Source of the DNA: Fodinisporobacter ferrooxydans
GTDB lineage: Bacteria; Bacillota; Bacilli; Tumebacillales; MYW30-H2
Direction of reading: 5' to 3'
Length of the DNA: 64,000 nt
Assembly (NCBI RefSeq): GCF_022818495.1
Contig: NZ_CP089291.1
Location: 2,931,501-2,995,500 of the forward strand
A program made the translations under genes and the position numbers. Of this stretch, positions 1-64,000 are shown one piece after another (position 1 is the stretch's first letter; each line of letters begins with the position of its first letter). The notes beneath the pieces are model-generated. The model did not search any database. It was not told where the DNA came from and saw only the letters and a list, made by a program, of their open reading frames with translations.

Positions 1-146
1 GACTGTTGCTGGGCGTGATTGAAAATATTTTCGGCATTTATGTTTCCTCAGCTTTAAAAACAACGTTCGTATTTGCCTTGATCATCGTTGTCCTGTACAT
101 TCGTCCGACCGGTCTGTTTGGCAAAAAAGAGGTGAAAAAAGTATGA
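1..146 (+). CDS. livH: LivH-type branched-chain amino acid ABC permease, C-terminal end
   Basis: This is the 3' end of a gene that begins before the window; the frame opens at base 3. The 47 visible residues hold a hydrophobic helix (TTFVFALIIVVLYIRPTGLF) followed by the basic end GKKEVKKV. The RPTGLFG ending is typical of LivH/BraD inner-membrane permeases, which form a heterodimeric channel with LivM. The TGA stop overlaps the ATG of the next gene (ATGA), so the two are translationally coupled. The family call rests on this tail and on the livM-livG-livF genes that follow. Confidence 0.85.
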   Translation, partial: LLLGVIENIFGIYVSSALKTTFVFALIIVVLYIRPTGLFGKKEVKKV

Positions 147-1183
147 GCCGATCGTATACGATAGTGCACAAACGGAGACGGCTGTTGACATGGTTGACGG
201 TTATTGTGGCACTGGGTCTGCCTTGGGCCGTCGATTCGATCGGCTCTGTTCCCGGTTATATCCTGAACTTGAGTCTGATATTTGCCATCGTGGCGGTCGG
301 CTTGAATTTGTTGACAGGCTTTAGCGGCCAAGTATCCCTTGGACACGCGGCATTTGTGGTCATCGGCTCGTACACCTCGGCAATCCTGACGTTGAAAGTC
401 GGCATATCATTCTGGCTGGCATTGCCTGCCGCGGGGCTCATGTCCGGAATCGTAGGTTTTATCGTCGGTTTGCCTGCCGTCCGGTTGACAGGGAATTTGC
501 TGGCCGTAGCTACATTGGGATTTGGGCTTGCCATACCGGAACTCGTTTTGAAATGGACGAAACTTACAAACGGTGATACGGGATTGAATCCGGATCGGCC
601 GCAATTGTTTGGATTTTCTTTACAAAATGATTTGTTCTACTACTATCTGATTTTGCTTTGTCTCGCTTTTACGCTTTGGATTTCCAGGAATTTGTTAAAG
701 GGGAAAGCCGGGCGGGCGTTTCAGGCGATTCGCGACAGTGAGATTGCGGCGACCGCCATGGGGATTTCGATTGTTTACTATAAGTCTCTTGTGTTTGCAA
801 TCAGTGCCGGGTTTGCAGGAATTGCCGGAAGCTTGTATGCGCACTACGTGAATTTTATCTCGCCGAATGATTTTACCATCGTCAATTCCTTTCTTTTCTT
901 TGCCATGGTTGTGCTTGGCGGGCTTGCTTCATTGCCAGGCGCAATTCTCGGAGCTGTCGTGATCACCATCCTGGAGCAAGCGACCGGTGGATTGCAAGGG
1001 TTTTCGATCGTTCTTACAGGTGCTGTCATGGTCGGTGTCGTGATGTTTTTCCCGCGGGGATTAATCGCATTGTGGAAGCGGGAGGAACGGGACAGATCGA
1101 TGGAAGACGAAGAAAAGGCAGATTCGCGCATGGCAAACCGGATCAGTACGGAGGTGACAGGTGAACATGTTTCTGAAGTTTGA
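143..1183 (+). CDS. livM: LivM-type branched-chain amino acid ABC transporter permease
   Basis: This is the second permease subunit of a HAAT-family importer for branched-chain amino acids, amides or related carboxylates. The 346-residue protein is polytopic, with roughly 8-10 hydrophobic helices. It has the LivM motif LTGFSGQVSLGHAAF near residue 58 and the conserved cytoplasmic loop GRAFQAIRDSEIAATAMGI near residue 190, which contacts the ATPases. The end is charged and cytoplasmic (KREERDRSMEDEEK). The start ATG overlaps the livH stop, and the 3' end overlaps livG by about 23 nt, so the genes form one operon. No substrate-binding protein is visible; it is probably upstream of the window. 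The substrate cannot be read from sequence; the acyl-CoA dehydrogenase downstream suggests an organic acid or branched-chain compound. Confidence 0.92.
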   Translation: MSRSYTIVHKRRRLLTWLTVIVALGLPWAVDSIGSVPGYILNLSLIFAIVAVGLNLLTGFSGQVSLGHAAFVVIGSYTSAILTLKVGISFWLALPAAGLMSGIVGFIVGLPAVRLTGNLLAVATLGFGLAIPELVLKWTKLTNGDTGLNPDRPQLFGFSLQNDLFYYYLILLCLAFTLWISRNLLKGKAGRAFQAIRDSEIAATAMGISIVYYKSLVFAISAGFAGIAGSLYAHYVNFISPNDFTIVNSFLFFAMVVLGGLASLPGAILGAVVITILEQATGGLQGFSIVLTGAVMVGVVMFFPRGLIALWKREERDRSMEDEEKADSRMANRISTEVTGEHVSEV

Positions 1184-1937
1184 TCAGGTAACTCTTCGTT
1201 TTTCCGGGCTGACAGCGCTGTCAAACGTGTCCTTTGGAGTTCCTGAGGGAGCCATTTTTTCCCTGATCGGCCCCAATGGCGCAGGCAAAACTACTTTATT
1301 GAATTGCCTGTCCCGCTTCTATACGCCACAAGCAGGGAGCATCCTGTTTCAGGATCAAAATCTATTCGCCTATAAGCCGCAGCAGGTGATTGATTTGGGG
1401 ATTTCCCGCAGTTTTCAAAATATTGAACTGTTTAAAGGGCTCACTGTGGAGGAAAATTTGCTGATCGGATTGCACAAACGTCTGCAGACAAGCACGCTGG
1501 CGACAGCGCTGCGATTTCCTTCCATGCGCAAAAAAGAGCGGGAGGCGCGTGCGTTTGTCTACGAGATCATGGAACAATTGGGAATCGCGGATTTGGCCTG
1601 CAAATCAGTCAGCCAACTCCCATATGGCATACAAAAGCGGATTGATATTGGCAGAGCGCTTGTTTCCAAACCGAAATTGTTGTTGTTGGATGAGCCGGCT
1701 GCCGGCATGAACGAGTCCGAATCGATGGAATTGGGGGATTGGATTGCTGCATTGCCGGAGCGCTTTGGCGTCACTGTCATGATGATCGAACATGACATGA
1801 CGCTTGTCATGCGTCTGTCACAGCGGATTGCCGTATTGGAGTTTGGCAAATTGATCGCGGTAGGCACGCCGTCCGAGGTGCAGAACAATCCTGCTGTGAT
1901 CGCGGCGTATCTCGGGGAGGAGATGGAGCTTGCTTAA
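1161..1937 (+). CDS. livG: LivG-type ABC transporter ATP-binding protein
   Basis: This is one of the two cytoplasmic ATPases of the Liv importer. The 258 residues show Walker A GPNGAGKTT near residue 37, the Q-loop region SRSFQNIELF, a LivG-style signature (QLPYGIQKRIDIGRAL, departing from canonical LSGGQ as is usual in LivG), Walker B LLLLDEPAAGMN and the H-loop EHDM. The GTG start at 1161 sits 5 nt after a GGAGGT ribosome binding site; ATG at 1167 is an alternative. It overlaps livM at its 5' end and livF at its 3' end, indicating tight coupling. Confidence 0.92.
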   Translation: MNMFLKFDQVTLRFSGLTALSNVSFGVPEGAIFSLIGPNGAGKTTLLNCLSRFYTPQAGSILFQDQNLFAYKPQQVIDLGISRSFQNIELFKGLTVEENLLIGLHKRLQTSTLATALRFPSMRKKEREARAFVYEIMEQLGIADLACKSVSQLPYGIQKRIDIGRALVSKPKLLLLDEPAAGMNESESMELGDWIAALPERFGVTVMMIEHDMTLVMRLSQRIAVLEFGKLIAVGTPSEVQNNPAVIAAYLGEEMELA

Positions 1938-2652
1938 GCTGAATAACGTCTCATGCAAATATGGTGCTGTACTTGCGTTGTCGAATGTATCGATGGAGGT
2001 GCCGGACGGGAAGATCGTGACATTGCTGGGAGCGAACGGCGCCGGCAAAAGTACGGCTTTAAAGGCGGTTTCCGGGCTGTTGCAGCCGTTTCGCGGCAGT
2101 ATCGATTGGAATGGGCAAAAGATTGAAACAGCATCCTGCAAACAGATTGTTCAGCAGGGAATCGTGCACTGCCCGGAAGGAAGGCAAATTTTCCCGGAAC
2201 TGACGGTGCTGGAAAATTTAAAGCTCGGGCGCTATGCTCGCAGGGATACGAAGGATGTAAAGCGGGATTTTGAACAGGTGTTGGAGTATTTTCCGCGACT
2301 TCGCGATCGGCTGCATCAATCGGGGGGAACGCTGTCCGGCGGGGAGCAGCAAATGTTGGCGATCGGGCGGGCATTGATGGGCGGACCCAAACTTTTGCTG
2401 CTGGATGAACCGTCATTGGGTTTGGCGCCGATTGTGACAAAGGAAATTATGAAAATTATCAAAACGATCAACCAGAGCGGCGTATCCGTTCTGCTTGTCG
2501 AGCAAAACGCCCGTCTGGCACTTTCTGTCGCCGATTATGCGTATGTGCTGGAGGTCGGTCATATCGTTATTGAAGGGCCGTCCGAGACGGTAAAAAACAA
2601 TAGCCAAATCCAGGAGCTGTATCTCGGCATGGGGAAAAAAGCGTTTGCATAG
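1930..2652 (+). CDS. livF: LivF-type ABC transporter ATP-binding protein
   Basis: This is the second ATPase of the Liv importer. The 240 residues carry Walker A GANGAGKST, the family motif EGRQIFPELTVLENL, the signature LSGGEQQMLAIGRAL and Walker B LLLLDEPSLGLAP, with the LivF hallmark VEQNARLAL after Walker B. Translation appears to start at TTG 1930, inside the end of livG (8-nt overlap), with GGGAGGAG just upstream. It is the last transporter gene; a 174-bp gap separates it from the catabolic genes. That gap is rich in short degenerate 'gaaatgt' repeats with no clear promoter. Confidence 0.92.
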   Translation: MLKLNNVSCKYGAVLALSNVSMEVPDGKIVTLLGANGAGKSTALKAVSGLLQPFRGSIDWNGQKIETASCKQIVQQGIVHCPEGRQIFPELTVLENLKLGRYARRDTKDVKRDFEQVLEYFPRLRDRLHQSGGTLSGGEQQMLAIGRALMGGPKLLLLDEPSLGLAPIVTKEIMKIIKTINQSGVSVLLVEQNARLALSVADYAYVLEVGHIVIEGPSETVKNNSQIQELYLGMGKKAFA

Positions 2653-2826
2653 TTTCTGCGTGTGAAATGTATTAAGGAGAAATGTATTACGAAGAAATGT
2701 GTGGAACGAAACATGTGCGAACAAAAAATGTACAGGCGAAAATTATGAACCAAAAACAAAAATGGGTTGGAATGTTGAATAAGGAGTTTGATTCAGGAAG
2801 TTTTATTCAGAGAGGAGCTATTGACA

Positions 2827-4032
2827 ATGTTGGATTTTTCATTGAGTCAAGAACAACTGGAATTGCAATCGCTGATCCGCAAGTTTACGAAAACGGAAAT
2901 TCTTCCGTACATGCAACAATGGGATGAGGAGCATCATTTCGAGACAGGTGTTATGAAGAAACTGGCGAATCTCGGCCTGATGGGTGTTTGCATTCCGGAA
3001 CGATATGGCGGTGCGGGAATGGATTACAACGCGCTTGCCATTGTCTGCGGCGAACTGGAATATGGCGATACGGCATACCGTACGGCAGTTTCTGTACATA
3101 CCGGTTTGAACAGCATGACACTTTTGCAATGGGGAACCGAGGAACAAAAGCAGCGGTATTTGGCGCCGCAAGCAAAAGGGGAACAAATCGGCGCATTTGC
3201 CTTGACAGAACCGGATGCCGGATCGGATGCGGGATCACTGCGCACGCGTGCGGTTCGCGATGGCGACCATTATATACTGAACGGTTCGAAAATCTGGATC
3301 TCGTTGGCCAATCACGCAGACAACCTGCTGGTATTTGCCACTGTCGATCCCGACAAGAAGCATCGGGCCATCACCGCTTTTATCGTGGAACGCAACTTTC
3401 CGGGAGTGACCACCCGCCCGATCCGGGGCAAGCTGGGCATCCATGGCGGGGATACCGGCGAAGTTATTTTGGAAGATGTAAAAGTTCCTGCTGCGAACCG
3501 TCTGGGCGAGGAAGGGGAAGGCTTCAAGATCGCCATGTCCGCTCTTGATAACGGTCGTTTCACGGTTGCCGCAGGTGCTAGCGGGCTTACACGAGCATGT
3601 CTTGACGCATCTGTCAAATATGCCCATGAGCGCAAAACGTTTGGAGTGGAAATCGGACGCCATCAATTGGTCCAGCAAATGATTGCAAAAATGGAGGCAG
3701 GCCTGCAGACTTCCGAGCTTCTTGTGTATCGCGCCGGTTGGCTGAAAAATCAAGGAGTTCGCAATACCCGCGAAACTTCCCTGGCCAAGTGGATCGCGTC
3801 TGACGTGGCTTTCGAGAGCGCTTCCGATGCCGTGCAAATTCACGGAGCGTACGGATATTCCAATGAGTACCCGGTGGAACGGTTTTTGCGCAACTCCAAA
3901 GCATTGGTCATTTACGAAGGCACCCGCGAAATTCATACGATCATGCAGGCGGAGTATGTGCTTGGCTACCGGAAAGACAAGGAGCTCAATCGGATGCTGC
4001 CGGCGTGGAGTCAGGAAGAATACGTGCGCTGA
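2827..4032 (+). CDS. Acyl-CoA dehydrogenase
   Basis: This is an FAD enzyme that oxidises an acyl-CoA to the trans-2-enoyl-CoA, passing electrons to electron-transfer flavoprotein. The 401-residue protein has the family layout: N-terminal helical domain, FAD-binding motifs FALTEPDAGSDAG and KIWISLANHAD, the C-terminal signature HERKTFGVEIGRHQLVQQMIAKM, and IYEGTREIH, whose Glu aligns with the catalytic base of medium-chain-type enzymes. I chose ATG 2827 because AGAGGAGC lies at the right distance; the frame stays open upstream to a TTG at 2788. Ten bases separate it from the next dehydrogenase, so they are co-transcribed. Substrate chain length cannot be told; with the crotonase downstream it would supply two successive steps of a beta-oxidation-like route. 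Confidence 0.9.
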   Translation: MLDFSLSQEQLELQSLIRKFTKTEILPYMQQWDEEHHFETGVMKKLANLGLMGVCIPERYGGAGMDYNALAIVCGELEYGDTAYRTAVSVHTGLNSMTLLQWGTEEQKQRYLAPQAKGEQIGAFALTEPDAGSDAGSLRTRAVRDGDHYILNGSKIWISLANHADNLLVFATVDPDKKHRAITAFIVERNFPGVTTRPIRGKLGIHGGDTGEVILEDVKVPAANRLGEEGEGFKIAMSALDNGRFTVAAGASGLTRACLDASVKYAHERKTFGVEIGRHQLVQQMIAKMEAGLQTSELLVYRAGWLKNQGVRNTRETSLAKWIASDVAFESASDAVQIHGAYGYSNEYPVERFLRNSKALVIYEGTREIHTIMQAEYVLGYRKDKELNRMLPAWSQEEYVR

Positions 4033-4041
4033 GGTGACGGG

Positions 4042-4815
4042 ATGAACGTACTGGATTTATTTCGTTTAGATGGGAAAGTAGCGCTTGTAACGGGCGGCGG
4101 GCGCGGATTGGGCCAACAAATCGCACAAGCCTATGTGGAAGCGGGCGCCAAAGTTGTTCTATGTTCCCGCAAAGTGAAAAATTGTATCCAAGTGAAGGCG
4201 GATTTGGAGTCGATAGGAGGCCAGGCCCTGGCTCTTGAACTGGATCTGACGAACCCGGAATCAGTGGCGCAGACGGTTGCCAAAGCGATCGAACATTTCG
4301 GCCGGATCGACATCCTGGTGAATAACGGCGGGGCTACCTGGGGAGCGCCGGCATTGGAAATGCCGTATGATGCATGGCAAAAAGTCATGCAAACAAATCT
4401 GACGGGAACGTTTCTGATGGCACAAGCTGTCGGTCGGCACATGAAGGAAATGGATGGAGGCAAAATCATCAATATCGCTTCCGTTGCGGGATTGCGCGGT
4501 ACCGAAGCGGAAGTCCTTGACGCTGTCGGTTATAACGCAAGCAAAGGCGGCGTCATCACACTCACGAAGGACCTGGCAGTCAAATGGGCCCGTTACAATA
4601 TTTATGTGAATGCGATTGCACCGGGATTTTTTCCGACTTCCATGACAAGAACGGTATTGGAGCGGGCAAATGACCGCATTCTTGCCAAAACACCTCTACA
4701 GCGCATCGGTGGTGAACGGGATCTGCAAGGTGCCGCTTTGTACTTTGCATCAGCAGCTTCCAATTTTACCACAGGGCAAGTATTGGCAATAGATGGAGGC
4801 GAGTCTGCCAGATAA
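4042..4815 (+). CDS. Short-chain dehydrogenase/reductase (SDR, gluconate 5-dehydrogenase-like)
   Basis: This is a cytoplasmic NAD(P)-dependent oxidoreductase of the classical SDR family, 257 residues. Visible motifs are the cofactor-binding TGGGRGLGQQIA near residue 17, the NNGGAT version of the NNAG motif, catalytic Ser in IINIASVAG, the catalytic pair YNASK, and the C-terminal GQVLAIDGG typical of the family. The opening (LFRLDGKVALVTGG) resembles gluconate 5-dehydrogenase / 3-oxoacyl reductase-like members. Given its position between an acyl-CoA dehydrogenase and an enoyl-CoA hydratase, a role as 3-hydroxyacyl-CoA or hydroxy-acid dehydrogenase is a reasonable inference but is not shown by sequence. 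Confidence 0.88.
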   Translation: MNVLDLFRLDGKVALVTGGGRGLGQQIAQAYVEAGAKVVLCSRKVKNCIQVKADLESIGGQALALELDLTNPESVAQTVAKAIEHFGRIDILVNNGGATWGAPALEMPYDAWQKVMQTNLTGTFLMAQAVGRHMKEMDGGKIINIASVAGLRGTEAEVLDAVGYNASKGGVITLTKDLAVKWARYNIYVNAIAPGFFPTSMTRTVLERANDRILAKTPLQRIGGERDLQGAALYFASAASNFTTGQVLAIDGGESAR

Positions 4816-4972
4816 TAAGGAATATCAAAACAGGAACACATTGCAAGGGAAGGACAACAAACAAAGAAAAATTTAAAATCTGCTTGAATCTATCCATGAT
4901 TCTGGGAGGATTTCCCTCGTCCTTTCAAGAAGATTTTTATAAACGTGCATGTTCAAGATGAGAGGGACTACA

Positions 4973-6739
4973 ATGACGGATGCGAAAAATTTTGCAGGAC
5001 CACGCCATATAGAACTTGGGGTTGCCATTTTAAAAGACGAAGGAATGCTCGAATTTGCAAACCCGGTCATGAGAAAATGGCTAGGAAAATGGAAAGGCCA
5101 AAGGATACAGGAAAAACTGAACCGATTGATTTCAGAGGAACAACGCTTGATGATCCTTTCTTCCGGCAAGCCAATGGAGTGGAGTATTGTTGTCGATGAA
5201 TTGCATTTGCAAATGCATGCATATCCCTACATTCACGACATGAGTCAAGCAAGCATTTTCATGGTTGCTTATAATATAAAACCAGTTCACTTGCTGGAAG
5301 CACAATTTCAGGAAATGAAAGCGATTGCGGATGAACTTGAAGCTGTTTTTCAAAATTCCTATGATGCCATCTATATATCGGATGCGAACGGAATTACGCT
5401 GAAGACAAATGATGCCATTGAACGATTAACAGGAATACCGAAAGAATATTACATTGGGAAAGATCTACGTTATCTGGAAAAACGGGGAATCGTCCAAAAA
5501 TCGGTTACCTTTGAGGTGCTGAAAGAAAAAAAACCAGTGACGGTTATTCAGGAAAATTCGCTAGGCAAGGTGATTCTGCTAACTGGCAGCCCGATTTTTA
5601 ATGAACAAGGGGAAATTACGCGAATTGTAACAAATCTTCGCGATATCTCGGAGTTGAATCGGCTAAGAGAAAAATTATTGCAGTATCATAAATATCATTC
5701 CGGTGATGAACCGATCATTTATGCAAGCAAATACATGGAGAAAGTAATCGAGCTTGCCAGTAGGGTGGCTAAAACCGATACTACCGTGTTGCTGCTCGGT
5801 GAATCCGGTGTCGGCAAGGAAGTGATCGCCCGGCTGATCCATCGGAACAGCGGCCGATACGAAAATGGGGCTTTTATAAAAGTAAACTGCGGCGCCATTC
5901 CGCAAGAACTACTGGAATCCGAGTTGTTCGGTTATGAATCCGGTGCGTTTACAGGAGCCAAGAAAGGCGGAAAACCCGGAATGTTTGAGTTGGCGCATGA
6001 AGGCACGCTGTTTCTCGATGAAATCGGCGAACTTCCACTCCATCTGCAGGTGAAGCTCCTTCGTGTACTGCAGGAACAGGAGTTCACACGGGTAGGCGGA
6101 GTCAAGCCAATGAAAGTTAACGTCAGAATCATTGCCGCAACGAATCGCAATCTGAAAAAGATGGTGGCGGACGGGAATTTTCGGGAAGACCTGTATTACC
6201 GGATTTACGTGGTACCGATTGAGATTCCGCCGCTGCGAAAGCGCAAGGAAGATATTCGGCCGTTGCTTTCCTTTTATCTGGATATATTTAATCGCAAATA
6301 TCAGGCGTCGAAAACATTAAAAGAGCAAACGATTGAACTGTTGCAGAGTTATGAATGGCCGGGCAACGTTCGTGAACTTGCCAATTTTATTGAACGGTTA
6401 TTTGTGATTTCACCTACGGACGAAATGGATCCGGAACATTTGCAAGACCTGTTAGGGCTGACATCGCTGTTTGAAGAGCACACGCCTTATCAAGAAAAAA
6501 GGAATGAAGAAGCAGATACTGCCGGATTGATCAATGAGTCTGACATCGATTTGGATAAGGTGAAAACACTCGGTTTTCAAGCAATCATAGAACAAATGGA
6601 AATGGAAATTCTGACTGCCGCTTATAAACAATACGGGAGCTCCTATGAAGTGGGAAAAGCATTGCAACTCAGTCAATCGACCGCGATTCGAAAGGCATAC
6701 AAGTACGGAATTCGAACGAAGCCGCAAGAGGAGGGATAA
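4973..6739 (+). CDS. PAS-containing sigma-54-dependent transcriptional activator
   Basis: This is a bacterial enhancer-binding protein of 588 residues. Residues about 125-230 form a PAS domain (VFQNSYDAIYISDANG ... NLRDISELNRLREKL); the first 100 residues may form another sensory domain. The AAA+ domain carries Walker A GESGVGKE near residue 275, the sigma-54 contact loop GAFTGA near residue 322, Walker [12 protein letters not shown], and RIIAATNRNL. The C-terminal helix-turn-helix (LQLSQSTAIRKAYKYGI) is TyrR-like rather than classical Fis. ATG 4973 has AGAGGG upstream; ATG 4949 is an in-frame alternative without a ribosome binding site. It lies inside the catabolic block, 4 nt before an enoyl-CoA hydratase, so it likely controls that pathway. 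I found no -24/-12 promoter in the visible part of the operon. Confidence 0.9.
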   Translation: MTDAKNFAGPRHIELGVAILKDEGMLEFANPVMRKWLGKWKGQRIQEKLNRLISEEQRLMILSSGKPMEWSIVVDELHLQMHAYPYIHDMSQASIFMVAYNIKPVHLLEAQFQEMKAIADELEAVFQNSYDAIYISDANGITLKTNDAIERLTGIPKEYYIGKDLRYLEKRGIVQKSVTFEVLKEKKPVTVIQENSLGKVILLTGSPIFNEQGEITRIVTNLRDISELNRLREKLLQYHKYHSGDEPIIYASKYMEKVIELASRVAKTDTTVLLLGESGVGKEVIARLIHRNSGRYENGAFIKVNCGAIPQELLESELFGYESGAFTGAKKGGKPGMFELAHEGTLFLDEIGELPLHLQVKLLRVLQEQEFTRVGGVKPMKVNVRIIAATNRNLKKMVADGNFREDLYYRIYVVPIEIPPLRKRKEDIRPLLSFYLDIFNRKYQASKTLKEQTIELLQSYEWPGNVRELANFIERLFVISPTDEMDPEHLQDLLGLTSLFEEHTPYQEKRNEEADTAGLINESDIDLDKVKTLGFQAIIEQMEMEILTAAYKQYGSSYEVGKALQLSQSTAIRKAYKYGIRTKPQEEG

Positions 6740-6742
6740 AAA

Positions 6743-7519
6743 GTGGAATTGAAAAATCTTTTGATTCAATTGGAAAATCATGTGGGTACGATTACAATCA
6801 ATCGTCCGGATGTTCGCAATGCATTGAATGCGGCAACCGTGCACGAGATGCGTCAAGTTTTACTGGAATGGAAACAGAATCCGGATGTGCAAGTGGTTGT
6901 TTTTACAGGGGCGGGAGAAAAGGCATTTGCTGCGGGAGCGGATATTGCACAACTGCGTGAACGGACGTTGCACGATGCCCTTGAATCCCAGATGCAATCC
7001 TTTTATCGCGAAATTGAACTTTATGAAAAACCGACAATTGCCGCGATTAATGGATATGCATTAGGGGGCGGTTGTGAGCTGGCCATGGCATGTGATATTC
7101 GAATTGCCGGCACAAACGCAAAATTGGGATTGCCGGAACTCAACCTTGCAATTATTCCAGGGGCAGGCGGAACCCAACGTTTGGCAAGACTGGTCGGGAA
7201 AGGGAAAGCGGTGGAGATGATTCTGACGGGCGCAATCATCGGAGCAGAAGAAGCGCAAAATATCGGCCTTGTCACACAGGTGTCCGGATCGGATCGATTA
7301 TTCGAAACCGTTCGGGAAACCTGCGAGAAAATCTTGTCGAAAGGGCCGTTGGCAGTCCGCCTTGCCAAGCTAGCCATTCAAGCTGGTTTGGAAACAGATA
7401 TACATACAGGCTTGTTAATTGAGAAATTGGCGCAAGCTGTTCTTTTTACATCGGAAGACAAAATGGAAGGCACGACAGCCTTTCTCGAAAAGAGGAAACC
7501 CAACTTTCGGGGATGCTAA
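6743..7519 (+). CDS. Enoyl-CoA hydratase/isomerase (crotonase family)
   Basis: This is a cytoplasmic crotonase-fold enzyme that hydrates an enoyl-CoA, the step after the acyl-CoA dehydrogenase. The 258 residues contain the oxyanion-hole motif KAFAAGADIAQL, the second motif GYALGGGCELAMACDIRIAG, and LPELNLAIIPGAGGTQRLARLVG, which includes both Glu positions used by true hydratases. The GTG start at 6743 lies 4 nt after the upstream stop, with its ribosome binding site (GAGGAGGG) inside the end of the regulator gene. It is the last gene of the rightward block; a strong hairpin follows at 7548-7582. Confidence 0.9.
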   Translation: MELKNLLIQLENHVGTITINRPDVRNALNAATVHEMRQVLLEWKQNPDVQVVVFTGAGEKAFAAGADIAQLRERTLHDALESQMQSFYREIELYEKPTIAAINGYALGGGCELAMACDIRIAGTNAKLGLPELNLAIIPGAGGTQRLARLVGKGKAVEMILTGAIIGAEEAQNIGLVTQVSGSDRLFETVRETCEKILSKGPLAVRLAKLAIQAGLETDIHTGLLIEKLAQAVLFTSEDKMEGTTAFLEKRKPNFRGC

Positions 7520-7547
7520 AATTGTTGAAAAATTCTTTTGAAATTGA

Positions 7548-7588
7548 AGCTAGTCTTCTCTGATATGATAAGAAGACTAGCTGTTTCT
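7548..7588. terminator. Hairpin between convergent genes
   Basis: A perfect 12-bp stem (agctagtcttct / agaagactagct) closes an 11-nt loop between the convergent enoyl-CoA hydratase and amiS genes. The T-runs beside it are short on both strands, so it is a plausible bidirectional terminator rather than a textbook one. Confidence 0.7.
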
Positions 7589-7647
7589 ATACAGAAGATC
7601 CTGGTGAGTCAAAAATGACTTCACATCCCAATGCTCTCAAAGATGTA

Positions 7648-8259
7648 TTATAAGGATGCGGTATGAACAGAAGCATGTTTTCCCTTCGTCCAGAAAAATA
7701 GCCCGAAGAATAGCATTACCACTACAACAGTCACAATCCATGTTTCTGTCAAGCCAATATCGTTCCACAACCCGGTCATGGAGAGAAAGGCGGGTATGGT
7801 ACAAGTGACCCACGATTCTATCAGTGTGACCCAACCTGTAAAAACTCCGATATCCCGGTTTTGCGCCAGCAACAGATAGAACAAAAACCAAAGAAATGCC
7901 CACATGAGCCAAATGATACCGAACTTAAAATCTTTGAAGTAGGTAAAATCGGCTAAACTATAACAAAGTGCCAGCACTGCAACCCAAAAGGAATACCATC
8001 CAACACCGCTTCCTTCGGTGTTGGTCAGGTTGGAGACACCTACGTACAAATAGGTAAATCCAAATAGAAAGATGCCAGATGCACGAAAGATATCCTGCAT
8101 CGAATGAGCAGTAAAAATGAGATAAACAGGAGTGATAACTTGTAAACTGCCTACAAATAGATTGAAAATTCCGGCACTTTTAGCGGAAATTTTCCCTAAT
8201 AGCATTAATCCGTTCAAAAAAAGAACAGCACCGACATATAACAATCCAACGTTAGACAA
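7648..8259 (-). CDS. amiS: AmiS/UreI-family amide/urea channel
   Basis: This is an inner-membrane transporter or channel of the AmiS/UreI family, which moves short amides or urea and, in Helicobacter, forms the proton-gated urea channel. The 203 residues are almost wholly hydrophobic, with 6-7 helices, starting SNVGLLYVGAVLFLNGLMLLG, and include the conserved stretch FGIIWLMWAFLWFLFYLLL. The start is TTG 8259, with GGAGGT 6 nt upstream; the frame extends to TTG 8274. It is the third gene of the leftward amiE-amiB-amiS operon, 27 nt after amiB. P. aeruginosa has the same gene types in its amiEBCRS operon, which supports amide uptake for the amidase. Confidence 0.88.
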   Translation of the reverse strand: MSNVGLLYVGAVLFLNGLMLLGKISAKSAGIFNLFVGSLQVITPVYLIFTAHSMQDIFRASGIFLFGFTYLYVGVSNLTNTEGSGVGWYSFWVAVLALCYSLADFTYFKDFKFGIIWLMWAFLWFLFYLLLAQNRDIGVFTGWVTLIESWVTCTIPAFLSMTGLWNDIGLTETWIVTVVVVMLFFGLFFWTKGKHASVHTASL

Positions 8260-8286
8260 ACTGCCACCTCCCAAGAAGTTTTTCCA

Positions 8287-9408
8287 TTAGCGAGCAGTTA
8301 CTGGTTCGTTCAAAAACAAAGTTTTGGAATCTCGGTAACAAACAATGAGCTTGCTATTCGATATTTCACCATCATGCCAATTTCGCCAACTCCCGGACAG
8401 CAAAAAGTCTGCCAAAGGCATTTCCACATGCTTGCGGATACATCGTTTCAGCGATCTGGCGCCATATCGCTTGTCATAACCGGTGTGTAAAAGAAAATTG
8501 ACGATCGAGTCATCCAAGTGAATTTCGCATCGATGCTTTCGCAAACGCAGATTTAGTTGTCTCATTTCAAGGGATATAATATCCCGTAGATGTACTTTAT
8601 CAATCCAGTTAAACGTAACAATTTCATCAATACGATTCAGAAATTCCGGAGAAAATGTCTTTTCCAACTCGCTGTCGATAATTTCCCGCGTTTTCTTTGT
8701 ACTTAATGAATTACTCGATCCAAACAAACGATACCATTGGGATTTTAATTTTTGTTTTGCATATTCCTGAATCTCTCGAGCTGCGAGATTGCTTGTCATC
8801 ACAATAATGCAGTTTCGAAAATTGATTGTTTGCTGTCCGGAAGCTACTGTCATCATGCCATTATCAAATACGTTCAGCAGTGTTTGCAAAACAGTAGAGC
8901 TGGCTTTTTCGATTTCATCAAATAAAACGATACCGGGTGAACTGAACATCCCTTCGATTTTCTCTTTGTCAAGAATGGTAATTCCTTCTTTGCTGCCAAC
9001 ATAACCAGGGGGAGAGCCGGTGAGGGACGCAGCATAATGTTCTTGAGAAAGCGTATTCATATCCACTCTGCAAAACGATTCTCGGTTGCCGTTAATCGCT
9101 TCCGCCAGTAATCGAACAATCTCAGTTTTTCCAACACCTGTTGGTCCGAGAAAAAGGCAAACAAATAAAGGGCGTGAAGAATCGGCAATATCTGCTCGTA
9201 TGAAACTCAGCATGGAATGAATGCTATTGAGCGCTTCTTCTTGTCCAACAATCCGGTTTCTGAGCAACTGCATAACCTTTTCTATATCGTAGGTAAATCG
9301 TGTCACGACTTTTGTTGGCGCGACGGAACGTTCAACAGCTGTTGTATTCGATTCAAGCGTCTCTGACTGCCGGGAATAACTTTGCAGCATGTCGTTTGCA
9401 AAAGGCAT
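8287..9408 (-). CDS. amiB: AmiB-like AAA+ ATPase (Clp D2-type)
   Basis: This is a 373-residue AAA+ ATPase. It shows Walker A LGPTGVGKTE, Walker B IVLFDEIEKA, sensor-1 IVMTSNLAAREI, the arginine region FSPEFLNRIDEIV, and sensor-2 YGARSLKRCIRKH, all of the ClpA/B second-domain type. There is no N-terminal zinc domain and no ClpP-docking loop that I can point to. Its place directly after amiE and before amiS matches AmiB of the Pseudomonas amidase operon (similar length), a protein whose role is poorly defined. ATG 9408 is preferred because GGGGGG lies before it; ATG 9426 is in frame. The N-terminal 50 residues are low in similarity to known domains. Confidence 0.85.
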   Translation of the reverse strand: MPFANDMLQSYSRQSETLESNTTAVERSVAPTKVVTRFTYDIEKVMQLLRNRIVGQEEALNSIHSMLSFIRADIADSSRPLFVCLFLGPTGVGKTEIVRLLAEAINGNRESFCRVDMNTLSQEHYAASLTGSPPGYVGSKEGITILDKEKIEGMFSSPGIVLFDEIEKASSTVLQTLLNVFDNGMMTVASGQQTINFRNCIIVMTSNLAAREIQEYAKQKLKSQWYRLFGSSNSLSTKKTREIIDSELEKTFSPEFLNRIDEIVTFNWIDKVHLRDIISLEMRQLNLRLRKHRCEIHLDDSIVNFLLHTGYDKRYGARSLKRCIRKHVEMPLADFLLSGSWRNWHDGEISNSKLIVCYRDSKTLFLNEPVTAR

Positions 9409-9465
9409 AGATTTCCCCCCATCCATAGTGCCGCAATATATGTTTTAGAAAGCCTGCTTATAGTC

Positions 9466-9502
9466 TGGAGTCAGACTCAATGCCTAGAGAAATCTGACTC
9501 CA
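9466..9502 (-). other. Intercistronic hairpin between amiE and amiB
   Basis: A perfect 10-bp stem (tggagtcaga / tctgactcca) lies in the 104-bp gap between amiE and amiB. No T-run follows on the minus strand, so it looks more like an mRNA processing or 3'-end protecting structure, which could favour amiE over amiB-amiS expression, than a full terminator. The function is inferred. Confidence 0.5.
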
Positions 9503-9512
9503 CGTGTTCTTT

Positions 9513-10562
9513 TTATTCCTTGTTTGCTTCCCGTTCAACCCCATTGTATGGAAGTGTGCCGACAGGGCAACACGCAGTGGTCAGTGCAGGCCTTGTAATC
9601 TTTTCAACGTTTTCCCGCGCTTTCTCCGCATCCAAAACCCAAGTGCGGTAAAAATCAAACGGACAGTCTGCGATTCCCTTGTCTCCGTCTCCGGAGTTGA
9701 AAATGCCTGTATAACCGCGATGCAACAATTTGAACAACTGGTTTTGCGACTGCCAGTTTTGGCGCGCATCTCGGATGGCGGATATGGATAATTCCGCAAA
9801 TTGAATTCCATATTCTTCTTCGCCACACTCACCCAATGTGCGTCCGTCAAAACCGACGATTGCCGAATGACCGAAATAGGAATATACACCGTCAAATCCT
9901 GCAGCGTTTGCTACAGCCACGTACACATTATTTGCCCATGCCATCGATTTGGCCATTAACACTTGTTGATCTTTTGCAGGGTACATGTATCCTTGCGGGC
10001 GGATGATAAGTTCTGCCCCTTTCATTGCACAGTCCCGCCAAATCTCTGGATAATTGCCATCGTCACAAATGATTAGGCTGACTTTCATTCCTTTTGGGCC
10101 TTCTGATACGTACGTCTTGTCTCCCGGATACCAACCTTCGATAGGGGCCCATGGAAGAATCTTGCGATATTTTTGCACGATTTCTCCTTTATTGTTGATG
10201 AGCACCAAGGTATTATAAGGAGATTTTTTAGGATGGTCTTCATGCTGCTCCCCTGTTAAGGAAAAAACTCCCCAAGTATTTGCTTGACGACATGCCTGGC
10301 TGAAAATTTCCGTCTCCGGGCCCGGTATGGTACAAGCGGTGTCAAACATTTCATTTGCATCGTACATGATTCCCATGGTGCTGTATTCCGGGAAAACTAC
10401 CAGATCCATACCGGGCAATCCTTGCTTCATTCCTACAATCATGTCTGCAATTTTTCTGGCATTGTCTAGGACCTGTTCCCGGGTATGCAGCCGCGGCATT
10501 TTGTAGTTGACGACAGCAACTCCCACCGTATCTGTACTGCTTGAAATATCTCCATGCCTCAT
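9513..10562 (-). CDS. amiE: Aliphatic amidase (nitrilase superfamily)
   Basis: This cytoplasmic enzyme hydrolyses short aliphatic amides such as acetamide and propionamide to the carboxylic acid and ammonia. The 349-residue protein has the nitrilase-superfamily triad: Glu in VVFPEYST, Lys in KYRKILPW and Cys in [13 protein letters not shown]. The start [21 protein letters not shown] is the characteristic AmiE opening, so ATG 10562 is preferred (10565 is adjacent) with AGAGGTG upstream. The open frame up to 10634 runs through the promoter and should not be used. It is first in the amiE-amiB-amiS operon and is preceded by a sigma-54 promoter. Confidence 0.95.
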
Positions 10563-10617
10563 CATCAAACACCTCTTTTTAATAGAATTGGTAAATTTGA
10601 AACACACCGATTTATAT

Positions 10618-10634
10618 TGCATGTTTTGTGCCAA
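10618..10634 (-). promoter_or_regulatory. Sigma-54 (-24/-12) promoter of amiE
   Basis: On the minus strand the sequence TTGGCACAAAACATGCA matches the RpoN consensus TGGCAC-N5-TTGC. The GG and GC dinucleotides are exactly 12 bp apart. It would start transcription about 45 nt upstream of the amiE ATG. The neighbouring divergent gene encodes a sigma-54 activator, which strengthens the call. Confidence 0.85.
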
Positions 10635-10806
10635 GCATGTGAAAAGGATAAAAAATTCAACTATATGTAGTAAAATCCAAAAAAGCGATTCGTGGTGAAA
10701 AAGAGTTGTACTTTTTTCTTACCATATGTGTAACAGTTGTGTTCAAAAATGACATGCAGTTGTTGTAGTACTGTTTTCAAATCGAAGTCGATCTATAATT
10801 GTACGA

Positions 10807-10839
10807 TTGAAACATGTTAGAAACGGTGTTGAAACATGT
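10807..10839 (+). promoter_or_regulatory. Direct repeats, candidate upstream activator sites
   Basis: The 11-mer ttgaaacatgt occurs twice, at 10807-10817 and 10829-10839, a spacing of 22 bp (two helical turns). The pair lies between the divergent regulator gene and the -24/-12 promoter of amiE, about 175-220 bp upstream of it, the usual place for enhancer sites of a sigma-54 activator. Binding is inferred. Confidence 0.5.
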
Positions 10840-10894
10840 GTAAACAATTATCAGAATCGTGTATCATTATTTATACAAGGATAGGGGGGAGGTC

Positions 10895-12142
10895 ATGCAG
10901 TTGAACAACGAAATCAGGATAGGTCTGCTCTTTTCACTTACAGGTACAACAAGCGTGACGGAACGCGGGGCATATCAAGCGGCACTGCTTGCGATCCGGC
11001 AAGTAAACGATCGTGGCGGCATTCATGGAACAAGACTTGTCCCGGTTACGGAAGATATCGCATCAGATCCAAGGCTGTCTGCAGAAAAGGCGGAAAAGCT
11101 CATTCGTCAGGAGCAAGTATCAACGATTATCGGTCTGTATACATCTGCTTGCCGAAAAGTAACGATTCCCATTCTGGAAAAGTATAATAAACTTTTATTT
11201 TATCCTGCATTGTATGAGGGAGAGGAACTAAGTCCGAATGTTTTTTATTGCGGTCCAGTACCAAATCAACAGTTGGAATATTTTATACCCTGGATTTTGC
11301 AAAATGTTGGGCCCTCGGTATACTTGATTGGTTCTGATTATGTATATCCAAAAGAAACACATAAACATATCCGGCGTCTTGTGAAAGTGCATGGTGGTAC
11401 AATCTCTGGCGAACACTATGCAGCGCTAGGAGCACAAAAATTTCATCAAGTAATCAAAACGATCGAAAATCTTGCGCCGCACGCAGTGTTTTCAACGCTT
11501 GTCGGTGAGAGTGCGCTTATATTTTACCAACAATTTCGAGATGCAAATCTGAATATTCCGATTGCCAGTTCCATTACCGGCGAAACGGAAATTCAAGCAA
11601 TGGGAGCAAAATATGCGGAAGGTCATTATACTTCTTTTCCTTACTTTTCAAGTGTTGTAACGGAAAAAAATCAACAATTTCGAAAATTATATTCTGAAAA
11701 TTACGGGACAGCAGCTGTAAGCTTTGTCATGGAAAGTGCGTATTTTAGTGTGTGGTTATTGGCAGAAGCGATACGAAAAACGAATTCCATCGAAACGGAC
11801 AGGATTCGAATGGCTCTACAGGGCATGACATTCGATGCGCCGCAAGGGGGGATTCGCGTAGATGAAGACAATCAACACATATGGTTGCAATCCAGAATTG
11901 GTCGCGCAAATGCAAAAGGGGAATTTGATATTGTCTGGGAATCGGACGGGCCTATACCTCCATTACCATTCTATAGTATTGAAAGCAAAGACAGACAAGA
12001 AGAACATACGCATGATGTGGCATCGATTGAATTATTGCGTAGCACACAAGAGCAATACGGGCTGCTTATCAAAATCATTCAAGACATATCGCAATTTTTT
12101 TCATACCGATTTGCTATTTTCAATCCGGAAGGTATCACATAG
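10895..12142 (+). CDS. AmiC-like amide-binding domain, N-terminal part of a sigma-54 regulator (ends at in-frame TAG)
   Basis: The 415 residues form a type-I periplasmic-binding fold of the AmiC/UrtA class (IGLLFSLTGTTSVTERGAYQAALLAIRQVNDRGGIHG; GLYTSACRKVTIPILEKYNKLLFYPALYEGE; YLIGSDYVYPKETHK). There is no signal peptide, so like Pseudomonas AmiC it should act in the cytoplasm as an amide sensor. The last 40 residues start another domain (EQYGLLIKIIQDISQFFSYRFAIFNPEGIT) that is cut by TAG at 12140-12142. The same reading frame stays open after that stop into a GAF and AAA+ region up to 13819. ATG 10895 is chosen because GGGGGGAGG lies 3 nt upstream. The gene is divergent from amiE. Either this is a broken gene or the stop is read through. 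Confidence 0.88.
   Translation: MQLNNEIRIGLLFSLTGTTSVTERGAYQAALLAIRQVNDRGGIHGTRLVPVTEDIASDPRLSAEKAEKLIRQEQVSTIIGLYTSACRKVTIPILEKYNKLLFYPALYEGEELSPNVFYCGPVPNQQLEYFIPWILQNVGPSVYLIGSDYVYPKETHKHIRRLVKVHGGTISGEHYAALGAQKFHQVIKTIENLAPHAVFSTLVGESALIFYQQFRDANLNIPIASSITGETEIQAMGAKYAEGHYTSFPYFSSVVTEKNQQFRKLYSENYGTAAVSFVMESAYFSVWLLAEAIRKTNSIETDRIRMALQGMTFDAPQGGIRVDEDNQHIWLQSRIGRANAKGEFDIVWESDGPIPPLPFYSIESKDRQEEHTHDVASIELLRSTQEQYGLLIKIIQDISQFFSYRFAIFNPEGIT
12140..12142 (+). other. Single in-frame TAG splitting the amide regulator
   Basis: The codon TAG interrupts an otherwise continuous frame from 10895 to 13819 (FNPEGIT[13 protein letters not shown]). Both sides encode parts of one GAF-like domain. A C-to-T change from CAG (Gln) would explain it; assembly error, suppression or readthrough are alternatives. 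Confidence 0.85.
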
Positions 12143-12250
12143 GCCGTATTTAGTCATGAGGCTGATGAAATTCGAAATCTCGATTTCCCACCCTTTCTTC
12201 AGAGTGGAGTTCGGATTTCCCATAGGATATCGGGGCGATCGGGATTTTCC

Positions 12251-13819
12251 TTGGCATTGGTCGGGCAATGCGAGGCGATTGTCAAAGGGGATGATCATGA
12301 AAGAGAAGAACTAAAAAAATGGATGACCATAGGAATTCCGATTCAGAGCAAAAAAGGAGAATTTCTTGGTGTGTTAGGTATTTTGATACAAGATTGGATT
12401 GCGTCGGCAGATAATACGAGCCTGATCGCCTCTTTTCGGCAACTTACAAAATGTGCCGTGGAAATTTGGGAAAATACAAAAAATAGATTGGAAACAGAAG
12501 GGTTGTTAGAAGGGGCTATTCATTTATTTTCGGAAGGGTATTTGGCGATACAAGATGGTTGTGTTATCACTTGCAACAAGCGAGCCGAATCCCTTCTTTT
12601 AGAAGATCCCGCCTTGCTAAATCGAGTTATCGATAACTTGAAAAATCTAAGCGGTTCGGAAATCTTATTTCGTACAAGTACCGTACAAAACAGTTTTGAA
12701 ATTAAGGGACGAGTAGAAAATCATATCTATCATTTACTTTTGAATCGTATCCGTACGACAGAAGACAAAACTCGCAAACAAAAAGCTTCTATTAAAAATA
12801 TCGTGGGAACAAGTTCGATTTTTCTGAAAAATATTAAACTTGCAGAGCTTGCATCGCAAATGGATGCCAATGTGTTAATATTAGGGGAGAGCGGAACGGG
12901 TAAAGAGCTTTTTGCCCGTGCGATTCATCGTGGAAGCTCCAGAAGAGATAAGCCCTTTATCGCCATTAACTGTGCGGCTATGCCAAGGGAGCTGTTAAAT
13001 TCGGAACTTTTCGGTTATGTGGAAGGTGCATTTACAGGTGCCCGACGTGGCGGTAGTCCGGGAAAATTCGAGTTGGCAAATGGAGGAACATTGTTTTTGG
13101 ATGAAATAGGCGATATGCCGATTGAACAACAAGCGGCTTTGCTGCGAGTCCTGCAGGAAAAGGAAGTCGTCCGCATTGGCGGGAGTGCCATGATACCGAT
13201 TGACGTCCGCATTATCTCTGCGACGAACAAACGGCTTACTCAAGAAATCGCTTACAACGGTTCGTTTCGCAGCGATTTATATTATCGATTAAATGTATTC
13301 ACAATTGAACTCACGCCATTGAGAAATCGAAGGGAAGACATACCAGAGTTGGTCGCTTATTTTCTTCAAGAATTGAGTCATACAACCGGCTTGCCCGAAA
13401 AATCAATAGATGGCCATGCAATCGAGGCTTTCATGAGATATTCATGGCCTGGAAATGTTCGAGAGCTTCGTAATGTAGTGGAGCGATCCTTTTATTTGTC
13501 AGGTTATGCGGAAATCATATCGTTAAAACACATACCCGAGTATGTAGCATTCAGAGATGAGATAGACCATCATGTTGAGAGTGCAAGATCAAGCGACAGT
13601 ATTTCTAAACCACAAGAGATCGATAGAATATCTGCAACCCCAAATGATTTAGGCACACAGGATATCAAGTCGATTCGTCTGATGAAAGTCGAAACAGAAA
13701 AACATGAAATTGCAAGAATTCTTCACCAAAACAATGGAAACATTAGCCGTTGTGCCAAAGAGCTGGGCATGTCCCGAACGACCTTGTATCGAAAATTAAA
13801 AGATTATAACTTTATGTAG
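12251..13819 (+). CDS. Sigma-54 activator (GAF-AAA+-HTH), C-terminal part of the AmiC-like regulator
   Basis: This region is in the same frame as the AmiC-like part, with no stop other than the TAG at 12140; the frame reopens at 12143. Residues before the ATPase resemble an AcoR-type GAF domain ([21 protein letters not shown] ... [17 protein letters not shown], split here). The AAA+ domain has Walker [15 protein letters not shown], Walker [12 protein letters not shown] and the Fis-type [23 protein letters not shown]. No good ribosome binding site or start codon lies between 12143 and 12320; TTG 12251 is the first in-frame start of any kind, and the first in-frame ATG is 12320. Independent translation therefore looks poor, and a single fused protein of about 974 residues is the likely ancestral product. 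Confidence 0.85.
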
Positions 13820-13964
13820 GTTCTATGCAGCCTTGCTTATTCGCGAAACAAAAATAAAAACCCATTGTTTTTTATCGGTTATCGTCCAGTCGCTTCCGTA
13901 CATGGGAGAGATAATTGCTCGAAATTGATCGTAATATCGGTGTTTGTATATTTTTTAAAATTAT

Positions 13965-13993
13965 TTGAATTTTTTAATTTAAATTTTTATAAT
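13965..13993 (+). promoter_or_regulatory. Sigma-A promoter of the exopolysaccharide cluster
   Basis: TTGAAT (13965-13970) and TATAAT (13988-13993) are separated by 17 bp in a strongly AT-rich stretch. This is about 60 bp upstream of the epimerase gene, the first gene of the Pel-like cluster. Confidence 0.65.
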
Positions 13994-14053
13994 AATTATA
14001 TTTACAGACTCAAGTTCCAAGTGATCCGTTCATGTAAAAGGGGCAGTCATGAA

Positions 14054-14983
14054 ATGAAAGTATTGGTTACAGGTGGCGCAGGTTTTATCGGATCCAATAT
14101 AGTAGATAAGCTGGTTGAAGAAAACTATGAAGTTGTCATTATTGACAATCTAGTTGCCGGCGATAAAAACAATATCAACAAATTTGCTGCGTTTTATCGG
14201 GCAAATATAACGGATATAAAGCGATTGCGGCAAATTTTTGAGATTGAGGAGCCGGATTATGTCATTCATCAGGCTGCACAAGTCGATGTTCAGTATTCTT
14301 TACAATCTCCTATTTCAGACGCGAATGTGAACATTTTAGGTACGATTCATTTGTTGCATTGTTGTATTGATTATCATGTAAAAAAATTAATATACGCTTC
14401 CTCTGCAGCTGTCTATGGGGATCCTATTTATTTGGGAATTGATGAAAAGCATCCCACTGGGCCTATGTCCTTTTACGGGATTTCGAAATTAACTCCCGAA
14501 CATTACATACAGACATTTTCCAAACTTTATGGATTGCAATATACGATCCTTCGTTATGCAAATGTCTATGGGATTCGTCAAAATTCAAGAGGAGAGGGTG
14601 GAGTCATTTCCATCTTTATTGACCGATTATTGCAGAATGTTTCACCGGTCATTTTTGGCGATGGGGAACAAACGAGAGATTTCATCTATGTAAAGGATGT
14701 TGCAAAAGCAAATCATTTCGCTTTAACAAAAGCCAACAATGAAATCGTCAACATTGGCTGCAATCAACAGACGACAGTAAATGAAGTATTATCACAATTG
14801 AACGGTATGTTGGGAAAAGATATCAAGCCCATGTACAAGCCGACAAGACAGGGAGATATCCTTCATAGTTATTTGGATAATACAAAGGCGCGGGAATTGC
14901 TTGATTGGACACCTAAGTATTCACTGGAAGAAGGTTTAGAGGAAACAATTGCGTTTAAAAAATCAACGCTAGTACACATGTAA
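14054..14983 (+). CDS. NAD-dependent UDP-sugar 4-epimerase (GalE/PelX-like)
   Basis: This is an extended short-chain dehydrogenase of 309 residues. It has the Rossmann motif VTGGAGFIGSNI, the catalytic Ser region YASSAAVYG and the catalytic YGISK (YxxxK). It converts UDP-glucose/galactose or the N-acetyl forms. Pel polysaccharide needs UDP-GalNAc, and a UDP-GlcNAc 4-epimerase (PelX) occurs in some pel clusters, so a precursor-supply role is a reasonable inference here. ATG 14054 is preferred with AAAGGGG upstream; the open frame extends far upstream without support. It is followed by a 311-bp gap that holds a MITE-like repeat. Confidence 0.88.
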   Translation: MKVLVTGGAGFIGSNIVDKLVEENYEVVIIDNLVAGDKNNINKFAAFYRANITDIKRLRQIFEIEEPDYVIHQAAQVDVQYSLQSPISDANVNILGTIHLLHCCIDYHVKKLIYASSAAVYGDPIYLGIDEKHPTGPMSFYGISKLTPEHYIQTFSKLYGLQYTILRYANVYGIRQNSRGEGGVISIFIDRLLQNVSPVIFGDGEQTRDFIYVKDVAKANHFALTKANNEIVNIGCNQQTTVNEVLSQLNGMLGKDIKPMYKPTRQGDILHSYLDNTKARELLDWTPKYSLEEGLEETIAFKKSTLVHM

Positions 14984-15198
14984 GTGCAGTTGAAAACGTT
15001 CCGGCTCAACATGTGCATGCCAGTTTGAAAAGAAAGCAGGAATCGCTCAAACTGCAAGGGTTTTCTTCTTTTCTTTACATGCGTTCAGTGCTAAAATATT
15101 CGAGAAAAGACCTTTACAAGCGAAAAATTTTCTCTTAAAAATAAATATTTTTTATAGAATCATACACATATTGCAAAACTATACACCCAATTCACCTT

Positions 15199-15278
15199 CT
15201 CTTCAAGTGCGTGTTCAAAAAGTGGTCAAGCAATCCGCCGTGGAGTTTTGACTACTTTTTGAACATCCTCTTCAAGTG
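15199..15278. mobile_element. MITE-like repeat, short copy with target duplication
   Basis: A 58-bp element (15210-15267) has terminal inverted repeats (gtgttcaaaaagt / actttttgaacat). It is flanked by perfect 11-bp direct repeats ctcttcaagtg at 15199-15209 and 15268-15278. In reverse complement it matches both ends of the longer copy at 36573-36727, which carries about 90 bp more inside, so this copy is an internal deletion form. Confidence 0.75.
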
Positions 15279-15294
15279 ATAAGGAGCACAGGGT

Positions 15295-15714
15295 ATGAAC
15301 AAATTACGGTTCATTACAGGATTTGTTGTAGTTGTATCGTTTTTCTTTCTTATTTACGGAATATATACTATCATTTACTACCATATGAATGAACAGTCGC
15401 TTCCAGTTGCAGCAACAGCTTCCATTATTATGATCTCAGGCATTTCCCTTATTTTGTTTGATATCAGCAGAGAACAAGAATACAATCTGCATCCCATAAA
15501 TCGAGAGATTGGACAGCGTGTTCTGATACTGCGAAAAACAAGAGGACTTTCATTGCAGGAACTTTCCAATCGATCTTCGATTTCCCGGCAGACGATTTAT
15601 CGATTGGAACGGGGGAAGCATAGCATAACCGACTATGAACTCGTCAATCTCGCATATGCACTCGAAATTTCCACACTATATCTTTTAGAAGGAAAAGAAG
15701 AACGGGATGTATAG
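15295..15714 (+). CDS. Membrane-anchored XRE-family helix-turn-helix protein
   Basis: The 139-residue protein has two predicted transmembrane helices (about residues 5-28, FITGFVVVVSFFFLIYGIY; and 37-57, VAATASIIMISGISLILF). A Cro/CI-type HTH follows at residues 66-130 (LRKTRGLSLQELSNRSSISRQTIYRLERGKHSI). A membrane-bound HTH could sense envelope state and act on the polysaccharide genes that follow 27 nt downstream. The start ATG 15295 is preceded by AAGGAG. It is not a known Pel component, and the targets are unknown. Confidence 0.85.
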   Translation: MNKLRFITGFVVVVSFFFLIYGIYTIIYYHMNEQSLPVAATASIIMISGISLILFDISREQEYNLHPINREIGQRVLILRKTRGLSLQELSNRSSISRQTIYRLERGKHSITDYELVNLAYALEISTLYLLEGKEERDV

Positions 15715-15741
15715 GGATCGTTTTGTGAAAAAGGTGAGTCG

Positions 15742-17499
15742 ATGAACGATAGAATAAAAGTGCTGCTAACTACAGAAGGAACCTATCCGTTCTATCAGGG
15801 TGGAGTTAGTACATGGTGCGATTTGTTGGTAAAAGAGCTCGATGCAGTCGATTATACCATTTATACAGTCTTGGCCAATCCCTTTGTAACCCAAAAATTC
15901 AAATTGCCGAAACAATCTGAACTTTTAAAAATGCCATTGTGGGGAACAGAAGAGCCGAGTGAACATATCCCGGTTCCCTTTTCTGAAATATATCTGGCGA
16001 AAAAGCGTACGACAGACCCAGTCATTCGACAGATGTTTTTGCCGTTATTTAAAGAATTGATACTGGAAATTATCTCGGAAGAAAACCACCCGCAATATTT
16101 TGGACAGATCTTGAGTTCTTTGCATTTGTTTTTTCAGGAATATGAATATAAAGAAGCATTTAAATCGGAATTGACATGGAATACGTTCAAAGAAATCATT
16201 TTAGATGCCGTTGCCAGTCAAAAATATCGCTTAACGCAACCGGATGTTTACGGGTTGATTCAAACACTGAGTTGGGTATATCGCTTTTTGAATATTATTA
16301 ATACGCCGATTCCCAAAACCCATGTCACACATGCATCAGCGGCCGCTTTTTGCGGGATTCCCTGTGTCATTGCCAAGATGCAAAACCAGACTCCGTATTT
16401 GCTGACAGAACATGGTGTGTATTTGCGTGAACAGTATATCTCATTGACAAAAAGCGGATATTCTTCGTATATGAATACGTTTTTGCTTCGCTTTGTTCAA
16501 TCTGTCGTGAATTTGAATTATGCATTTGCGGATCAGGTTTCTCCGGTCTGTGCATACAATTCCCGTTGGGAAAAGCGTTTTGGCGTGCCGATGAAACGTG
16601 TAAAGGTGATTTATAACGGCATCGACCATCAATTATTTTCCGATGTTCAGAGGAAACCCAATTCCGATCGAACCGTTGTTATGGTTGCACGGATTGACCC
16701 GATTAAAGATATTCTGACATTTATTCGCGCTGCAGCACATGTAAGACAACAAATGCCGGATGTCAAGTTTATCATTTTTGGAAGTGTTTCCGTACCCGCA
16801 TATTATACCCAATGCCTGGATTTAAGAGATAAACTGCAACTAAACGAACAACTGATTTTTGCCGGACATACAGATACGGTCGCAGGTGCGTATCAGCGAG
16901 GCGATATAGTTGTCCTGTCAAGTATATCGGAAGCTTTTCCTTATTCTGTAGTAGAAGCCATGATGTCGGCAAGGCCGGTTGTAGCGACAGATGTAGGCGG
17001 GATTCGGGAAGCATTAGGGGATACGGGAATTTTAGTGCGCCCCAGGGATCCGGAAGGTTTGGCAGCAGGAATGACGAAATTGCTGCAAAACGCTGAATTG
17101 CGTTCTCTTATGGGGAACGAAGCGAGAGAGCGGGCACTTAACTTATTTACATTAGATAAAGTACTTGAATTGCATTTGAAAAGCTATATTCAGCTAGCTG
17201 TGAAAGCGGAAGAGAAAGTCGTTTCGTTTCGCAAATCGAATCAAAATGAAATGCAAGCGGGTCTTCAGAAGCTTTATATGGAAAAAGGCTATGCCCTTTC
17301 TGCAAATGGCTTCTATAAAGAAGCGATTGGCGAATTTCAAAATGCGATACAAGTCAATCCGAAATCTTCCAGCGTTCCTATACTTCTATCCGAGTTGGCG
17401 AAAGTTTATAATCGGTTAGGGGATTATAATCGTTCGTTTCAGGAACTGGAGAAGCTTCAAGCTTTTATTGATAATATCGACTCGATCAACATTGCCTGA
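15742..17499 (+). CDS. pelF: PelF-like GT4 glycosyltransferase with C-terminal TPR
   Basis: This is a 585-residue cytoplasmic glycosyltransferase. The N-terminal DUF3492-type opening VLLTTEGTYPFYQGGVSTWCDLLV is the mark of PelF, the UDP-sugar polymerising enzyme of Pel exopolysaccharide synthesis. The GT4 C-terminal lobe has VVMVARIDPIKDILTFIRAA, FAGHTDTVAGAYQRGDIVVLSSISEAFPYSVVEAMMSARPVVATDVGGI (shown in parts; it contains the E-x7-E-like nucleotide site). The last 70 residues (LSANGFYKEAIGEFQNAIQ, VYNRLGDYNRSFQELE) read as a TPR pair, which makes it longer than Pseudomonas PelF (about 507 residues). ATG 15742 follows AAAGGTG. A 15-bp tandem repeat array separates it from the next gene. Confidence 0.85.
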   Translation: MNDRIKVLLTTEGTYPFYQGGVSTWCDLLVKELDAVDYTIYTVLANPFVTQKFKLPKQSELLKMPLWGTEEPSEHIPVPFSEIYLAKKRTTDPVIRQMFLPLFKELILEIISEENHPQYFGQILSSLHLFFQEYEYKEAFKSELTWNTFKEIILDAVASQKYRLTQPDVYGLIQTLSWVYRFLNIINTPIPKTHVTHASAAAFCGIPCVIAKMQNQTPYLLTEHGVYLREQYISLTKSGYSSYMNTFLLRFVQSVVNLNYAFADQVSPVCAYNSRWEKRFGVPMKRVKVIYNGIDHQLFSDVQRKPNSDRTVVMVARIDPIKDILTFIRAAAHVRQQMPDVKFIIFGSVSVPAYYTQCLDLRDKLQLNEQLIFAGHTDTVAGAYQRGDIVVLSSISEAFPYSVVEAMMSARPVVATDVGGIREALGDTGILVRPRDPEGLAAGMTKLLQNAELRSLMGNEARERALNLFTLDKVLELHLKSYIQLAVKAEEKVVSFRKSNQNEMQAGLQKLYMEKGYALSANGFYKEAIGEFQNAIQVNPKSSSVPILLSELAKVYNRLGDYNRSFQELEKLQAFIDNIDSINIA

Positions 17500-17520
17500 T
17501 AAAACATCCATTCCTATAAT

Positions 17521-17625
17521 TATAGAGATTCAAAATATAGAGATTCAAAATATAGAGATTCAAAATATAGAGATTCAAAATATAGAGATTCAAAATATAG
17601 AGATTCAAAATATAGAGATTCAAAA
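17521..17625. repeat. 15-bp tandem repeat, seven perfect copies
   Basis: The unit tatagagattcaaaa is repeated seven times without a mismatch (105 bp) between the pelF stop and the ribosome binding site of the next gene. Perfect identity suggests a young, length-variable tract. It is intergenic, so copy-number change could alter spacing or mRNA structure ahead of the coiled-coil genes. Confidence 0.95.
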
Positions 17626-17644
17626 TATTGCGGGGGGTTGAAGG

Positions 17645-18058
17645 ATGGGATTTAAACGTCAACTATGGGGATTCGACCAAGAAAGTGTAAAAGAGACTAT
17701 ACAATCCATCCAGTTACAATATGAACATGAAAAACAAATGTTACTAGAAGAACTAGATTCATTGGCAAATGATAATGTGTGTCTAGAAGCGGAATTGGCG
17801 CGCCTGACGAGCTATACAAATCCGGATTCTTCTTTTCATACAGCGATTTCTGAACAACTATGGGAAGAATATGTAAAACAAACACGGGAAATTTTTAAAA
17901 AAATTTCTGAATGCAAGCAAATAGAAAAAGAATATGCGGAAATCGAGAAATCGGACATGTCTTACAGAGAGTCCTTAATGACACAGTTAGAGCATAAACT
18001 AAATGGAATGGAAACATTTCTTGACTCCTTCAAAAGGGAGGCGGAACGTGAAAAGTAA
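17645..18058 (+). CDS. Small coiled-coil protein with R-x-L-W-G-F motif
   Basis: This 137-residue protein is predicted to be mostly alpha-helical and charged, with heptad-like patterns in residues 18-55 and 75-135 (EHEKQMLLEELDSLANDN; LMTQLEHKLNGMETFLDSF). The opening FKRQLWGFDQESVKETI is similar to that of the following gene (KRRLFGYSTRQVNHHI), and both recall the GY-x-x-x-x-V opening of DivIVA-like domains. The start ATG 17645 follows GGGGGGTTGAAGG. It overlaps the next gene by 11 nt. I do not recognise a named family. A scaffold or polar-localisation role for the polysaccharide machinery is inferred from position and structure only. Confidence 0.8.
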   Translation: MGFKRQLWGFDQESVKETIQSIQLQYEHEKQMLLEELDSLANDNVCLEAELARLTSYTNPDSSFHTAISEQLWEEYVKQTREIFKKISECKQIEKEYAEIEKSDMSYRESLMTQLEHKLNGMETFLDSFKREAEREK

Positions 18059-19241
18059 ACAAATGAAGCGACGTTTGTTTGGTTATAGTACCAGACAAGT
18101 CAATCACCATATCCGCAGATTTAAACAACTGCAAGCGTTTGAACTTGAAGATTTGCAACAAAAAATCCAAGCAGCAAAAAACAAAAATCAGGAATTGCGA
18201 AAACAGATCGGGGATCTTCAGGCGCAAATGCACCAACGTACCATGCTGCAAGAACTTGCAGAATTATTACACCAACGATGCAATGAAACGATTTTGGCCA
18301 TTCGCAGCCAAGGAGAGTTGGAAAAATCAGAAATCGAGAATGCCATACAAATCAAAAAAATTGAACATGAAAATAATATGAAAAAAATGGAACAACAGAC
18401 CAACTACTATAATGGCTTCCTGCAATCATTTTTGCAAGAATTTTTTCATTCGATTGGGAACATTATGAATCGTGAAGTTTCTGATGTTTTAAAGGTACAA
18501 TTAAAAGAAATTGCTGCAACAATTTCCTATGATCAATTGGAATTAAATGAAAAATTATTAGGCGAAGATATCGTACTTGAAGAAGATGATCCTGTTTTCC
18601 ATTCCACAAATGTCATTCGATTCAAACTTCAGTCCTTAAAAGATTTACAAAATGCTCAACAATTGGAAAAACAAAATTCAGTCGTCTGTATCGACCCGGA
18701 TCATGATGAAATGGTCTTATCTGAGGAACCGATGGATGAAGAAACAACCGACAGTCATGACGAACTGCCGGAAGTAAAGCACTCGCAATTTTGGGGAGAT
18801 ATTCAAGCATATATCCAGGATACCTCCAGCAAGACTTCAGTTTCTGCAAACGTTGAAACGAACATAAGCAATGTTGCAGAAAAATTGCAAATAGCGGAAC
18901 AACCGAGTATAACAACCGATTCAGGCGGTTGGGAGCAACCGCAAATGGATCCATTGCCAATCGACGATACATTTGACAAGAAAGAGATTCAATCGGATGC
19001 CAAAGAATCGACAAAAGAGAGCCATGCTTTATCGGAAGAAATCGAAGCCGTAAGAAATCGTTATATTGTTGGGAAGTTGTCGGGAATCGACCTCTATGAT
19101 ACGAATGGGCAGTTAATTATCGGTAAAAATCAATCCATTACCAAAGAAGTAGTGAGTCAGGCAGATCGAGCTGGGAAACTTGCGGATTTAATTGTCCATA
19201 TGTTGCTGCCGGGTATGAGGGATTCCAATGACAAAGACTAA
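18048..19241 (+). CDS. Long coiled-coil protein with C-terminal PRC-barrel-like domain
   Basis: The 397-residue product starts KRRLFGYSTRQVNHHIRRF, resembling the preceding protein, then has a coiled coil at about residues 20-140 (LEDLQQKIQAAKNKNQELRK ...). An acidic, low-complexity linker follows. The C-terminal 60 residues (YIVGKLSGIDLYDTNGQLIIG ... AGKLADLIVHMLLP) look like a PRC-barrel-type beta domain. GTG 18048 has GGGAGGCG at ideal spacing; the open frame begins earlier at 18003. It overlaps both neighbours, so it is coupled to the PelG-like gene. The tandem pair between pelF and pelG-like genes is not part of known pel operons as I know them. Confidence 0.78.
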   Translation: MKSKQMKRRLFGYSTRQVNHHIRRFKQLQAFELEDLQQKIQAAKNKNQELRKQIGDLQAQMHQRTMLQELAELLHQRCNETILAIRSQGELEKSEIENAIQIKKIEHENNMKKMEQQTNYYNGFLQSFLQEFFHSIGNIMNREVSDVLKVQLKEIAATISYDQLELNEKLLGEDIVLEEDDPVFHSTNVIRFKLQSLKDLQNAQQLEKQNSVVCIDPDHDEMVLSEEPMDEETTDSHDELPEVKHSQFWGDIQAYIQDTSSKTSVSANVETNISNVAEKLQIAEQPSITTDSGGWEQPQMDPLPIDDTFDKKEIQSDAKESTKESHALSEEIEAVRNRYIVGKLSGIDLYDTNGQLIIGKNQSITKEVVSQADRAGKLADLIVHMLLPGMRDSNDKD

Positions 19242-20841
19242 TATTGTTTCTTTTTCCTATTATCATGATCAAAAAAACAAGCTGCAAGAGTTGGCTGATG
19301 AAATTACGCATAGTTCGAAATATCTGGAAGATCGCTATCAAATTGCAGCGCTTTTGGAATCGATGGGCTGGACGGATGATCTGGCATATAAAACATTTGG
19401 GGTAGAAGATGTTTTTGCATTGGCGGCGGAAGTTTGGGAATTGATTCAGCAAAGAGTTGCCGTATCCCCGTATTCGCCGCAAGAAAAAGGACAAGCATGG
19501 CATATGTTTCTGGAATTGTTGAAAAGTTTTTTAAGAGGGATGATCTTTGCTTTACCTATGTCGATTTCCGTGCTCGCTATGATTACATTAAAATTTTCGC
19601 TTTGGTCCTACGAATATTTCACATTGGAATTGGCAACAAGTATCGCCATCGGTACGATTTTAAGTTTCATTACGGTGGGCGGTTTTACGCAAGCGATAGC
19701 CAGGCGCGGTTTTTTCTATTTATACCAAGGCTACTATAACATGGGCAGGCAAATTACATTCTTTTTCATTCGTTGGGGGTATATTTTTTGTATCGCCATG
19801 TGTTGTTTTATCTATTTGTTTAATTTTGTGTTTAATATATACCCGCAAAACATGTTTGTTTATATTGCACTCTATTTTTTCTTTTTAAACTCGATTTGGT
19901 TATCTGTTACGGTCATGTATATATTGCGCAGGGAATTGACATTTACAGGATTGATCATTGCAGGGATTGGACTCGTGTATATTTTGAAAACTTGGGTTGG
20001 ATTGGATATCATTCGATCCCAACTTTTCGCTATTTTCCTCGTATCCGGTATTGGAATGGCATTATCGCTCTATTATTTTAAACACGAGGAAAAGAAGGGG
20101 GAGCGAGGAATTGCCCCAAAGCTCCCAAGAGTCTCGTATACCGTATATGCAGTTCTACCGTATTTCGCTTATGGTTTTCTTTATTTCCTGTTTTTGTATA
20201 TTGATCGAGTGGTTGCATGGTCGACAAATCAAGAATATATGCCGTATTTTATCTGGTTTCGCGGAGATTATGAATTAGGGCTCGACTATGCTTTATTGGT
20301 CCTGATTATTCCTCTTGGTTTCAGCGAGGTTTTGCTTAACAAATTTATGTTGGACATCGAAGTGTTTCAAAAGCGTTTTTGGGCTTTTGAAACAGATAAA
20401 ATGAATCAAACATTTTTAACAAAATATTATCGAATTCTATTTGTGATTATCACTATATCAGTAGTAAGCGCAATAGTAACAATATTCTTCCTGCTATACC
20501 TCAATCAAAGATATTACGAGGTAGCGGGAAAATATCTAATAACTGGCCATGTAACATATTTTACACTTTTTGTGTCTTGTATTGGATATGTAATTTTGGC
20601 AATTGGACTCATGAATGCAGTGATTCTCTTTGCTTTGTCGCAACCGCATTTCATTAATCGTGTACTTATTTTAGCGATTCTTGCCAATATGGGCATTGGA
20701 TTTGTACTGAGTCGCTGGGTTCATTATAGTTGGGCTGTGTTTGGATTGTTGGCAGGTTCTATACTGTTTTCGGTTCTTTCCACAAAACAAGTAAGAAATA
20801 TTATCGTAAAACTCGACTATTATTTATACGCTGCTTCGTAG
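19228..20841 (+). CDS. pelG: PelG-like polytopic membrane protein (Pel transport/assembly)
   Basis: The 537-residue protein has a soluble N-terminal part of about 90 residues and then about 12 hydrophobic helices, an arrangement seen in PelG, the inner-membrane MOP-superfamily member that works with PelF to polymerise and export Pel. Family-like stretches include GFLYFLFLYIDRVVAWS and DYALLVLIIPLGFSEVLL. Similarity to Pseudomonas PelG is recalled rather than measured, so the symbol is tentative. ATG 19228 overlaps the coiled-coil gene by 14 nt. Context directly downstream of pelF and the coiled-coil pair supports the call. Confidence 0.68.
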   Translation: MTKTNIVSFSYYHDQKNKLQELADEITHSSKYLEDRYQIAALLESMGWTDDLAYKTFGVEDVFALAAEVWELIQQRVAVSPYSPQEKGQAWHMFLELLKSFLRGMIFALPMSISVLAMITLKFSLWSYEYFTLELATSIAIGTILSFITVGGFTQAIARRGFFYLYQGYYNMGRQITFFFIRWGYIFCIAMCCFIYLFNFVFNIYPQNMFVYIALYFFFLNSIWLSVTVMYILRRELTFTGLIIAGIGLVYILKTWVGLDIIRSQLFAIFLVSGIGMALSLYYFKHEEKKGERGIAPKLPRVSYTVYAVLPYFAYGFLYFLFLYIDRVVAWSTNQEYMPYFIWFRGDYELGLDYALLVLIIPLGFSEVLLNKFMLDIEVFQKRFWAFETDKMNQTFLTKYYRILFVIITISVVSAIVTIFFLLYLNQRYYEVAGKYLITGHVTYFTLFVSCIGYVILAIGLMNAVILFALSQPHFINRVLILAILANMGIGFVLSRWVHYSWAVFGLLAGSILFSVLSTKQVRNIIVKLDYYLYAAS

Positions 20842-20863
20842 CAAAAGGGGGGGTAGCAGCGAA

Positions 20864-22858
20864 TTGCTTTCATCCTATTCTTCATTGCAAAATCAACTGT
20901 ACCATTCGAGCCATTTTGCTTTTGCGCTTTTAGTATTGATGGTCATTGTTCCGCGATTTATTTTTACGCAAACAAGCAGTGATCGATTGGAACAATTTTT
21001 TTCAAACTTTTTACGCATCATATTATTGTATATCATTATCGGGTATGTTTTGGTTCTTACCAAATTATTCGAAGTGTTATCGATTTTTGTGACGCTGGCA
21101 TTGATTGCTTCGAGCAGATATTTGCGACCGTCATCCACAGCAGAGCGAGAGCGTATCTTTCAAAACATTGCCGTGAATTTCTATAATTTCCTAGATGCTG
21201 GTTTTTTCTTGCGGGATAATTGGAAAAAGTGGAGAAAAATGAATGTTATGAATGAAACGTTCAAAATAACGAGAGCAAATATGCACACGAAACTTGTTCT
21301 GCCAATCGTAATTCTATTTGTATTCGCATGCTCTGCATATTTGCGTTTTTACGATTCATGGATGTATGCAGCACCGGGGATGGCTGACGGATATGTGACA
21401 TTGGCATGGATGAAGTATATTGACGCAAGAATTTTGTTTCATGATGGCATCTATCCGCAAGGTTATGATATTGTCTTGTCCTATTTGCATAAATTTGCGG
21501 CAATCGATGCTTTGTATGTTTTAAAATATGCCGGTCCACTCAATGGGATTTTGACAATGCTTGGCTTTTATTTTGTTTTTTCAAGACTATTCAAGAATTC
21601 GATTGCAGGTATCATTGCGATTGCTGTTTATGGGTTGGCGGGCGCAGGTCTATTTGGGGATGACTGGATGCGCCAGGCTTCCACGAACTCGCAAGAATTT
21701 GCATTTGTATTCATTTTCCCGACATTATATTTTTCTTTACGCTATGCAGTTGAGAACAGAAGATCCGATTTGATCAATGTTTTTGCGGGCTGGACAATCA
21801 TTGGCCTTGTTCATTCCATCGGGTATGCATTTGTGAGTCTTGGAATTGGTCTTATCATGCTGCTTATTGTTTTGACTCAGGCAAATAACGGTTGGAAAAC
21901 ATGTTTGCACCTTGCCGGTGCCGGCGGAATCAGCCTTGTAATCTCGCTTTTGCCTTTAATCATTGGCCTTTTGATGCACAAAGAATTACATCAGTCTTCG
22001 GAAAAGTTTTTGTTGGGTGAAGTGAATGTTTCGCCTCCCCACTTGCATATTTGGGACATGATCGGATTAAGCGCACTGTTTCTCATTCTCGCATGTTCGG
22101 TTGTATGTAAAAAAACAAAAACGGAACAACTCTATGATCGATTTGCTATTTTGTTTGGCATCCTCATATTTTTGTTGTATGAATTTGGTCCGTCGATCAC
22201 TCATAGCGAGGTACTGGAAGCACGTTCACGGAGTTTATGGGTTTTGACGATACTTTTTGTGATTGGCGTCGGCTGGAAAAGTTTCTGGTATCTAACAGAA
22301 AAATTGCCATATCAAAAATGGATACAGTTGTTGGTCAGTGTCGGTTTGATCTGTCTTCTGATTCAATCATCCCGGTTTCAACCGATCATTCCATACAAAA
22401 TGGAATGGGAAAGCGGGGTTGAGCAATATTTGCGAATTGCTTCGCTGCATCCCAATAAAACATGGGTGATATTCTCTCACAATGAAGGATATGATTTGGC
22501 ATTGGGCAAGGGCTATCAGCAATTTATTGAAACGCTTTTGAAAGACTACGACCCTTCACAACCAGGACTTACTCGCTTTGGCCAAATGAAGCGGGATCGC
22601 AACATTCCAAACAATATCTATATCTACGAAGAGAAGAATGTATTTCAAGTGAGCAAGCACAATTCCATATATCCCGTTCTGGAAAAAGAATACAAGAAGC
22701 GGGAGCAGGAAATGGCACAATTGAAAAAATGGATTCACACATATGAAACGCATAATAAAGATTTGCAAACGTTTTACGATGATCCGAATTTACGCATCTA
22801 TTCGATTCATGTCCCAGAGACGAAACAGGAGCGACAACGGAAAATATGGGGCCATTGA
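20864..22858 (+). CDS. Polytopic membrane protein, GT-C glycosyltransferase-like
   Basis: This 664-residue protein has about 13 hydrophobic helices and a soluble C-terminal tail of about 150 residues. A DSWMYAAPGMADGYVTLAWMKY segment (split by a loop) precedes ARILFHDGIYPQGYD, which resembles the first periplasmic loop of lipid-linked GT-C transferases and STT3/ArnT-like proteins. No exact family is recognised. TTG 20864 is used because AAAAGGGGGGG lies 8 nt upstream. Position between the PelG-like and deacetylase genes suggests polymer modification or polymerisation at the membrane; this is inference. Confidence 0.65.
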   Translation: MLSSYSSLQNQLYHSSHFAFALLVLMVIVPRFIFTQTSSDRLEQFFSNFLRIILLYIIIGYVLVLTKLFEVLSIFVTLALIASSRYLRPSSTAERERIFQNIAVNFYNFLDAGFFLRDNWKKWRKMNVMNETFKITRANMHTKLVLPIVILFVFACSAYLRFYDSWMYAAPGMADGYVTLAWMKYIDARILFHDGIYPQGYDIVLSYLHKFAAIDALYVLKYAGPLNGILTMLGFYFVFSRLFKNSIAGIIAIAVYGLAGAGLFGDDWMRQASTNSQEFAFVFIFPTLYFSLRYAVENRRSDLINVFAGWTIIGLVHSIGYAFVSLGIGLIMLLIVLTQANNGWKTCLHLAGAGGISLVISLLPLIIGLLMHKELHQSSEKFLLGEVNVSPPHLHIWDMIGLSALFLILACSVVCKKTKTEQLYDRFAILFGILIFLLYEFGPSITHSEVLEARSRSLWVLTILFVIGVGWKSFWYLTEKLPYQKWIQLLVSVGLICLLIQSSRFQPIIPYKMEWESGVEQYLRIASLHPNKTWVIFSHNEGYDLALGKGYQQFIETLLKDYDPSQPGLTRFGQMKRDRNIPNNIYIYEEKNVFQVSKHNSIYPVLEKEYKKREQEMAQLKKWIHTYETHNKDLQTFYDDPNLRIYSIHVPETKQERQRKIWGH

Positions 22859-22891
22859 CAAATTTTCAAAAGATAAAGGAGGTGAAACCGA

Positions 22892-23758
22892 TTGATAAAT
22901 GCATTGACAGTTGATGTCGAGGACTGGTATCAAACAAGTGACTTTCATTTTCCGATTGCAAACTGGCACCGATACGAAGACCGTGTTGTTGAAAATACGA
23001 GAGTTTTGTTGGAATTATTTTCGTTCTATCGGGTGAAAGGGACATTTTTTACGCTTGGATGCATAGCGGAGCGACATCCGGATCTTGTAGAAAAAATTGC
23101 GGCGGATGGCCATGAAATAGGTTCACATGGGGGCTGGCATCAAATGTTGCACGAGATGTCATTCGAACAAATCCGTGAAGATTTGTTTCAATCAAAAAAA
23201 ATCCTGGAACAAATCAGCGGAAAGCCTGTTCATATGTTTCGTGCGCCGTCTTGGTCGATGTCTCCACAGCGCTATCAAGTGTTACAGGTGCTTGAGGAAT
23301 TAGGTTACCTGTATGACTCCAGCATGCAGCCGTTTCGAACTCCATTATCGGGAATTAAAGGGATTCCCATACACCCGTTTCACCCCGTATTGGATGGAGA
23401 AGCATTGCATCTCGTTGAATTTCCGCCGACCGTTTTGAACATTGGTTGTATGAATATTCCTTTTTCCGGAGGGTTTTATTTGCGGGCATTGCCTGGGAAA
23501 TTTGTTGAATGGGCGTTAAAACGTGTCAATGAAGAAAGGTCGGGAATGATCTATGTACATCCCTGGGAGATTGACATGGATCAACCCCGTTTGGAAGCAT
23601 CACCAATCATCCGGTTTGTGCATTATTACAATTTGGAAACGATGAAAAACAAATTGGAGCGGTTATTGCAAGTATTTACATTTTCCCCTTTAGGCGAGGT
23701 TATAAGAAATCATCATTCATTCCCGAAGGTGCCGCTGTATTCGAATGGCAATCGATAG
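22892..23758 (+). CDS. Polysaccharide deacetylase (NodB homology, CE4)
   Basis: The 288-residue enzyme begins INALTVDVEDWYQ, the opening typical of exopolysaccharide-associated CE4 deacetylases. It has the metal-site motif GHEIGSHGGWHQMLHEM, RAPSWSMSPQR (motif with conserved Arg and Trp) and IYVHPWEID for the C-terminal His motif. The C-terminal part matches the DUF3473-type extension. It would remove N-acetyl groups from the polymer; Pel is partly deacetylated, by PelA in Pseudomonas. No signal peptide is visible, so its location is unclear. TTG 22892 lies 7-8 nt after AAGGAGGTG. Confidence 0.85.
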   Translation: MINALTVDVEDWYQTSDFHFPIANWHRYEDRVVENTRVLLELFSFYRVKGTFFTLGCIAERHPDLVEKIAADGHEIGSHGGWHQMLHEMSFEQIREDLFQSKKILEQISGKPVHMFRAPSWSMSPQRYQVLQVLEELGYLYDSSMQPFRTPLSGIKGIPIHPFHPVLDGEALHLVEFPPTVLNIGCMNIPFSGGFYLRALPGKFVEWALKRVNEERSGMIYVHPWEIDMDQPRLEASPIIRFVHYYNLETMKNKLERLLQVFTFSPLGEVIRNHHSFPKVPLYSNGNR

Positions 23759-23775
23759 GAAGTTGTGATTCACAT

Positions 23776-25236
23776 ATGTATGAAAGAAAAATAAAATTCA
23801 AAAAAATTCTTTTTTCAAAACACGTAGGTGAACTGACGCTAATCAACGCATTATTGGCCATTGTCGCATTTTTAAAAGATATGGTGTTTGCAGCGTATTA
23901 TGGCACATCCAGTACTGCAGATCTTTTCACGATCGCGTTTTTTCTGCCGGATACCATCGGCAATAATGTAGTAGGTTCTGCCCTTGTAGTTGCATGTGTC
24001 CCGATTTTTTCAACTCTTGCAGCAAGCGGCCACTCGTTTCGATTGGAAAACTTGATTCGAAAAATCCTGCTGCAAAGCGTTGTTGTAAGTGCAACCATTT
24101 CTTTTATAATTATCTTGTTCAGACACAGGATCTATCATTGGTTGGGGAGTGAAATACCCGCCTCATCTGCTGCCATGTTGCAATCTTTCGTTTTGCTATT
24201 GTTGCCAACATTGACGATTTTTTCGCTCGTAGCGATTTTTACCGCTATTTTGCAAGCGAAAGAAGAATTTTACGCACCTGCATGTGCGCCCGTACTATTT
24301 AATGGAATTTTCTTGATTGTGGTACTGGTATTAGTCATTGTCAAAATCAGTCGGGAAACAGGAGGAATCGTAACTGCCGCTGGAGTGCTCGTTGCAGCGC
24401 TGGCCATGTTGTTTCTGCTTCTCTATCGTATTTACTTTTATGATAGAAGAAAAAGAAATGGGCTTTTATTACAACGTGTAAATGGTAGACAAAAAAGGAT
24501 AGATGGCGCAGAATGTAACCAAATGGAAGGGAATCGGCAGAAGGAAATTTCAATGCGCTCGCGGAATGATATCAATTCCATCTATCAAGTATTTGTGCCG
24601 TATGTTTTGATCCTGCTTAGCATGCAAGCCGTATATGGCGTGGAGCGGCATATCGCTGCCACTATGCCTGCAGGGACAATTGCAGCATTGCAGTATGCGT
24701 TTCGGATTTCCCAGTTTCCGAATTGGGTGTTTGTTTCAGCGATTACAACCATTCTCTTGCCTAAACTGGCGAAAGCACAAGTTGCAAGGGATGAAAAGGA
24801 ATTTCGCAACATTTTTTATAAAGGAATACGGGAATTGGCAGTCATTGCAGTACCGATTTCCTTAGGAATTTTTTTGTTTCGAAAACCGATATTGGAACTA
24901 TTATTTGAACACGGCGCATTCAACGATTCATCTTTACTGGCAACATCCGCCGTATTGAAAGGATATTCCTTATCCATTCTTGGACAATCCATTTCTGCAC
25001 TGCTGTTGCGCTTTTTTATTGCGATTCGACAAATGATGATACCAACGGGAATTTTTATTTTTACATCATGCATCAATATATATTTTGATTTTCATTGGAA
25101 AAGTTACTTCAAAACCGCTACTTTTGGATATGGAGCGGCAACAGCATCCTTCATTAATGTCATATGTATGTGGATGTACTTTATGTATCTGGAAAAGAAA
25201 AACCAATCGATTTTGCATGGGCAGGTGAGTGGATGA
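23776..25236 (+). CDS. MurJ/MviN-like flippase (Wzx type)
   Basis: The 486-residue polytopic protein of the MOP superfamily has an N-terminal segment ALLAIVAFLKDMVFAAYYGTSSTADLF, the MurJ/MviN opening with the GTSxxAD motif. Also seen is FRISQFPNWVFVSAITTILLPKLA, which corresponds to the family's conserved helix 8 region. It would translocate a lipid-linked sugar across the inner membrane. In this cluster it more likely serves the exopolysaccharide than peptidoglycan, an inference from context. The stop TGA overlaps the ATG of the next gene. The charged insert around residues 225-260 is unusually long. Confidence 0.8.
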   Translation: MYERKIKFKKILFSKHVGELTLINALLAIVAFLKDMVFAAYYGTSSTADLFTIAFFLPDTIGNNVVGSALVVACVPIFSTLAASGHSFRLENLIRKILLQSVVVSATISFIIILFRHRIYHWLGSEIPASSAAMLQSFVLLLLPTLTIFSLVAIFTAILQAKEEFYAPACAPVLFNGIFLIVVLVLVIVKISRETGGIVTAAGVLVAALAMLFLLLYRIYFYDRRKRNGLLLQRVNGRQKRIDGAECNQMEGNRQKEISMRSRNDINSIYQVFVPYVLILLSMQAVYGVERHIAATMPAGTIAALQYAFRISQFPNWVFVSAITTILLPKLAKAQVARDEKEFRNIFYKGIRELAVIAVPISLGIFLFRKPILELLFEHGAFNDSSLLATSAVLKGYSLSILGQSISALLLRFFIAIRQMMIPTGIFIFTSCINIYFDFHWKSYFKTATFGYGAATASFINVICMWMYFMYLEKKNQSILHGQVSG

Positions 25237-25964
25237 AACCGTTCTTGCTTTTAATCCCCGCTTATAATGAAGAATTAAATATCGGAAATGTGCTGGAAGA
25301 CATCCTTGCAACAAAGCTCCCTGTCGACATCGTAGTAGTAAATGATGGTTCAACGGATCATACGGAGGAGACGGCAGGTATGTTCCCTGTTACTGTTTTG
25401 ACGCATCCCTGCAATCTTGGATATGGAGCTGCACTGCAAACAGGATATTTGTATGCGGTCAAGAACAAGTATTCCTATGTCATCCAATTTGATGCGGACG
25501 GTCAGCATAATCCCGGAGATGTGTCAATTCTGATGGAGGAACTTGACAAAGGAACGGTTGATATCGTAATGGGTTCTCGTTATATGGAAGGCGCAACATC
25601 TTTTCCCAGCAGTCCTTTTAAAAAAGCAGCCGTATACTTTTTTCGGCAATTAATTTATTCGTTAACAAAAAAAGAAATCTTGGATCCTACTTCCGGACTT
25701 CGCGGCATGTCTCGGCCAGTGGTCCAGTATCTGGCAAGTTTTGAACATTTTCCAAGTGATTTTCCGGATGCGGATCTTTTAATTCAAATACTCTTGAAAA
25801 ATTTTAAAATCAAGGAAGTTCCTGTCCATATGCGGGAACGGGCAGCAGGAACGAGTATGCATAAGGGACTCCGACCGATTTTCTATATGGTTAAGGTCTT
25901 GTTAAGTTTGCTTGTCTTTCTGATCCGTTATAAAGTAAGTAAGCGGGTGAGCATTTATGAATAG
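25233..25964 (+). CDS. GT2 family glycosyltransferase (dolichyl-phosphate mannose synthase-like)
   Basis: The 243-residue GT-A enzyme has PFLLLIPAYNEELNIGNVL, the acidic VVVNDGSTDHTEE, and the metal-binding VIQFDADGQHNP (DxD), followed by MGSRYMEG and DPTSGLRGMSR, all typical of DPM1-like enzymes. It probably makes polyprenyl-phosphate sugars. ATG 25233 overlaps the flippase stop (ATGA). The next gene, a DUF2304 membrane protein, is the usual partner of this GT2 type. Confidence 0.88.
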   Translation: MKPFLLLIPAYNEELNIGNVLEDILATKLPVDIVVVNDGSTDHTEETAGMFPVTVLTHPCNLGYGAALQTGYLYAVKNKYSYVIQFDADGQHNPGDVSILMEELDKGTVDIVMGSRYMEGATSFPSSPFKKAAVYFFRQLIYSLTKKEILDPTSGLRGMSRPVVQYLASFEHFPSDFPDADLLIQILLKNFKIKEVPVHMRERAAGTSMHKGLRPIFYMVKVLLSLLVFLIRYKVSKRVSIYE

Positions 25965-26319
25965 TGTTTTAAAAGTGTTCATATTTTGTTGTGGAATTCT
26001 ATTTTCCTTGTCTATCGTTTCTTTGTTGTTAAAAAAACGAATTAATGAACGGAATTCCATTGCGTGGTTGTTGGCAGCGATTTGCATATTGGTGTTTGCA
26101 GCGAATCCGGAAATTTTAAATGAATTGGCTGAAAAGTTTGGAATCAGCTATCCGCCATCTTTGTTGTACCTGTTTTCCAATATGACTTTATTACTTTTAG
26201 TACTATACCAATCGACCCAAATTTCTATTCTGAATGAAAAACTAAAAAATCTTACACAATATGTGGCTCTCTTGAAACCTGCCAGAGAAAGCCGGAATAT
26301 AAACAATGAACAGTCCTAA
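25957..26319 (+). CDS. DUF2304 membrane protein
   Basis: The 120-residue protein has three hydrophobic helices (FIFCCGILFSLSIVSLLL; SIAWLLAAICILVFA; LLYLFSNMTLLLLVLY) and a charged tail with coiled-coil tendency (LNEKLKNLTQYVALL). This is the DUF2304 pattern, found next to polyprenyl-phosphate glycosyltransferases, where it is thought to anchor or support the enzyme. It overlaps the GT2 gene by 8 nt. Confidence 0.8.
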   Translation: MNSVLKVFIFCCGILFSLSIVSLLLKKRINERNSIAWLLAAICILVFAANPEILNELAEKFGISYPPSLLYLFSNMTLLLLVLYQSTQISILNEKLKNLTQYVALLKPARESRNINNEQS

Positions 26320-26367
26320 TCATGTGACGGATTGCTATTTCCTGATAGCAGCAGAAAGGGGGACATC

Positions 26368-28248
26368 ATGACTGTTTTTTCAAATTGGGCCGCAAACGCA
26401 ATACATCTGGAGTGGATGATTTCTGCCGTTCTCGCGTGTCTTTTCCTTCTTCTTCTCATTCTCGTAATACAATATTTGCATGGCAGAACCTACAAATTGC
26501 AGTTGCAACAAACGCTATTTCTGCTGAAGCAATTTCAACCGGCTGCCGGAATCGAAAATTATTTGCAAACTCTTCTTGAAGAAAGCAGGAAAATTATTGA
26601 AACACCCGTTTCGGCTTTTTACATGTTTGATGACAAAAATGATCACTTTGTTCTAAAAGCGGTTCGCAATCAAACAAGTGCACAAGGACAGGTCGGGCCT
26701 TCATACAGCGGTTTGATACCCTATGCGAAAGAAGTGTATCAACCACCTTTACGATTGCCGAAAGATGCGCTAACCAAACAACTTTCATTTATTAAAGACG
26801 GCGAAGTGCCATTAGTATCCATACCCATAAAAGGAGGAGCAGGTCTGGTACGCTTGGGGCCCATTTCCAAACTTTCCCGTTCCAAGCGATTGAAGCTTGA
26901 GTATTTATATACCACTACTTCCGAATTGCTTTCCGTTCTGGTAGAAACAGAGAATTTAAAAACTCAAACCGAGATTGTGTCAACATCCGGAAACGCACTG
27001 CATTTCATTTCAACAATGGCTCTCAATACACAAGCATTGATTTTGAAAACATTCAGCATGACGAGGAGCACATTGAATCTGGCTGGCGGATTCATCCTGT
27101 CAAAACAAGAAAATCGCCTGTCGATCATGGAAACAACAAGACTTCCGGTTGAATTGGAGCGGAAACTGAGAAAAAATCCGCAATTTTTGGTGAAACTTTG
27201 GAATACGGCCCAACACGTGGAACCGATTCAAATTCACCGGAATCATCCCCAATATGGGGAAATGGCACTGGAGCTAATGGCGAATGAGACAAGCACATGG
27301 TTGCTTGTGAAGATGTATGCAAAAGAAGTGCAAGTGCTGTTTGCCTTTTTGAATCAAGAACGGAACCCAGGGGATTTGGATGATCATCAGAAAATCACAG
27401 CGATACGGTCAATGGCATATGGCATTCCTTTTATGATAAAAAATCAAATCCAATTGCAATCGAATACACAGTTTTATATTTCATTAATGAAACGATTGAT
27501 GCAAACGATTGATAATCTGAATCCTTATACAGTTGGCTATTCGGACATGATGAGCCGCTTCTCCATCGTGATTGCGCAAGAATTGGGAATCCCTGCAAAG
27601 GAGATTGAAACGATTGCATTAGCGGCGTATCTAAGCAATATCGGTGTGATTGGATTATCGGAAGAACTGTATTTAAAAGACGGAACCTATAATGAAGAAG
27701 AGTATGAAATCATGAAACTGCACGCAGAAGTCGGGGCGAATGTGGTCGAGATGATGACAGGAGATACAACGGTTGCGAATCTGATCCGCTATCATCACGA
27801 GCGGATGGATGGCAACGGGTATCCATTCGGGATATCCGGTGAACAGATTCCGATCGGTTCCCGAATCATTGCAGTTGTCCAAACGTTTTTGGCGAAAATT
27901 AACGGGAGGAGATATAGAGCTCCGTTATCCTTTGAACGGTCTTTGGCTCTTTTGCAAGCAGCTGCGGGAACCCAACTGGATCCGAAAGTAGTCGATGCTT
28001 TCATTCATTGGTTCCAAAGCAAAGGATCCCATCCCCACGCGGCAAACCGTTCACTTGGCCCCTGTTGGGAGATGTGCTGTGTTCCATCCGCCATCTGTTC
28101 GACATGTCCTGCGTTTCAACAAACGACAAAAAATTGTTGGGAATTCCCGAATAACAATTGTGAAGCACATGGCAAATCCTGTGAAACCTGTTTTGTCAAA
28201 AGTGAAGTTGCCTCACGCTATGCAACACCGATAGAAAAAGCGAATTAA
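26368..28248 (+). CDS. Membrane GAF protein with degenerate HD-GYP and two-CW domains
   Basis: This 626-residue protein starts with one transmembrane helix (ISAVLACLFLLLLILVIQYL). Two GAF-like regions follow, then an HD-GYP region at about residues 385-550. The metal-binding HD motif is replaced: LSNIG stands where LHDIG is expected near residue 420. The later HAEVGANVV and HHERMDGNGYP remain, but the Asp in the RI-x-x-V-x-D motif is Gln (RIIAVVQTF). It is therefore likely a non-hydrolysing c-di-GMP sensor. The C-terminal 60 residues hold ten Cys with CWEMCC and NCWEF, a two-CW-type domain. ATG 26368 follows AAAGGGGG. Its stop overlaps that of the convergent GH114 gene by 4 nt. Confidence 0.83.
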   Translation: MTVFSNWAANAIHLEWMISAVLACLFLLLLILVIQYLHGRTYKLQLQQTLFLLKQFQPAAGIENYLQTLLEESRKIIETPVSAFYMFDDKNDHFVLKAVRNQTSAQGQVGPSYSGLIPYAKEVYQPPLRLPKDALTKQLSFIKDGEVPLVSIPIKGGAGLVRLGPISKLSRSKRLKLEYLYTTTSELLSVLVETENLKTQTEIVSTSGNALHFISTMALNTQALILKTFSMTRSTLNLAGGFILSKQENRLSIMETTRLPVELERKLRKNPQFLVKLWNTAQHVEPIQIHRNHPQYGEMALELMANETSTWLLVKMYAKEVQVLFAFLNQERNPGDLDDHQKITAIRSMAYGIPFMIKNQIQLQSNTQFYISLMKRLMQTIDNLNPYTVGYSDMMSRFSIVIAQELGIPAKEIETIALAAYLSNIGVIGLSEELYLKDGTYNEEEYEIMKLHAEVGANVVEMMTGDTTVANLIRYHHERMDGNGYPFGISGEQIPIGSRIIAVVQTFLAKINGRRYRAPLSFERSLALLQAAAGTQLDPKVVDAFIHWFQSKGSHPHAANRSLGPCWEMCCVPSAICSTCPAFQQTTKNCWEFPNNNCEAHGKSCETCFVKSEVASRYATPIEKAN

Positions 28249-29042
28249 TCCAGAGTATTGTAGCCGCTTGAAGCAACAAGATGAATAAATCCCAAGCTTC
28301 GAGCGGTCTTTTTATGAATCGGCCGGTTTTCTTCAGAAACGCAAAAAATCTGTATGCCCTGTTTTTGTAGATTCTTCATGCGAGTCAATTGATATATCAC
28401 CCATTCATCCGCGATCTGTTTTCCGTTCCAATCTTCCCATAAAATCCCATGCAAAAACGATCCTACTTCATCGAGTTGATCAAATCCCCGGTTTTGGATC
28501 AGCAGCAGATTGGGGAATGTTCGGATCATTTCGGTTAAGAATTCTTTATAAGCAAGCCCCATTTCTTGGCGCACATTGTGTTCCATGACGGAGTGATCGA
28601 TATCATCAACCGTGTCGAGAAAAATACCGCTCAGATGTTTACTGGCGATTTGCTGGTGAATCTCTTCTATTAAAATTTTGCGATAGTTTTCACTGCGCAA
28701 ATCCATCAAATAAGATCCCCATTGTGGGAAAAAACGAGGAGCTCCATGCTCTAAAAAATAGTCATTTTTTTTCACGGAATTTCTGCGCATTTCATTCCAA
28801 TGGGGTGTTTGCATGATGGATACATAACCAAACAGGAACGGCTGCTCCGGTTTGGCCTGCCGCAGCTCATGAACTTGTGTTTTGCTGATCTGCCGGGGTT
28901 CAAGGATGATTAAATCATATGCGGTCAATTTGGTGAGAATGGTCTGCTCAATAGCATGATAATAGATGATGAAACTGTTTACATTTCCAAGAGGCCCCTT
29001 GTTTTTTTTCGGTAAGAGATGATGGAAAATGTTTCGATACAC
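28245..29042 (-). CDS. GH114-like (TM1410/PelA-hydrolase-like) glycoside hydrolase
   Basis: The 265-residue protein has the GH114 barrel pattern: YDLIILEPRQIS, PFLFGYVSIMQTP, LSGIFLDTVDDIDHS (active-site Asp region), LLLIQNRGFDQLDEVGSFLHGILWEDW. GH114 enzymes cleave alpha-1,4-galactosaminogalactan; the hydrolase domain of PelA belongs here. No signal peptide or membrane helix is seen, so it may act inside the cell or leave by another route. GTG 29042 follows AAGGGGC. The gene is convergent to the cluster and overlaps the HD-GYP gene at the stops, so it is separately controlled. Confidence 0.75.
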   Translation of the reverse strand: MYRNIFHHLLPKKNKGPLGNVNSFIIYYHAIEQTILTKLTAYDLIILEPRQISKTQVHELRQAKPEQPFLFGYVSIMQTPHWNEMRRNSVKKNDYFLEHGAPRFFPQWGSYLMDLRSENYRKILIEEIHQQIASKHLSGIFLDTVDDIDHSVMEHNVRQEMGLAYKEFLTEMIRTFPNLLLIQNRGFDQLDEVGSFLHGILWEDWNGKQIADEWVIYQLTRMKNLQKQGIQIFCVSEENRPIHKKTARSLGFIHLVASSGYNTLD

Positions 29043-29242
29043 GTGGTTTGCCCCTTAATACGGATGTATTTTAATTGTTGATTGATTCAATAGACCTGAA
29101 AAAGTGTCGCAGCGAATGACCATTTTGGCAATGTATAAAATACAAAGGGTCTATATCATGAATACAACATGCATGGGAAGCTCGTCAAGAATTGAAAATC
29201 AATAGAAAATATAAACTCCCTTCATTATTCCGAAAAATAATG

Positions 29243-29263
29243 TATACTATAACTTATAGTTAT
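29243..29263 (+). promoter_or_regulatory. -10 box and palindromic operator of the modB operon
   Basis: TATACT at 29243-29248 is a good -10 box, with a weak -35 (ttcatt, 29221) at 16 bp. It is followed at once by the palindrome ataacttatagttat (29249-29263), which covers the expected start site. That position fits a repressor operator, perhaps molybdate-responsive, but it is not an exact ModE box. Confidence 0.55.
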
Positions 29264-29287
29264 TATCATGAGCGGGAGTGATTGAGT

Positions 29288-30145
29288 ATGAATTTGCGGG
29301 GGCACTTGGGACGCATGATCCTGGCGCTTCTTATCGCGCTTGGTTTGGCTTTTTTGTTTATGCCGCTGCTATCTGTCTTTGTTTCTATGTCGCCTGGGCA
29401 GTTGCTGATAGATTTGAATACTGCCGCATCCTATCAGGCTTTGCAATTAAGTATGGAGACAACGGTTGTCACCTTATTCCTTACCGTTTTACTGGGTACG
29501 CCGATTGCGTATTGGCTCTCAAAATCACAGTTTCGCGGGCGGAATCTGTTGCGCGTGGCTGTGCAAATGCCGATTGTAAGTCCGCCTGCTGTCGCCGGTG
29601 TCGGTTTGCTGCTCGTATTCGGCCGCATGGGGCTGCTTGGCCATACGCTTACAATCCTTGGTCTTTCCCTTTCGTTTAATACAGCAGCGGTTGTGCTGGC
29701 GCAAGTGTTTATCAGCATTCCATTTTACATCAGTGCCGGCATGCAGGCATTTGAGGCGATCAATGACCAACTCGTCGCCGTTTCCCGAACACTGGGCGTG
29801 TCCAAATGGAATACATTCTGCCGGGTCACGCTGCCGATCGCTTCACCGGGGCTGTTGTCTGGTGTGGCACTCAGTTGGGGCAGGGCTCTGGGGGAGTTCG
29901 GCGCGACCATGATGTTTGCCGGAAACCTGCCAGGCAAGACTCAGACCCTGCCGCTTGCCATCTATACTGCCATGCAATCCAACATGAACGCGGCAATTGC
30001 CATGTCAGCGCTCTTGCTCATCGTTTCATTCGTATTGTTGCTGTCGGTATTCCTGATCGGCAGAACGCAGCAGTCCAATCGAATCATGCGAAAAGAGGTG
30101 AGGCAGAACGATGCTGTCCTGCAAATTAAAAAAACAGTTGCGTGA
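29288..30145 (+). CDS. modB: Molybdate ABC transporter permease ModB
   Basis: The 285-residue inner-membrane permease has about 6 helices. The conserved EAA loop is present: EAINDQLVAVSRTLGVSKWNTFCRVTLPIASPGLL, with ALGEFGATMMFAGN as the ModB-type GEFGA signature. It imports molybdate (or tungstate) for the molybdopterin oxidoreductase downstream. ATG 29288 is preferred over TTG 29282; CGGGAGTG precedes it. Its 3' end overlaps the next gene by 35 nt. Confidence 0.9.
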   Translation: MNLRGHLGRMILALLIALGLAFLFMPLLSVFVSMSPGQLLIDLNTAASYQALQLSMETTVVTLFLTVLLGTPIAYWLSKSQFRGRNLLRVAVQMPIVSPPAVAGVGLLLVFGRMGLLGHTLTILGLSLSFNTAAVVLAQVFISIPFYISAGMQAFEAINDQLVAVSRTLGVSKWNTFCRVTLPIASPGLLSGVALSWGRALGEFGATMMFAGNLPGKTQTLPLAIYTAMQSNMNAAIAMSALLLIVSFVLLLSVFLIGRTQQSNRIMRKEVRQNDAVLQIKKTVA

Positions 30146-32102
30146 TTTTACGCTCGACATTCAGATCGAACTGCAAAGAAAAACCCTTGTTCTGATCGGA
30201 CACTCAGGCTGTGGAAAGACCACCACATTGCAGATGTTGGCAGGTCTCGCAAATCCGGAACAAGGGTACATAAAGCTGGATGGCGCGGTGCTGTTTGAAA
30301 ACGGAACAAATGTGAATATACCGGTGGAAAGGCGAAAGATCGGTTATGTGTTTCAGAACTATGCATTGTTTCCGCACCTGAGTGTAGCAGATAACATTGC
30401 TTACGGGATTCAATATCTGCCACAGGCGGAGCAAGCAGCAAGGGTAAACGAGATGCTGGAGCTGATGCAGCTGACTCCACTTGCGGATGAAAAGCCCGGA
30501 GTGTTGTCAGGCGGTCAAGAGCAGCGGGTGGCATTGGCCCGTGCACTTGTGACACGCCCGCAACTGTTGCTGTTGGATGAGCCGCTTTCTGCCCTGGATG
30601 TATCGACACGGGGGCATGTACGTACAGAACTGAAAAGTTTGCTTGACACGTTGTCCATCCCCTGTATCGTTGTGACACATGACTATGAGGATGCTCGTGT
30701 GCTGGGGGATGAGATTGCCGTTATGGATCGGGGATTGGTCGTCCAGAAAGGGATGCCGCAAGACATCAACCGCATGCCTGCCAATCGCTTTGTCGCCCAA
30801 TTTACCGGCACAAATCTGGTCACGGAAGGAAGTGGCGCCATCGATCGTGGAGTAGAACGGCTCCGGCAGATTTCATTTGATCCTTGGCATGTCACGATCT
30901 CCCGGACATTGCGAAACTCTCAATATGAGTGGTCTGGCAAAATCGACGATAAGGCGGTTCTTGGCGGATTTATTCGCTTTTCCATCAATGGTGGTGTGCC
31001 ATTGATTGCCGATTTGACAATCGATGAAGGACAAGTGATGGACTATCAAATCGGCGATGAGGTATTTGTCCAAGTCGACGAGGCGAATATCCGCCGCTAT
31101 GTCGTTGATTTGCCCCGTGAAATTGCCGCAGCAGAAATAAGACATACGCAAAAGAGCGAAAAATCGTTCCGGCAAAAGAAAGGGAGCAGGGCGGATGCTG
31201 CGGGAAACCTATCGCCCATGCTTTGGCGGCCAAAGTCAAAATGGCGCTGGTTTGGCACACCGATTGTTGCTGTCTTCGGGATGATCTTGGCTGCAGGTAC
31301 GATTTCCGGTTTTCAAATGTATCGCTCGTCACATCAAGCAACTGGATCGAATGTGGCAAAAGCTGTGAATGGCAAGAATCAGAAACTGACGGCGTTCGTC
31401 GCTGCAAACGCGACAGATCCATTTAATACCTTGATTCAGATGTTTGCGAAACAACACCCCGGCATTTCCGTGCAGCCGAGCTATGCAGGTACGCAAGTGC
31501 TGCAGACACAATTGGAACAGGGAGCGCCTGACGATATCTTTCTGTCGGCGAATCGGTCACATGCGGATGAACTTGTCAAAGAAGGCCTTGTCAAACAATT
31601 TTACCCCGTTTCGCGGGATCATGAAGTAATCGTCGTGCCAAAAGCCAACCCGGCAGGCATTCATTCCTTGCAAGATCTTGGAACGAAGCCGCTCAAACTG
31701 ATTATCGGCGTTCCAAGTGTACCGATTGGCCAATACACGCGGCAGATCTTTAAGAACGGAAATGAAACATACGGTGCCGGATTTTCTGCGGCGGCGATGG
31801 GACATGTGGTTTCGATGGAGACAAATGTAAAACAGATTTTGGAGAAAGTAGCGTTAGGGGAAGGAGATGCAGGCATCGTGTATGTGACTGACGTAACACC
31901 GGAATTTACAAGTCGGCTGCGCATCATTTCGATTCCCAAGCCATACAACGTGATTGCAACGAACTATGTGGGTATACCAAAAAACTCGCAATACCCACAG
32001 TTGGCAAAGGATTTCCTGGCTTTGATGCGTTCGCCGGAGGGTCAAGGGGTCTTCCGCCAATTCGGATATGATCCGCTTTCGTCAGGAGGTTCTGCAAAAT
32101 GA
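30111..32102 (+). CDS. modC: Fused molybdate transporter ATPase and binding protein (ModC-TM-ModA)
   Basis: One 663-residue frame joins two transporter parts. Residues 1-235 are an ABC ATPase (Walker A GHSGCGKTT near 28, LSGGQEQRVALARAL, LLLLDEPLSALD). Residues 235-340 form a MOP-like regulatory domain. A single transmembrane helix (TPIVAVFGMILAAGTISGF, about 378-398) follows. Residues 405-655 are a molybdate-binding ModA domain (LTAFVAANATDPF; DDIFLSANRSHADEL; GEGDAGIVYVTDV). The layout puts the ATPase inside and the binding protein outside, tethered to the membrane. An in-frame ATG at 31218 could give a separate ModA with a signal anchor, but its ribosome binding site is weak. No sign of a frameshift within the junction. 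Confidence 0.88.
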   Translation: MLSCKLKKQLRDFTLDIQIELQRKTLVLIGHSGCGKTTTLQMLAGLANPEQGYIKLDGAVLFENGTNVNIPVERRKIGYVFQNYALFPHLSVADNIAYGIQYLPQAEQAARVNEMLELMQLTPLADEKPGVLSGGQEQRVALARALVTRPQLLLLDEPLSALDVSTRGHVRTELKSLLDTLSIPCIVVTHDYEDARVLGDEIAVMDRGLVVQKGMPQDINRMPANRFVAQFTGTNLVTEGSGAIDRGVERLRQISFDPWHVTISRTLRNSQYEWSGKIDDKAVLGGFIRFSINGGVPLIADLTIDEGQVMDYQIGDEVFVQVDEANIRRYVVDLPREIAAAEIRHTQKSEKSFRQKKGSRADAAGNLSPMLWRPKSKWRWFGTPIVAVFGMILAAGTISGFQMYRSSHQATGSNVAKAVNGKNQKLTAFVAANATDPFNTLIQMFAKQHPGISVQPSYAGTQVLQTQLEQGAPDDIFLSANRSHADELVKEGLVKQFYPVSRDHEVIVVPKANPAGIHSLQDLGTKPLKLIIGVPSVPIGQYTRQIFKNGNETYGAGFSAAAMGHVVSMETNVKQILEKVALGEGDAGIVYVTDVTPEFTSRLRIISIPKPYNVIATNYVGIPKNSQYPQLAKDFLALMRSPEGQGVFRQFGYDPLSSGGSAK

Positions 32103-32698
32103 CAGCCGATCAGCCAAATGGACAGCGCGTCATGCTTATCGATCTCGATAGCTGCAGTGGTTGCCACGCCTGTCAGGTCGCTTGCAAAGCAGAGCATCGG
32201 GCACCTTTGGGACAGTTTCGGACACGCGTGCAGGTCGTGGAGCATGGGCAATTTCCCGCTGTGAATCGGCGATTTGTGCCGACACTGTGCCAGCATTGCG
32301 AGGATGCGCCGTGTATTCCTGCCTGCCCGGTTGAAGCTATCGAGCGGATGGAGGACGGAATCGTCAGAATTCAGGAGGAAATCTGTATTGGCAGCGGGGA
32401 TTGTGTATCCGCCTGTCCGTATGGTGCCATCTATTTTGATGACCAGGATGGGCAAGCACATAAATGTGATTTTTGCCAGGATCGACTCGCAGATGGGGAT
32501 GACCCTGCCTGTGTGGCTACATGTCCGACAGATGCATTGCATTTTGGCTTTGACACGAGTCCCGAGATTCAGGCAAAACTGGCAGCGGGCGAATATGCCG
32601 GACAGTGGGAACTCAATGGGACGCGGCCGCACATCTGGTATAAAGGATTGGATGAAAAAACTGCCGCGAAATTGCAGCGGACAAATGCAGGGAGATGA
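32099..32698 (+). CDS. Four-[4Fe-4S] ferredoxin subunit of a molybdopterin oxidoreductase
   Basis: The 199-residue DmsB/PhsB/FdhB-like protein has Cys clusters at CSGCHACQVAC, CQHCEDAPCIPAC, CIGSGDCVSAC (first spacing altered by one residue, CIGSGDC instead of CIGCGxC) and CDFCQDRL...CVATC. It carries electrons between the catalytic subunit and another partner. The ATG overlaps the ModC-ModA stop (ATGA), so molybdate import and the enzyme are translated together. There is no signal peptide. In the third cluster Ser replaces the usual second Cys, so one cluster may be a [3Fe-4S] type or lost. Confidence 0.88.
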   Translation: MTADQPNGQRVMLIDLDSCSGCHACQVACKAEHRAPLGQFRTRVQVVEHGQFPAVNRRFVPTLCQHCEDAPCIPACPVEAIERMEDGIVRIQEEICIGSGDCVSACPYGAIYFDDQDGQAHKCDFCQDRLADGDDPACVATCPTDALHFGFDTSPEIQAKLAAGEYAGQWELNGTRPHIWYKGLDEKTAAKLQRTNAGR

Positions 32699-32702
32699 TA
32701 CA

Positions 32703-35012
32703 ATGGCGGAACGTATTCCGACGATGTGTTTAAACTGCAGCACAGTATGCGGAATGATTGCAAAAGTGGAAAACGGGCGCATTTTAAAGTTGGAAGGCAA
32801 TCCTCACGATCCGAACTCGCGGGGGAAACTTTGTGCAAAAGGGCAAGCGGCGATCAATATGGTGGAAGATCCGGATCGGCTGCTCTATCCGCTGCGGCGT
32901 GTAGGCCAAAGAGGCAGCGGGCAGTGGGAGCGAATCTCGTGGGATGCAGCGATTGCTGAAATTTCCGCGCGGCTTCGGCGTTTGCGGGCAGAAGGCCGGC
33001 AAACGGAGCTCATGCTGCAATATGGACGGGATCGGACCAACGGCTTTCTCGATCGCTTTGCCGACGCTTTTGGCACGCCCAATAAGTTGGGACATCGCGG
33101 ACTTTGTTCCCTGAATAAACGCATGGCAATTCGAGCGAGTATCGGCGATACCGATTGGGACACAGCCGATTTTGCAGAATCTCGCTATATTCTCAATTTC
33201 GGCAGCAATTTTTATGAAGCACACCAAGGTCATGTAGGCATGCTCCAGCGCTTTGCCGAGGCGAAGCGTCATGGCGCCCGTATGGTCACATTTGATGTGC
33301 GCCTGTCCAATACTGCCGCCCAGTCGGATGAATGGATCCCCATTTTCCCGGGGACAGACGGCCTTGTGGCGCTGGCGATCGGCCATGTGATCCTGCGCGA
33401 CGATTTACAGAATACGGCATTCATTCATGACTGGACAAATGCACCGCTGGAGGAATGGCGTGCACATTATCTGCGTTACACACCGGAATGGGCGGAACGG
33501 GAAAGCGGAGTTCCAGCGAATACCATTGAACGGATCGCACACGAATTTGCCGCTGCTGCTCCCTGTGCTGCGACAGTGTCCAATCGCGGAACACATGCAC
33601 ATCGCAATGGCTTTTACAATGAATGGGCCGTTGTCTGTCTGAATGCGTTGGTCGGCAGCATTGGAGAGCGGGGAGGATGGGGATATATTCCGGGGGATGT
33701 CAACAAATCTGCGCCACAGCCAAGCCCCTTGCCACCGAAACCAAAAAGCAAAACGGAACTTTCCCATCCATCAGAGTTTCCGCTGGTAAACGAGTTATAT
33801 CCACGCGCCGTTTCCAGTACGATTTATCCGTATCTGGCTTTTGGCCGCGCCAACATTGACACGATGATTTCCTATTACGTAAATGCGCCGATGAGTTGGC
33901 CGGAAGGACCTACATTTGTCCGCGACGTGCTCCTGGACGAGGAGATTGTCCCGTTTCACGTTGCCATTGACGCGTTTCCCAGTGAAACTGTCGAAGTGGC
34001 GGATATTGTGTTGCCAGATGCTACGTTTCTCGAAAAGTGGGATTTGGATGCCCGCAATTCCTACGATTTTCGCCCGTATGTCGGACTGCGCCAGCCTGTT
34101 GTCAATCCTCCCGGCGAATGCAAGGATATCCGGGATATTCTGATCGCGATCGGAAAAGCTGTTGACGAGGAAATGGCTCGGTTTTTTCCATATGAGAACG
34201 CGGAGGAATTCATCCGTGAGTGGGCGAAAGCTGTGCCGGGCGGACTGGATGAATTGAAAAAAACGGGTGTATGGGTCGATGAAAATCAGCCGCGGCACTT
34301 TCGTCCATATCTGCAGGAGACAGGGCATCGAATTGGCGACCCGGGAATTGAAGTATTGAAAAACGGTCTCGTGCAGTTGCGGGAAAACGGTACGGCGTCG
34401 GCAAAAGTGGTTGGAAAGCTCTGGCGCGGGAAGATTGTCCGCGGATTTGCAACCCCGGACAAGAGGTTTCAATTCAAAATGCCGAGACTGCAACAAGAAA
34501 ACCTGGAAAATGATTCAGAACAAAATAAGGAAGCGTACATGTACCCATCGTATGTACCGATTCGCGCACATTCCTCTCTCGGGGAAAATGAGTATATACT
34601 GACCACTTTCAAATGGAATGTGCACACACAGTCCCGCACAGCCAATCAAATTTGGCTGACGGAGATCGTCGGCGACAATCCGTGCTGGATTCATCCGCTA
34701 ACGGCTGTAAAGTTTCGGATTCGACACGGCGAGACGTTTTGCCTGAAAACCTTGAAAACCGGGTCGATCAACAGCCCGACAGCAACCGCAAGTCTACACG
34801 TCACCGCACATGTAACGGAATGCATTCATCCGCGCGCGCTGGCTATTTCGGCGAGTTTCGGACACTGGAAATACGGCCGCACCGCCCGTGGAAGAGGTTT
34901 CAACCCGAACATTTTGATCGAAGCGAATATGGACCCGATCGGCGGCGGGCAAGCGTGGAACGATACGGTTGTCAGAATTGAGTCTTTGCAGCTTGAAGAA
35001 ACGCTTGTATGA
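32703..35012 (+). CDS. Molybdopterin oxidoreductase catalytic subunit (DMSO reductase family)
   Basis: The 769-residue protein starts with an FeS motif C-x2-C-x3-C (MCLNCSTVC) completed by GKLCAKG, then a molybdopterin domain of the PsrA/PhsA/TtrA/ArrA branch. GHRGLCSLNKR likely holds the Cys ligand to molybdenum. The C-terminal guanylate-binding domain (ANQIWLTEIVGDNPCWIHP) is present. No Tat signal is visible, and no NrfD-type membrane anchor lies near, so a cytoplasmic two-subunit enzyme is suggested. ATG 32703 has GGGAGATG close upstream; the open frame from 32274 overlaps the ferredoxin gene and is not real. Substrate unknown. The 3' end overlaps the convergent LysR gene by 41 bp. Confidence 0.87.
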   Translation: MAERIPTMCLNCSTVCGMIAKVENGRILKLEGNPHDPNSRGKLCAKGQAAINMVEDPDRLLYPLRRVGQRGSGQWERISWDAAIAEISARLRRLRAEGRQTELMLQYGRDRTNGFLDRFADAFGTPNKLGHRGLCSLNKRMAIRASIGDTDWDTADFAESRYILNFGSNFYEAHQGHVGMLQRFAEAKRHGARMVTFDVRLSNTAAQSDEWIPIFPGTDGLVALAIGHVILRDDLQNTAFIHDWTNAPLEEWRAHYLRYTPEWAERESGVPANTIERIAHEFAAAAPCAATVSNRGTHAHRNGFYNEWAVVCLNALVGSIGERGGWGYIPGDVNKSAPQPSPLPPKPKSKTELSHPSEFPLVNELYPRAVSSTIYPYLAFGRANIDTMISYYVNAPMSWPEGPTFVRDVLLDEEIVPFHVAIDAFPSETVEVADIVLPDATFLEKWDLDARNSYDFRPYVGLRQPVVNPPGECKDIRDILIAIGKAVDEEMARFFPYENAEEFIREWAKAVPGGLDELKKTGVWVDENQPRHFRPYLQETGHRIGDPGIEVLKNGLVQLRENGTASAKVVGKLWRGKIVRGFATPDKRFQFKMPRLQQENLENDSEQNKEAYMYPSYVPIRAHSSLGENEYILTTFKWNVHTQSRTANQIWLTEIVGDNPCWIHPLTAVKFRIRHGETFCLKTLKTGSINSPTATASLHVTAHVTECIHPRALAISASFGHWKYGRTARGRGFNPNILIEANMDPIGGGQAWNDTVVRIESLQLEETLV

Positions 35013-35835
35013 CAGCATGATGGGACGCGTCGCGCATGCAAGCCAAATAGAAGTGCCGTTGATATGGAAATTCATGAATGACAGATAAGCGCCCTTCCTG
35101 AACGGCACTGTCCACATCGAGATTGGAGACGATCGCAAGCCCCATGCCAGCCTCCACAAGCCGGATCATCAACCCGGTGTCACTGACCTCAGCCGCACAT
35201 TTGACCTTGTCCAGCATCACACCCATGCTGGACAGCGCTTGCTCCGAGGCGATGCGCGTGCCGGATCCCGTTTCCCGGAGGATAAACGGGTCATCTGTCC
35301 AGTTGCGGTCTGGCGATTTGTGACGATTGGCGATCACGACCAATCGATCGGATGCCAACTGAAGACTGTAAACGTCCGGATGTTCCGGTTTTGCACCAAC
35401 ACAGGCGATCTCGACAGAGCCGCGATACAACTGTTCCAGTACCTGTTTGGAATCGGCCACGTAGACGGATAGCTCCACAAGCGGATACGTTGTGTGGAAA
35501 TTCGTTATGACATTTGGCAGCAGATGTTTTGCCGGAATGGTGCTGGCACCGATGCGCAAAAGGCCTGAGAGGGTGTCGCCCATGTTGCGGCATGAGTCCG
35601 ACAGTGCATTCCATTCCGCCAGGATGGTCTTGCCGCTTGCGTATACTTTACGGCCGGCTTCTGTCAGCTTGATCCCATTTTCCTCCCGGCGCAGCAGCGT
35701 TACGCCGAGGTCGGCCTGCAGGCGCTGTATTTGCTTGCTTACGCCAGGCTGACTCATGTTCAACGCATCTGCTGCAGCAGTGAAACTTCCGAGATCGCAA
35801 ACTTTGAGAAACGTTTCCAGATACTTAATGTCCAA
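34972..35835 (-). CDS. LysR-family transcriptional regulator
   Basis: The 287-residue protein has the winged HTH DIKYLETFLKVCDLGSFTAAADALNMSQPGVSKQIQRL (read in two parts) and a CysB/CbbR-like effector domain (LRIGASTIPAKHLLP ... VELSVYVADSKQVLEQL ... EVSDTGLMIRLVEAGMGLAIVSNL). It is convergent to the molybdopterin enzyme operon and likely regulates it. TTG 35835 starts at the usual LysR first residues, with GGGGG upstream; ATG 35853 is in frame but lacks a ribosome binding site. Confidence 0.87.
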   Translation of the reverse strand: MDIKYLETFLKVCDLGSFTAAADALNMSQPGVSKQIQRLQADLGVTLLRREENGIKLTEAGRKVYASGKTILAEWNALSDSCRNMGDTLSGLLRIGASTIPAKHLLPNVITNFHTTYPLVELSVYVADSKQVLEQLYRGSVEIACVGAKPEHPDVYSLQLASDRLVVIANRHKSPDRNWTDDPFILRETGSGTRIASEQALSSMGVMLDKVKCAAEVSDTGLMIRLVEAGMGLAIVSNLDVDSAVQEGRLSVIHEFPYQRHFYLACMRDASHHAVIQAFLQAAKTQF

Positions 35836-36076
35836 AGAATATCCCCCGCCCATTCATCCATATAGAATCATCATACCGCATATTGGTGCAATTCAGATAG
35901 CCAAATCATGATTCATTGAACGGCAAGTATTGGGGGTCTAAAGTTAGAAATGAATGCCGATAAAATTTCATTGGTGAAGCGGGCAGATTCTGCACCATGC
36001 CAGGCAAAAAATGCTGGAAGAAAGCGGGGGATGTAAGTGAATAAATATGTAAATCAATATATGATGGGCAAGCCAC

Positions 36077-36313
36077 TTACGTATCAATCGATTCAATTTG
36101 CATGAAGGAATGGATCAGTTCCTCAGCATACTTTAATGCGTCCTCTTTTGTCGCCCGAACCGTTACCGGATTTACCATATGGCCGATCCGATGTTCAATT
36201 TCCGCAAGTGAGCAGGCGCGAAAAATCCCTAGTTTTAGAGAACTACACTGGGTCCATTGAACAATGTACCATTCTTCAGCAATTGGTTTTCGTTTGGCAC
36301 TCATTCTATTCAT
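36077..36313 (-). CDS. Small protein of unknown function under a c-di-GMP riboswitch
   Basis: The 78-residue soluble protein (MNRMSAKRKPIAEEWYIVQW ... PVTVRATKEDALKYAEELIHSF) is not one I recognise. ATG 36313 is preferred, with TCGGGGGA upstream; the frame opens at 36349. A c-di-GMP-I aptamer and an intrinsic terminator lie directly upstream on the same strand, so its expression should depend on c-di-GMP. The protein has no transmembrane helix or signal peptide. Confidence 0.72.
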   Translation of the reverse strand: MNRMSAKRKPIAEEWYIVQWTQCSSLKLGIFRACSLAEIEHRIGHMVNPVTVRATKEDALKYAEELIHSFMQIESIDT

Positions 36314-36336
36314 GAACGATTCCCCCGATTTAAAGT

Positions 36337-36371
36337 AAGAAAAAAGCACTATGGCTTAGGCATAGTGCTTT
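36337..36371 (-). terminator. Intrinsic terminator of the riboswitch
   Basis: An 11-bp stem (aaagcactatg / catagtgcttt) with a 7-nt loop is followed on the minus strand by TTTTTT. It lies between the aptamer and the start codon, as expected for transcriptional riboswitch control. Confidence 0.85.
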
Positions 36372-36375
36372 ACTT

Positions 36376-36470
36376 TCCTAACCATTTCGGCGGCTGGCTG
36401 ACATATCGAAATTCGATTTAGTCCCTGTAGCTTTGCGTCACCGGGTTTCCCCTGGCTTTGCCTTTATCGA
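36376..36470 (-). ncRNA. c-di-GMP-I (GEMM-I) riboswitch aptamer
   Basis: Read on the minus strand, the segment contains the hallmark elements of the GEMM-I aptamer in order: AAAGGCAAAGCC, a GAAA tetraloop stem (GGGGAAACCC), the core GTGACGCAAAGC, GGGACTAAA, and TGTCAGCCAGCCGCC. The terminator at 36343-36371 follows. It would sense c-di-GMP and control the 78-residue gene downstream. Whether binding turns the gene on or off cannot be told by eye. Confidence 0.85.
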
Positions 36471-36567
36471 TGATTTTATATTCTGTCGAAATTTAGCATA
36501 AATTAGCATAATATGTAGAATAAAGTTACTATTAGTATAATGTATAAATATTTACAAAACAATATTG

Positions 36568-36737
36568 TTTTAGAGGATGTTCAAAAAGTGGCCAAAACTC
36601 CACGGCGGATTGCTTTGCCGAATCCCAAAAAGGCTTACTCATGTACCAAACACGTACACTCCGTCGCCTTTTCGTGCTTCGGCTTTGCACTCCTTGTGTC
36701 TTACTTAACCACTTTTTGAACACGCACTTTTAGAGGA
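36568..36737. mobile_element. MITE-like repeat, long copy
   Basis: This element of about 155 bp (about 36573-36727) has inverted ends gatgttcaaaaagtgg and ccactttttgaacacg. The 10-mer ttttagagga lies on both sides (36568-36577 and 36728-36737), partly overlapping the ends. The outer parts match the 58-bp copy at 15210-15267 in reverse orientation. It has no coding capacity. Confidence 0.72.
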
Positions 36738-36875
36738 AACACAGCAAGAAGAATTCCTTTGCATTCAAATGCAGGGTTGGATGCATGCTCGTCCGATTCG
36801 CTACGGCTTCTTGCTGAAGGGTGCATTCACATATAAAATCACAGGCAAATGGCTGGCGGCAGGAAGGAATATGCG

Positions 36876-37718
36876 ATGGCACGAATCGGATTGGCGCTTG
36901 GTGGCGGAGGTATTGTTGGCAGTGCCCATATAGGTGTTTTATCTGCATTGGAAGAGGCTGGCATACAAATTGATTGTATAGCCGGATGCAGCGCCGGTGC
37001 CATTGTAGCAGCTTTATATGCATATGGATATTCGCCAAAAGAGATGATGCAAATTGTCCCCAAAATCTCGAAGCGCTATTTGGACTATGATAGTTCGACA
37101 TTTCTAAAAAAGCTGATCAATCGCAATACGCAAGTGCTTGGTCTTGTAAAAGGCAAGAAATTAAGAAATCTCATTGCAGAACTGACGAACGGAGCGAAGA
37201 TTGCCGATGTAAAAATGCCGATCGCTTTATTGGGCGTTGATTTGAAACAAGCCCGGCAAGTGATTTTTACCGCACAATCGCTTGCGAATTGTCGCGAGGA
37301 AGACACGATTTCCGATATTGCACTGGCAGATGCGGTTCAGGCCAGTTTTTCAATACCGGTTTTGTTTAAGCCCGTCATTTATAAAGAAAGAGTGCTGGTG
37401 GACGGCGGACTTATGAACAACTGTCCGATTGCCACGGCAAAATCCATGGGGGCGGATAAAGTCATTGCGGTCGATCTCATATTCGCAGAACCTACATCAA
37501 AGCCGTTTTCTTCACTCTTGTCCATTTTGATGAGGACGATCAGCATCAACCTATTTGTACAAGAAAAACAACTTATGCGAGACGCAGATCTCGTTTTGCG
37601 GCCAGAACTTCATTCCATTGGTTTATTAGATTTTACCAAAATGCAAACATGCATGGAAGCAGGATACGAATGCGCCCGGCAACAGATGAAAGAAATTAAA
37701 GAAATCATCGCAAATTAA
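36876..37718 (+). CDS. Patatin-like phospholipase (RssA/YlbK-type)
   Basis: The 280-residue cytoplasmic acyl hydrolase has the oxyanion motif ALGGGGIVGSAHIGVL, the nucleophile elbow GCSAGA (G-x-S-x-G) and the catalytic Asp in VDGGLMNNCPI. This Ser-Asp dyad is the patatin signature. ATG 36876 is used because AGGAAGG lies upstream; the frame opens at 36849. Its TAA overlaps the stop of the convergent gene by 4 nt. The natural substrate of such bacterial patatins is usually not known. Confidence 0.87.
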   Translation: MARIGLALGGGGIVGSAHIGVLSALEEAGIQIDCIAGCSAGAIVAALYAYGYSPKEMMQIVPKISKRYLDYDSSTFLKKLINRNTQVLGLVKGKKLRNLIAELTNGAKIADVKMPIALLGVDLKQARQVIFTAQSLANCREEDTISDIALADAVQASFSIPVLFKPVIYKERVLVDGGLMNNCPIATAKSMGADKVIAVDLIFAEPTSKPFSSLLSILMRTISINLFVQEKQLMRDADLVLRPELHSIGLLDFTKMQTCMEAGYECARQQMKEIKEIIAN

Positions 37719-38677
37719 ACAAAAGGCGGATCCCATGCTTTTTTTCTCCAACCGAAGGAATGATGCAAGACATTTAAATTTTTATCGAGGCGCACATCCA
37801 CACCAAACGGGAGCTTTCGATTGTACCAAAATCGAACATCGCTCCAGCACACTTCATACCCGTCCTGATGCTCTTTACAGGTGACATGGATCATTTGCGC
37901 AAATCCTAAAAATGCCCGGACACCGTCAATTCGTAAAGTAGCCTGTATGACAGGATTGGTGTCTTCAATCGGATAATTCGTCTCGTGAGTGATCGTTCTG
38001 AAATAGATAGTACCTGTTTTGAAATGGGAATCCGATTCAAATACATATTGCCAACGAAACCAGTGAAATGTCGGCAGTACATGACAAATACCAGGCTCCT
38101 CGAAATATTCTTGAAGATTTCGCGCCAATCGATTGTGCTGAAGCGTTCGAATACCGATATACCCGATCGTTCCGAGATACACACATAGAAATACAAGATT
38201 TGGCGTTAAATGATAGAAAATCCATCCGATCAATCCGGCAGTATGCAGGAAAAAGAGAAAAGGTTCGAAAATCGCAAGAATATCATAATGTATCCATTTT
38301 TTTGTAAAAGGATAATAGCACTGAACTCCGTACGTATTCAACATATCAAGAAACACATGAAAGACAACGGAAAGGAACGTCCAACCATACAGTACATACC
38401 AAAATTCCGTCAAGTGATAGATCATGGATGCCAGCCATGTTACAAGAAGCGGGCAAATCAAAAGTGCGGGAATGGAATGTGTAATGCCGCGATGGTGACG
38501 AATATAGGAAGAGTACCCTTTTAACCGGACCAACGAATCCACATCTGGCAAATTGGAACCAATAACAGTACTGAACAAGACTGCTTGTGCAAGTATAGGA
38601 TTATGAGAAACTTGTGGGTCTACATACGCCAGACCGGCGATTGTACATCCAAATAAGACATGACTTGCTGTATCCAT
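37715..38677 (-). CDS. YdjM-type membrane-bound metal-dependent hydrolase
   Basis: The 320-residue protein starts MDTASHVLFGCTIAGLAYVDP and has LPDVDSLVRLKG and HHRGITHSIPALL, the His/Asp pattern of the YdjM/YfhO-type (LexA-regulated in E. coli) membrane hydrolase family (PF04307). About 5 hydrophobic helices are followed by a soluble C-terminal domain of about 120 residues. ATG 38677 has AGCAGGAGG at ideal spacing. The function of the family is not established. Confidence 0.85.
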   Translation of the reverse strand: MDTASHVLFGCTIAGLAYVDPQVSHNPILAQAVLFSTVIGSNLPDVDSLVRLKGYSSYIRHHRGITHSIPALLICPLLVTWLASMIYHLTEFWYVLYGWTFLSVVFHVFLDMLNTYGVQCYYPFTKKWIHYDILAIFEPFLFFLHTAGLIGWIFYHLTPNLVFLCVYLGTIGYIGIRTLQHNRLARNLQEYFEEPGICHVLPTFHWFRWQYVFESDSHFKTGTIYFRTITHETNYPIEDTNPVIQATLRIDGVRAFLGFAQMIHVTCKEHQDGYEVCWSDVRFWYNRKLPFGVDVRLDKNLNVLHHSFGWRKKAWDPPFV

Positions 38678-38719
38678 TTGAATTCCTCCTGCTGTCATGG
38701 ACTCGATTGAATCGGACTG

Positions 38720-38929
38720 CTAGTGAAAATATTCGTATTGTGAAGCGGCAATTCGTTCTGCCGCTGGAAAAACAGTTGAAACATTGGGGTGTTCAGAATA
38801 CACATCAAAGAAATTGGAAATGCTGGGCTCCCAACGTTCATGAACGTTAAACCAATAAAACCATTGTCCCGGTTTATGGAGAATCATTTGTTCCATGATT
38901 TGATTTAATTTGTTTGTAGCCTCCGCCAA
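38720..38929 (-). pseudogene. C-terminal remnant of a LpxL/HtrB-type acyltransferase
   Basis: The 69 residues include [23 protein letters not shown], which resembles the conserved C-terminal end of lysophospholipid/lipid A acyltransferases (pattern I-x2-HPEQW-x-W-x-HRRW). The normal protein is near 300 residues, and nothing upstream continues it. It is probably a decayed fragment. The short length keeps this tentative. Confidence 0.5.
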
Positions 38930-39017
38930 ACGTTCCTATTTCCAATGTACAGAGAAAGTATGAATGCAATTGTAAGGGGAATATGAAGATTTTGATAAAA
39001 ATTTTGATGAAATGAAA

Positions 39018-39058
39018 AAGCGCCACCATCGTTTTAGCGATCAGCAGCACTTTTTCTG
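39018..39058 (-). terminator. Hairpin terminator downstream of the 61-residue gene
   Basis: On the minus strand, AAAAAGTGCTGCTGATCG pairs, with a small bulge, with CGATGGTGGCGCTTTTT around a 6-nt loop. The T-run follows. It would end the minus-strand transcript of the small gene at 39188-39373; the A-run on the other side makes it usable in both directions. Confidence 0.55.
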
Positions 39059-39187
39059 GCAGTGAGAAACAGCATGTCCAATTCCTATATAATAAAGAGG
39101 GTCGAGTGGTTATATAGGTATTCTATATGTTCCATATTACAACTCTATTACACGGCAATGGGAATTCTGTAAAAGATAGAAGTGCCA

Positions 39188-39373
39188 TTATGCCCGAAGA
39201 TCTACGCGTTTTCCTTTGCCGTCAACATCGGGGCTGCCCGGGCGGTCCACATCCCCATCATGATCCTTGGATGCGGTTGTCTGTGATGGATTTGCTTGTT
39301 GTTGCACGGATTGGCTGCTCAGTTGCGAATACAACTGTTGCAACTGGTGTGTGCCTGTGCTTGAAATTTGCAT
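39188..39373 (-). CDS. Small Gln/Ser-rich hypothetical protein
   Basis: This 61-residue protein is hydrophilic (SSTGTHQLQQLYSQLSSQS ... DVDRPGSPDVDGKGKRVDLRA). I do not recognise it. A perfect ribosome binding site (AAAAGGAGG, 7 nt from the ATG) and a downstream terminator support a real gene. No helix-forming membrane segment. Confidence 0.68.
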   Translation of the reverse strand: MQISSTGTHQLQQLYSQLSSQSVQQQANPSQTTASKDHDGDVDRPGSPDVDGKGKRVDLRA

Positions 39374-39830
39374 AATGACTCCTCCTTTTCATTTTATTTC
39401 CTTACATTGTATACTTGGAAAATTAGAATTTCTTTTGAAAGAGTAAAATAAAAACGGCACCAAGAAAAAATTCTCAGTGCCGTTATGCAGTCTACTTTTT
39501 ACGAATCCGTAGCAGTACGACGGTGTTTTACATGACATTTTACGGGATCTATCCCGTAATCTTTAGAATATAATAAGTAAAGCTATCACATTCGGGTCGG
39601 AGGTTTGGACATAACTAAAAGAACAGTGGATAAAGCGATTTTTTCGGCAGAGCGGGTTAAGTGGTCTCGAAGAGCTTTGGACAGATTCGTAAGCGAGCCA
39701 AAGAACGGCCACAGTTCATTATGGACAATGGGGCGTGGATACAGGGTTTAGGTTTATGAGGAATCGAGCGGATGTATCAGTGTTTGCGGAAGTTGGAGTA
39801 CAAAATGCGGGCGGATGGAAGGATCTAACA
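39374..39830. other. 457-bp gap with an orphan hairpin
   Basis: No convincing gene is seen. At 39452-39484 a stem (aacggcac / gtgccgtt) with T-run on the minus strand forms a terminator-like structure, but no minus-strand gene ends there. The rest may be decayed sequence; an open frame from 39735 only extends the next gene upstream. Confidence 0.5.
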
Positions 39831-40040
39831 ATGAGCAGCTCAACAAGAAAGAAGCAGCCAAAGAGAAAGCAATTATCACCAGAACAGCTTTCTGTTCTTC
39901 AAAACATTATATTTCTTATTGGGGAATTCATTTTCGTAACTGGTTCATCGATCGCTCTCGTAGCTGCTTTAAAGGTTCTTAAGAATAAAAAAGCATCGGA
40001 GCAAAGTAACGAGAATCCAGTATCAAAAACATCCCCGTAA
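39831..40040 (+). CDS. Small single-helix membrane protein, hypothetical
   Basis: The 69-residue product has a basic N-terminus (SSSTRKKQPKRKQ), one hydrophobic helix (NIIFLIGEFIFVTGSSIALVA) and a charged tail. ATG 39831 has GGAAGG upstream; the open frame extends to 39735 without support. Not recognised. Confidence 0.6.
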   Translation: MSSSTRKKQPKRKQLSPEQLSVLQNIIFLIGEFIFVTGSSIALVAALKVLKNKKASEQSNENPVSKTSP

Positions 40041-40138
40041 CCAAATTTTTTTCCGGTGACTCTATCCACTTTTCAACGAGGGATTCATCATACTCTTTTT
40101 TGTTAAATGGGCATCAACTTTTGGGGAGGAAAATCGCA

Positions 40139-40264
40139 TGAACGGAGTCTTGAGTAATTATTCACCATGGGGTATAGCATTTTTGATTATCTTTGTTCTG
40201 TTCTTCCTTACCGTCTTGTTTGTGGCATTGGTGGCGTTGGCAGGTGCATGCCCAAATTACTGAT
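40139..40264 (+). CDS. Small YjcZ-like sporulation-type protein
   Basis: This 41-residue protein, MNGVLSNYSPWGIAFLIIFV onward, is one hydrophobic helix ending AGACPNY. The Gly-rich/Ser opening and the single helix resemble YjcZ-family small sporulation proteins of Bacillus. GGGGAGGAAAATCGC precedes the ATG, a strong ribosome binding site. Confidence 0.7.
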
Positions 40265-40376
40265 GAAGAAATCGTAGTAAATTAAAAACAAAGCGAAAAG
40301 CTCTTTAGTAGAATAAAGATTAGCAATTGATCTGCAATTCTAATTAAATAAAAAACGCGTCTTGCTGGATTATCCA

Positions 40377-40466
<90 letters not shown>

Positions 40467-41009
40467 AAATCGTTCAAATTGCCGTCAGCCCACGCCACGA
40501 CTGCGTTTATGCCACTTTTACTGTTGAACCGCTGTAGCGGTCTGTGTCAAAGCGTTTGAAATTGAGCCTGACCGTTTGAATAAATCTAATTTTATAATAT
40601 TCTATCTACAGTTATCAACCCATTATTGTTGTATAGCCGACTGCCCAACGAGACAGCCGACTAAAACAAAGTTTAGAAAACGTCTGCTTCATTCGTTATT
40701 AGTCAAGTTCCGAAATACCTACGAAATACCTAGCAATGTGCGAATGTGTTCATCAGTTGGTACGTTCAGAACACCCTTATAAAACTCCTCATCAAGTACA
40801 ACATGATTTGGAACTTCGAAAAGCAATTGTTCTGCTGGTTAGTAATTACACGTTTTTGTATCGTCTTCCCGTTCCATGCAGATATATCCATCATTATCCG
40901 ACGTATACCCAACTAACAAGAAATGGTATGCCAAGAGCATAGGATACAATGCAACGTATTAAAAAAGGCGGCTCATTACGAGTCACCCAAATTTTAAATC
41001 TGATGCCAC

Positions 41010-41330
41010 TTATATGACGCCACTACGTTTTTCTTCTTCGTACAAACGTTCGATTACAAACTGTTTCAGCAGCGTTTGATACCCTTTGTGCCTTATTTCA
41101 GCCAATTTTTGCAAGCGTTCAATCGTGTCTAAGTCCATTCTTATCGTAACCGTCTTGGCTTCCGTTCTTTTCGGTGGCAAATCTTCGTCATTTTCATCTT
41201 CATCAACCACCGCTTGCAGTAAAAATTCTTCCGTCATTTTATGTGTTGCCCAAAATTCAGCTTCCTCTTCGTCTGTCATATTTTTTGGAACTTGGCTCAC
41301 ATCGGTCAACAGCTTTTTATCTTCCGCCAT
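41010..41330 (-). CDS. BrnA/CopG-family antitoxin
   Basis: The 106-residue acidic protein has TDEEEAEFWATHKMTEEFL, the opening of PF12441-type CopG antitoxins, and a ribbon-helix-helix end (KTVTIRMDLDTIERLQKLAEIRHKGYQTLLKQFV). It should bind and neutralise a BrnT-type RNase and repress the operon. The start overlaps the toxin stop (TAATG). The toxin upstream is frameshifted, so the antitoxin may be a leftover. Confidence 0.85.
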   Translation of the reverse strand: MAEDKKLLTDVSQVPKNMTDEEEAEFWATHKMTEEFLLQAVVDEDENDEDLPPKRTEAKTVTIRMDLDTIERLQKLAEIRHKGYQTLLKQFVIERLYEEEKRSGVI

Positions 41331-41615
41331 TACTTGTTCCTCCTTCTGTACCTTTTCTTTTCATCATCTTCTGCATCCCGTGCAGTAATAACATAGAACC
41401 CTTCTTCACGCCTCGTATAAATCACAACCAGACAACGATCGTCCTCGGTTTTACCAATTAAGCCCTCGTTTTCCTTCCCCAACTCCATGTGTATTGACTT
41501 TAACTCGGTCGGGATCGGTCATGGCTTCCTCTGCTTCGTATGATTCAACATCATGTCTGGCGATGTGTTCTTGATTCCATGAATCCCATATAAACAAGGG
41601 TTTGTCCTCCGACAT
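41330..41615 (-). pseudogene. BrnT-like toxin with a frameshift
   Basis: The first part (EDKPLFIWDSWNQEHIARHDV ...) matches the BrnT opening (F-x-W-D ... N-x-x-KH). The frame stops at 41451 after GVGEGKRGLNW. In another frame the C-terminal BrnT pattern continues, GLIGKTEDDRCLVVIYTRRE, then EGFYVITARDAEDDEKKRYRR up to a TAA that overlaps the antitoxin ATG. A one-base change near 41475, by an A/G run, would join them. The toxin should be inactive unless the shift is a sequence error. Start ATG 41615 is preferred; 41666 is an in-frame option. Confidence 0.75.
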
Positions 41616-41666
41616 AGTATTTACATTTGTATTTATAATCGTAAACATGTTATGTCGAAAAGGCAA

Positions 41667-42152
41667 TAGTTATACGTAGAGATTCCAAAAAAACAATATA
41701 TCTAAAGATTTCGCCTTAAAATGTACCACAACCACATTGGAACCACACAGTTTCGAATTTCGCCGCAGAAAATTTTTTGCATTTTTCAATTTTTGAATCA
41801 TTGTCTTCTTGAACATAGGGGGGCATCACTATGCGATCAATGACGCCCAGTCGGGGGTTTCGAGGTATGACGTGAATATGTGTATCCAACTAGGCGTATA
41901 GCGAAATAAACATGAGGTTGCTCTTGCAAAGTGGCGGCTACGGGACACGGGCAGTGGCACAACCAATTAAATCGTATAGAACGTAGAAGATGTTCTGGTC
42001 GAATCCCTCTAATGTCCATGAATGTCCTTACGCTATATATTCTTTTAAAAGATATAAAGATCAAGATAATATATAGGAACGAGACAATTTTGACCTAATG
42101 GACACCGATGACCATTTGATCTGGAACGTTCGGGTTTAGACGTGCCTTGCTG
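41667..42152. other. 486-bp gap without a convincing gene
   Basis: This holds one pair of GACA-N4-TGTC-like sites (42083-42112) and a decayed coding-like stretch near 41870 that resembles one near 46420 (Y/I-D-V-N-M/V-C-I/V...LGV). No full gene is seen. Confidence 0.5.
42083..42112. repeat. Paired 12-bp palindromes, locus 1 (degenerate)
   Basis: gacaattttgac (42083) and gacaccgatgac (42101) lie 18 bp apart, each one mismatch from GACA-N4-TGTC. In reverse complement the pair matches the pair at 49690-49719 at about 26 of 30 positions. Confidence 0.6.
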
Positions 42153-42644
42153 TTATTCATGGGTGACATCAGTTCGATTGCCGACTAATTCAACCTTTTT
42201 CTCATATTTCATCAGTTCTATCCCTTTGTTTGCTCCATCTGTTCGTAACAATTCGGGATAGACCTTAAATGTGATTATGTCATAATGGTTCAAATTGACA
42301 ACCTTGTTGTTTTTTTCGTATGAAGGTTGTATTTTAAGGCTTACTATAAAGACCTTGCGATAGTTTTCAAACGGCTTTGGGCTTACCATTTCAAAGTGAC
42401 TGTCAACAATCCTTATCCACCATCGATTGGTTTTATAACCAAATCCCGATTCATTTCCAGCATTGTATTCTCTCCGTATAGTCTTGATTATATCGAATCG
42501 TATAAGGTCAAACATGAAGTCTTGGTATAAATTGTCTTGTTTAATCGATGAGTTTTGCTCAGCTCCATAAACTGGTGTTGTAACAGTCGCAATTGTCATC
42601 AATGTAAGTGCTATTACAACAGGAATTATAAATCTGCCCTTCAT
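42153..42644 (-). CDS. Secreted DUF3888-like protein
   Basis: The 163-residue protein has a signal peptide (RFIIPVVIALTLMTIATVTTP, cleavage near VYGAEQ). The mature part (LYQDFMFDLIRFDIIKTIRREY ... WWIRIVDSHFEMV) fits the DUF3888 pattern of small exported proteins in Bacillus. The function is unknown. ATG 42644 follows GGAGGTCA. Confidence 0.75.
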   Translation of the reverse strand: MKGRFIIPVVIALTLMTIATVTTPVYGAEQNSSIKQDNLYQDFMFDLIRFDIIKTIRREYNAGNESGFGYKTNRWWIRIVDSHFEMVSPKPFENYRKVFIVSLKIQPSYEKNNKVVNLNHYDIITFKVYPELLRTDGANKGIELMKYEKKVELVGNRTDVTHE

Positions 42645-42751
42645 GATTGACCTCCAATATTATAATCATTGGAAGTTATTGTAACCAATAAAATTTAACG
42701 TATCCGCCTAACGTTCGCCCTCGTATTGACGATTCCCCCCAATAGTGACCA

Positions 42752-42780
42752 GACAAAAATGTCGTGACGACAATATTGTC
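42752..42780. repeat. Paired 12-bp palindromes, locus 2
   Basis: gacaaaaatgtc (42752) and gacaatattgtc (42769) are perfect GACA-N4-TGTC sites, 17 bp apart. With flanking gaccagacaaaa, the block is an inverted copy of the block at 50031-50064. It lies about 130 bp upstream of the small membrane protein genes. Confidence 0.75.
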
Positions 42781-42906
42781 CTAACCGTGTTCGACAATCA
42801 CGATGCGTATGACGTATACAAAGACGTCCTTCCTGTTATTGGACAGTGGCATCCCCTGTATTGGATGTTAAAATTGCGTCATTAGGATATTGAGAGGACG
42901 GACGAA

Positions 42907-43164
42907 ATGAGTTCTGATATGAAAGGCTTATTGATTGGGTTAGGAATGATGCTTTTCGGCGGTCTCTTCCTTTGTGTGAGTTACCTAACGTATAGAGACC
43001 TTCGTGCTAAAAATAAAAACCGATCGTTTGCTCATAATTTTATATGGTTTGTTATTGAGTCATTGAGCATAGGAGTCTTTTCAATGATTGGTTGCTTTTT
43101 GTTGGGACTACTACTTTTTGTCTTATCAATACTCAGTATGTTAGGTGTAGTTAAAAGCTATTAA
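42907..43164 (+). CDS. Small two-helix membrane protein (paralogue A)
   Basis: The 85-residue protein has two hydrophobic helices with a basic loop (YRDLRAKNKNRSF) and shares its ends with the next gene (DMKGLLIGLGMMLF; FLLGLLLFVLSILSMLGV). GAGAGGACGG precedes the ATG. No known family. Confidence 0.72.
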   Translation: MSSDMKGLLIGLGMMLFGGLFLCVSYLTYRDLRAKNKNRSFAHNFIWFVIESLSIGVFSMIGCFLLGLLLFVLSILSMLGVVKSY

Positions 43165-43217
43165 AACAAATCGTTATTCAAGTAAGTTCCGAAAACCATT
43201 GAAAGGGACTAATTAAA

Positions 43218-43490
43218 ATGCGTGCTGATATTAAAGGTCTTCTTGGTGGATTGGTAATAATGCTTGTCAGTGTTTTTCTTTTTTTCTTGGACTATCGTTT
43301 TTATAAACATTCCGGTGGTGAAAAACCTTTCAAAAGATGGCTTATTCGTGAAATGTTTAAAAATCCATTCGGTTCTTTTCAACTATGGGTGTTTCAAAAA
43401 AATGTTATGTTTTTACTTGGTTTACTATTATTTGTTTTCAGTGTTCTCGTTATGTTAGGTATAGGCAAAGGCAATATCACAGTCCAATAA
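43218..43490 (+). CDS. Small two-helix membrane protein (paralogue B)
   Basis: This 90-residue protein is a diverged tandem copy of the preceding gene (DIKGLLGGLVIMLV; FLLGLLLFVFSVLVMLGI) with a different loop. GAAAGGG precedes the ATG. The function is unknown; the pair belongs to the island. Confidence 0.72.
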   Translation: MRADIKGLLGGLVIMLVSVFLFFLDYRFYKHSGGEKPFKRWLIREMFKNPFGSFQLWVFQKNVMFLLGLLLFVFSVLVMLGIGKGNITVQ

Positions 43491-43717
43491 AATGCTAATT
43501 TCAAAAACCATCGTAAAAAACCATCGTATATGAGACTGTTTTAAGAACATTCTATATGATGCAGTTTGTCACCGCTAAACAAAGATCAAAACTCGTTAAT
43601 AGGGTATTAACATCTGCTTACGGTATACTGCTAGAAATAACAGGTGTTACAAAAGCAACGCAGAATCGGTAGTTGAATGAGCGTAAGCAATCTGATGGTA
43701 AGTGGTGGTAACTCAAA

Positions 43718-44182
43718 ATGAAAGATGAACAATTGCGTGGAGTACTTATAAAAGCAAATAATTGGGACGGCGTTTTCAAAACACTAGTATCAACTATTTC
43801 ATTCGTATCTTACAATTGGTGGGTTAAGGATATCGATGCATACTTAGGTACTGATCTCCGTATTAACAGTTCCCTTAATGGGCACGTTCTGGGAACTGAT
43901 TTAACGAAGGAAATCGTGGATCTTGAAGTCATAATCTTTGGAAAATTCGTGACTTTCCCAAGAGATTATAAAGGAAACGTAGATATTGAATCGTATGAAG
44001 AATTTCAATCCTCAGACGCTCAAATTATTCTCTTAGTTGTTGATGGATATTATTTTGAATTTTACTTCAAGGATACCGATTTAACAAACACTGTTGCAGA
44101 AATCGCTCGTAGAAAAGGTTTTAAAAGGGTCGAATTGATTGCTGGTGAAAATGACGGACGTACATGTATGGATGTTTGGTAA
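43718..44182 (+). CDS. DUF2691-like hypothetical protein
   Basis: The 154-residue soluble protein (LRGVLIKANNWDGVFKTLVS ... YNWWVKDIDAYLG ... AQIILLVVDGYYFEFYFKD) resembles, from memory, the DUF2691 family of Bacillus. No catalytic motif is visible. Acidic and without membrane segments. The end (IARRKGFKRVELI) suggests a mixed alpha/beta fold. Confidence 0.6.
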   Translation: MKDEQLRGVLIKANNWDGVFKTLVSTISFVSYNWWVKDIDAYLGTDLRINSSLNGHVLGTDLTKEIVDLEVIIFGKFVTFPRDYKGNVDIESYEEFQSSDAQIILLVVDGYYFEFYFKDTDLTNTVAEIARRKGFKRVELIAGENDGRTCMDVW

Positions 44183-44220
44183 CAAGATATTAAGTAAGTC
44201 ATCCGTTCGTGGGATACTTT

Positions 44221-44637
44221 TTAGTTTTTCTCACCAAGTGGTTCCCAAAATGCATATCCTCCACCAGGACACGCAACTAGAAGAAATCCATTTGATCCAC
44301 TTAGTTGCCAACTTTCGTATTGCGAACTATCACTATATACATCCAAATATAACACGTTATCGAACTCAACAATCAAGTCCGAGCTAAGTTCCATATGAAA
44401 AACGTTGGTGATTGATTTACCAATCAAATTACGTTTCATTTCTTCAAATGCATCCTTTTCATATGTTGAACGACCAGTTTTACGTTGTTGGCAACCAACA
44501 ATGATTTTTTCTTTATCTCTAAGTCTCCAAAAACTTTGAATGTATAGACTGCCGTTTTCAAACGAAATATTCGGCAACTCTGATTCCGTGTCGATTTCCT
44601 CTACTTTCTGGTTAATAAAAATCTGGAAATCAATATC
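44221..44637 (-). pseudogene. Hypothetical gene truncated by the IS insertion
   Basis: The frame (FINQKVEEIDTESELPNISF ... GRSTYEKDAFEEMKRNLIGK ... GGGYAFWEPLGEKN) stays open upstream of its first TTG right up to the IS boundary at 44643, so the 5' end was cut off. The family may be a DUF6188-like immunity/unknown type; this is weak. On the other side of the IS I could not find the missing N-terminus. Confidence 0.6.
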
Positions 44638-44643
44638 ACTTAA

Positions 44644-46101
44644 CTTGAGTCTTGCAAAAATTTTGCTGTAGAAATTTGGCGAAGCCTGTCAAATCTTTAG
44701 AACCTTTGTCGCATTGAAAAAATAATAAAGGACACCTGTCATCTTTTGCGGAAATTATAAGTTACCACACAAATAATCCCAAAAGAGGAGATGTCCACTT
44801 TCATGGTAACTTTGTATTCTGCTATCGTCAAGTTTATTTTGGCAATGCAATTGCAATTTACAGCGCCACAACGGAACCATCTCCTTCACATCATGCAAGG
44901 AATTATTTTGTGTGAAGGGCGTAAAACCATTACACAAATTCGAAGCTCTACGAATTCCTATCGTCATCTCAGTTGCATGACGAAATTCTTGAAACACTCA
45001 CCTTGGTGTGTAAACCGAATGCAAAAACGCCGTATGCAGTTTTTGTTGGAAAAGATCAGGCGTAAGCATTCTAAAAAGGGAGATACCCGATCCATCGTAT
45101 TCTTGATCATCGATGATACGAGCTGTAAAAAAGATGTTTCTACCAAACATATTGAAGCACTTGATTTTCATTTTTCCCATGATGAAGGGAAAGGTGTGTG
45201 GTCCCATTGTTTAGTTACCGCCCATCTTGTTAGCGAAGGGTATTCCTTCGCATGGGATTTCCGACCCTACTTTCGTGAGGGATACTGTAATGTCAACCAA
45301 ATTCCATTCAAGAGCAAAAATGATTTGGCTCTGGAACTCATTCAAAGCTATGAAGCATCTGATGATGAGTTGGTTTATGTTCTAATGGATAGTTGGTATA
45401 CCAGCAAGAAAATCATAGATGCATGTAATGCAAAAGGGTTTCACATTATTGCTGCCGTTAAAACCAATCGCAAAATCCGCCCTGCGGGCATTCGAATTCA
45501 GATTGCTGAATTTGCAACGAATTATATTCACCAGTCCGATCTCCACTCTGTTACCGTGGGGAATCAGAACATGTACTGGGTATATGAATATGAAGGCCCG
45601 CTGGCAGACGTTGAAAATGTTAAAGTCTTGCTCTCCTGGGAAAAGGAATTCGATTCAAGCAAAACACCGTTTTGTATCCTTTGCACAGATCAAACGTTGG
45701 ATCTCGAAACCATCCTTCGGTATTATCAAGTGCGCTGGAATATTGAAACCGGATATCGATATTTTAAGGAGATGCTAGGCTTTGACCAATATCAATTGCA
45801 ATCGTTTTATGCCATTCAGCGTTATTGGGCAATTCAATTCTTGGTCTACAATTTTCTTGAATTACAACGAAACGAATGGTCCACTGAGCAGGATCCAATG
45901 ACGTTAGGGGACGTAGTACGTCGAATTCGAAAGGAATATTTCGGACAAATCGTTACCTACGTCTATCAACAAGCCCTAGCTCAACGACCTCTTTTCGAAG
46001 TGTTAGACGAATTGAAACTAAGTGCCTAATTGCTGTTTTTACGAACACACTATACGTGTGCCCATTTTTCGGCCTAATCGGCCCAAAATGCAAGACTCAA
46101 G
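44644..46101 (+). mobile_element. IS4-superfamily insertion sequence, copy 1
   Basis: The 1458-bp element has inverted ends (cttgagtcttgca / tgcaagactcaag) and an apparent 8-bp target duplication tcacttaa (44636-44643 and 46102-46109). It is, by eye, identical to copy 2 at 60106-61563, indicating recent movement. It interrupts a hypothetical gene in the island. Confidence 0.9.
44791..46029 (+). CDS. IS4-superfamily transposase (copy 1)
   Basis: The 412-residue DDE transposase has first Asp in FLIIDDTSCKKD, second Asp in YVLMDSWYTSKK, and Glu in the Y-x2-R-x3-E-x6-K signature YYQVRWNIETGYRYFKEM, which is diagnostic of the IS4 superfamily (IS4/IS701-like). The frame is complete. AGAGGAG abuts ATG 44791; ATG 44803 would have better spacing. 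It appears functional. Confidence 0.9.
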   Translation: MSTFMVTLYSAIVKFILAMQLQFTAPQRNHLLHIMQGIILCEGRKTITQIRSSTNSYRHLSCMTKFLKHSPWCVNRMQKRRMQFLLEKIRRKHSKKGDTRSIVFLIIDDTSCKKDVSTKHIEALDFHFSHDEGKGVWSHCLVTAHLVSEGYSFAWDFRPYFREGYCNVNQIPFKSKNDLALELIQSYEASDDELVYVLMDSWYTSKKIIDACNAKGFHIIAAVKTNRKIRPAGIRIQIAEFATNYIHQSDLHSVTVGNQNMYWVYEYEGPLADVENVKVLLSWEKEFDSSKTPFCILCTDQTLDLETILRYYQVRWNIETGYRYFKEMLGFDQYQLQSFYAIQRYWAIQFLVYNFLELQRNEWSTEQDPMTLGDVVRRIRKEYFGQIVTYVYQQALAQRPLFEVLDELKLSA

Positions 46102-46109
46102 TCACTTAA

Positions 46110-46702
46110 CTTAATGTCCAAGATCGAGCCACCTCATAGTGTGATGTTGTATTTAATTTTATCACGATAAAGGTGTAACTGTTTATCACCATTTGGGTGG
46201 GTCATTCTCCAAAAAATGGTGGGTGGCATTGAGGTGACTAGTAACCGCTGGTAAACAAATGGTACAAACCCTGAAGTTACCAGAACCGCAAAAAAATTTT
46301 TATGAGTGATTTTCCATTTCAAATAAACGTTTCTGCACATCATAGGGTGGCATCCCTGTGCAGTATGAATTGCGGCTATGGGATTACTGCTGACGTTGAT
46401 GGTATAGAGATTCGGAAAATTGACGTGAATGTGTGCGTTGATCTAGGCGTATACCAATACGAACATGCCCCTCCTCTTACTGACCCGTGGCTACCCCTAC
46501 TCCTGTAATACATTTTAAAATTGATTACAGCGGCAACATCTTCATTTACAATACGATCAGCAACGAAAAAATGCGAACCCTGCCCGTTGAGTTCGCCGCT
46601 GTGAGATATGTATTGCTGTCCTCTCTTATATTTTATCAACCTTCTGTTCAAGAGTGATTGGTAGACTACTTTGCTTTTTAGGTAACTTCTTCACCTGTGT
46701 TA
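46110..46702. other. 593-bp gap, decayed sequence
   Basis: No credible complete gene. Around 46400-46500 a coding-like remnant (IDVNVCVDLGVYQYEHA) resembles a stretch near 41870, so both may be decayed copies of one small gene. Confidence 0.45.
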
Positions 46703-46803
46703 TTATTCGTAGAATTAAAATTCTATGTTGTATCAATACCAAAAACATGCTATATTATTCGCAGAACACACTGAATACACGATTTTTATTGTTCGTAGAA
46801 CAC
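46703..46803. promoter_or_regulatory. Three repeats upstream of the recombinase
   Basis: ttattcgtagaa (46703), ttattcgcagaacac (46755) and ttgttcgtagaacac (46789) share the core TTCGYAGAA. They lie just upstream of the tyrosine recombinase and may be its binding sites or autoregulatory operators; this is inference. Confidence 0.5.
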
Positions 46804-46824
46804 ATCTAAGAGGGGCGATTCATC

Positions 46825-47724
46825 ATGTCACATCTAGAAAAATTTCTTAACTGGTTACATACTGAAGGCAAAGACGAGAAAACAATCCAAGCGTACAAAA
46901 CGACTGTTTCCCAATTTCTAGAATGGTATTCAGGTACAATGGGGCATCAACATCTAACTGAAGTAAAGCCGATTGACGTGAAGGAATACATAAATCACAT
47001 GAAGCACGTTCTGAATCGTAAACAGGCGACCATCAATAAGTCCACGGCATCACTGAAGACGTTCTTTGCGTTTTTGGCTGACAACGGAACCATTACGGAT
47101 AACCCGATGACCAGAATCAAACTGCAACGGATTCCAACCGTGCAAACCGACAGTTCAACAAAATGGCTGACCAGAACGGAACAAGAACGTTTCATCAGCT
47201 ATGTTGAATTAGAGAAAAACGAGTTTAAACGGCTGCGAAACCTTACCATCATTGACCTGATGTTATACGCAGGATTACGTGTGGCAGAAGTTGAGGAACT
47301 GAAGCTGGATGACATCAAAGTGAATGGAAATGTGGAAATTACGATTCGGGAAGGAAAAAAAGACAAGTACGCCATCGTGACGTTGCACAACAAGCACTCG
47401 AAGAACGTTCGCAACTGGTTAAAATATCGAGAAACACTGACTAATCCCATTCACACAGATTCACCATTCGTATTCGTCTCAGAACGTAGTGAAAAACTGG
47501 GTTCCCGTGGTATTCAGGTAATGCTAGATAAATATGCAAAATTAGCAAACATGGAAAACATCACGCCACACCGATTCCGTCATTCTTTCTGCAAGAACTT
47601 GGCGAACGCAGGAACACCGATTGAAGTCATTAGACGATTGGCACGTCATGAGTCGATACAAACAACAGCTATTTACGTTGACCCATCGTATAAAGAACAA
47701 TTGGACGCACTGGAACGAATTTGA
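46825..47724 (+). CDS. Tyrosine recombinase (XerC/XerD-like integrase)
   Basis: The 299-residue protein has the N-terminal SAM-like DNA-binding domain (LEKFLNWLHTEGKDEKTIQAY) and the full catalytic set: Arg in YAGLRVAEVEEL, Lys in REGKKDKY, HRFRHSF (H-x-x-R), RRLARHES (His) and TTAIYVD (Tyr). It should be active. GAGGGGCG precedes the ATG. It lies in mid-island, not beside the att site, so it may be a separate passenger rather than the enzyme that inserted the island. Confidence 0.9.
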   Translation: MSHLEKFLNWLHTEGKDEKTIQAYKTTVSQFLEWYSGTMGHQHLTEVKPIDVKEYINHMKHVLNRKQATINKSTASLKTFFAFLADNGTITDNPMTRIKLQRIPTVQTDSSTKWLTRTEQERFISYVELEKNEFKRLRNLTIIDLMLYAGLRVAEVEELKLDDIKVNGNVEITIREGKKDKYAIVTLHNKHSKNVRNWLKYRETLTNPIHTDSPFVFVSERSEKLGSRGIQVMLDKYAKLANMENITPHRFRHSFCKNLANAGTPIEVIRRLARHESIQTTAIYVDPSYKEQLDALERI

Positions 47725-48016
47725 CAGCCTAAAAAAGGGCTGTTTCTTTATATGCGTAAATATCTATAAATTTAACGAACATTCGCAAATTTAAAATCAA
47801 TCTTTACGAACAACATAAGGAACGGAATAATGCGGCTTCAGGACAGGTGTAAAATCTGATTGTAATAGTATACTTTTACGAATGGATAGTCATTATTTGA
47901 ATGGGTGACGATCAGTCGTTGTTTGGCTCTGTTGAAGTACCGGGCAGTAATGCAAAATAAAGTTACCAATGAATTATGGTAATATTAGTTTATATATTAG
48001 ATAGGAGACTTTAAAT

Positions 48017-48493
48017 ATGAATTTTCGGCATGTACTTGAATCCGACTACATTCCAGTGATAATCGTAATCGATGATTGGTGGGGTGGTCGGCATATGGCT
48101 GACATGTTGCCAAAATCATTTTTTCAACATTTTCAAGAAACAAGCTTTATAGCTGAACAAGACAATGTAATAATTGGCTTCTTAATCGGATTTGTGTCGC
48201 AAACATATCCGACTGAATCGTATATTCACTTTATTGGTGTTCATCCAGATCATAGGAAAGATGGAATTGCAAAATATCTATACCAGATGTTCTTCGATAA
48301 AGTTCAAGAGAAGGGATGTAAAATAGTTCGTTGCGTCACATCACCAGTGAACAAAACTTCAATCGCTTTTCACACACGAATTGGATTCCAAATTGTTAAA
48401 GGAACAAGCGAGGTTGATGGTGTACCAGTTACCGTTGATTATGATGGAAAAGGACAAGATCGAGTTTTATTTGTGAAAGAATTGTTGCGATAG
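48017..48493 (+). CDS. GNAT family N-acetyltransferase
   Basis: The 158-residue protein has the acetyl-CoA fold: FIAEQDNVIIGFLIGFV, then IHFIGVHPDHRKDGIAKYLY (V-x-P-x-x-R/Q-x-x-G-x-G/A motif) and NKTSIAFHTRIGFQIV. The substrate is unknown. AGGAGACTTTAAAT precedes the ATG. Confidence 0.87.
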   Translation: MNFRHVLESDYIPVIIVIDDWWGGRHMADMLPKSFFQHFQETSFIAEQDNVIIGFLIGFVSQTYPTESYIHFIGVHPDHRKDGIAKYLYQMFFDKVQEKGCKIVRCVTSPVNKTSIAFHTRIGFQIVKGTSEVDGVPVTVDYDGKGQDRVLFVKELLR

Positions 48494-48878
48494 TTGCATT
48501 TTGCTATTGTTCTAACGGGAGTCAATATTTAAGGAACTACTGATAAAGCTGTTCTTTTCTTTTGTTATTGAAGTATTTGGAAGTTATATTCAATAAGAAC
48601 TTAATAAGGAATGTTCCGATTATTTATTGAATTTGATACTTACCAATAAAATCAGGAGTTACTCGATGAGAAATTTCGTTCAGAGAATTTCAGCAATTGA
48701 AATTCCTACTTAACAAGTGTTGTAAGTCGTGTAGGTCAAAGTGGGAATATGTGCTAAATTAGGTACTGAACAAATGTTTGTTTTTCGGGTTGACTATCGT
48801 GAAATTTAACGAGCTTACGAACCGTTTTTCAAGCGAATCAGCAAGTGAAGAGCACTTGATCACAAGGAGGTATGGGAC
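48494..48878. other. 385-bp gap, nothing recognised
   Basis: Intergenic sequence with no gene, repeat or clear regulatory structure that I can support. Confidence 0.5.
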
Positions 48879-49316
48879 ATGAAGATCCATCGAATAGATC
48901 ATGTGAGTGTAAACGTAAATGACCTTTCAGCAGCTAAAGCGTTTTTTCTCGATTTGGGACTTGAAGTACAAGGGGAATGGGAAATGGAAGGAGAGTGGTT
49001 GGGTCAGCTAGTTGGGCTTACTGACGTTAAAACAGCATGTGTAGGATTGCGAACGCCAGATGGTCAGGCATGGATAGAGCTAGTCAAATTTTATACGCCG
49101 TCAGATGAACAAGATATTCAGAAACCCTTTGCAAATACGCTGGGTATCCGACATATTGCATTTGCTGTTGAAGATATTGAAGCCATTGTTGCCAAATTGA
49201 AAAAGAAAGGCACGGAAATCTTTAGTGAGATACAGCAATATGAAGAAAGTTATAAGTTATGCTACGTTCGTGGACCAGAGGGAATTATTTTGGAGTTGGC
49301 GGAGCAAATCAAATAA
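48879..49316 (+). CDS. VOC/glyoxalase-family protein
   Basis: The 145-residue protein starts KIHRIDHVSVNVNDLSAAKAFF and shows two beta-alpha-beta3 units, with metal-ligand positions His in IDHVSV, Glu in AWIELV, His in IRHIAF and Glu in IILELAEQ. It belongs to the vicinal oxygen chelate superfamily (glyoxalase I, methylmalonyl-CoA epimerase, resistance enzymes). The reaction is not determinable. CACAAGGAGGT precedes the ATG. Confidence 0.88.
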   Translation: MKIHRIDHVSVNVNDLSAAKAFFLDLGLEVQGEWEMEGEWLGQLVGLTDVKTACVGLRTPDGQAWIELVKFYTPSDEQDIQKPFANTLGIRHIAFAVEDIEAIVAKLKKKGTEIFSEIQQYEESYKLCYVRGPEGIILELAEQIK

Positions 49317-49689
49317 GAAGACGATATGCTGACTCATATTGAGAAACACTTTCGCTTGTCTTAATCACACTGTTATCCTCAGACTGGACGGTTGTCTTTC
49401 TTATGGGCAGTCGTTCTTTCTCCTTGTTGAACAAACGGGATAAATAGTTCATATAACCGTTTTTATCATGGGTGGTTTTTCTTTTAGTCATAAACAACAA
49501 ATGATAACAATTTTTAATACTTTAACACGCTAAAGCAAATTCTATCTGGGGGGTCGAGGTTTTCCATCAGCGACGTTTTCGGACGCTACAACAGACGTTC
49601 CAATACCAATCAGACGTACATAACTGGCTGTAATCGGAAATCCATGACTAGTCAGTATACCAATCGGACAAATATGTTGCTTACATTCG

Positions 49690-49719
49690 GACATCGGTGT
49701 CCGTTAGGACAGTTTTGTC
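49690..49719. repeat. Paired 12-bp palindromes, locus 3
   Basis: gacatcggtgtc (49690) and gacagttttgtc (49708), both perfect GACA-N4-TGTC, 18 bp apart. The pair is an inverted near-copy of locus 1. Confidence 0.72.
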
Positions 49720-50030
49720 TGGTCTCTATAGATTCGGATTTACCGACCTTGGGACATGGAATAAAACTGTTGAACGGGAAATATACGAAATGAACCACAA
49801 ATGGGCGTAATGCTCGTTTTTTTCTGAGTATGTACCGTCCATACCGTTCCTGACCGCTTTGGCGGCAAGAACGACAGGGTGTCTCAATAACGACCAGACA
49901 CGGATGACGGGTTCCAAATAAGTGATACACGTTCTTGTTTCATACAATACATACTCTAGCGTTTTTACTAAGGAATGTATCTTATGATGTAAAAAACATG
50001 ACATCGGAAATTTTTGTCTGGTTACGTCAG

Positions 50031-50059
50031 GACAACTTTGTCATGGGGACAGTTTTGTC
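50031..50059. repeat. Paired 12-bp palindromes, locus 4
   Basis: gacaactttgtc (50031) and gacagttttgtc (50048) are perfect sites 17 bp apart, followed by tggtc. The block is an inverted near-copy of locus 2, with the same 17-bp spacing. Confidence 0.75.
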
Positions 50060-50401
50060 TGGTCAGTGTACCTATCTAACATCAGGGAATGTGTTTGCGA
50101 ATTAGACGTAGAAAACGTTGTTGGCGACTGAAAACATACAAGAATAAAAGACTTACCCTTCGGGGACTTCGGTATAGAATACCTCAGTCTATTTTAACAG
50201 ATTATGTCTATAACTAGCATTACTGAGGACTAGTCCGAGGTGATGCATGGAGGCGAAGCCGACATATTTATATCACTACTTTCCCTCTAAGGAAAAACGC
50301 TGAAAACCCGCATCATTACTGACATTTTTCACGATTTTACTACGTTTCAGGTGGTAGGAAACATACAAGAGGACACAAAGTTCCTCCCGTATTTTTGACG
50401 T

Positions 50402-51162
50402 TTATATTTCACTGTTCAGCCATTTTACTAGCAACGTCCTCATACGTTTGCTGGGAACGTACAATTGGTCGGGCTTACCATCTCGTACGGCAGAACGGAA
50501 TACCCATTGAAGCAAATCAGACAACGCCAACAAGTCTTCATCGACTTGGACATTATGTTGGCTGAAGAAACGCTTCTCAAACGGGTTCATGTAACGGTTT
50601 AGACAGAAGGCAAGAACGGTCTTGTGACGGTACTTGTTCGTCGCACGTAGATTAAACGCTGTGAAACATGCCTGACCAATTGGTTCAGTGTTGTCCTTTG
50701 GTTCTTCCTTGATGAACCCTTTGCCTTGTATTTTCTTCTTGAAGTCCTTGAAAATTGTCCAGAGGAAAATGTCGGCACTGGCGTTGGTTACGTTCCTGTA
50801 ATAGTTGTACAGGTGGTTCGTCAATCGTTTGACTTTACCGCTGTTGTGTGGATTCTCAAACCAACGTTTTGACAATGACCTGTCTGTATCGCCAATATCG
50901 TTCAGCTTACCTTCATAAATGTGAATCAGTTTCTTCAAGTAAAAACGGTTTTCAGGAACGTCTAACTTCGGCTTCAATACAAATCTACCGCCTTCTTTGA
51001 CTACGGCGTAATAATTGTACTGAATACCGTGCAGGTCATAATAATAACGCTGAAGTTGACCATCGAACAGATAGGTCATTATATACACTTGGTCGAACAA
51101 TTGAAATAATGTATCTGGTTGCAAAGGTGTGACGCTAATGGTGAGCTCACCATTAGCGTCAT
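50402..51162 (-). pseudogene. C-terminal remnant of a DEAD/DEAH helicase-like protein
   Basis: The frame encodes TISVTPLQPDTLFQLFDQVYI and ends ALSDLLQWVFRSAVRDGKPDQLY followed by VPSKRMRTLLVKWL, the pattern I associate with helicase-like proteins of phages and integrative elements. It lacks the N-terminal ATP-binding motifs. The first residues of the frame (51163-51202) are antisense to an integrase remnant, so the true gene was cut at the palindrome 51130-51161. The family call is from memory and uncertain. Confidence 0.55.
51130..51161. repeat. 32-bp perfect palindrome at a deletion junction
   Basis: Two 16-base arms (tgacgctaatggtgag and its complement) meet at a central GAGCTC. It lies exactly where the helicase-like remnant (minus) meets the integrase remnant (plus). 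No T-run follows, so it is not a plain terminator. Confidence 0.9.
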
Positions 51163-51360
51163 ACTCATGCCTTTCTTTTATTGCAACAAGGAGTGCACCC
51201 AAAGATTGTTAGCGAGCGTCTTGGTCACTCAACTATAAATATTACGTTGGACACATATTCACATGTTCTTCCCGGACTGCAAGAACAGGTCGCCAAAGAT
51301 TTCGGAGATGCTTTATTTGGTTCAAAACGTCAGAATCAAATTACCGCTTTATCTGAGTAA
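51157..51360 (+). pseudogene. C-terminal stub of a phage-type integrase
   Basis: The 67 residues RHTHAFLLLQQGVHPKIVSE ... RLGHSTINITLDTYSHVLPG onward hold the last catalytic residues (R-H-x-x, H in GHS, Tyr in DTYSHV) of a phage-type tyrosine integrase, complete to its TAA at 51358-51360. Everything before the R-H-T-H box is missing. It sits 63 bp from the right att repeat, where an island integrase is expected, so it is probably the remains of the original enzyme. Confidence 0.85.
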
Positions 51361-51395
51361 AGATTTGCAAAAGATTTGCAGTTTAATGCCTGACT

Positions 51396-51423
51396 AAAAA
51401 GATCGCGGTTCATCGGATATCCG

Positions 51424-51433
<10 letters not shown>
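51396..51433 (-). terminator. Terminator of tRNA-Ser
   Basis: On the minus strand, CGCGGTT ... AACCGCG with an inner TCGGATATCCGA forms a strong stem, followed by a short T-run (51396-51400). It lies just after the tRNA 3' end. Confidence 0.8.
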
Positions 51434-51539
<106 letters not shown>

Positions 51540-51823
51540 ATGGTTATGAAACGTCTCCTATACTTTGAAAGACATACACCAGTATGTAAAACTATCTGTC
51601 CAATACACGTTACGAGCGTGCCTTCCAGTACAACAGATATTATATTGCCTGGCTATGACAAAGTCAATATACGGACGCGCTTGCTGATGAGTTCCCACGA
51701 TAATGATTTTTCATTTTATTTTGAGATAGGCAACGTTCTCGATGACTAACAACATTCTCATGTATCTTGCAACAATAGCAACGGGCGTTTTTATTTTCCT
51801 CAAAAATTCCAAATTTGTCTAAT

Positions 51824-52123
51824 CTGAATATTGCCATGTGAATGAACCAGGCTTGCCATGTTTTTGAGCCACTTCGGACAGAGTTTTGAGCCACCTTTGC
51901 CATGATGAGAGCCATTGCGAAAATTAACTCAAAAGGCTTTACATGGAGAGTGGGCATGATAGGCTCTATGCCAGGCGATGTGCTTGTTTTTAGGATATCG
52001 CCCTTATCGCTACAAATCATGCCCGTAGAGGCTCCATGTCAAGCCTTACGCACCCATTTTATGTAAAAAATAAAGTGGCTCACTATGATGGCAGAAGTGG
52101 CTCTCTCGTATGGCAATATTCAG
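51824..52123. mobile_element. 300-bp non-autonomous element with 14-bp inverted ends
   Basis: ctgaatattgccat (51824-51837) and its exact complement (52110-52123) bound a 300-bp segment. Inside, gagccac-containing repeats occur twice near the left end (about 51868 and 51889) and, inverted (gtggctc), twice near the right end (about 52077 and 52096), the subterminal repeat layout of IS21-like ends. No transposase is encoded. Confidence 0.65.
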
Positions 52124-52603
52124 TATATCCTTTAACAACGGATGTTTTCGATAAATCGAAACGAAATTCTGTTCCCGGATGTTCCCTAAAGGTAAAGGGA
52201 GAAATCCGGCGGGGTAAACTGTACCATCATGGGCAACAAAAATAATTCCTTTGCCATCACGCGTTCCCTTGGTCGAGTGGTTTCCCAAAAAACTAACATA
52301 GGTTTTAAGTTAAAATTAAATCTATCCATTCTTTCACCTCATCGTAAGAACTATTCATAGTGATATAGGTTGAATATACACCCATTTGGTGATGCAAATG
52401 AATGCTCGGATAAAATCGACTCAATTTGTTCGATTTTTAAACGTAATCGACATAAAAGGCGCACCATTATTGGTACGCCACAGTGTTAAAATTGTTTTGA
52501 ATTTATAAAATGTCATGCGCGGAAGTCTACCTTTTGTCCTTTTTTAAAAAATAAATATTGCAATGAATTCAATTGTGTAAGATTGTAATAATATTATATT
52601 CAT
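52124..52603. other. 480-bp gap with one hairpin
   Basis: No gene seen. At 52458-52479 a stem (ggcgcacca / tggtacgcc, one mismatch) is followed on the minus strand by TTTTAT and may terminate the XRE gene at 52604, although it lies 120 bp beyond its stop. Confidence 0.45.
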
Positions 52604-53236
52604 TTAAAGAAATGTGCCTGTAATAAGCATTTCTACTATGCCACGAATTTTGATAGTATCTTTTTGATACAATACAGGAGGAATACTTTTTGTTTGCAAA
52701 TAAGGAATCAACATGATTAAATCCTCACTTATATTCCAAACTCGACGTAAAATAGCGGTATTTCCATTCACACATACTGCTGCCATCTCTCCATTTTTAA
52801 CATCGGATGTTAAGCGTATTAGAACCCATGAATTATTATCCGAATCTACAGTTATACTATCCTCTTTTTTAATTCCATACCAAACATATTCACTATTTGA
52901 ATCGATCCATGATAAAGGTGTATTAAAATACGATTCGACATTATTTTGGGAAATTATATAATCTTCGCAGGGAATCTCAGTTACTTTCGGAACGCCCCAT
53001 TTATGATTGAGAAAAGTATTTATATCAAAATCTTTTCCAAGAATTAAATAATCAGTTGATACCATAAATATATAGGAAAATTTTTCAATTATATATAAAT
53101 TAGGCTCCCTTTTATTTGTTTCATACATGGCTAGCGTACTTTGAGATATATTTAATTTTTTTGCTAATTCAGCTTGAGATAAGCCGTGTTTTAAGCGGAG
53201 CTGTGCTAATCGTTCACCAATTGAGTTGTTTTCCAT
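52604..53236 (-). CDS. XRE-family regulator with degenerate S24/LexA-like C-terminus
   Basis: The 210-residue protein has a Cro/CI HTH (RLAQLRLKHGLSQAELAKKLNISQSTLAMYETN, in two parts) and a C-terminal domain similar to CI/LexA peptidases (SWVLIRLTSDVKNGEMAAVCV ... AILRRVW). The expected catalytic Lys is Arg (ILRRV), so self-cleavage is unlikely. It is divergent from the PilZ and EAL genes and likely controls them through the shared 170-bp intergenic region. ATG 53236 is used; GTG 53242 is possible. The region is very AT-rich relative to neighbours. Confidence 0.82.
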   Translation of the reverse strand: MENNSIGERLAQLRLKHGLSQAELAKKLNISQSTLAMYETNKREPNLYIIEKFSYIFMVSTDYLILGKDFDINTFLNHKWGVPKVTEIPCEDYIISQNNVESYFNTPLSWIDSNSEYVWYGIKKEDSITVDSDNNSWVLIRLTSDVKNGEMAAVCVNGNTAILRRVWNISEDLIMLIPYLQTKSIPPVLYQKDTIKIRGIVEMLITGTFL

Positions 53237-53346
53237 ACACACTTTATCCTTCTTTTTTAAAATAATATTAACATAGCAAATTTAAAAATATTGTAAAATG
53301 GTTGAAAAATTGCATTCACAAAATGATATTAAAATATGTATACAAA

Positions 53347-53387
53347 TATTACAAAATGTGATTATAATAGACATATTATTACAAAAT
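53347..53387. promoter_or_regulatory. Repeats flanking the -10 box of the PilZ gene
   Basis: tattacaaaat occurs at 53347-53357 and 53377-53387, 30 bp apart, on both sides of TATAAT (53363-53368). These are candidate operators for the divergent XRE protein. Confidence 0.5.
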
Positions 53388-53406
53388 TTTAATGAAGGTG
53401 ATTTCA

Positions 53407-53841
53407 ATGTTTGCTTTATTCACTAAAAATAAAAAAGAAGAAAATTTGCAACCTATGCAACTGAGCAACCGAGAAAATAATTTTTCAAATCAACGAGAAT
53501 ACTTTCGACTTCCGATGGATAAAAAATGTTCTATTCAACTTAAAATTGGAAATTTAACTTCTTCGTGGGGAGAATGTCATCTTGTAAACGTTTCTGCCGG
53601 TGGTGCGCAGATAATGGCACCTTACAAGTTTCCTGTATCTCATTCAGATATACTAGTTAGGATTCAATTTGATTTGGTGAATCAATATACATTGGAGTCG
53701 GAGATTGTTTGGTCAAATCTAGTCAATAATGTATACCATTACGGCTTGAAGTGGGTGATCAATGATTTAAACCGTGAAAACATGGAACAAGAATTGATAC
53801 ATTTTCAAATTATTAATAGAAAAGGTTATGGAGTACATTAA
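53407..53841 (+). CDS. PilZ-domain c-di-GMP-binding protein
   Basis: The 144-residue protein has the PilZ ligand motifs: R in QREYFRLP (R-x3-R-like, here REYFR) and NVSAGGAQI (D/N-x-S-x-x-G). These bind c-di-GMP. The start ATG 53407 has AAGGTG upstream; ATG 53392 is in frame but lacks one. It ends 2 nt before the EAL gene, so signal receptor and hydrolase are made together. Confidence 0.82.
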   Translation: MFALFTKNKKEENLQPMQLSNRENNFSNQREYFRLPMDKKCSIQLKIGNLTSSWGECHLVNVSAGGAQIMAPYKFPVSHSDILVRIQFDLVNQYTLESEIVWSNLVNNVYHYGLKWVINDLNRENMEQELIHFQIINRKGYGVH

Positions 53842-53843
53842 TT

Positions 53844-54560
53844 ATGATTGGAGAAAAAGTTAATATTGATACTATAATACACAGTAATACGTTTCATCAT
53901 TTTTTTCAGCCGCTATATCATTTGTCTAATTGGTCTTTATATGGAAATGAGGCATTATTTCGTACTAATTCCGGAGAAAATCCGGAAACTGTTTTTTTTA
54001 CCGCATTAAAAAGAAAAAAATTATATGAGTTAGATATGGCATCGATAAGTAAAGCTATTTCATTTTATTCAAAGTTTAATCCAAATAATTTTTTATTTGT
54101 AAATGTATTTCCGTCAACTTTAGAAAATCCATTTTTTATGAGATTCATATACAATATTATAAATAAATATGGTGGTTCTAATAAAAATATTGTATTTGAA
54201 ATAGTCGAATCGCAAGAAATAAAGGATATAAAATCTTTATCAACGATTATTTCATTTTTACAACAAAACGGATTTCGAGTTGCTCTTGATGATATTGGTA
54301 AAGGATCTATGTCATTTCAAAAATTAATTGAACTGAGTCCAGATTTTATTAAATTGGATCGATACTTTTCAATGGATTTATCGATTTCAAATAAAAAACA
54401 AAAATTAATTCAATTATTTGTTAATTATTGCGAAAGTAATGTTGAATTAATATTGGAAGGCATCGAGAAAGAAACTGACTTGGCGGTTGCAAAATGTCTG
54501 GGTGTATCGATTGGGCAAGGGTATTTATTAGGCATGCCAAATAAGATGCCAGTCTCATAA
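53844..54560 (+). CDS. EAL-domain c-di-GMP phosphodiesterase
   Basis: The 238-residue stand-alone EAL protein has GNEALFR (EAL), FVNVFPSTL (Asn), VFEIVES (Glu), ALDDIGKG (DD motif, with Ile for Phe), FIKLD (Lys) and LEGIEKETD (Glu), so most catalytic residues are present and it may be active. It would hydrolyse c-di-GMP to pGpG. No membrane or other domain is attached. It follows the PilZ gene directly. Confidence 0.85.
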   Translation: MIGEKVNIDTIIHSNTFHHFFQPLYHLSNWSLYGNEALFRTNSGENPETVFFTALKRKKLYELDMASISKAISFYSKFNPNNFLFVNVFPSTLENPFFMRFIYNIINKYGGSNKNIVFEIVESQEIKDIKSLSTIISFLQQNGFRVALDDIGKGSMSFQKLIELSPDFIKLDRYFSMDLSISNKKQKLIQLFVNYCESNVELILEGIEKETDLAVAKCLGVSIGQGYLLGMPNKMPVS

Positions 54561-54616
54561 ATCCATAAATAATACAGTAAATAAGAAGTGAATATTATTA
54601 TCTTTTCTTCTTTCTA

Positions 54617-54979
54617 TCATGTCCACTTCGCTGCCCAAAGCTTCATCTCTTTTAAAATTTGATGCAGATCCTGTCCCTTCGGTGTTAATGTATATTCCAC
54701 TGTGACCGGCACCGTTGGATATACATGGCGTTCCAGCACGCCTTGTTCTTCGAGATGTCGCAAGGTGTTTGTCAATGATTTTGGGCTGACGGATGGGATT
54801 GCGTGCTGCAATTCACTAAACCGCTTTTTTTCGCAAAACAATTCGCGTAGCACAAGAAACGCCCATTTGCTGCCGATAACGTCGAGAGTCTTTTCGATGC
54901 TGCATTCAATATGTGTTGGATTTTTTGGAATATAGTTTTGCAATTTTGCTGTTTCCATGTTCTCTTGCAGATTTGACAT
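54617..54979 (-). CDS. HxlR-family regulator (YodB/CatR-like)
   Basis: The 120-residue winged-helix protein has ECSIEKTLDVIGSKWAFLVL, the HxlR opening with a Cys before the helix, as in the redox/quinone sensors YodB and CatR. ELQHAIPSVSPKSLTNTLRHLEEQGVL (in parts) is the HTH. It is divergent from two aldo/keto reductases and likely represses them; the sequence gttaccttaagtatag in the intergenic region is a possible operator. AAAATCGGGAGAGT precedes the ATG. Confidence 0.87.
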   Translation of the reverse strand: MSNLQENMETAKLQNYIPKNPTHIECSIEKTLDVIGSKWAFLVLRELFCEKKRFSELQHAIPSVSPKSLTNTLRHLEEQGVLERHVYPTVPVTVEYTLTPKGQDLHQILKEMKLWAAKWT

Positions 54980-55202
54980 TATGAGGCACTCTCCCGATTT
55001 TATAATAAGTTACCTTAAGTATAGTATCTGTAATATATATTATTATATCAAATAAATTTCACTTCTTCCTTTATTATCCTTGATATATTACTATACAAAA
55101 AGAAAGTTTGAAAGCTGTTCCAATATAAAACAGCTGAATCTACGCCGAATCTGCAAAGAAACATCATATCAGGAATTGTATACCATCAAGGAGGCGAAGC
55201 AC

Positions 55203-56141
55203 GTGAAATATCGGAAAATAGGCAATACAGGGTTGAAAGTGAGCGCAATCAGTCTCGGAAGTTGGCTTACATACGGAGGATATGTGGAAAAACAAAAGGC
55301 TGTCGAATGCATTCATGCCGCGTATGATTTGGGAATCAACTTCTTTGATACGGCGAATGTGTACGAACGCGGGGAAGCGGAAAAAGTAGTAGGCGAAACG
55401 TTGCGAGCGTACCCTCGTGATTCCTACGTACTTGCAACAAAGGTGTTTTGGCCGATGGGTGATGGCCCGAACGACCGTGGTTTGTCGCGCAAACATGTAA
55501 TCGAGCAGTGCAACGCAAGTTTACAGCGGCTCGGTGTGGATTATGTCGATATTTATTATTGTCATCGTTTCGATCCGGAAACACCGGTCGAGGAGACGCT
55601 GCGTGCCATCGATGATTTGGTTTCGCAAGGGAAAGTGTTATATGTCGGTGTCAGTGAATGGACAGCAACGCAAATGGCGGAAGCGCTTGCTGTTGCTGAC
55701 CGCTATTTGTTGGATCGGATCGTAGTGAATCAGCCGATTTACAATATGTTCGAGCGCTATATTGAAAAAGAAGTGATTCCGCTAGGTGAGCAAAAAGGGA
55801 TCGGCCAGGTGGTATTCTCGCCGTTGGCACAAGGATTGCTGACAGGCAAATATAAATCGGCAAACGACCTTCCTGCAGATAGCCGTGCCGCGAAACTCGA
55901 ATCGATGCGGAATAGGATTACGGAAGAGAAAATTGTAAAAGTGAATCAATTGGCTGCGCTTGCAGGTGAATTGGATATTTCGGTTAGCCAATTGGCGTTG
56001 GCTTGGATCTTGCGTCAGCCGAATGTTGCCAGTGCCTTGATCGGTGCAAGCCGCCCGGAACAAGTAAAAGAAAATGCAAAGGCGGTTGAAGTGGAATTGC
56101 CGCAAGAAATTTTGGAGCGTATTGAAGGTATTTTGGCGTAA
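55203..56141 (+). CDS. Aldo/keto reductase (Kv-beta / YghZ-like)
   Basis: The 312-residue NADPH-dependent oxidoreductase has Asp and Tyr in [18 protein letters not shown], Lys in VLATKVFW and His in YYCHRFD, the AKR catalytic tetrad. The end ([18 protein letters not shown]) is the cofactor-binding site. GTG 55203 follows AAGGAGGCG; the frame opens at 55080. The likely role is carbonyl detoxification under control of the divergent HxlR regulator. Confidence 0.88.
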
Positions 56142-56190
56142 TTCATGCGAACTATGTGCCGTACCGAACGCTTGTAAAGGAGAGATATAC

Positions 56191-57213
56191 ATGCATAATC
56201 GTTATCTTGGCAAGACAGGGGTAAAGGTCAGTGAGCTATGTTTGGGTGCCATGACGTTTGGCAGAGAAACAAGTGAGGCGGACAGTTTTGCGATTTTAGA
56301 TCGATTTGTGGAAGCTGGCGGCAATTTTATCGACACAGCGGACGTTTATACACAAGGGGCGTCAGAAGAAATCGTCGGAAAATGGTTGCAGACAAAAAAT
56401 CGGGATGATTTTGTGATTGCCACAAAGGTACGGTTTCCTATGGGAGAAGGACCGAACGATCTCGGTTTAAGCCGCAAGCATATTCTCGCAGGAGTCGAAG
56501 CAAGCCTGAAACGACTTGGTACAGATTATATCGATCTGTATCAGGTGCACGCATGGGATCCGGCGACACCGCTGGAAGAAACGTTAAGTACATTGAATGA
56601 CCTGGTGCGGCGCGGACTCGTCCGTTATATAGGCGCGAGCAATTTCAAAGGCTGGCAATTGCAAAAAGCGATCGATCTTAGCAAAAAAATGGGATGGGAA
56701 GCATTTACCTGTTTACAGCCGCAATACAATTTGTTGTGCCGGGCGACCGAATATGAATTGATATCGGTTTGCCTCAATGAAGGTCTCGGCGTCATCCCCT
56801 GGAGTCCGCTGCGTGGCGGTTGGCTAAGCGGAAAATTCCATCGCAACATGACGGAGCCGCCGCAAGTTTCACGGGTACGGGAGGCGGAAGAAAAGGGCTG
56901 GTCCGAATCCTGGAGCAACTATAACAATGAATATACGTGGACGGTTTTGGACGCTCTTCATGATGTAGCGCAACAGGCGGAAAAAACTCCGGCTCAAGTA
57001 GCGATTAACTGGCTGCTGCAGCGCCCGGGGGTCACAGCGCCGATTATTGGCGCACGCACGCTTGAACAGTTGAACATCAATCTCGGATCAGCCGGCTGGT
57101 CATTGACACCGGAACAAATGGAACGCCTCAATCGGGCGAGCGAATTGCCCGTAAGCTATCCGTATGATCTGTCATCACAGAAACAACAGCGTACCGGCAG
57201 GGAAGACGTGTAA
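56191..57213 (+). CDS. Aldo/keto reductase
   Basis: This second AKR of 340 residues shares the tetrad: [26 protein letters not shown] and LYQVHAWD. It starts [28 protein letters not shown] lies upstream of ATG 56191. It is 49 nt after the first reductase, and similar in design but not a close duplicate. A terminator follows at 57237. Confidence 0.88.
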
Positions 57214-57236
57214 CATAAAATTCGCATCTATCATCG

Positions 57237-57266
57237 AAACCCACCTCAAAAAGGTGGGTTTTTTAT
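57237..57266 (+). terminator. Intrinsic terminator after the aldo/keto reductases
   Basis: The stem aacccacct / aggtgggtt with a 5-nt loop is followed by TTTTTAT. Confidence 0.88.
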
Positions 57267-57418
57267 ATTTTGCACCCGGTGTTCTTTACAACTCGGCATA
57301 TCCATACCTATATTGTTCGTACGTTTCGAATCCCTCCACGAAAAGGCAAGGAATTTCTTTAACATTTTAGATGGTTTCAATTGACAAAATCCTACATGTT
57401 GAATATATTGAAATTAAT

Positions 57419-57434
57419 TTTAGATAAATCTAAA
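57419..57434. promoter_or_regulatory. Palindromic operator, DtxR-family candidate
   Basis: tttagataaatctaaa has perfect 7-bp arms around AA and lies 14 bp before the start of the DtxR-family gene. The size and position fit a metal-responsive autoregulatory site; it resembles but does not equal the MntR box. Confidence 0.6.
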
Positions 57435-57447
57435 TAATTATTTTGGG

Positions 57448-58107
57448 GTGTTTATTCTGGCAAACCATTCATTAGACGAGTATGTTGGCACTGTTTGGAG
57501 ACTTACGCAATACGGAGGGACAGCCACTACATCGGAAGTGGCGAGCAAGCTGGGAGTGACTTCTGCTACGACAAGTCACATGTTTAAAAAAATGGCGGAT
57601 GTTGGTTTGGTGGAGTATAAGGAATATTCTGGAGTAATACTGACACCGGAAGGAAAGATTGCAGCAATGCGGTATATTCGGCGGCATCGGATCGCCGAAC
57701 GATTTCTGGTTGAAATCCTGGGGATACCGTGGGATCGCGCCGATGAATTGTCTGATCAGATGGAGCATTCGCTTCCGGATGAAGTGATTGACCGGATGGA
57801 AGAAGTGATGGGGTTTCCGGCGTCTTGTCCGCATGGATATCCGATCCCGACACGTGATGGGTATTTGCCGGAAATTGAAGTGAAACGGTTAAGCGAGTTA
57901 AAAATCGGCGATATCGCTGTCATTGCGTGGGTCTATGAAAACGACCCAAAGCTGCTTCAATATTTTAAGCAACATGGAATCGTTCCAGGAGAAACAATCG
58001 AAGTGCTTGATAGAGATGAAGTGGGTTATACAAGTTCCATCCGTGTCAATCAATCAAAAATTGTATTGGGTTCCCAAATCGAAGAACTTGTGTCTGTGAA
58101 AATATAA
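57448..58107 (+). CDS. DtxR/MntR-family metal-dependent regulator
   Basis: The 219-residue protein has an HTH (TSEVASKLGVTSATTSHMFKKMADVGLVEY, in parts), the metal-binding dimer domain (AMRYIRRHRIAERFLVEILG ... DEVIDRMEEVMG, with Glu/His ligands, and SCPHGYPIP) and a C-terminal FeoA/SH3-like domain (LKIGDIAVIAWVYENDP). This matches IdeR/DtxR-type regulators using Fe or Mn. The start is uncertain: GTG 57448 has a poor ribosome binding site, and CTG 57457 is an option. It is likely the controller of the metal exporter downstream. Confidence 0.87.
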   Translation: MFILANHSLDEYVGTVWRLTQYGGTATTSEVASKLGVTSATTSHMFKKMADVGLVEYKEYSGVILTPEGKIAAMRYIRRHRIAERFLVEILGIPWDRADELSDQMEHSLPDEVIDRMEEVMGFPASCPHGYPIPTRDGYLPEIEVKRLSELKIGDIAVIAWVYENDPKLLQYFKQHGIVPGETIEVLDRDEVGYTSSIRVNQSKIVLGSQIEELVSVKI

Positions 58108-58143
58108 AATATTGCGTTTGAATTTTTTTAACTGGAGGTACAC

Positions 58144-59292
58144 ATGATTATGGAATCAAACCTTGAACTGAAAAAGAAACTGTTGATTGAAAATTGGCGT
58201 CGTGAAATGGAAGCTGTACAACTTTACGAGTTGGCTGCCAAACAAGAGTCCAATCATAAAAAACATGAGATTTTGCTGCGTCTTGCACAAATCGAGAAAG
58301 AACATGCGGTGTTATGGGAAAAAGAACTTGGGCAACTTGGATACGATGTTTCGCAGCTGCCTGTCATCCAATTGCCGGGACATGGAAAGACAACAAATGT
58401 ATTGAAACAATTGTTTGATATCGAGCAAAGTAATGCAAGATGGTATCAATCACAAAGGAACTTGTTGTCTGACGAAAGCGACGTATTGCGAATTATTGAT
58501 AAAATTGAAGCAGATGAAGCGGAGCATGAAACTGCGGTAGAATCCATTACCCGATCAACGCCAAGCGTTTCGAACGCTTTAAACTCCATCTGGGGGAAAG
58601 AGCGGTGGCATAAACAACATACGGGCGATTGGGTTGGAGATGCCATCTATGGGGTAAATGATGGTCTGGGAGCCATTTTTGGAATTATTGCGGGGGTTGC
58701 AGGTTTTACGAGTGACAGCCACACCATCCTTATTTCCGGTTTTTTCGGCGCACTCGCGAGTACCCTTTCCATGGGAGCCGGAGCATGGCTTGCAACAAAG
58801 TCGGAAAACGAGCTGATGGAAACAGAGCTTCAACATGAACGGCGAGAAGTAGAAGAAGATCCTGAACACGAAAAAGAAGAACTGGCACTACTATATGAAT
58901 TAAAGGGATTCTCTCAGGAAGAATCGAAACAAATTGCAGACCGGATTGCAACCGACCCGGAGCAATTCGTAAAAGCAATGGCACAAGAAGAATTGGGCAT
59001 TCATGAATCGACTGCCAGGAATCCTTGGACTTCTGCTCTCTATGGATGCATCTCAACTTTCATTGGAGCGATCGTACCGCTTCTTCCGTTTTTCTTCTTG
59101 TCAGGTGTCCCTGCCATGGTTACAGCCGCTATCGTAAGTATATTGGCCCATTTTGCAGTAGGAGCTGCGAAAAGCCTGATCACTGTAAGAAATTGGTGGT
59201 CGAGTGGCATAGAAATGACAGCCGCCGGAATTATTGTAGGAGTTGTGTCATATGGACTCGGTCTCCTCGGAACTCTTATCGTTCATTTGTAA
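58144..59292 (+). CDS. Rubrerythrin-VIT1 fusion (MbfA-like) iron/manganese exporter
   Basis: The 382-residue protein has a ferritin-like N-terminal domain (ENWRREMEAVQLYELAAKQE; EKEHAVLWEKEL; EADEAEHETAV), with the Glu/His set that binds a di-iron site, then a VIT1/CCC1 membrane domain (DAIYGVNDGLGAIFGIIAGV; ASTLSMGAGAWLATKSE) with five helices. Such Er-VIT1 proteins (MbfA) export iron or manganese and protect against metal and peroxide stress. CTGGAGGT lies before ATG 58144. It follows the DtxR-family gene by 36 nt and ends before a terminator at 59323. Confidence 0.9.
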   Translation: MIMESNLELKKKLLIENWRREMEAVQLYELAAKQESNHKKHEILLRLAQIEKEHAVLWEKELGQLGYDVSQLPVIQLPGHGKTTNVLKQLFDIEQSNARWYQSQRNLLSDESDVLRIIDKIEADEAEHETAVESITRSTPSVSNALNSIWGKERWHKQHTGDWVGDAIYGVNDGLGAIFGIIAGVAGFTSDSHTILISGFFGALASTLSMGAGAWLATKSENELMETELQHERREVEEDPEHEKEELALLYELKGFSQEESKQIADRIATDPEQFVKAMAQEELGIHESTARNPWTSALYGCISTFIGAIVPLLPFFFLSGVPAMVTAAIVSILAHFAVGAAKSLITVRNWWSSGIEMTAAGIIVGVVSYGLGLLGTLIVHL

Positions 59293-59322
59293 TCTGCTAA
59301 ACTATAATAAATTGCTTTTATC

Positions 59323-59346
59323 AGCACCCAACGGTGCTTTTTTTAT
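59323..59346 (+). terminator. Intrinsic terminator after the metal exporter
   Basis: The stem agcacc / ggtgct around caac is followed by TTTTTTT. Confidence 0.85.
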
Positions 59347-59398
59347 TACACAATCAGCAGAAAATGAGGATCCCTTGAAAATTCATAAAGGAAATAAA

Positions 59399-59422
59399 GC
59401 CCTTGTTCTTTCCTACAAGGGC
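59399..59422. terminator. Hairpin, possible second terminator
   Basis: The stem gcccttgt / acaagggc with an 8-nt loop lies between convergent genes. No clear T-run. Confidence 0.45.
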
Positions 59423-59515
59423 ACCTAGCTGCCAATATTTAATCGTATGTTTCTTCAAATAATTATTCTGTAATCGTTGAGAAAATCCTTTCTTAAGGGA
59501 TTGGTTTGAAACGAA

Positions 59516-59728
59516 TCATTGCACTTTATGGCCAAAGTGCTTTTTTACAAATCCGATATGATTTCCACAAATTATATATTCTGCATCAGGAGCTGATAAG
59601 CGGATCAAATTATTTTCCGTATCGAATTGTACATTGTCGCCAGAATGGATTTCAAATGTTTCAGAGCCCGTTGTAATAATTACTTCACCCCAACGTTTTA
59701 AGTCATCTTTAAGAATTTCGACATTCAT
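59516..59728 (-). CDS. Small hypothetical protein
   Basis: The 70-residue soluble protein (NVEILKDDLKRWGEVIITTG ... NLIRLSAPDAEYIICGNHIG) is not recognised. ATG 59728 follows CAGGAGGCG at good spacing; the frame extends to 59749. Beta-strand-rich pattern. It lies downstream of the truncated VIT gene on the same strand. Confidence 0.7.
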   Translation of the reverse strand: MNVEILKDDLKRWGEVIITTGSETFEIHSGDNVQFDTENNLIRLSAPDAEYIICGNHIGFVKKHFGHKVQ

Positions 59729-59801
59729 TGATATATCGCCTCCTGTCAAAAATGTTTTCCAATTCGAAAAGTATTTATGTAAGGAAAAAGTCTTTCCATT
59801 G

Positions 59802-60105
59802 CTACGAAACCAATCGGGCGACTAAATAGGCAACTCCAGCAGCAAGGCCCCCGACAAATGTTGTTTGCCAAGCGCTTTTTAGAGGACTTGCCCCTGTAAA
59901 TTTTCCTTTAATGAATCCAAATACAAACAAAGCAATAAGAGTCATAACAACGGATGCAACAAGTGCTGTTGTTACGGTTGGCAGAATCATATAGGGTGAT
60001 AATGGAATGAGTCCTCCTATAATATAAGAAATTCCAATTGTCAGAGAGCTATTTCTCGCTAGAAACTCCCATCTTTCAGTTGATAAATGTACCATCTCTT
60101 TTTAA
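59802..60105 (-). pseudogene. C-terminal fragment of a VIT1/CCC1 metal transporter, cut by the IS
   Basis: The 97 residues (RNSSLTIGISYIIGGLIPLSPYMILP ... LIALFVFGFIKGKFTG ... FVGGLAAGVAYLVARLV) are the last three helices of a VIT-family transporter. The missing N-terminal half (about 130 residues) was removed or displaced; the frame runs into the IS end at 60105. It is a second, different VIT gene beside the intact exporter. Confidence 0.8.
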
Positions 60106-61563
60106 CTTGAGTCTTGCAAAAATTTTGCTGTAGAAATTTGGCGAAGCCTGTCAAATCTTTAGAACCTTTGTCGCATTGAAAAAATAATAAAGGACACCTG
60201 TCATCTTTTGCGGAAATTATAAGTTACCACACAAATAATCCCAAAAGAGGAGATGTCCACTTTCATGGTAACTTTGTATTCTGCTATCGTCAAGTTTATT
60301 TTGGCAATGCAATTGCAATTTACAGCGCCACAACGGAACCATCTCCTTCACATCATGCAAGGAATTATTTTGTGTGAAGGGCGTAAAACCATTACACAAA
60401 TTCGAAGCTCTACGAATTCCTATCGTCATCTCAGTTGCATGACGAAATTCTTGAAACACTCACCTTGGTGTGTAAACCGAATGCAAAAACGCCGTATGCA
60501 GTTTTTGTTGGAAAAGATCAGGCGTAAGCATTCTAAAAAGGGAGATACCCGATCCATCGTATTCTTGATCATCGATGATACGAGCTGTAAAAAAGATGTT
60601 TCTACCAAACATATTGAAGCACTTGATTTTCATTTTTCCCATGATGAAGGGAAAGGTGTGTGGTCCCATTGTTTAGTTACCGCCCATCTTGTTAGCGAAG
60701 GGTATTCCTTCGCATGGGATTTCCGACCCTACTTTCGTGAGGGATACTGTAATGTCAACCAAATTCCATTCAAGAGCAAAAATGATTTGGCTCTGGAACT
60801 CATTCAAAGCTATGAAGCATCTGATGATGAGTTGGTTTATGTTCTAATGGATAGTTGGTATACCAGCAAGAAAATCATAGATGCATGTAATGCAAAAGGG
60901 TTTCACATTATTGCTGCCGTTAAAACCAATCGCAAAATCCGCCCTGCGGGCATTCGAATTCAGATTGCTGAATTTGCAACGAATTATATTCACCAGTCCG
61001 ATCTCCACTCTGTTACCGTGGGGAATCAGAACATGTACTGGGTATATGAATATGAAGGCCCGCTGGCAGACGTTGAAAATGTTAAAGTCTTGCTCTCCTG
61101 GGAAAAGGAATTCGATTCAAGCAAAACACCGTTTTGTATCCTTTGCACAGATCAAACGTTGGATCTCGAAACCATCCTTCGGTATTATCAAGTGCGCTGG
61201 AATATTGAAACCGGATATCGATATTTTAAGGAGATGCTAGGCTTTGACCAATATCAATTGCAATCGTTTTATGCCATTCAGCGTTATTGGGCAATTCAAT
61301 TCTTGGTCTACAATTTTCTTGAATTACAACGAAACGAATGGTCCACTGAGCAGGATCCAATGACGTTAGGGGACGTAGTACGTCGAATTCGAAAGGAATA
61401 TTTCGGACAAATCGTTACCTACGTCTATCAACAAGCCCTAGCTCAACGACCTCTTTTCGAAGTGTTAGACGAATTGAAACTAAGTGCCTAATTGCTGTTT
61501 TTACGAACACACTATACGTGTGCCCATTTTTCGGCCTAATCGGCCCAAAATGCAAGACTCAAG
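60106..61563 (+). mobile_element. IS4-superfamily insertion sequence, copy 2
   Basis: This 1458-bp copy is identical by eye to 44644-46101. A 7-bp direct repeat tttttaa (60099-60105 and 61564-61570) flanks it. It truncates the VIT-family gene on its left. Confidence 0.9.
60253..61491 (+). CDS. IS4-superfamily transposase (copy 2)
   Basis: The 412-residue protein is the same as that encoded at 44791-46029, with the same DDE residues and Y-x2-R-x3-E-x6-K signature. It is complete and probably active. Confidence 0.9.
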   Translation: MSTFMVTLYSAIVKFILAMQLQFTAPQRNHLLHIMQGIILCEGRKTITQIRSSTNSYRHLSCMTKFLKHSPWCVNRMQKRRMQFLLEKIRRKHSKKGDTRSIVFLIIDDTSCKKDVSTKHIEALDFHFSHDEGKGVWSHCLVTAHLVSEGYSFAWDFRPYFREGYCNVNQIPFKSKNDLALELIQSYEASDDELVYVLMDSWYTSKKIIDACNAKGFHIIAAVKTNRKIRPAGIRIQIAEFATNYIHQSDLHSVTVGNQNMYWVYEYEGPLADVENVKVLLSWEKEFDSSKTPFCILCTDQTLDLETILRYYQVRWNIETGYRYFKEMLGFDQYQLQSFYAIQRYWAIQFLVYNFLELQRNEWSTEQDPMTLGDVVRRIRKEYFGQIVTYVYQQALAQRPLFEVLDELKLSA

Positions 61564-61756
61564 TTTTTAAGTTATCTATGCATCAATATCATAAAAAAAT
61601 TTCATTGGCAAATGGTTGTACCCCGGGGTCGACAATTGGGAGTTAAAAGTAGGTAAGTAACAAATCGTTCAACATTCCCTACTTAGCTATGAATAATTCA
61701 TGTTTAAATATGGGTAAATTATTTTCGAACTTTTCCAAAATAAAAGGGGTTAAGGT

Positions 61757-63205
61757 ATGTTTCGACGATCTTCGGTTACGGTAAGCAAAAGTTTAAAAAT
61801 GAATAAGAAGTACGTTCAAAACCAGTTTGAAAAAGATGATGATTTATTCATTCGTAATTTTTCAATTGACAAAACACCGGCTTTTATTGCCGGTATACAA
61901 GGGCTTGTCGATAAACAAGCCATTGCACAAACGATTTTGGCTCCTTTAGCCAAAATTACAGGCACCATTTCGTGCGATTTCATCATGAACGCGTTATCTT
62001 CAGTTTTTGTTCAAGAAATTGATTCCCTGGAACAGGCTATAGAACTCATGATGTACGGCAATGTCGCACTATTCGTGGATGGATTCAAAACCTCCGTTGT
62101 AATAGATGTTTCCGCATTTGAACAGAGAAGCATCGAGGAACCCAAGAACGAAGTGGTCATTCGCGGACCCCATGTGGGTTTCATCGAAGATCTCACTGTA
62201 AATCTTTCTCTCATTCGGCGTATTTTGCACAATAAACACTTGAAAGTCGAATCGGATTATTTAGGTCAGAAGACCAAAAACAAAATAGCATTGCTCTATG
62301 TAAAAGGGATTGCATATCCGAAACTGATTGACAACGTCCAAATGAAACTCAACCACATTTCCGTGGATGCAGTGCTGGATAGTGGTTATGTGGAGCAACT
62401 GATTGAACCAGGCCGATGGAGTTTTTTCCCTACCGTACGACATACGGAGCGCCCCTCAACGGTGGCTGCTTCCTTGCTCGAAGGACGGATTGCCATTTTA
62501 GTCGATGGTTCACCAACGGCATTGTTGGTTCCGCATCTGTTTCTCGACAATTTTATGAATCCTGAAGATTATAATTCGCGTCCCTTTTATAGCTCCATGA
62601 TGCGAATCGTTCGTCTAATAGGATTCTTTTTGTCCACACAATTACCTGCTTTGTATATTTCCATTGAAAACTTTCACAAGGAAGTTGTTCCTTCTTCCTT
62701 GTTACTGAGCGTTGCCGGGGCAAGGGAAGGCGTTCCCTTCCCATTACCCTTGGAAAGCATACTCATGGTTTTTGCATTTGAATTAATCAAAGAAACTGGG
62801 ATTCGAATGCCACAAGCCTTAGGTCCATCCATCAGTTTAGTCGCGGGTCTGATTTTGGGACAGGCAGCTGTGGAAGCGGGTTTCGTCGGAATTCCAACGG
62901 TAATTATCGTGGCTTTAGCCGGACTTAGTTCCTTTCTGATTCCATTTCTTAAAGAAACGATTGTTCTGATACGGATACTACTGATCATCCCTGCCTCATT
63001 TGTCGGACTGTATGGACTTATTCTAACGGACATTCTTATTTTGTTACATATCGTATCTCTGCGCTCGTTTGGAGTCCCTTATTTGGCTCCGATTTCCCCA
63101 ACGTATCTAGAGGACTGGAGAGATACGTTCTTTCGTTTTACCACGAACAATGTAAGTGGTGCGGATAAACGACTAAGACACAACATTGGGAAATACATCA
63201 AGTAG
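61757..63205 (+). CDS. GerA-type spore germination receptor subunit A
   Basis: The 482-residue protein is a GerAA/GerKA/GerBA homologue, the A subunit of a germinant receptor in the spore inner membrane. The N-terminal soluble half contains VFVQEIDSLEQAIELMMYGN and NVALFVDG. The C-terminal half has about 5 helices with the typical REGVPFPLPLESILMVFAFEL and EAGIRMPQ-like EL-x-KETGIRMPQALG, VGLILGQAAVEAG. AAAAGGGG precedes the ATG. The C subunit gene follows at 63241, without a B gene in between. Confidence 0.93.
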   Translation: MFRRSSVTVSKSLKMNKKYVQNQFEKDDDLFIRNFSIDKTPAFIAGIQGLVDKQAIAQTILAPLAKITGTISCDFIMNALSSVFVQEIDSLEQAIELMMYGNVALFVDGFKTSVVIDVSAFEQRSIEEPKNEVVIRGPHVGFIEDLTVNLSLIRRILHNKHLKVESDYLGQKTKNKIALLYVKGIAYPKLIDNVQMKLNHISVDAVLDSGYVEQLIEPGRWSFFPTVRHTERPSTVAASLLEGRIAILVDGSPTALLVPHLFLDNFMNPEDYNSRPFYSSMMRIVRLIGFFLSTQLPALYISIENFHKEVVPSSLLLSVAGAREGVPFPLPLESILMVFAFELIKETGIRMPQALGPSISLVAGLILGQAAVEAGFVGIPTVIIVALAGLSSFLIPFLKETIVLIRILLIIPASFVGLYGLILTDILILLHIVSLRSFGVPYLAPISPTYLEDWRDTFFRFTTNNVSGADKRLRHNIGKYIK

Positions 63206-63240
63206 TTTGCTGTTCAGTTTGTGGAAAGGGATGGTGTAGC

Positions 63241-64000
63241 GTGGTTAGAAGAAAGAAACAACTCTTTCGTTCTACGTGTACAATTGCTTTTCTACTCCTT
63301 GTTCCGTTTCTTTTAACCGGGTGTTGGTCATCGCGGGAATTGAATCGATCGGCTTTGGTTGCCGGAGCCGGATTTGATAAGGAAAATGAAAAGTACAAGA
63401 TGACCATTCAGATTCTGCAACCATTAAAACTAATCCCAAAAACCAGGGGACAATCAAAAACTGCTACGTTCATTACAAACGAGACAGGACAAACCGTATT
63501 CGAAACAATCCGTACTTTCCCACATAAAACTACGCGGAAACTGTTTTGGTCTCATTGTCAAATTTTTGTGATTGGCCGTGAAATGGCCCAGGAGAGTATT
63601 CCACAGACATTAGACTGGTTTTATAGAAATCAAGAACTGAGACCTTTAAGCTTCATTATTTTGTCGAAAGATAAGGCATCCGATGTGATCAAGGCGAAGA
63701 CTCCTCTCAATCCCATCGCTGCTTACGATGTTGCAGACACGGTCAAAACGCTTACAGATACATCGGATGCCCCCATTGTGCATCTCATGGACTTTATGGC
63801 ACAGGTATCCAGCCCCGTAGAAGCGGCCTATATGCCAGAGATGAGCAAGTCTGAGATCGTCGGAACGGGTGTATTTTTACATGACCGATTGGTTGGGGTT
63901 TTAAATCTGGACGAATCGAAAGGGCTTTTAAGTCTGAATGGACAAGTGAAAAGCGGACAAATTACAGTACCGGCCATCAAGGATCATGGCAAACACATGA
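63241..64000 (+). CDS. Ger(x)C-family germination lipoprotein, 5' part
   Basis: The frame from GTG 63241 runs to the end of the window (253 codons). It has a lipoprotein signal (AFLLLVPFLLTGCWSSRELN, lipobox LTGC) and the GerC pattern (LVAGAGFDKENEKYKMTIQI; FETIRTFPHKTTRKLFWSHC; FVIGREMAQ; YRNQELRPLSFI). GerC is the lipid-anchored subunit of the germinant receptor. The gene continues beyond the window (usual length near 370-400 residues). Start spacing from GGGATGG is weak. Confidence 0.9.
   Translation, partial: MVRRKKQLFRSTCTIAFLLLVPFLLTGCWSSRELNRSALVAGAGFDKENEKYKMTIQILQPLKLIPKTRGQSKTATFITNETGQTVFETIRTFPHKTTRKLFWSHCQIFVIGREMAQESIPQTLDWFYRNQELRPLSFIILSKDKASDVIKAKTPLNPIAAYDVADTVKTLTDTSDAPIVHLMDFMAQVSSPVEAAYMPEMSKSEIVGTGVFLHDRLVGVLNLDESKGLLSLNGQVKSGQITVPAIKDHGKHM

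Follow-up and report, generated by a model that had tools for sequence, protein, structure and literature searches.

A recurring Pel-type exopolysaccharide locus of Bacillota with candidate targeting and side-chain genes

The genome of Fodinisporobacter ferrooxydans (Bacillota; Bacilli; Tumebacillales; MYW30-H2) contains a gene cluster that raises the question of whether its unusual combination of genes constitutes a distinct version of the Pel exopolysaccharide machinery or a chance assembly. We analysed a window of 64,000 nucleotides, meaning the whole stretch of DNA under study (assembly GCF_022818495.1, contig NZ_CP089291.1, forward strand, positions 2,931,501-2,995,500), in which the locus occupies positions 14,054-29,042 and an ORF check found its thirteen ORFs at the window coordinates given below. 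The original prediction, made from the sequence alone, that this is a Pel-like exopolysaccharide locus whose gene set is unusual, is supported. Gene content and conservation show that the locus is a distinct, recurring version of Pel-type machinery in a Gram-positive genome, the nature of its product being an inference. The added genes look capable of positioning the machinery within the cell and of linking side sugars to its polymer, which is likewise inferred.

The polymerase is the most securely identified component. The PelF-type GT4 protein (DUF3492; 15742..17499, +) meets the criterion for a PelF glycosyltransferase, scoring 161.5 bits against NF038011 (curated cut-off 100) and 137.7 bits (8e-40) against the Pfam DUF3492 model, and residues E397 and E405, which we take to be the EX7E motif, are kept in 62/62 rows (window counted). 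The protein carries a C-terminal TPR extension (TPR_2, 1e-4) that is detected in 19 of the 32 members scanned, window included. Proteins of the window type are 577-683 aa long in 61/67 ORFs, against 422-491 aa for ordinary PelFs from nine loci, and a tree splits the two groups at 100/100 support with very long stem branches toward ordinary PelF (3.9 + 4.5). Window-type PelF is thus a separate clade inside the PelF family.

Identification of the exporter required evidence from its relatives. The gene at 19228..20841 (+) encodes a divergent PelG-type protein of the MOP superfamily with an extra N-terminal helical domain of about 95 aa. No Pfam model matched the window protein at E 0.1, the Pfam PelG model found nothing in the whole window genome at E 10, and no PelG-like protein was recovered at E 0.01 by a profile that combined 10 ordinary PelGs. 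Since the window protein itself lacks a Pfam match, the assignment rests on relatives and structure. The PelG model PF16933 is matched at E<=0.01 by 19/62 members of the PelG-like family (best 1.4e-7, 31.2 bits; cut-off 29), and by five of ten picked members scanned singly, one of them over the cut-off; MurJ and MATE models match none of the 62 members at E<=0.01. Profile comparison gave P 4.9e-5 (67.8%) against true PelG, weakening to P 3.9e-4 (35.7%) with a larger alignment, and P 0.28 against MurJ. The structure model of the window protein (pLDDT 85.5) is predicted to adopt the MATE/WzxE/MurJ fold over residues 86-537 (Z 25.2 to 14.2 over 50 matches), with modest Foldseek TM-scores of 0.28-0.58 against solved structures. 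We read the exporter as a very divergent, only remote relative of PelG, both the relationship and the export function being inferred.

Scanning with the PelG-like family recovered 66 loci, nearly all in records titled Bacillota and with hosts that include Paenibacillus, Tumebacillus, Desulfosporosinus and Sulfobacillus. Much of the window gene set recurs in these loci, and PelF is present in all 63 that are not truncated. Ten ordinary pel loci from the same phylum, some on short contigs, gave no match to the coiled-coil, GT-C, MurJ, DUF2304 or HD-GYP profiles used for these relatives. This contrast argues that the gene set is not assembled by chance. Of 398 sampled Bacillota genomes, 19 encode the PelF domain DUF3492; 11 of these have an ordinary PelG, 8 a PelG-like protein and none both. 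Besides the gene families of the window, just two ORF clusters, one an ATP-grasp gene and the other a membrane protein of unidentified type, reach five or more of the 66 loci. The layout, for which the original prediction knew no counterpart, is no oddity, as it recurs across many Bacillota families. The original prediction was to be given up if the PelG-like protein failed PelG profiles and relatives placed these genes in unrelated loci. Both the profile and the synteny checks were run, and this joint refutation is not met: the window protein does fail the PelG model, yet 19/62 members of its family match it and relatives keep the genes together.

Four further genes flank or accompany this core. 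An NAD-dependent epimerase-type protein acting on sugar nucleotides (14057..14983, +; PF01370, 220.6 bits, 2.7e-65) scores 222.7 bits against the GalE model TIGR01179, under the equivalog cut-off of 262.3, and is matched in 25/66 relative loci; it may supply UDP-GlcNAc/GalNAc, although its substrate is not settled. The polysaccharide deacetylase (22892..23758, +) combines PF01522 (77.3 bits, 1.2e-21) with DUF3473 (PF11959, 125.1 bits, 2.3e-36), falls just under the TIGR03006 cut-off (271.2 against 276.2 bits) and belongs to a family conserving D8 in 31/32 rows and H79 and H83 in 32/32. It is a CE4 enzyme of the DUF3473/XrtA type, whereas the PelA(DA) deacetylase is of CE26 type (PMC13254593), and orthology to the latter is not shown. 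A convergent GH114-family hydrolase (28245..29042, -; PF03537, 39.0 bits, 6.8e-10) has D143 and E203 conserved in 40/40 rows and matches in 43/66 relative loci. The small membrane protein with a C-terminal HTH_3 domain (15295..15714, +; 37.8 bits, 2e-9), a candidate regulator, appears lineage-specific because phmmer found no relative across the 66 loci at E 1e-5.

Two coiled-coil proteins lie between the genes for the polymerase and the exporter. The first (17645..18058, +) has a DivIVA-like N-terminus; DivIVA PF05103 is matched at E<=0.01 by 11/32 members of its family (best 4.9e-11, 43.1 bits), four of ten picked members scanned singly exceed the cut-off, and hhalign pairs the family with the window genome's own DivIVA (94.5%, P 7.9e-8). 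The second (18063..19241, +), whose longest ORF begins at 18,003 and whose likely start near 18,063 is inferred from relatives, consists of a DivIVA-like N-terminus, a variable linker and, at the C-terminus, a conserved domain of some 65 aa. The window copy is the second-best DivIVA match in the whole genome (16.9 bits); its family matches DivIVA in 3/34 members and PRC-barrel in 2/34, and hhalign gives 81.9% against DivIVA and 97.9% against the first coiled-coil protein. An N-terminal basic-hydrophobic-G-Y/F/L motif followed by a coiled coil occurs, under a loose pattern, in 30/31 ORFs of the first family and 53/69 of the second. We read both proteins as DivIVA-like in their putatively membrane-binding N-terminal segment, with the window pair's own DivIVA matches under the cut-off, and a role in localisation is inferred.

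The remaining added genes comprise a candidate side-chain module and a membrane HD-GYP protein. Directly downstream of the PelG-like gene lies a gene (20864..22858, +) for a GT-C glycosyltransferase, assigned by its structure model (pLDDT 93.1, pTM 0.91) since no Pfam model matched it at E 0.1. The predicted fold meets the criterion for a GT-C membrane protein and resembles oligosaccharyltransferases (STT3 8age, Z 25.8, rmsd 7.5 over 446 residues; AglB 3waj, 23.9; PglB 3rce, 18.4) and ArnT (5f15, 19.9, rmsd 5.6 over 437), with modest Foldseek TM-scores of 0.38-0.46 for 22 matches at E<=0.001. D175, near-invariant in 57 members, may be the catalytic acid expected of extracellular loop 1, a role that is inferred. 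The MurJ-like flippase (23776..25236, +; PF03023, 212.5 bits) is the best of four genes over the MurJ cut-off in the genome. It is followed by a GT2 glycosyltransferase (25233..25964, +; PF00535, 97.5 bits, 1e-27; longest ORF from 25,164, likely start 25,233 inferred from relatives), the gene for which overlaps by 8 nt that of a DUF2304 membrane protein (25957..26319, +; PF10066, 78.1 bits, 7e-22). DUF2304 is typical of GacJ-like proteins adjoining GacI (PMC8327497), and the GT2-DUF2304 pair resembles GacI-GacJ by analogy; it is because of this partner, with no sequence comparison behind the likeness, that the GT2 is read as a candidate GacI-like polyprenyl-phosphate-sugar synthase. Together with the GT-C and MurJ-like genes, the pair could be read, again by analogy, as one module like the GacIJKL side-chain module of the streptococcal group A carbohydrate (PMC8327497, PMC8807736). 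Decoration may be optional, as CE4, MurJ and DUF2304 are matched in just 33, 29 and 30 of 66 loci.

The last gene (26332..28248, +; HD_5, 118.3 bits, 3.8e-34) encodes a membrane protein with a GAF-like region, an HD-GYP domain lacking the HD dyad and a Cys-rich tail. Eight key sites, whose roles we take to be those of dyad and metal ligands, read Y403, S435, N436, H464, H488, H489, D493 and Q517; the dyad and metal-ligand criterion fails, with S435, N436 and Q517 replacing H, D and D, while the HHExxDGxGYP signature is met, as YHHERMDGNGYP. Of the 45-46 rows covering each column, 44-46 retain the signature residue. Degeneracy extends to 24/46 scorable rows (window counted); the dyad persists in the other 22, and 7 rows appear intact across the eight sites, which leaves room for phosphodiesterases in the family. 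GAF models matched a few of 27 members, the window protein not among them. The window genome has 13 GGDEF matches, none among the locus proteins scanned, and no match to PelD PF16963. That model exceeds its cut-off in only 1/398 Bacillota genomes, there on a different contig from pelG, and so misses Gram-positive PelDs. We regard the HD-GYP protein as a candidate c-di-GMP receptor, inferred without binding data.

Most of the gene identities first proposed held: PelF-like, epimerase and GH114 proteins directly, PelG-like only through relatives and fold, the coiled-coil pair refined to DivIVA-like, and the extra membrane HTH, GT-C-like, MurJ-like and GT2-DUF2304 genes, the last three open to the GacIJKL-like reading. 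Two need qualifying, namely the deacetylase among Pel functions, which is of DUF3473/XrtA type and has no demonstrated orthology to PelA(DA), and HD-GYP degeneracy, which is true of the window protein but does not extend to the whole family.

What the data above show are the genes present, their conservation, the split between clades, the folds predicted and the state of the motifs. Going further, the balance of evidence tips modestly toward reading the locus as one of a second class of Pel-type synthase loci in Gram-positives, whose polymer would probably be decorated, targeted to a cell site and controlled by c-di-GMP. Sugar, linkage, polymer, side chain, c-di-GMP binding and localisation are all inferred, with no biochemistry. 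In this model, PelF would polymerise UDP-GalNAc or a close sugar in the cytoplasm from precursor supplied by the linked epimerase, and the PelG-type MOP protein would move the growing chain across the membrane. Outside the cell, the CE4 deacetylase and GH114 hydrolase would trim the polymer, the part played by PelA in Pel systems. Together, the GacI-like GT2 and its DUF2304 partner would charge undecaprenyl phosphate with a sugar; once the MurJ-like protein had flipped this lipid-linked sugar, the GT-C enzyme would attach it as a side group to the polymer as it emerges. The HD-GYP protein would substitute for PelD as c-di-GMP switch and the TPR tail of PelF for PelE as interaction surface, while the two DivIVA-like proteins may tether the complex where the membrane curves, for instance at the septum or a pole.

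The rival that survives best, and remains possible, is that the system differs from ordinary Pel in sequence alone and makes an identical GalNAc polymer, unbranched and partly deacetylated, with the GT-C, GT2, DUF2304 and MurJ genes serving another glycan and the coiled-coil proteins acting as scaffolds without targeting. PelF, the PelG relative, the deacetylase, the GH114 hydrolase and the epimerase are indeed Pel functions, and the side-chain genes are variable (GT2, DUF2304, MurJ and CE4 occur all together in 20/66 loci; 13/66, several cut short, have none). Against it, in 60/61 loci the first family gene to follow the PelG-like one is GT-C, which often occurs in two or three copies, a tighter association than expected of a bystander, and both PelF and the PelG-like protein are set apart from their ordinary counterparts by a deep split. 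Less plausibly, the product may be a different one, a lipid-linked heteropolysaccharide or a cell-wall or protein-linked glycan, with GT-C as key transferase and PelF as one of several chain enzymes. The oligosaccharyltransferase fold matches, the MurJ-type flippase and the very long PelF stem branches favour this; however, clustering at the thresholds used revealed no Wzy, LCP or initiating transferase common to the 66 loci, GH114 and the deacetylase suit a galactosamine polymer, and the GT-C model is matched as well by ArnT, PMT and arabinosyltransferases, enzymes that draw on polyprenyl-phosphate sugars. A sporulation or spore-coat locus, raised because most hosts belong to spore-forming lineages and favoured by Spore_III_AE in 9/11 searched PelG-like genomes (window genome included) against 4/11 with ordinary PelG, is very unlikely given hosts without Spore_III_AE (G221 and G318), the small contrast within the phylum sample (6/8 against 4/11) and an HD-GYP protein pointing toward c-di-GMP control.

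Returning to the second-class model, a bolder version, which we put forward tentatively and would not bet on, is that an ancient second Pel-type class replaces the ordinary one in about two-fifths of PelF-bearing Bacillota (8/19 sampled), sited by two DivIVA-like proteins, switched by a dead HD-GYP rather than a dead GGDEF receptor, and with its polymer decorated outside the cell from a lipid carrier; none of these last three features is described in the Pel literature passages we examined. If true, Gram-positive Pel-type matrix polymers would be commoner than PelG-based surveys can reveal, and the locus would offer natural cases of a c-di-GMP switch rebuilt from another degenerate enzyme, of exopolysaccharide synthesis placed by DivIVA-like proteins and of a synthase-type polymer bearing side chains.

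The closest known system is the Gram-positive pelDEA(DA)FG locus of Bacillus cereus ATCC 10987 (PMC7112168), in which PelD is a membrane protein with GAF and degenerate GGDEF domains, PelE a TPR membrane protein and PelA(DA) a CE26/CBM114-type deacetylase. Both loci have a PelF-family polymerase, an exporter, a deacetylase, a flanking hydrolase and epimerase, and a membrane protein in which a c-di-GMP enzyme domain has degenerated. The window locus differs in that its PelG relative is remote, no PelD or PelE has been recognised in it, an HD-GYP stands in place of a degenerate GGDEF domain and PelF is fused to a TPR region; it also adds GT-C and polyprenyl-sugar genes as well as two proteins resembling DivIVA. 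Known variants include Roseburia loci within larger capsule or teichoic-acid-like clusters and a dual cyclase/phosphodiesterase gene in bifidobacteria (both PMC7112168, the main text of which does not contain the word 'Paenibacillus'). Pseudomonas aeruginosa pelABCDEFG shares the polymerase, exporter, deacetylase and hydrolase functions (PMC7112168, PMC12345266) and differs in the same respects and in having PelB and PelC of the outer membrane, which are not expected in Gram-positives. The coiled-coil proteins share their N-terminal motif and coiled coil with the DivIVA/GpsB family but differ in weak profile matches, C-terminal parts of their own and an exopolysaccharide-locus setting. Finally, like GacI-GacJ-GacK-GacL, the locus sets a GT2 beside a DUF2304 protein along with a candidate flippase and membrane glycosyltransferase; the Gac module adjoins a rhamnan pathway, whereas this one adjoins a PelF polymerase.

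The locus spans positions 14,054-29,042 of the window, which comes from a genome of 4.86 Mb in a single contig, with 12 genes on the + strand and the GH114 hydrolase gene convergent on the - strand. From the HTH gene to the HD-GYP gene, intergenic gaps are mostly short or overlapping, with overlaps of 14 nt between the genes for coiled-coil 2 and the PelG-like protein, 4 nt between the MurJ-like and GT2 genes and 8 nt between the GT2 and DUF2304 genes; the exception is a gap of 145 nt 3′ of pelF. Within this gap, upstream of the gene for coiled-coil 1, lies a 15-bp repeat in seven perfect copies (17521-17628), which could tune expression or translation of the genes downstream. Of 45 relatives in which this gap was measured, 36 have less than 60 nt there. 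Promoters and terminators were predicted about as often as in shuffled sequence (54 versus 46.2 and 15 versus 13.8, respectively). Outside the locus, a single ORF at 30111-32102 joins an ABC-transporter ATPase domain to a solute-binding protein domain in a ModC-ModA-like fusion. At 10859-13819, a sigma-54 activator ORF comes after a Peripla_BP_5 ORF, a third frame overlapping between them, and the two may be a single regulator split by a frameshift.

The gene content of the locus is directly observed, and much of it recurs elsewhere. Scanning genomes with an alignment of 11 PelG-like proteins, a method tied to two exact peptide patterns, returned 66 loci, all but two from Bacillota or its members by title. 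The exceptions are L086, a locus labelled only 'bacterium', and L077, a 4-kb contig labelled Smithella that is probably a binning error. Iterated profiles matched PelF in 64 of the 66 loci, GT-C in 65, coiled-coil 2 in 58, HD-GYP in 54, GT2 in 53, coiled-coil 1 in 44, GH114 in 43, CE4 in 33, DUF2304 in 30, MurJ in 29 and the epimerase in 25. The two coiled-coil profiles may cross-match, and those for GT2 and the epimerase may pick up unrelated kin. PelF is present in all 63 loci not cut off upstream (three truncated loci were excluded); in 17 it lies on the opposite strand. Of the 61 loci that extend more than 2.3 kb downstream (five truncated loci excluded), 60 have GT-C as the first family gene to follow the PelG-like gene. 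An unrelated chance cluster is rejected on the strength of this recurrence around 66 PelG-like relatives. The same profiles found no coiled-coil, GT-C, MurJ, DUF2304 or HD-GYP match in ten ordinary Bacillota pel loci, that is, those with a standard PelG, some of them on short contigs.

Across a sample of 398 Bacillota genomes, including that of F. ferrooxydans, the PelG-like protein occurs in 8. PelG exceeds its cut-off in 12, one of which (G294) scores through its own PelG-like protein, leaving 11 ordinary genomes; the DUF3492 domain exceeds its cut-off in 19 genomes, exactly these 8 and 11. One further genome (G293) has two DUF3492 matches, both under the cut-off. The locus is present in Tumebacillus genomes, which belong to the same order. 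A strict link to sporulation found no support in the data.

Two further gene clusters were seen among the relatives. An ATP-grasp ligase gene (for example, L090:16407-17582) clusters in 36 of the 66 relative loci and is absent from the F. ferrooxydans locus; the one member scanned matched CPSase_L_D2 (5.6e-14) and ATPgrasp_Ter (1.5e-12), and the enzyme could modify a sugar with an amino acid or a comparable group. The second, shared by five loci (for example, L104:19238-20242), encodes a membrane protein of about 334 amino acids with an ACSG stretch that, judged from the sequence alone, resembles exosortases. The XrtA-type character of the deacetylase makes this protein noteworthy.

Kinship with Pel systems is shown by PelF, which passes the NCBI curated PelF model (161.5 bits; cut-off of 100). 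All 62 rows examined retain the glutamates of its EX7E motif. The protein carries a TPR tail, and TPR_2 matched 19 of 32 members scanned (31 of 61 PelFs plus that of F. ferrooxydans). PelF is 422-491 amino acids long in nine ordinary loci and 577-683 in 61 of the 67 PelF-assigned ORFs of this class. In an IQ-TREE phylogeny, a single branch (support 100/100) divides 63 PelFs of this class from 9 ordinary PelFs, with long stems; five of the 67 ORFs were left out as short or low-scoring, one ordinary row has a long branch, and DUF3492 groups outside Bacillota are absent from the tree.

The original prediction had called the exporter PelG-like; the F. ferrooxydans protein itself fails the PelG profile, matching no Pfam or NCBIfam family, and the Pfam PelG model found nothing at E 10 in the whole genome. 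Support comes from the relatives, around which much of the gene set recurs: in a set of 61 of 65 full-length ORFs plus the F. ferrooxydans protein, 19 of the 62 gave a PelG match at E ≤ 0.01, the strongest at 1.4e-7, and among ten hand-picked members scanned singly, five matched PelG, one over the cut-off (31.2 versus 29 bits). When the PelG-like profile was compared with that of true PelG, 385 columns aligned at P 4.9e-5, weakening to 3.9e-4 with a larger alignment; against MurJ it gave nothing (P 0.28), as did true PelG against MurJ. A profile built from ten ordinary PelGs missed the whole PelG-like family at E 0.01, which speaks against close kinship. No match to the protein was found in plasmid records.

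The alternative is that this is merely a MurJ or MATE protein. Its predicted structure (pLDDT 85.5) is a MOP fold, matching MATE with a Z score of 25.2 (r.m.s.d. 4.0, 412 residues), WzxE with 20.9 (4.4, 381 residues) and MurJ with 18.8 (4.5, 380 residues), and the fold by itself cannot exclude such an identity. Against it, MurJ and MATE models recognised none of the 62 members at E ≤ 0.01, where PelG recognised 19. We consider the protein likely to be a distant offshoot of PelG, though moderate doubt is left. Its N terminus (19228-19512) forms a helical, conserved domain, some 95 amino acids long, with no useful Pfam match (best RHH_7, 0.063, under its cut-off) and no second copy found in the genome.

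Between pelF and the PelG-like gene lie the genes for the two DivIVA-like coiled-coil proteins. DivIVA matched 11 of 32 coiled-coil 1 members at E ≤ 0.01 (31 of 31 plus that of F. ferrooxydans); among ten hand-picked members scanned singly, nine matched at E ≤ 0.1, four over the cut-off (best 43.1 bits), and these nine matches begin at profile position 8-10, in the N-terminal segment. Across the whole genome, the DivIVA model gave its top score to true DivIVA (168 bits). Coiled-coil 2 came second (16.9) and coiled-coil 1 fifth (14.0), both under the cut-off, and further coiled-coil genes ranked between them and beneath them. Using hhalign, coiled-coil 1 and coiled-coil 2 scored 94.5% and 81.9% against the genome's DivIVA, and 97.9% against each other. 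PRC-barrel was also found in 2 of 34 coiled-coil 2 members (33 of 67 plus that of F. ferrooxydans). The best conserved part of coiled-coil 2 is a C-terminal domain of the YIVGK ... LII type (19040-19230), for which Pfam offers no useful match. Any function in placement is inferred. A study of heparosan synthase membrane localisation in Corynebacterium glutamicum mentions DivIVA (PMC12170474), and DivIVA-aided placement of a polysaccharide synthase may already have been engineered.

Downstream, the HD-GYP protein has S-N where H-D is expected and Q where a metal-ligand D is expected. The original prediction of a degenerate HD-GYP protein held for this protein and only in part for its relatives: the dyad is lost in 24 of 46 scorable rows and kept in 22, the full S-N plus Q pattern occurs in 17, and seven rows look intact at all eight sites (ORFs under 350 amino acids were dropped, and 2 of 48 rows left out for uncovered sites). 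The HHExxDGxGYP motif is kept almost throughout. GAF models matched few members (GAF_2 in 3, GAF_3 in 2 and GAF in 1 of 27, comprising 26 of 45 plus that of F. ferrooxydans). A Cys-rich tail after the domain (28060-28230), a region covered by 26 of 48 rows, is possibly metal-binding. With 13 GGDEF matches in its genome, this host likely makes c-di-GMP; binding of c-di-GMP by the HD-GYP protein is inferred. The PelD_GGDEF profile was of no use as a marker in this dataset.

Conserved acids and histidines are retained in the CE4 deacetylase and GH114 hydrolase, whose catalytic roles are inferred from their families; the polymer is likewise an inference. The structural model of the F. ferrooxydans GT-C protein (pLDDT 93.1) best matched STT3/AglB/PglB, ArnT, PMT and arabinosyltransferases. 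D175 is near-invariant across 57 GT-C family members, comprising 56 of 92 ORFs plus that of F. ferrooxydans. DUF2304 is typical of GacJ-like proteins, encoded directly downstream of a GacI homologue, and the pair makes lipid-linked GlcNAc (PMC8327497); GacI, J, K and L add GlcNAc side chains (PMC8807736). By analogy alone, without sequence comparison, the locus has one candidate gene for each of these four roles, and a side chain is inferred.

The open-access literature searched described no class of this kind. The supplementary tables of PMC7112168, listing 161 organisms, were outside that search, and it remains possible that some of its loci belong here. Pel may be uncommon in Paenibacillus apart from P. 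mucilaginosus (PMC9956331); this class occurs in eight or more other named species of the genus, so it could be overlooked by searches that rely on ordinary pel genes. The parts of the locus fit a Pel-type machine, one with control and finishing unlike those of the pel loci described in PMC7112168, PMC7112194, PMC12345266, PMC9956331 and PMC13254593.
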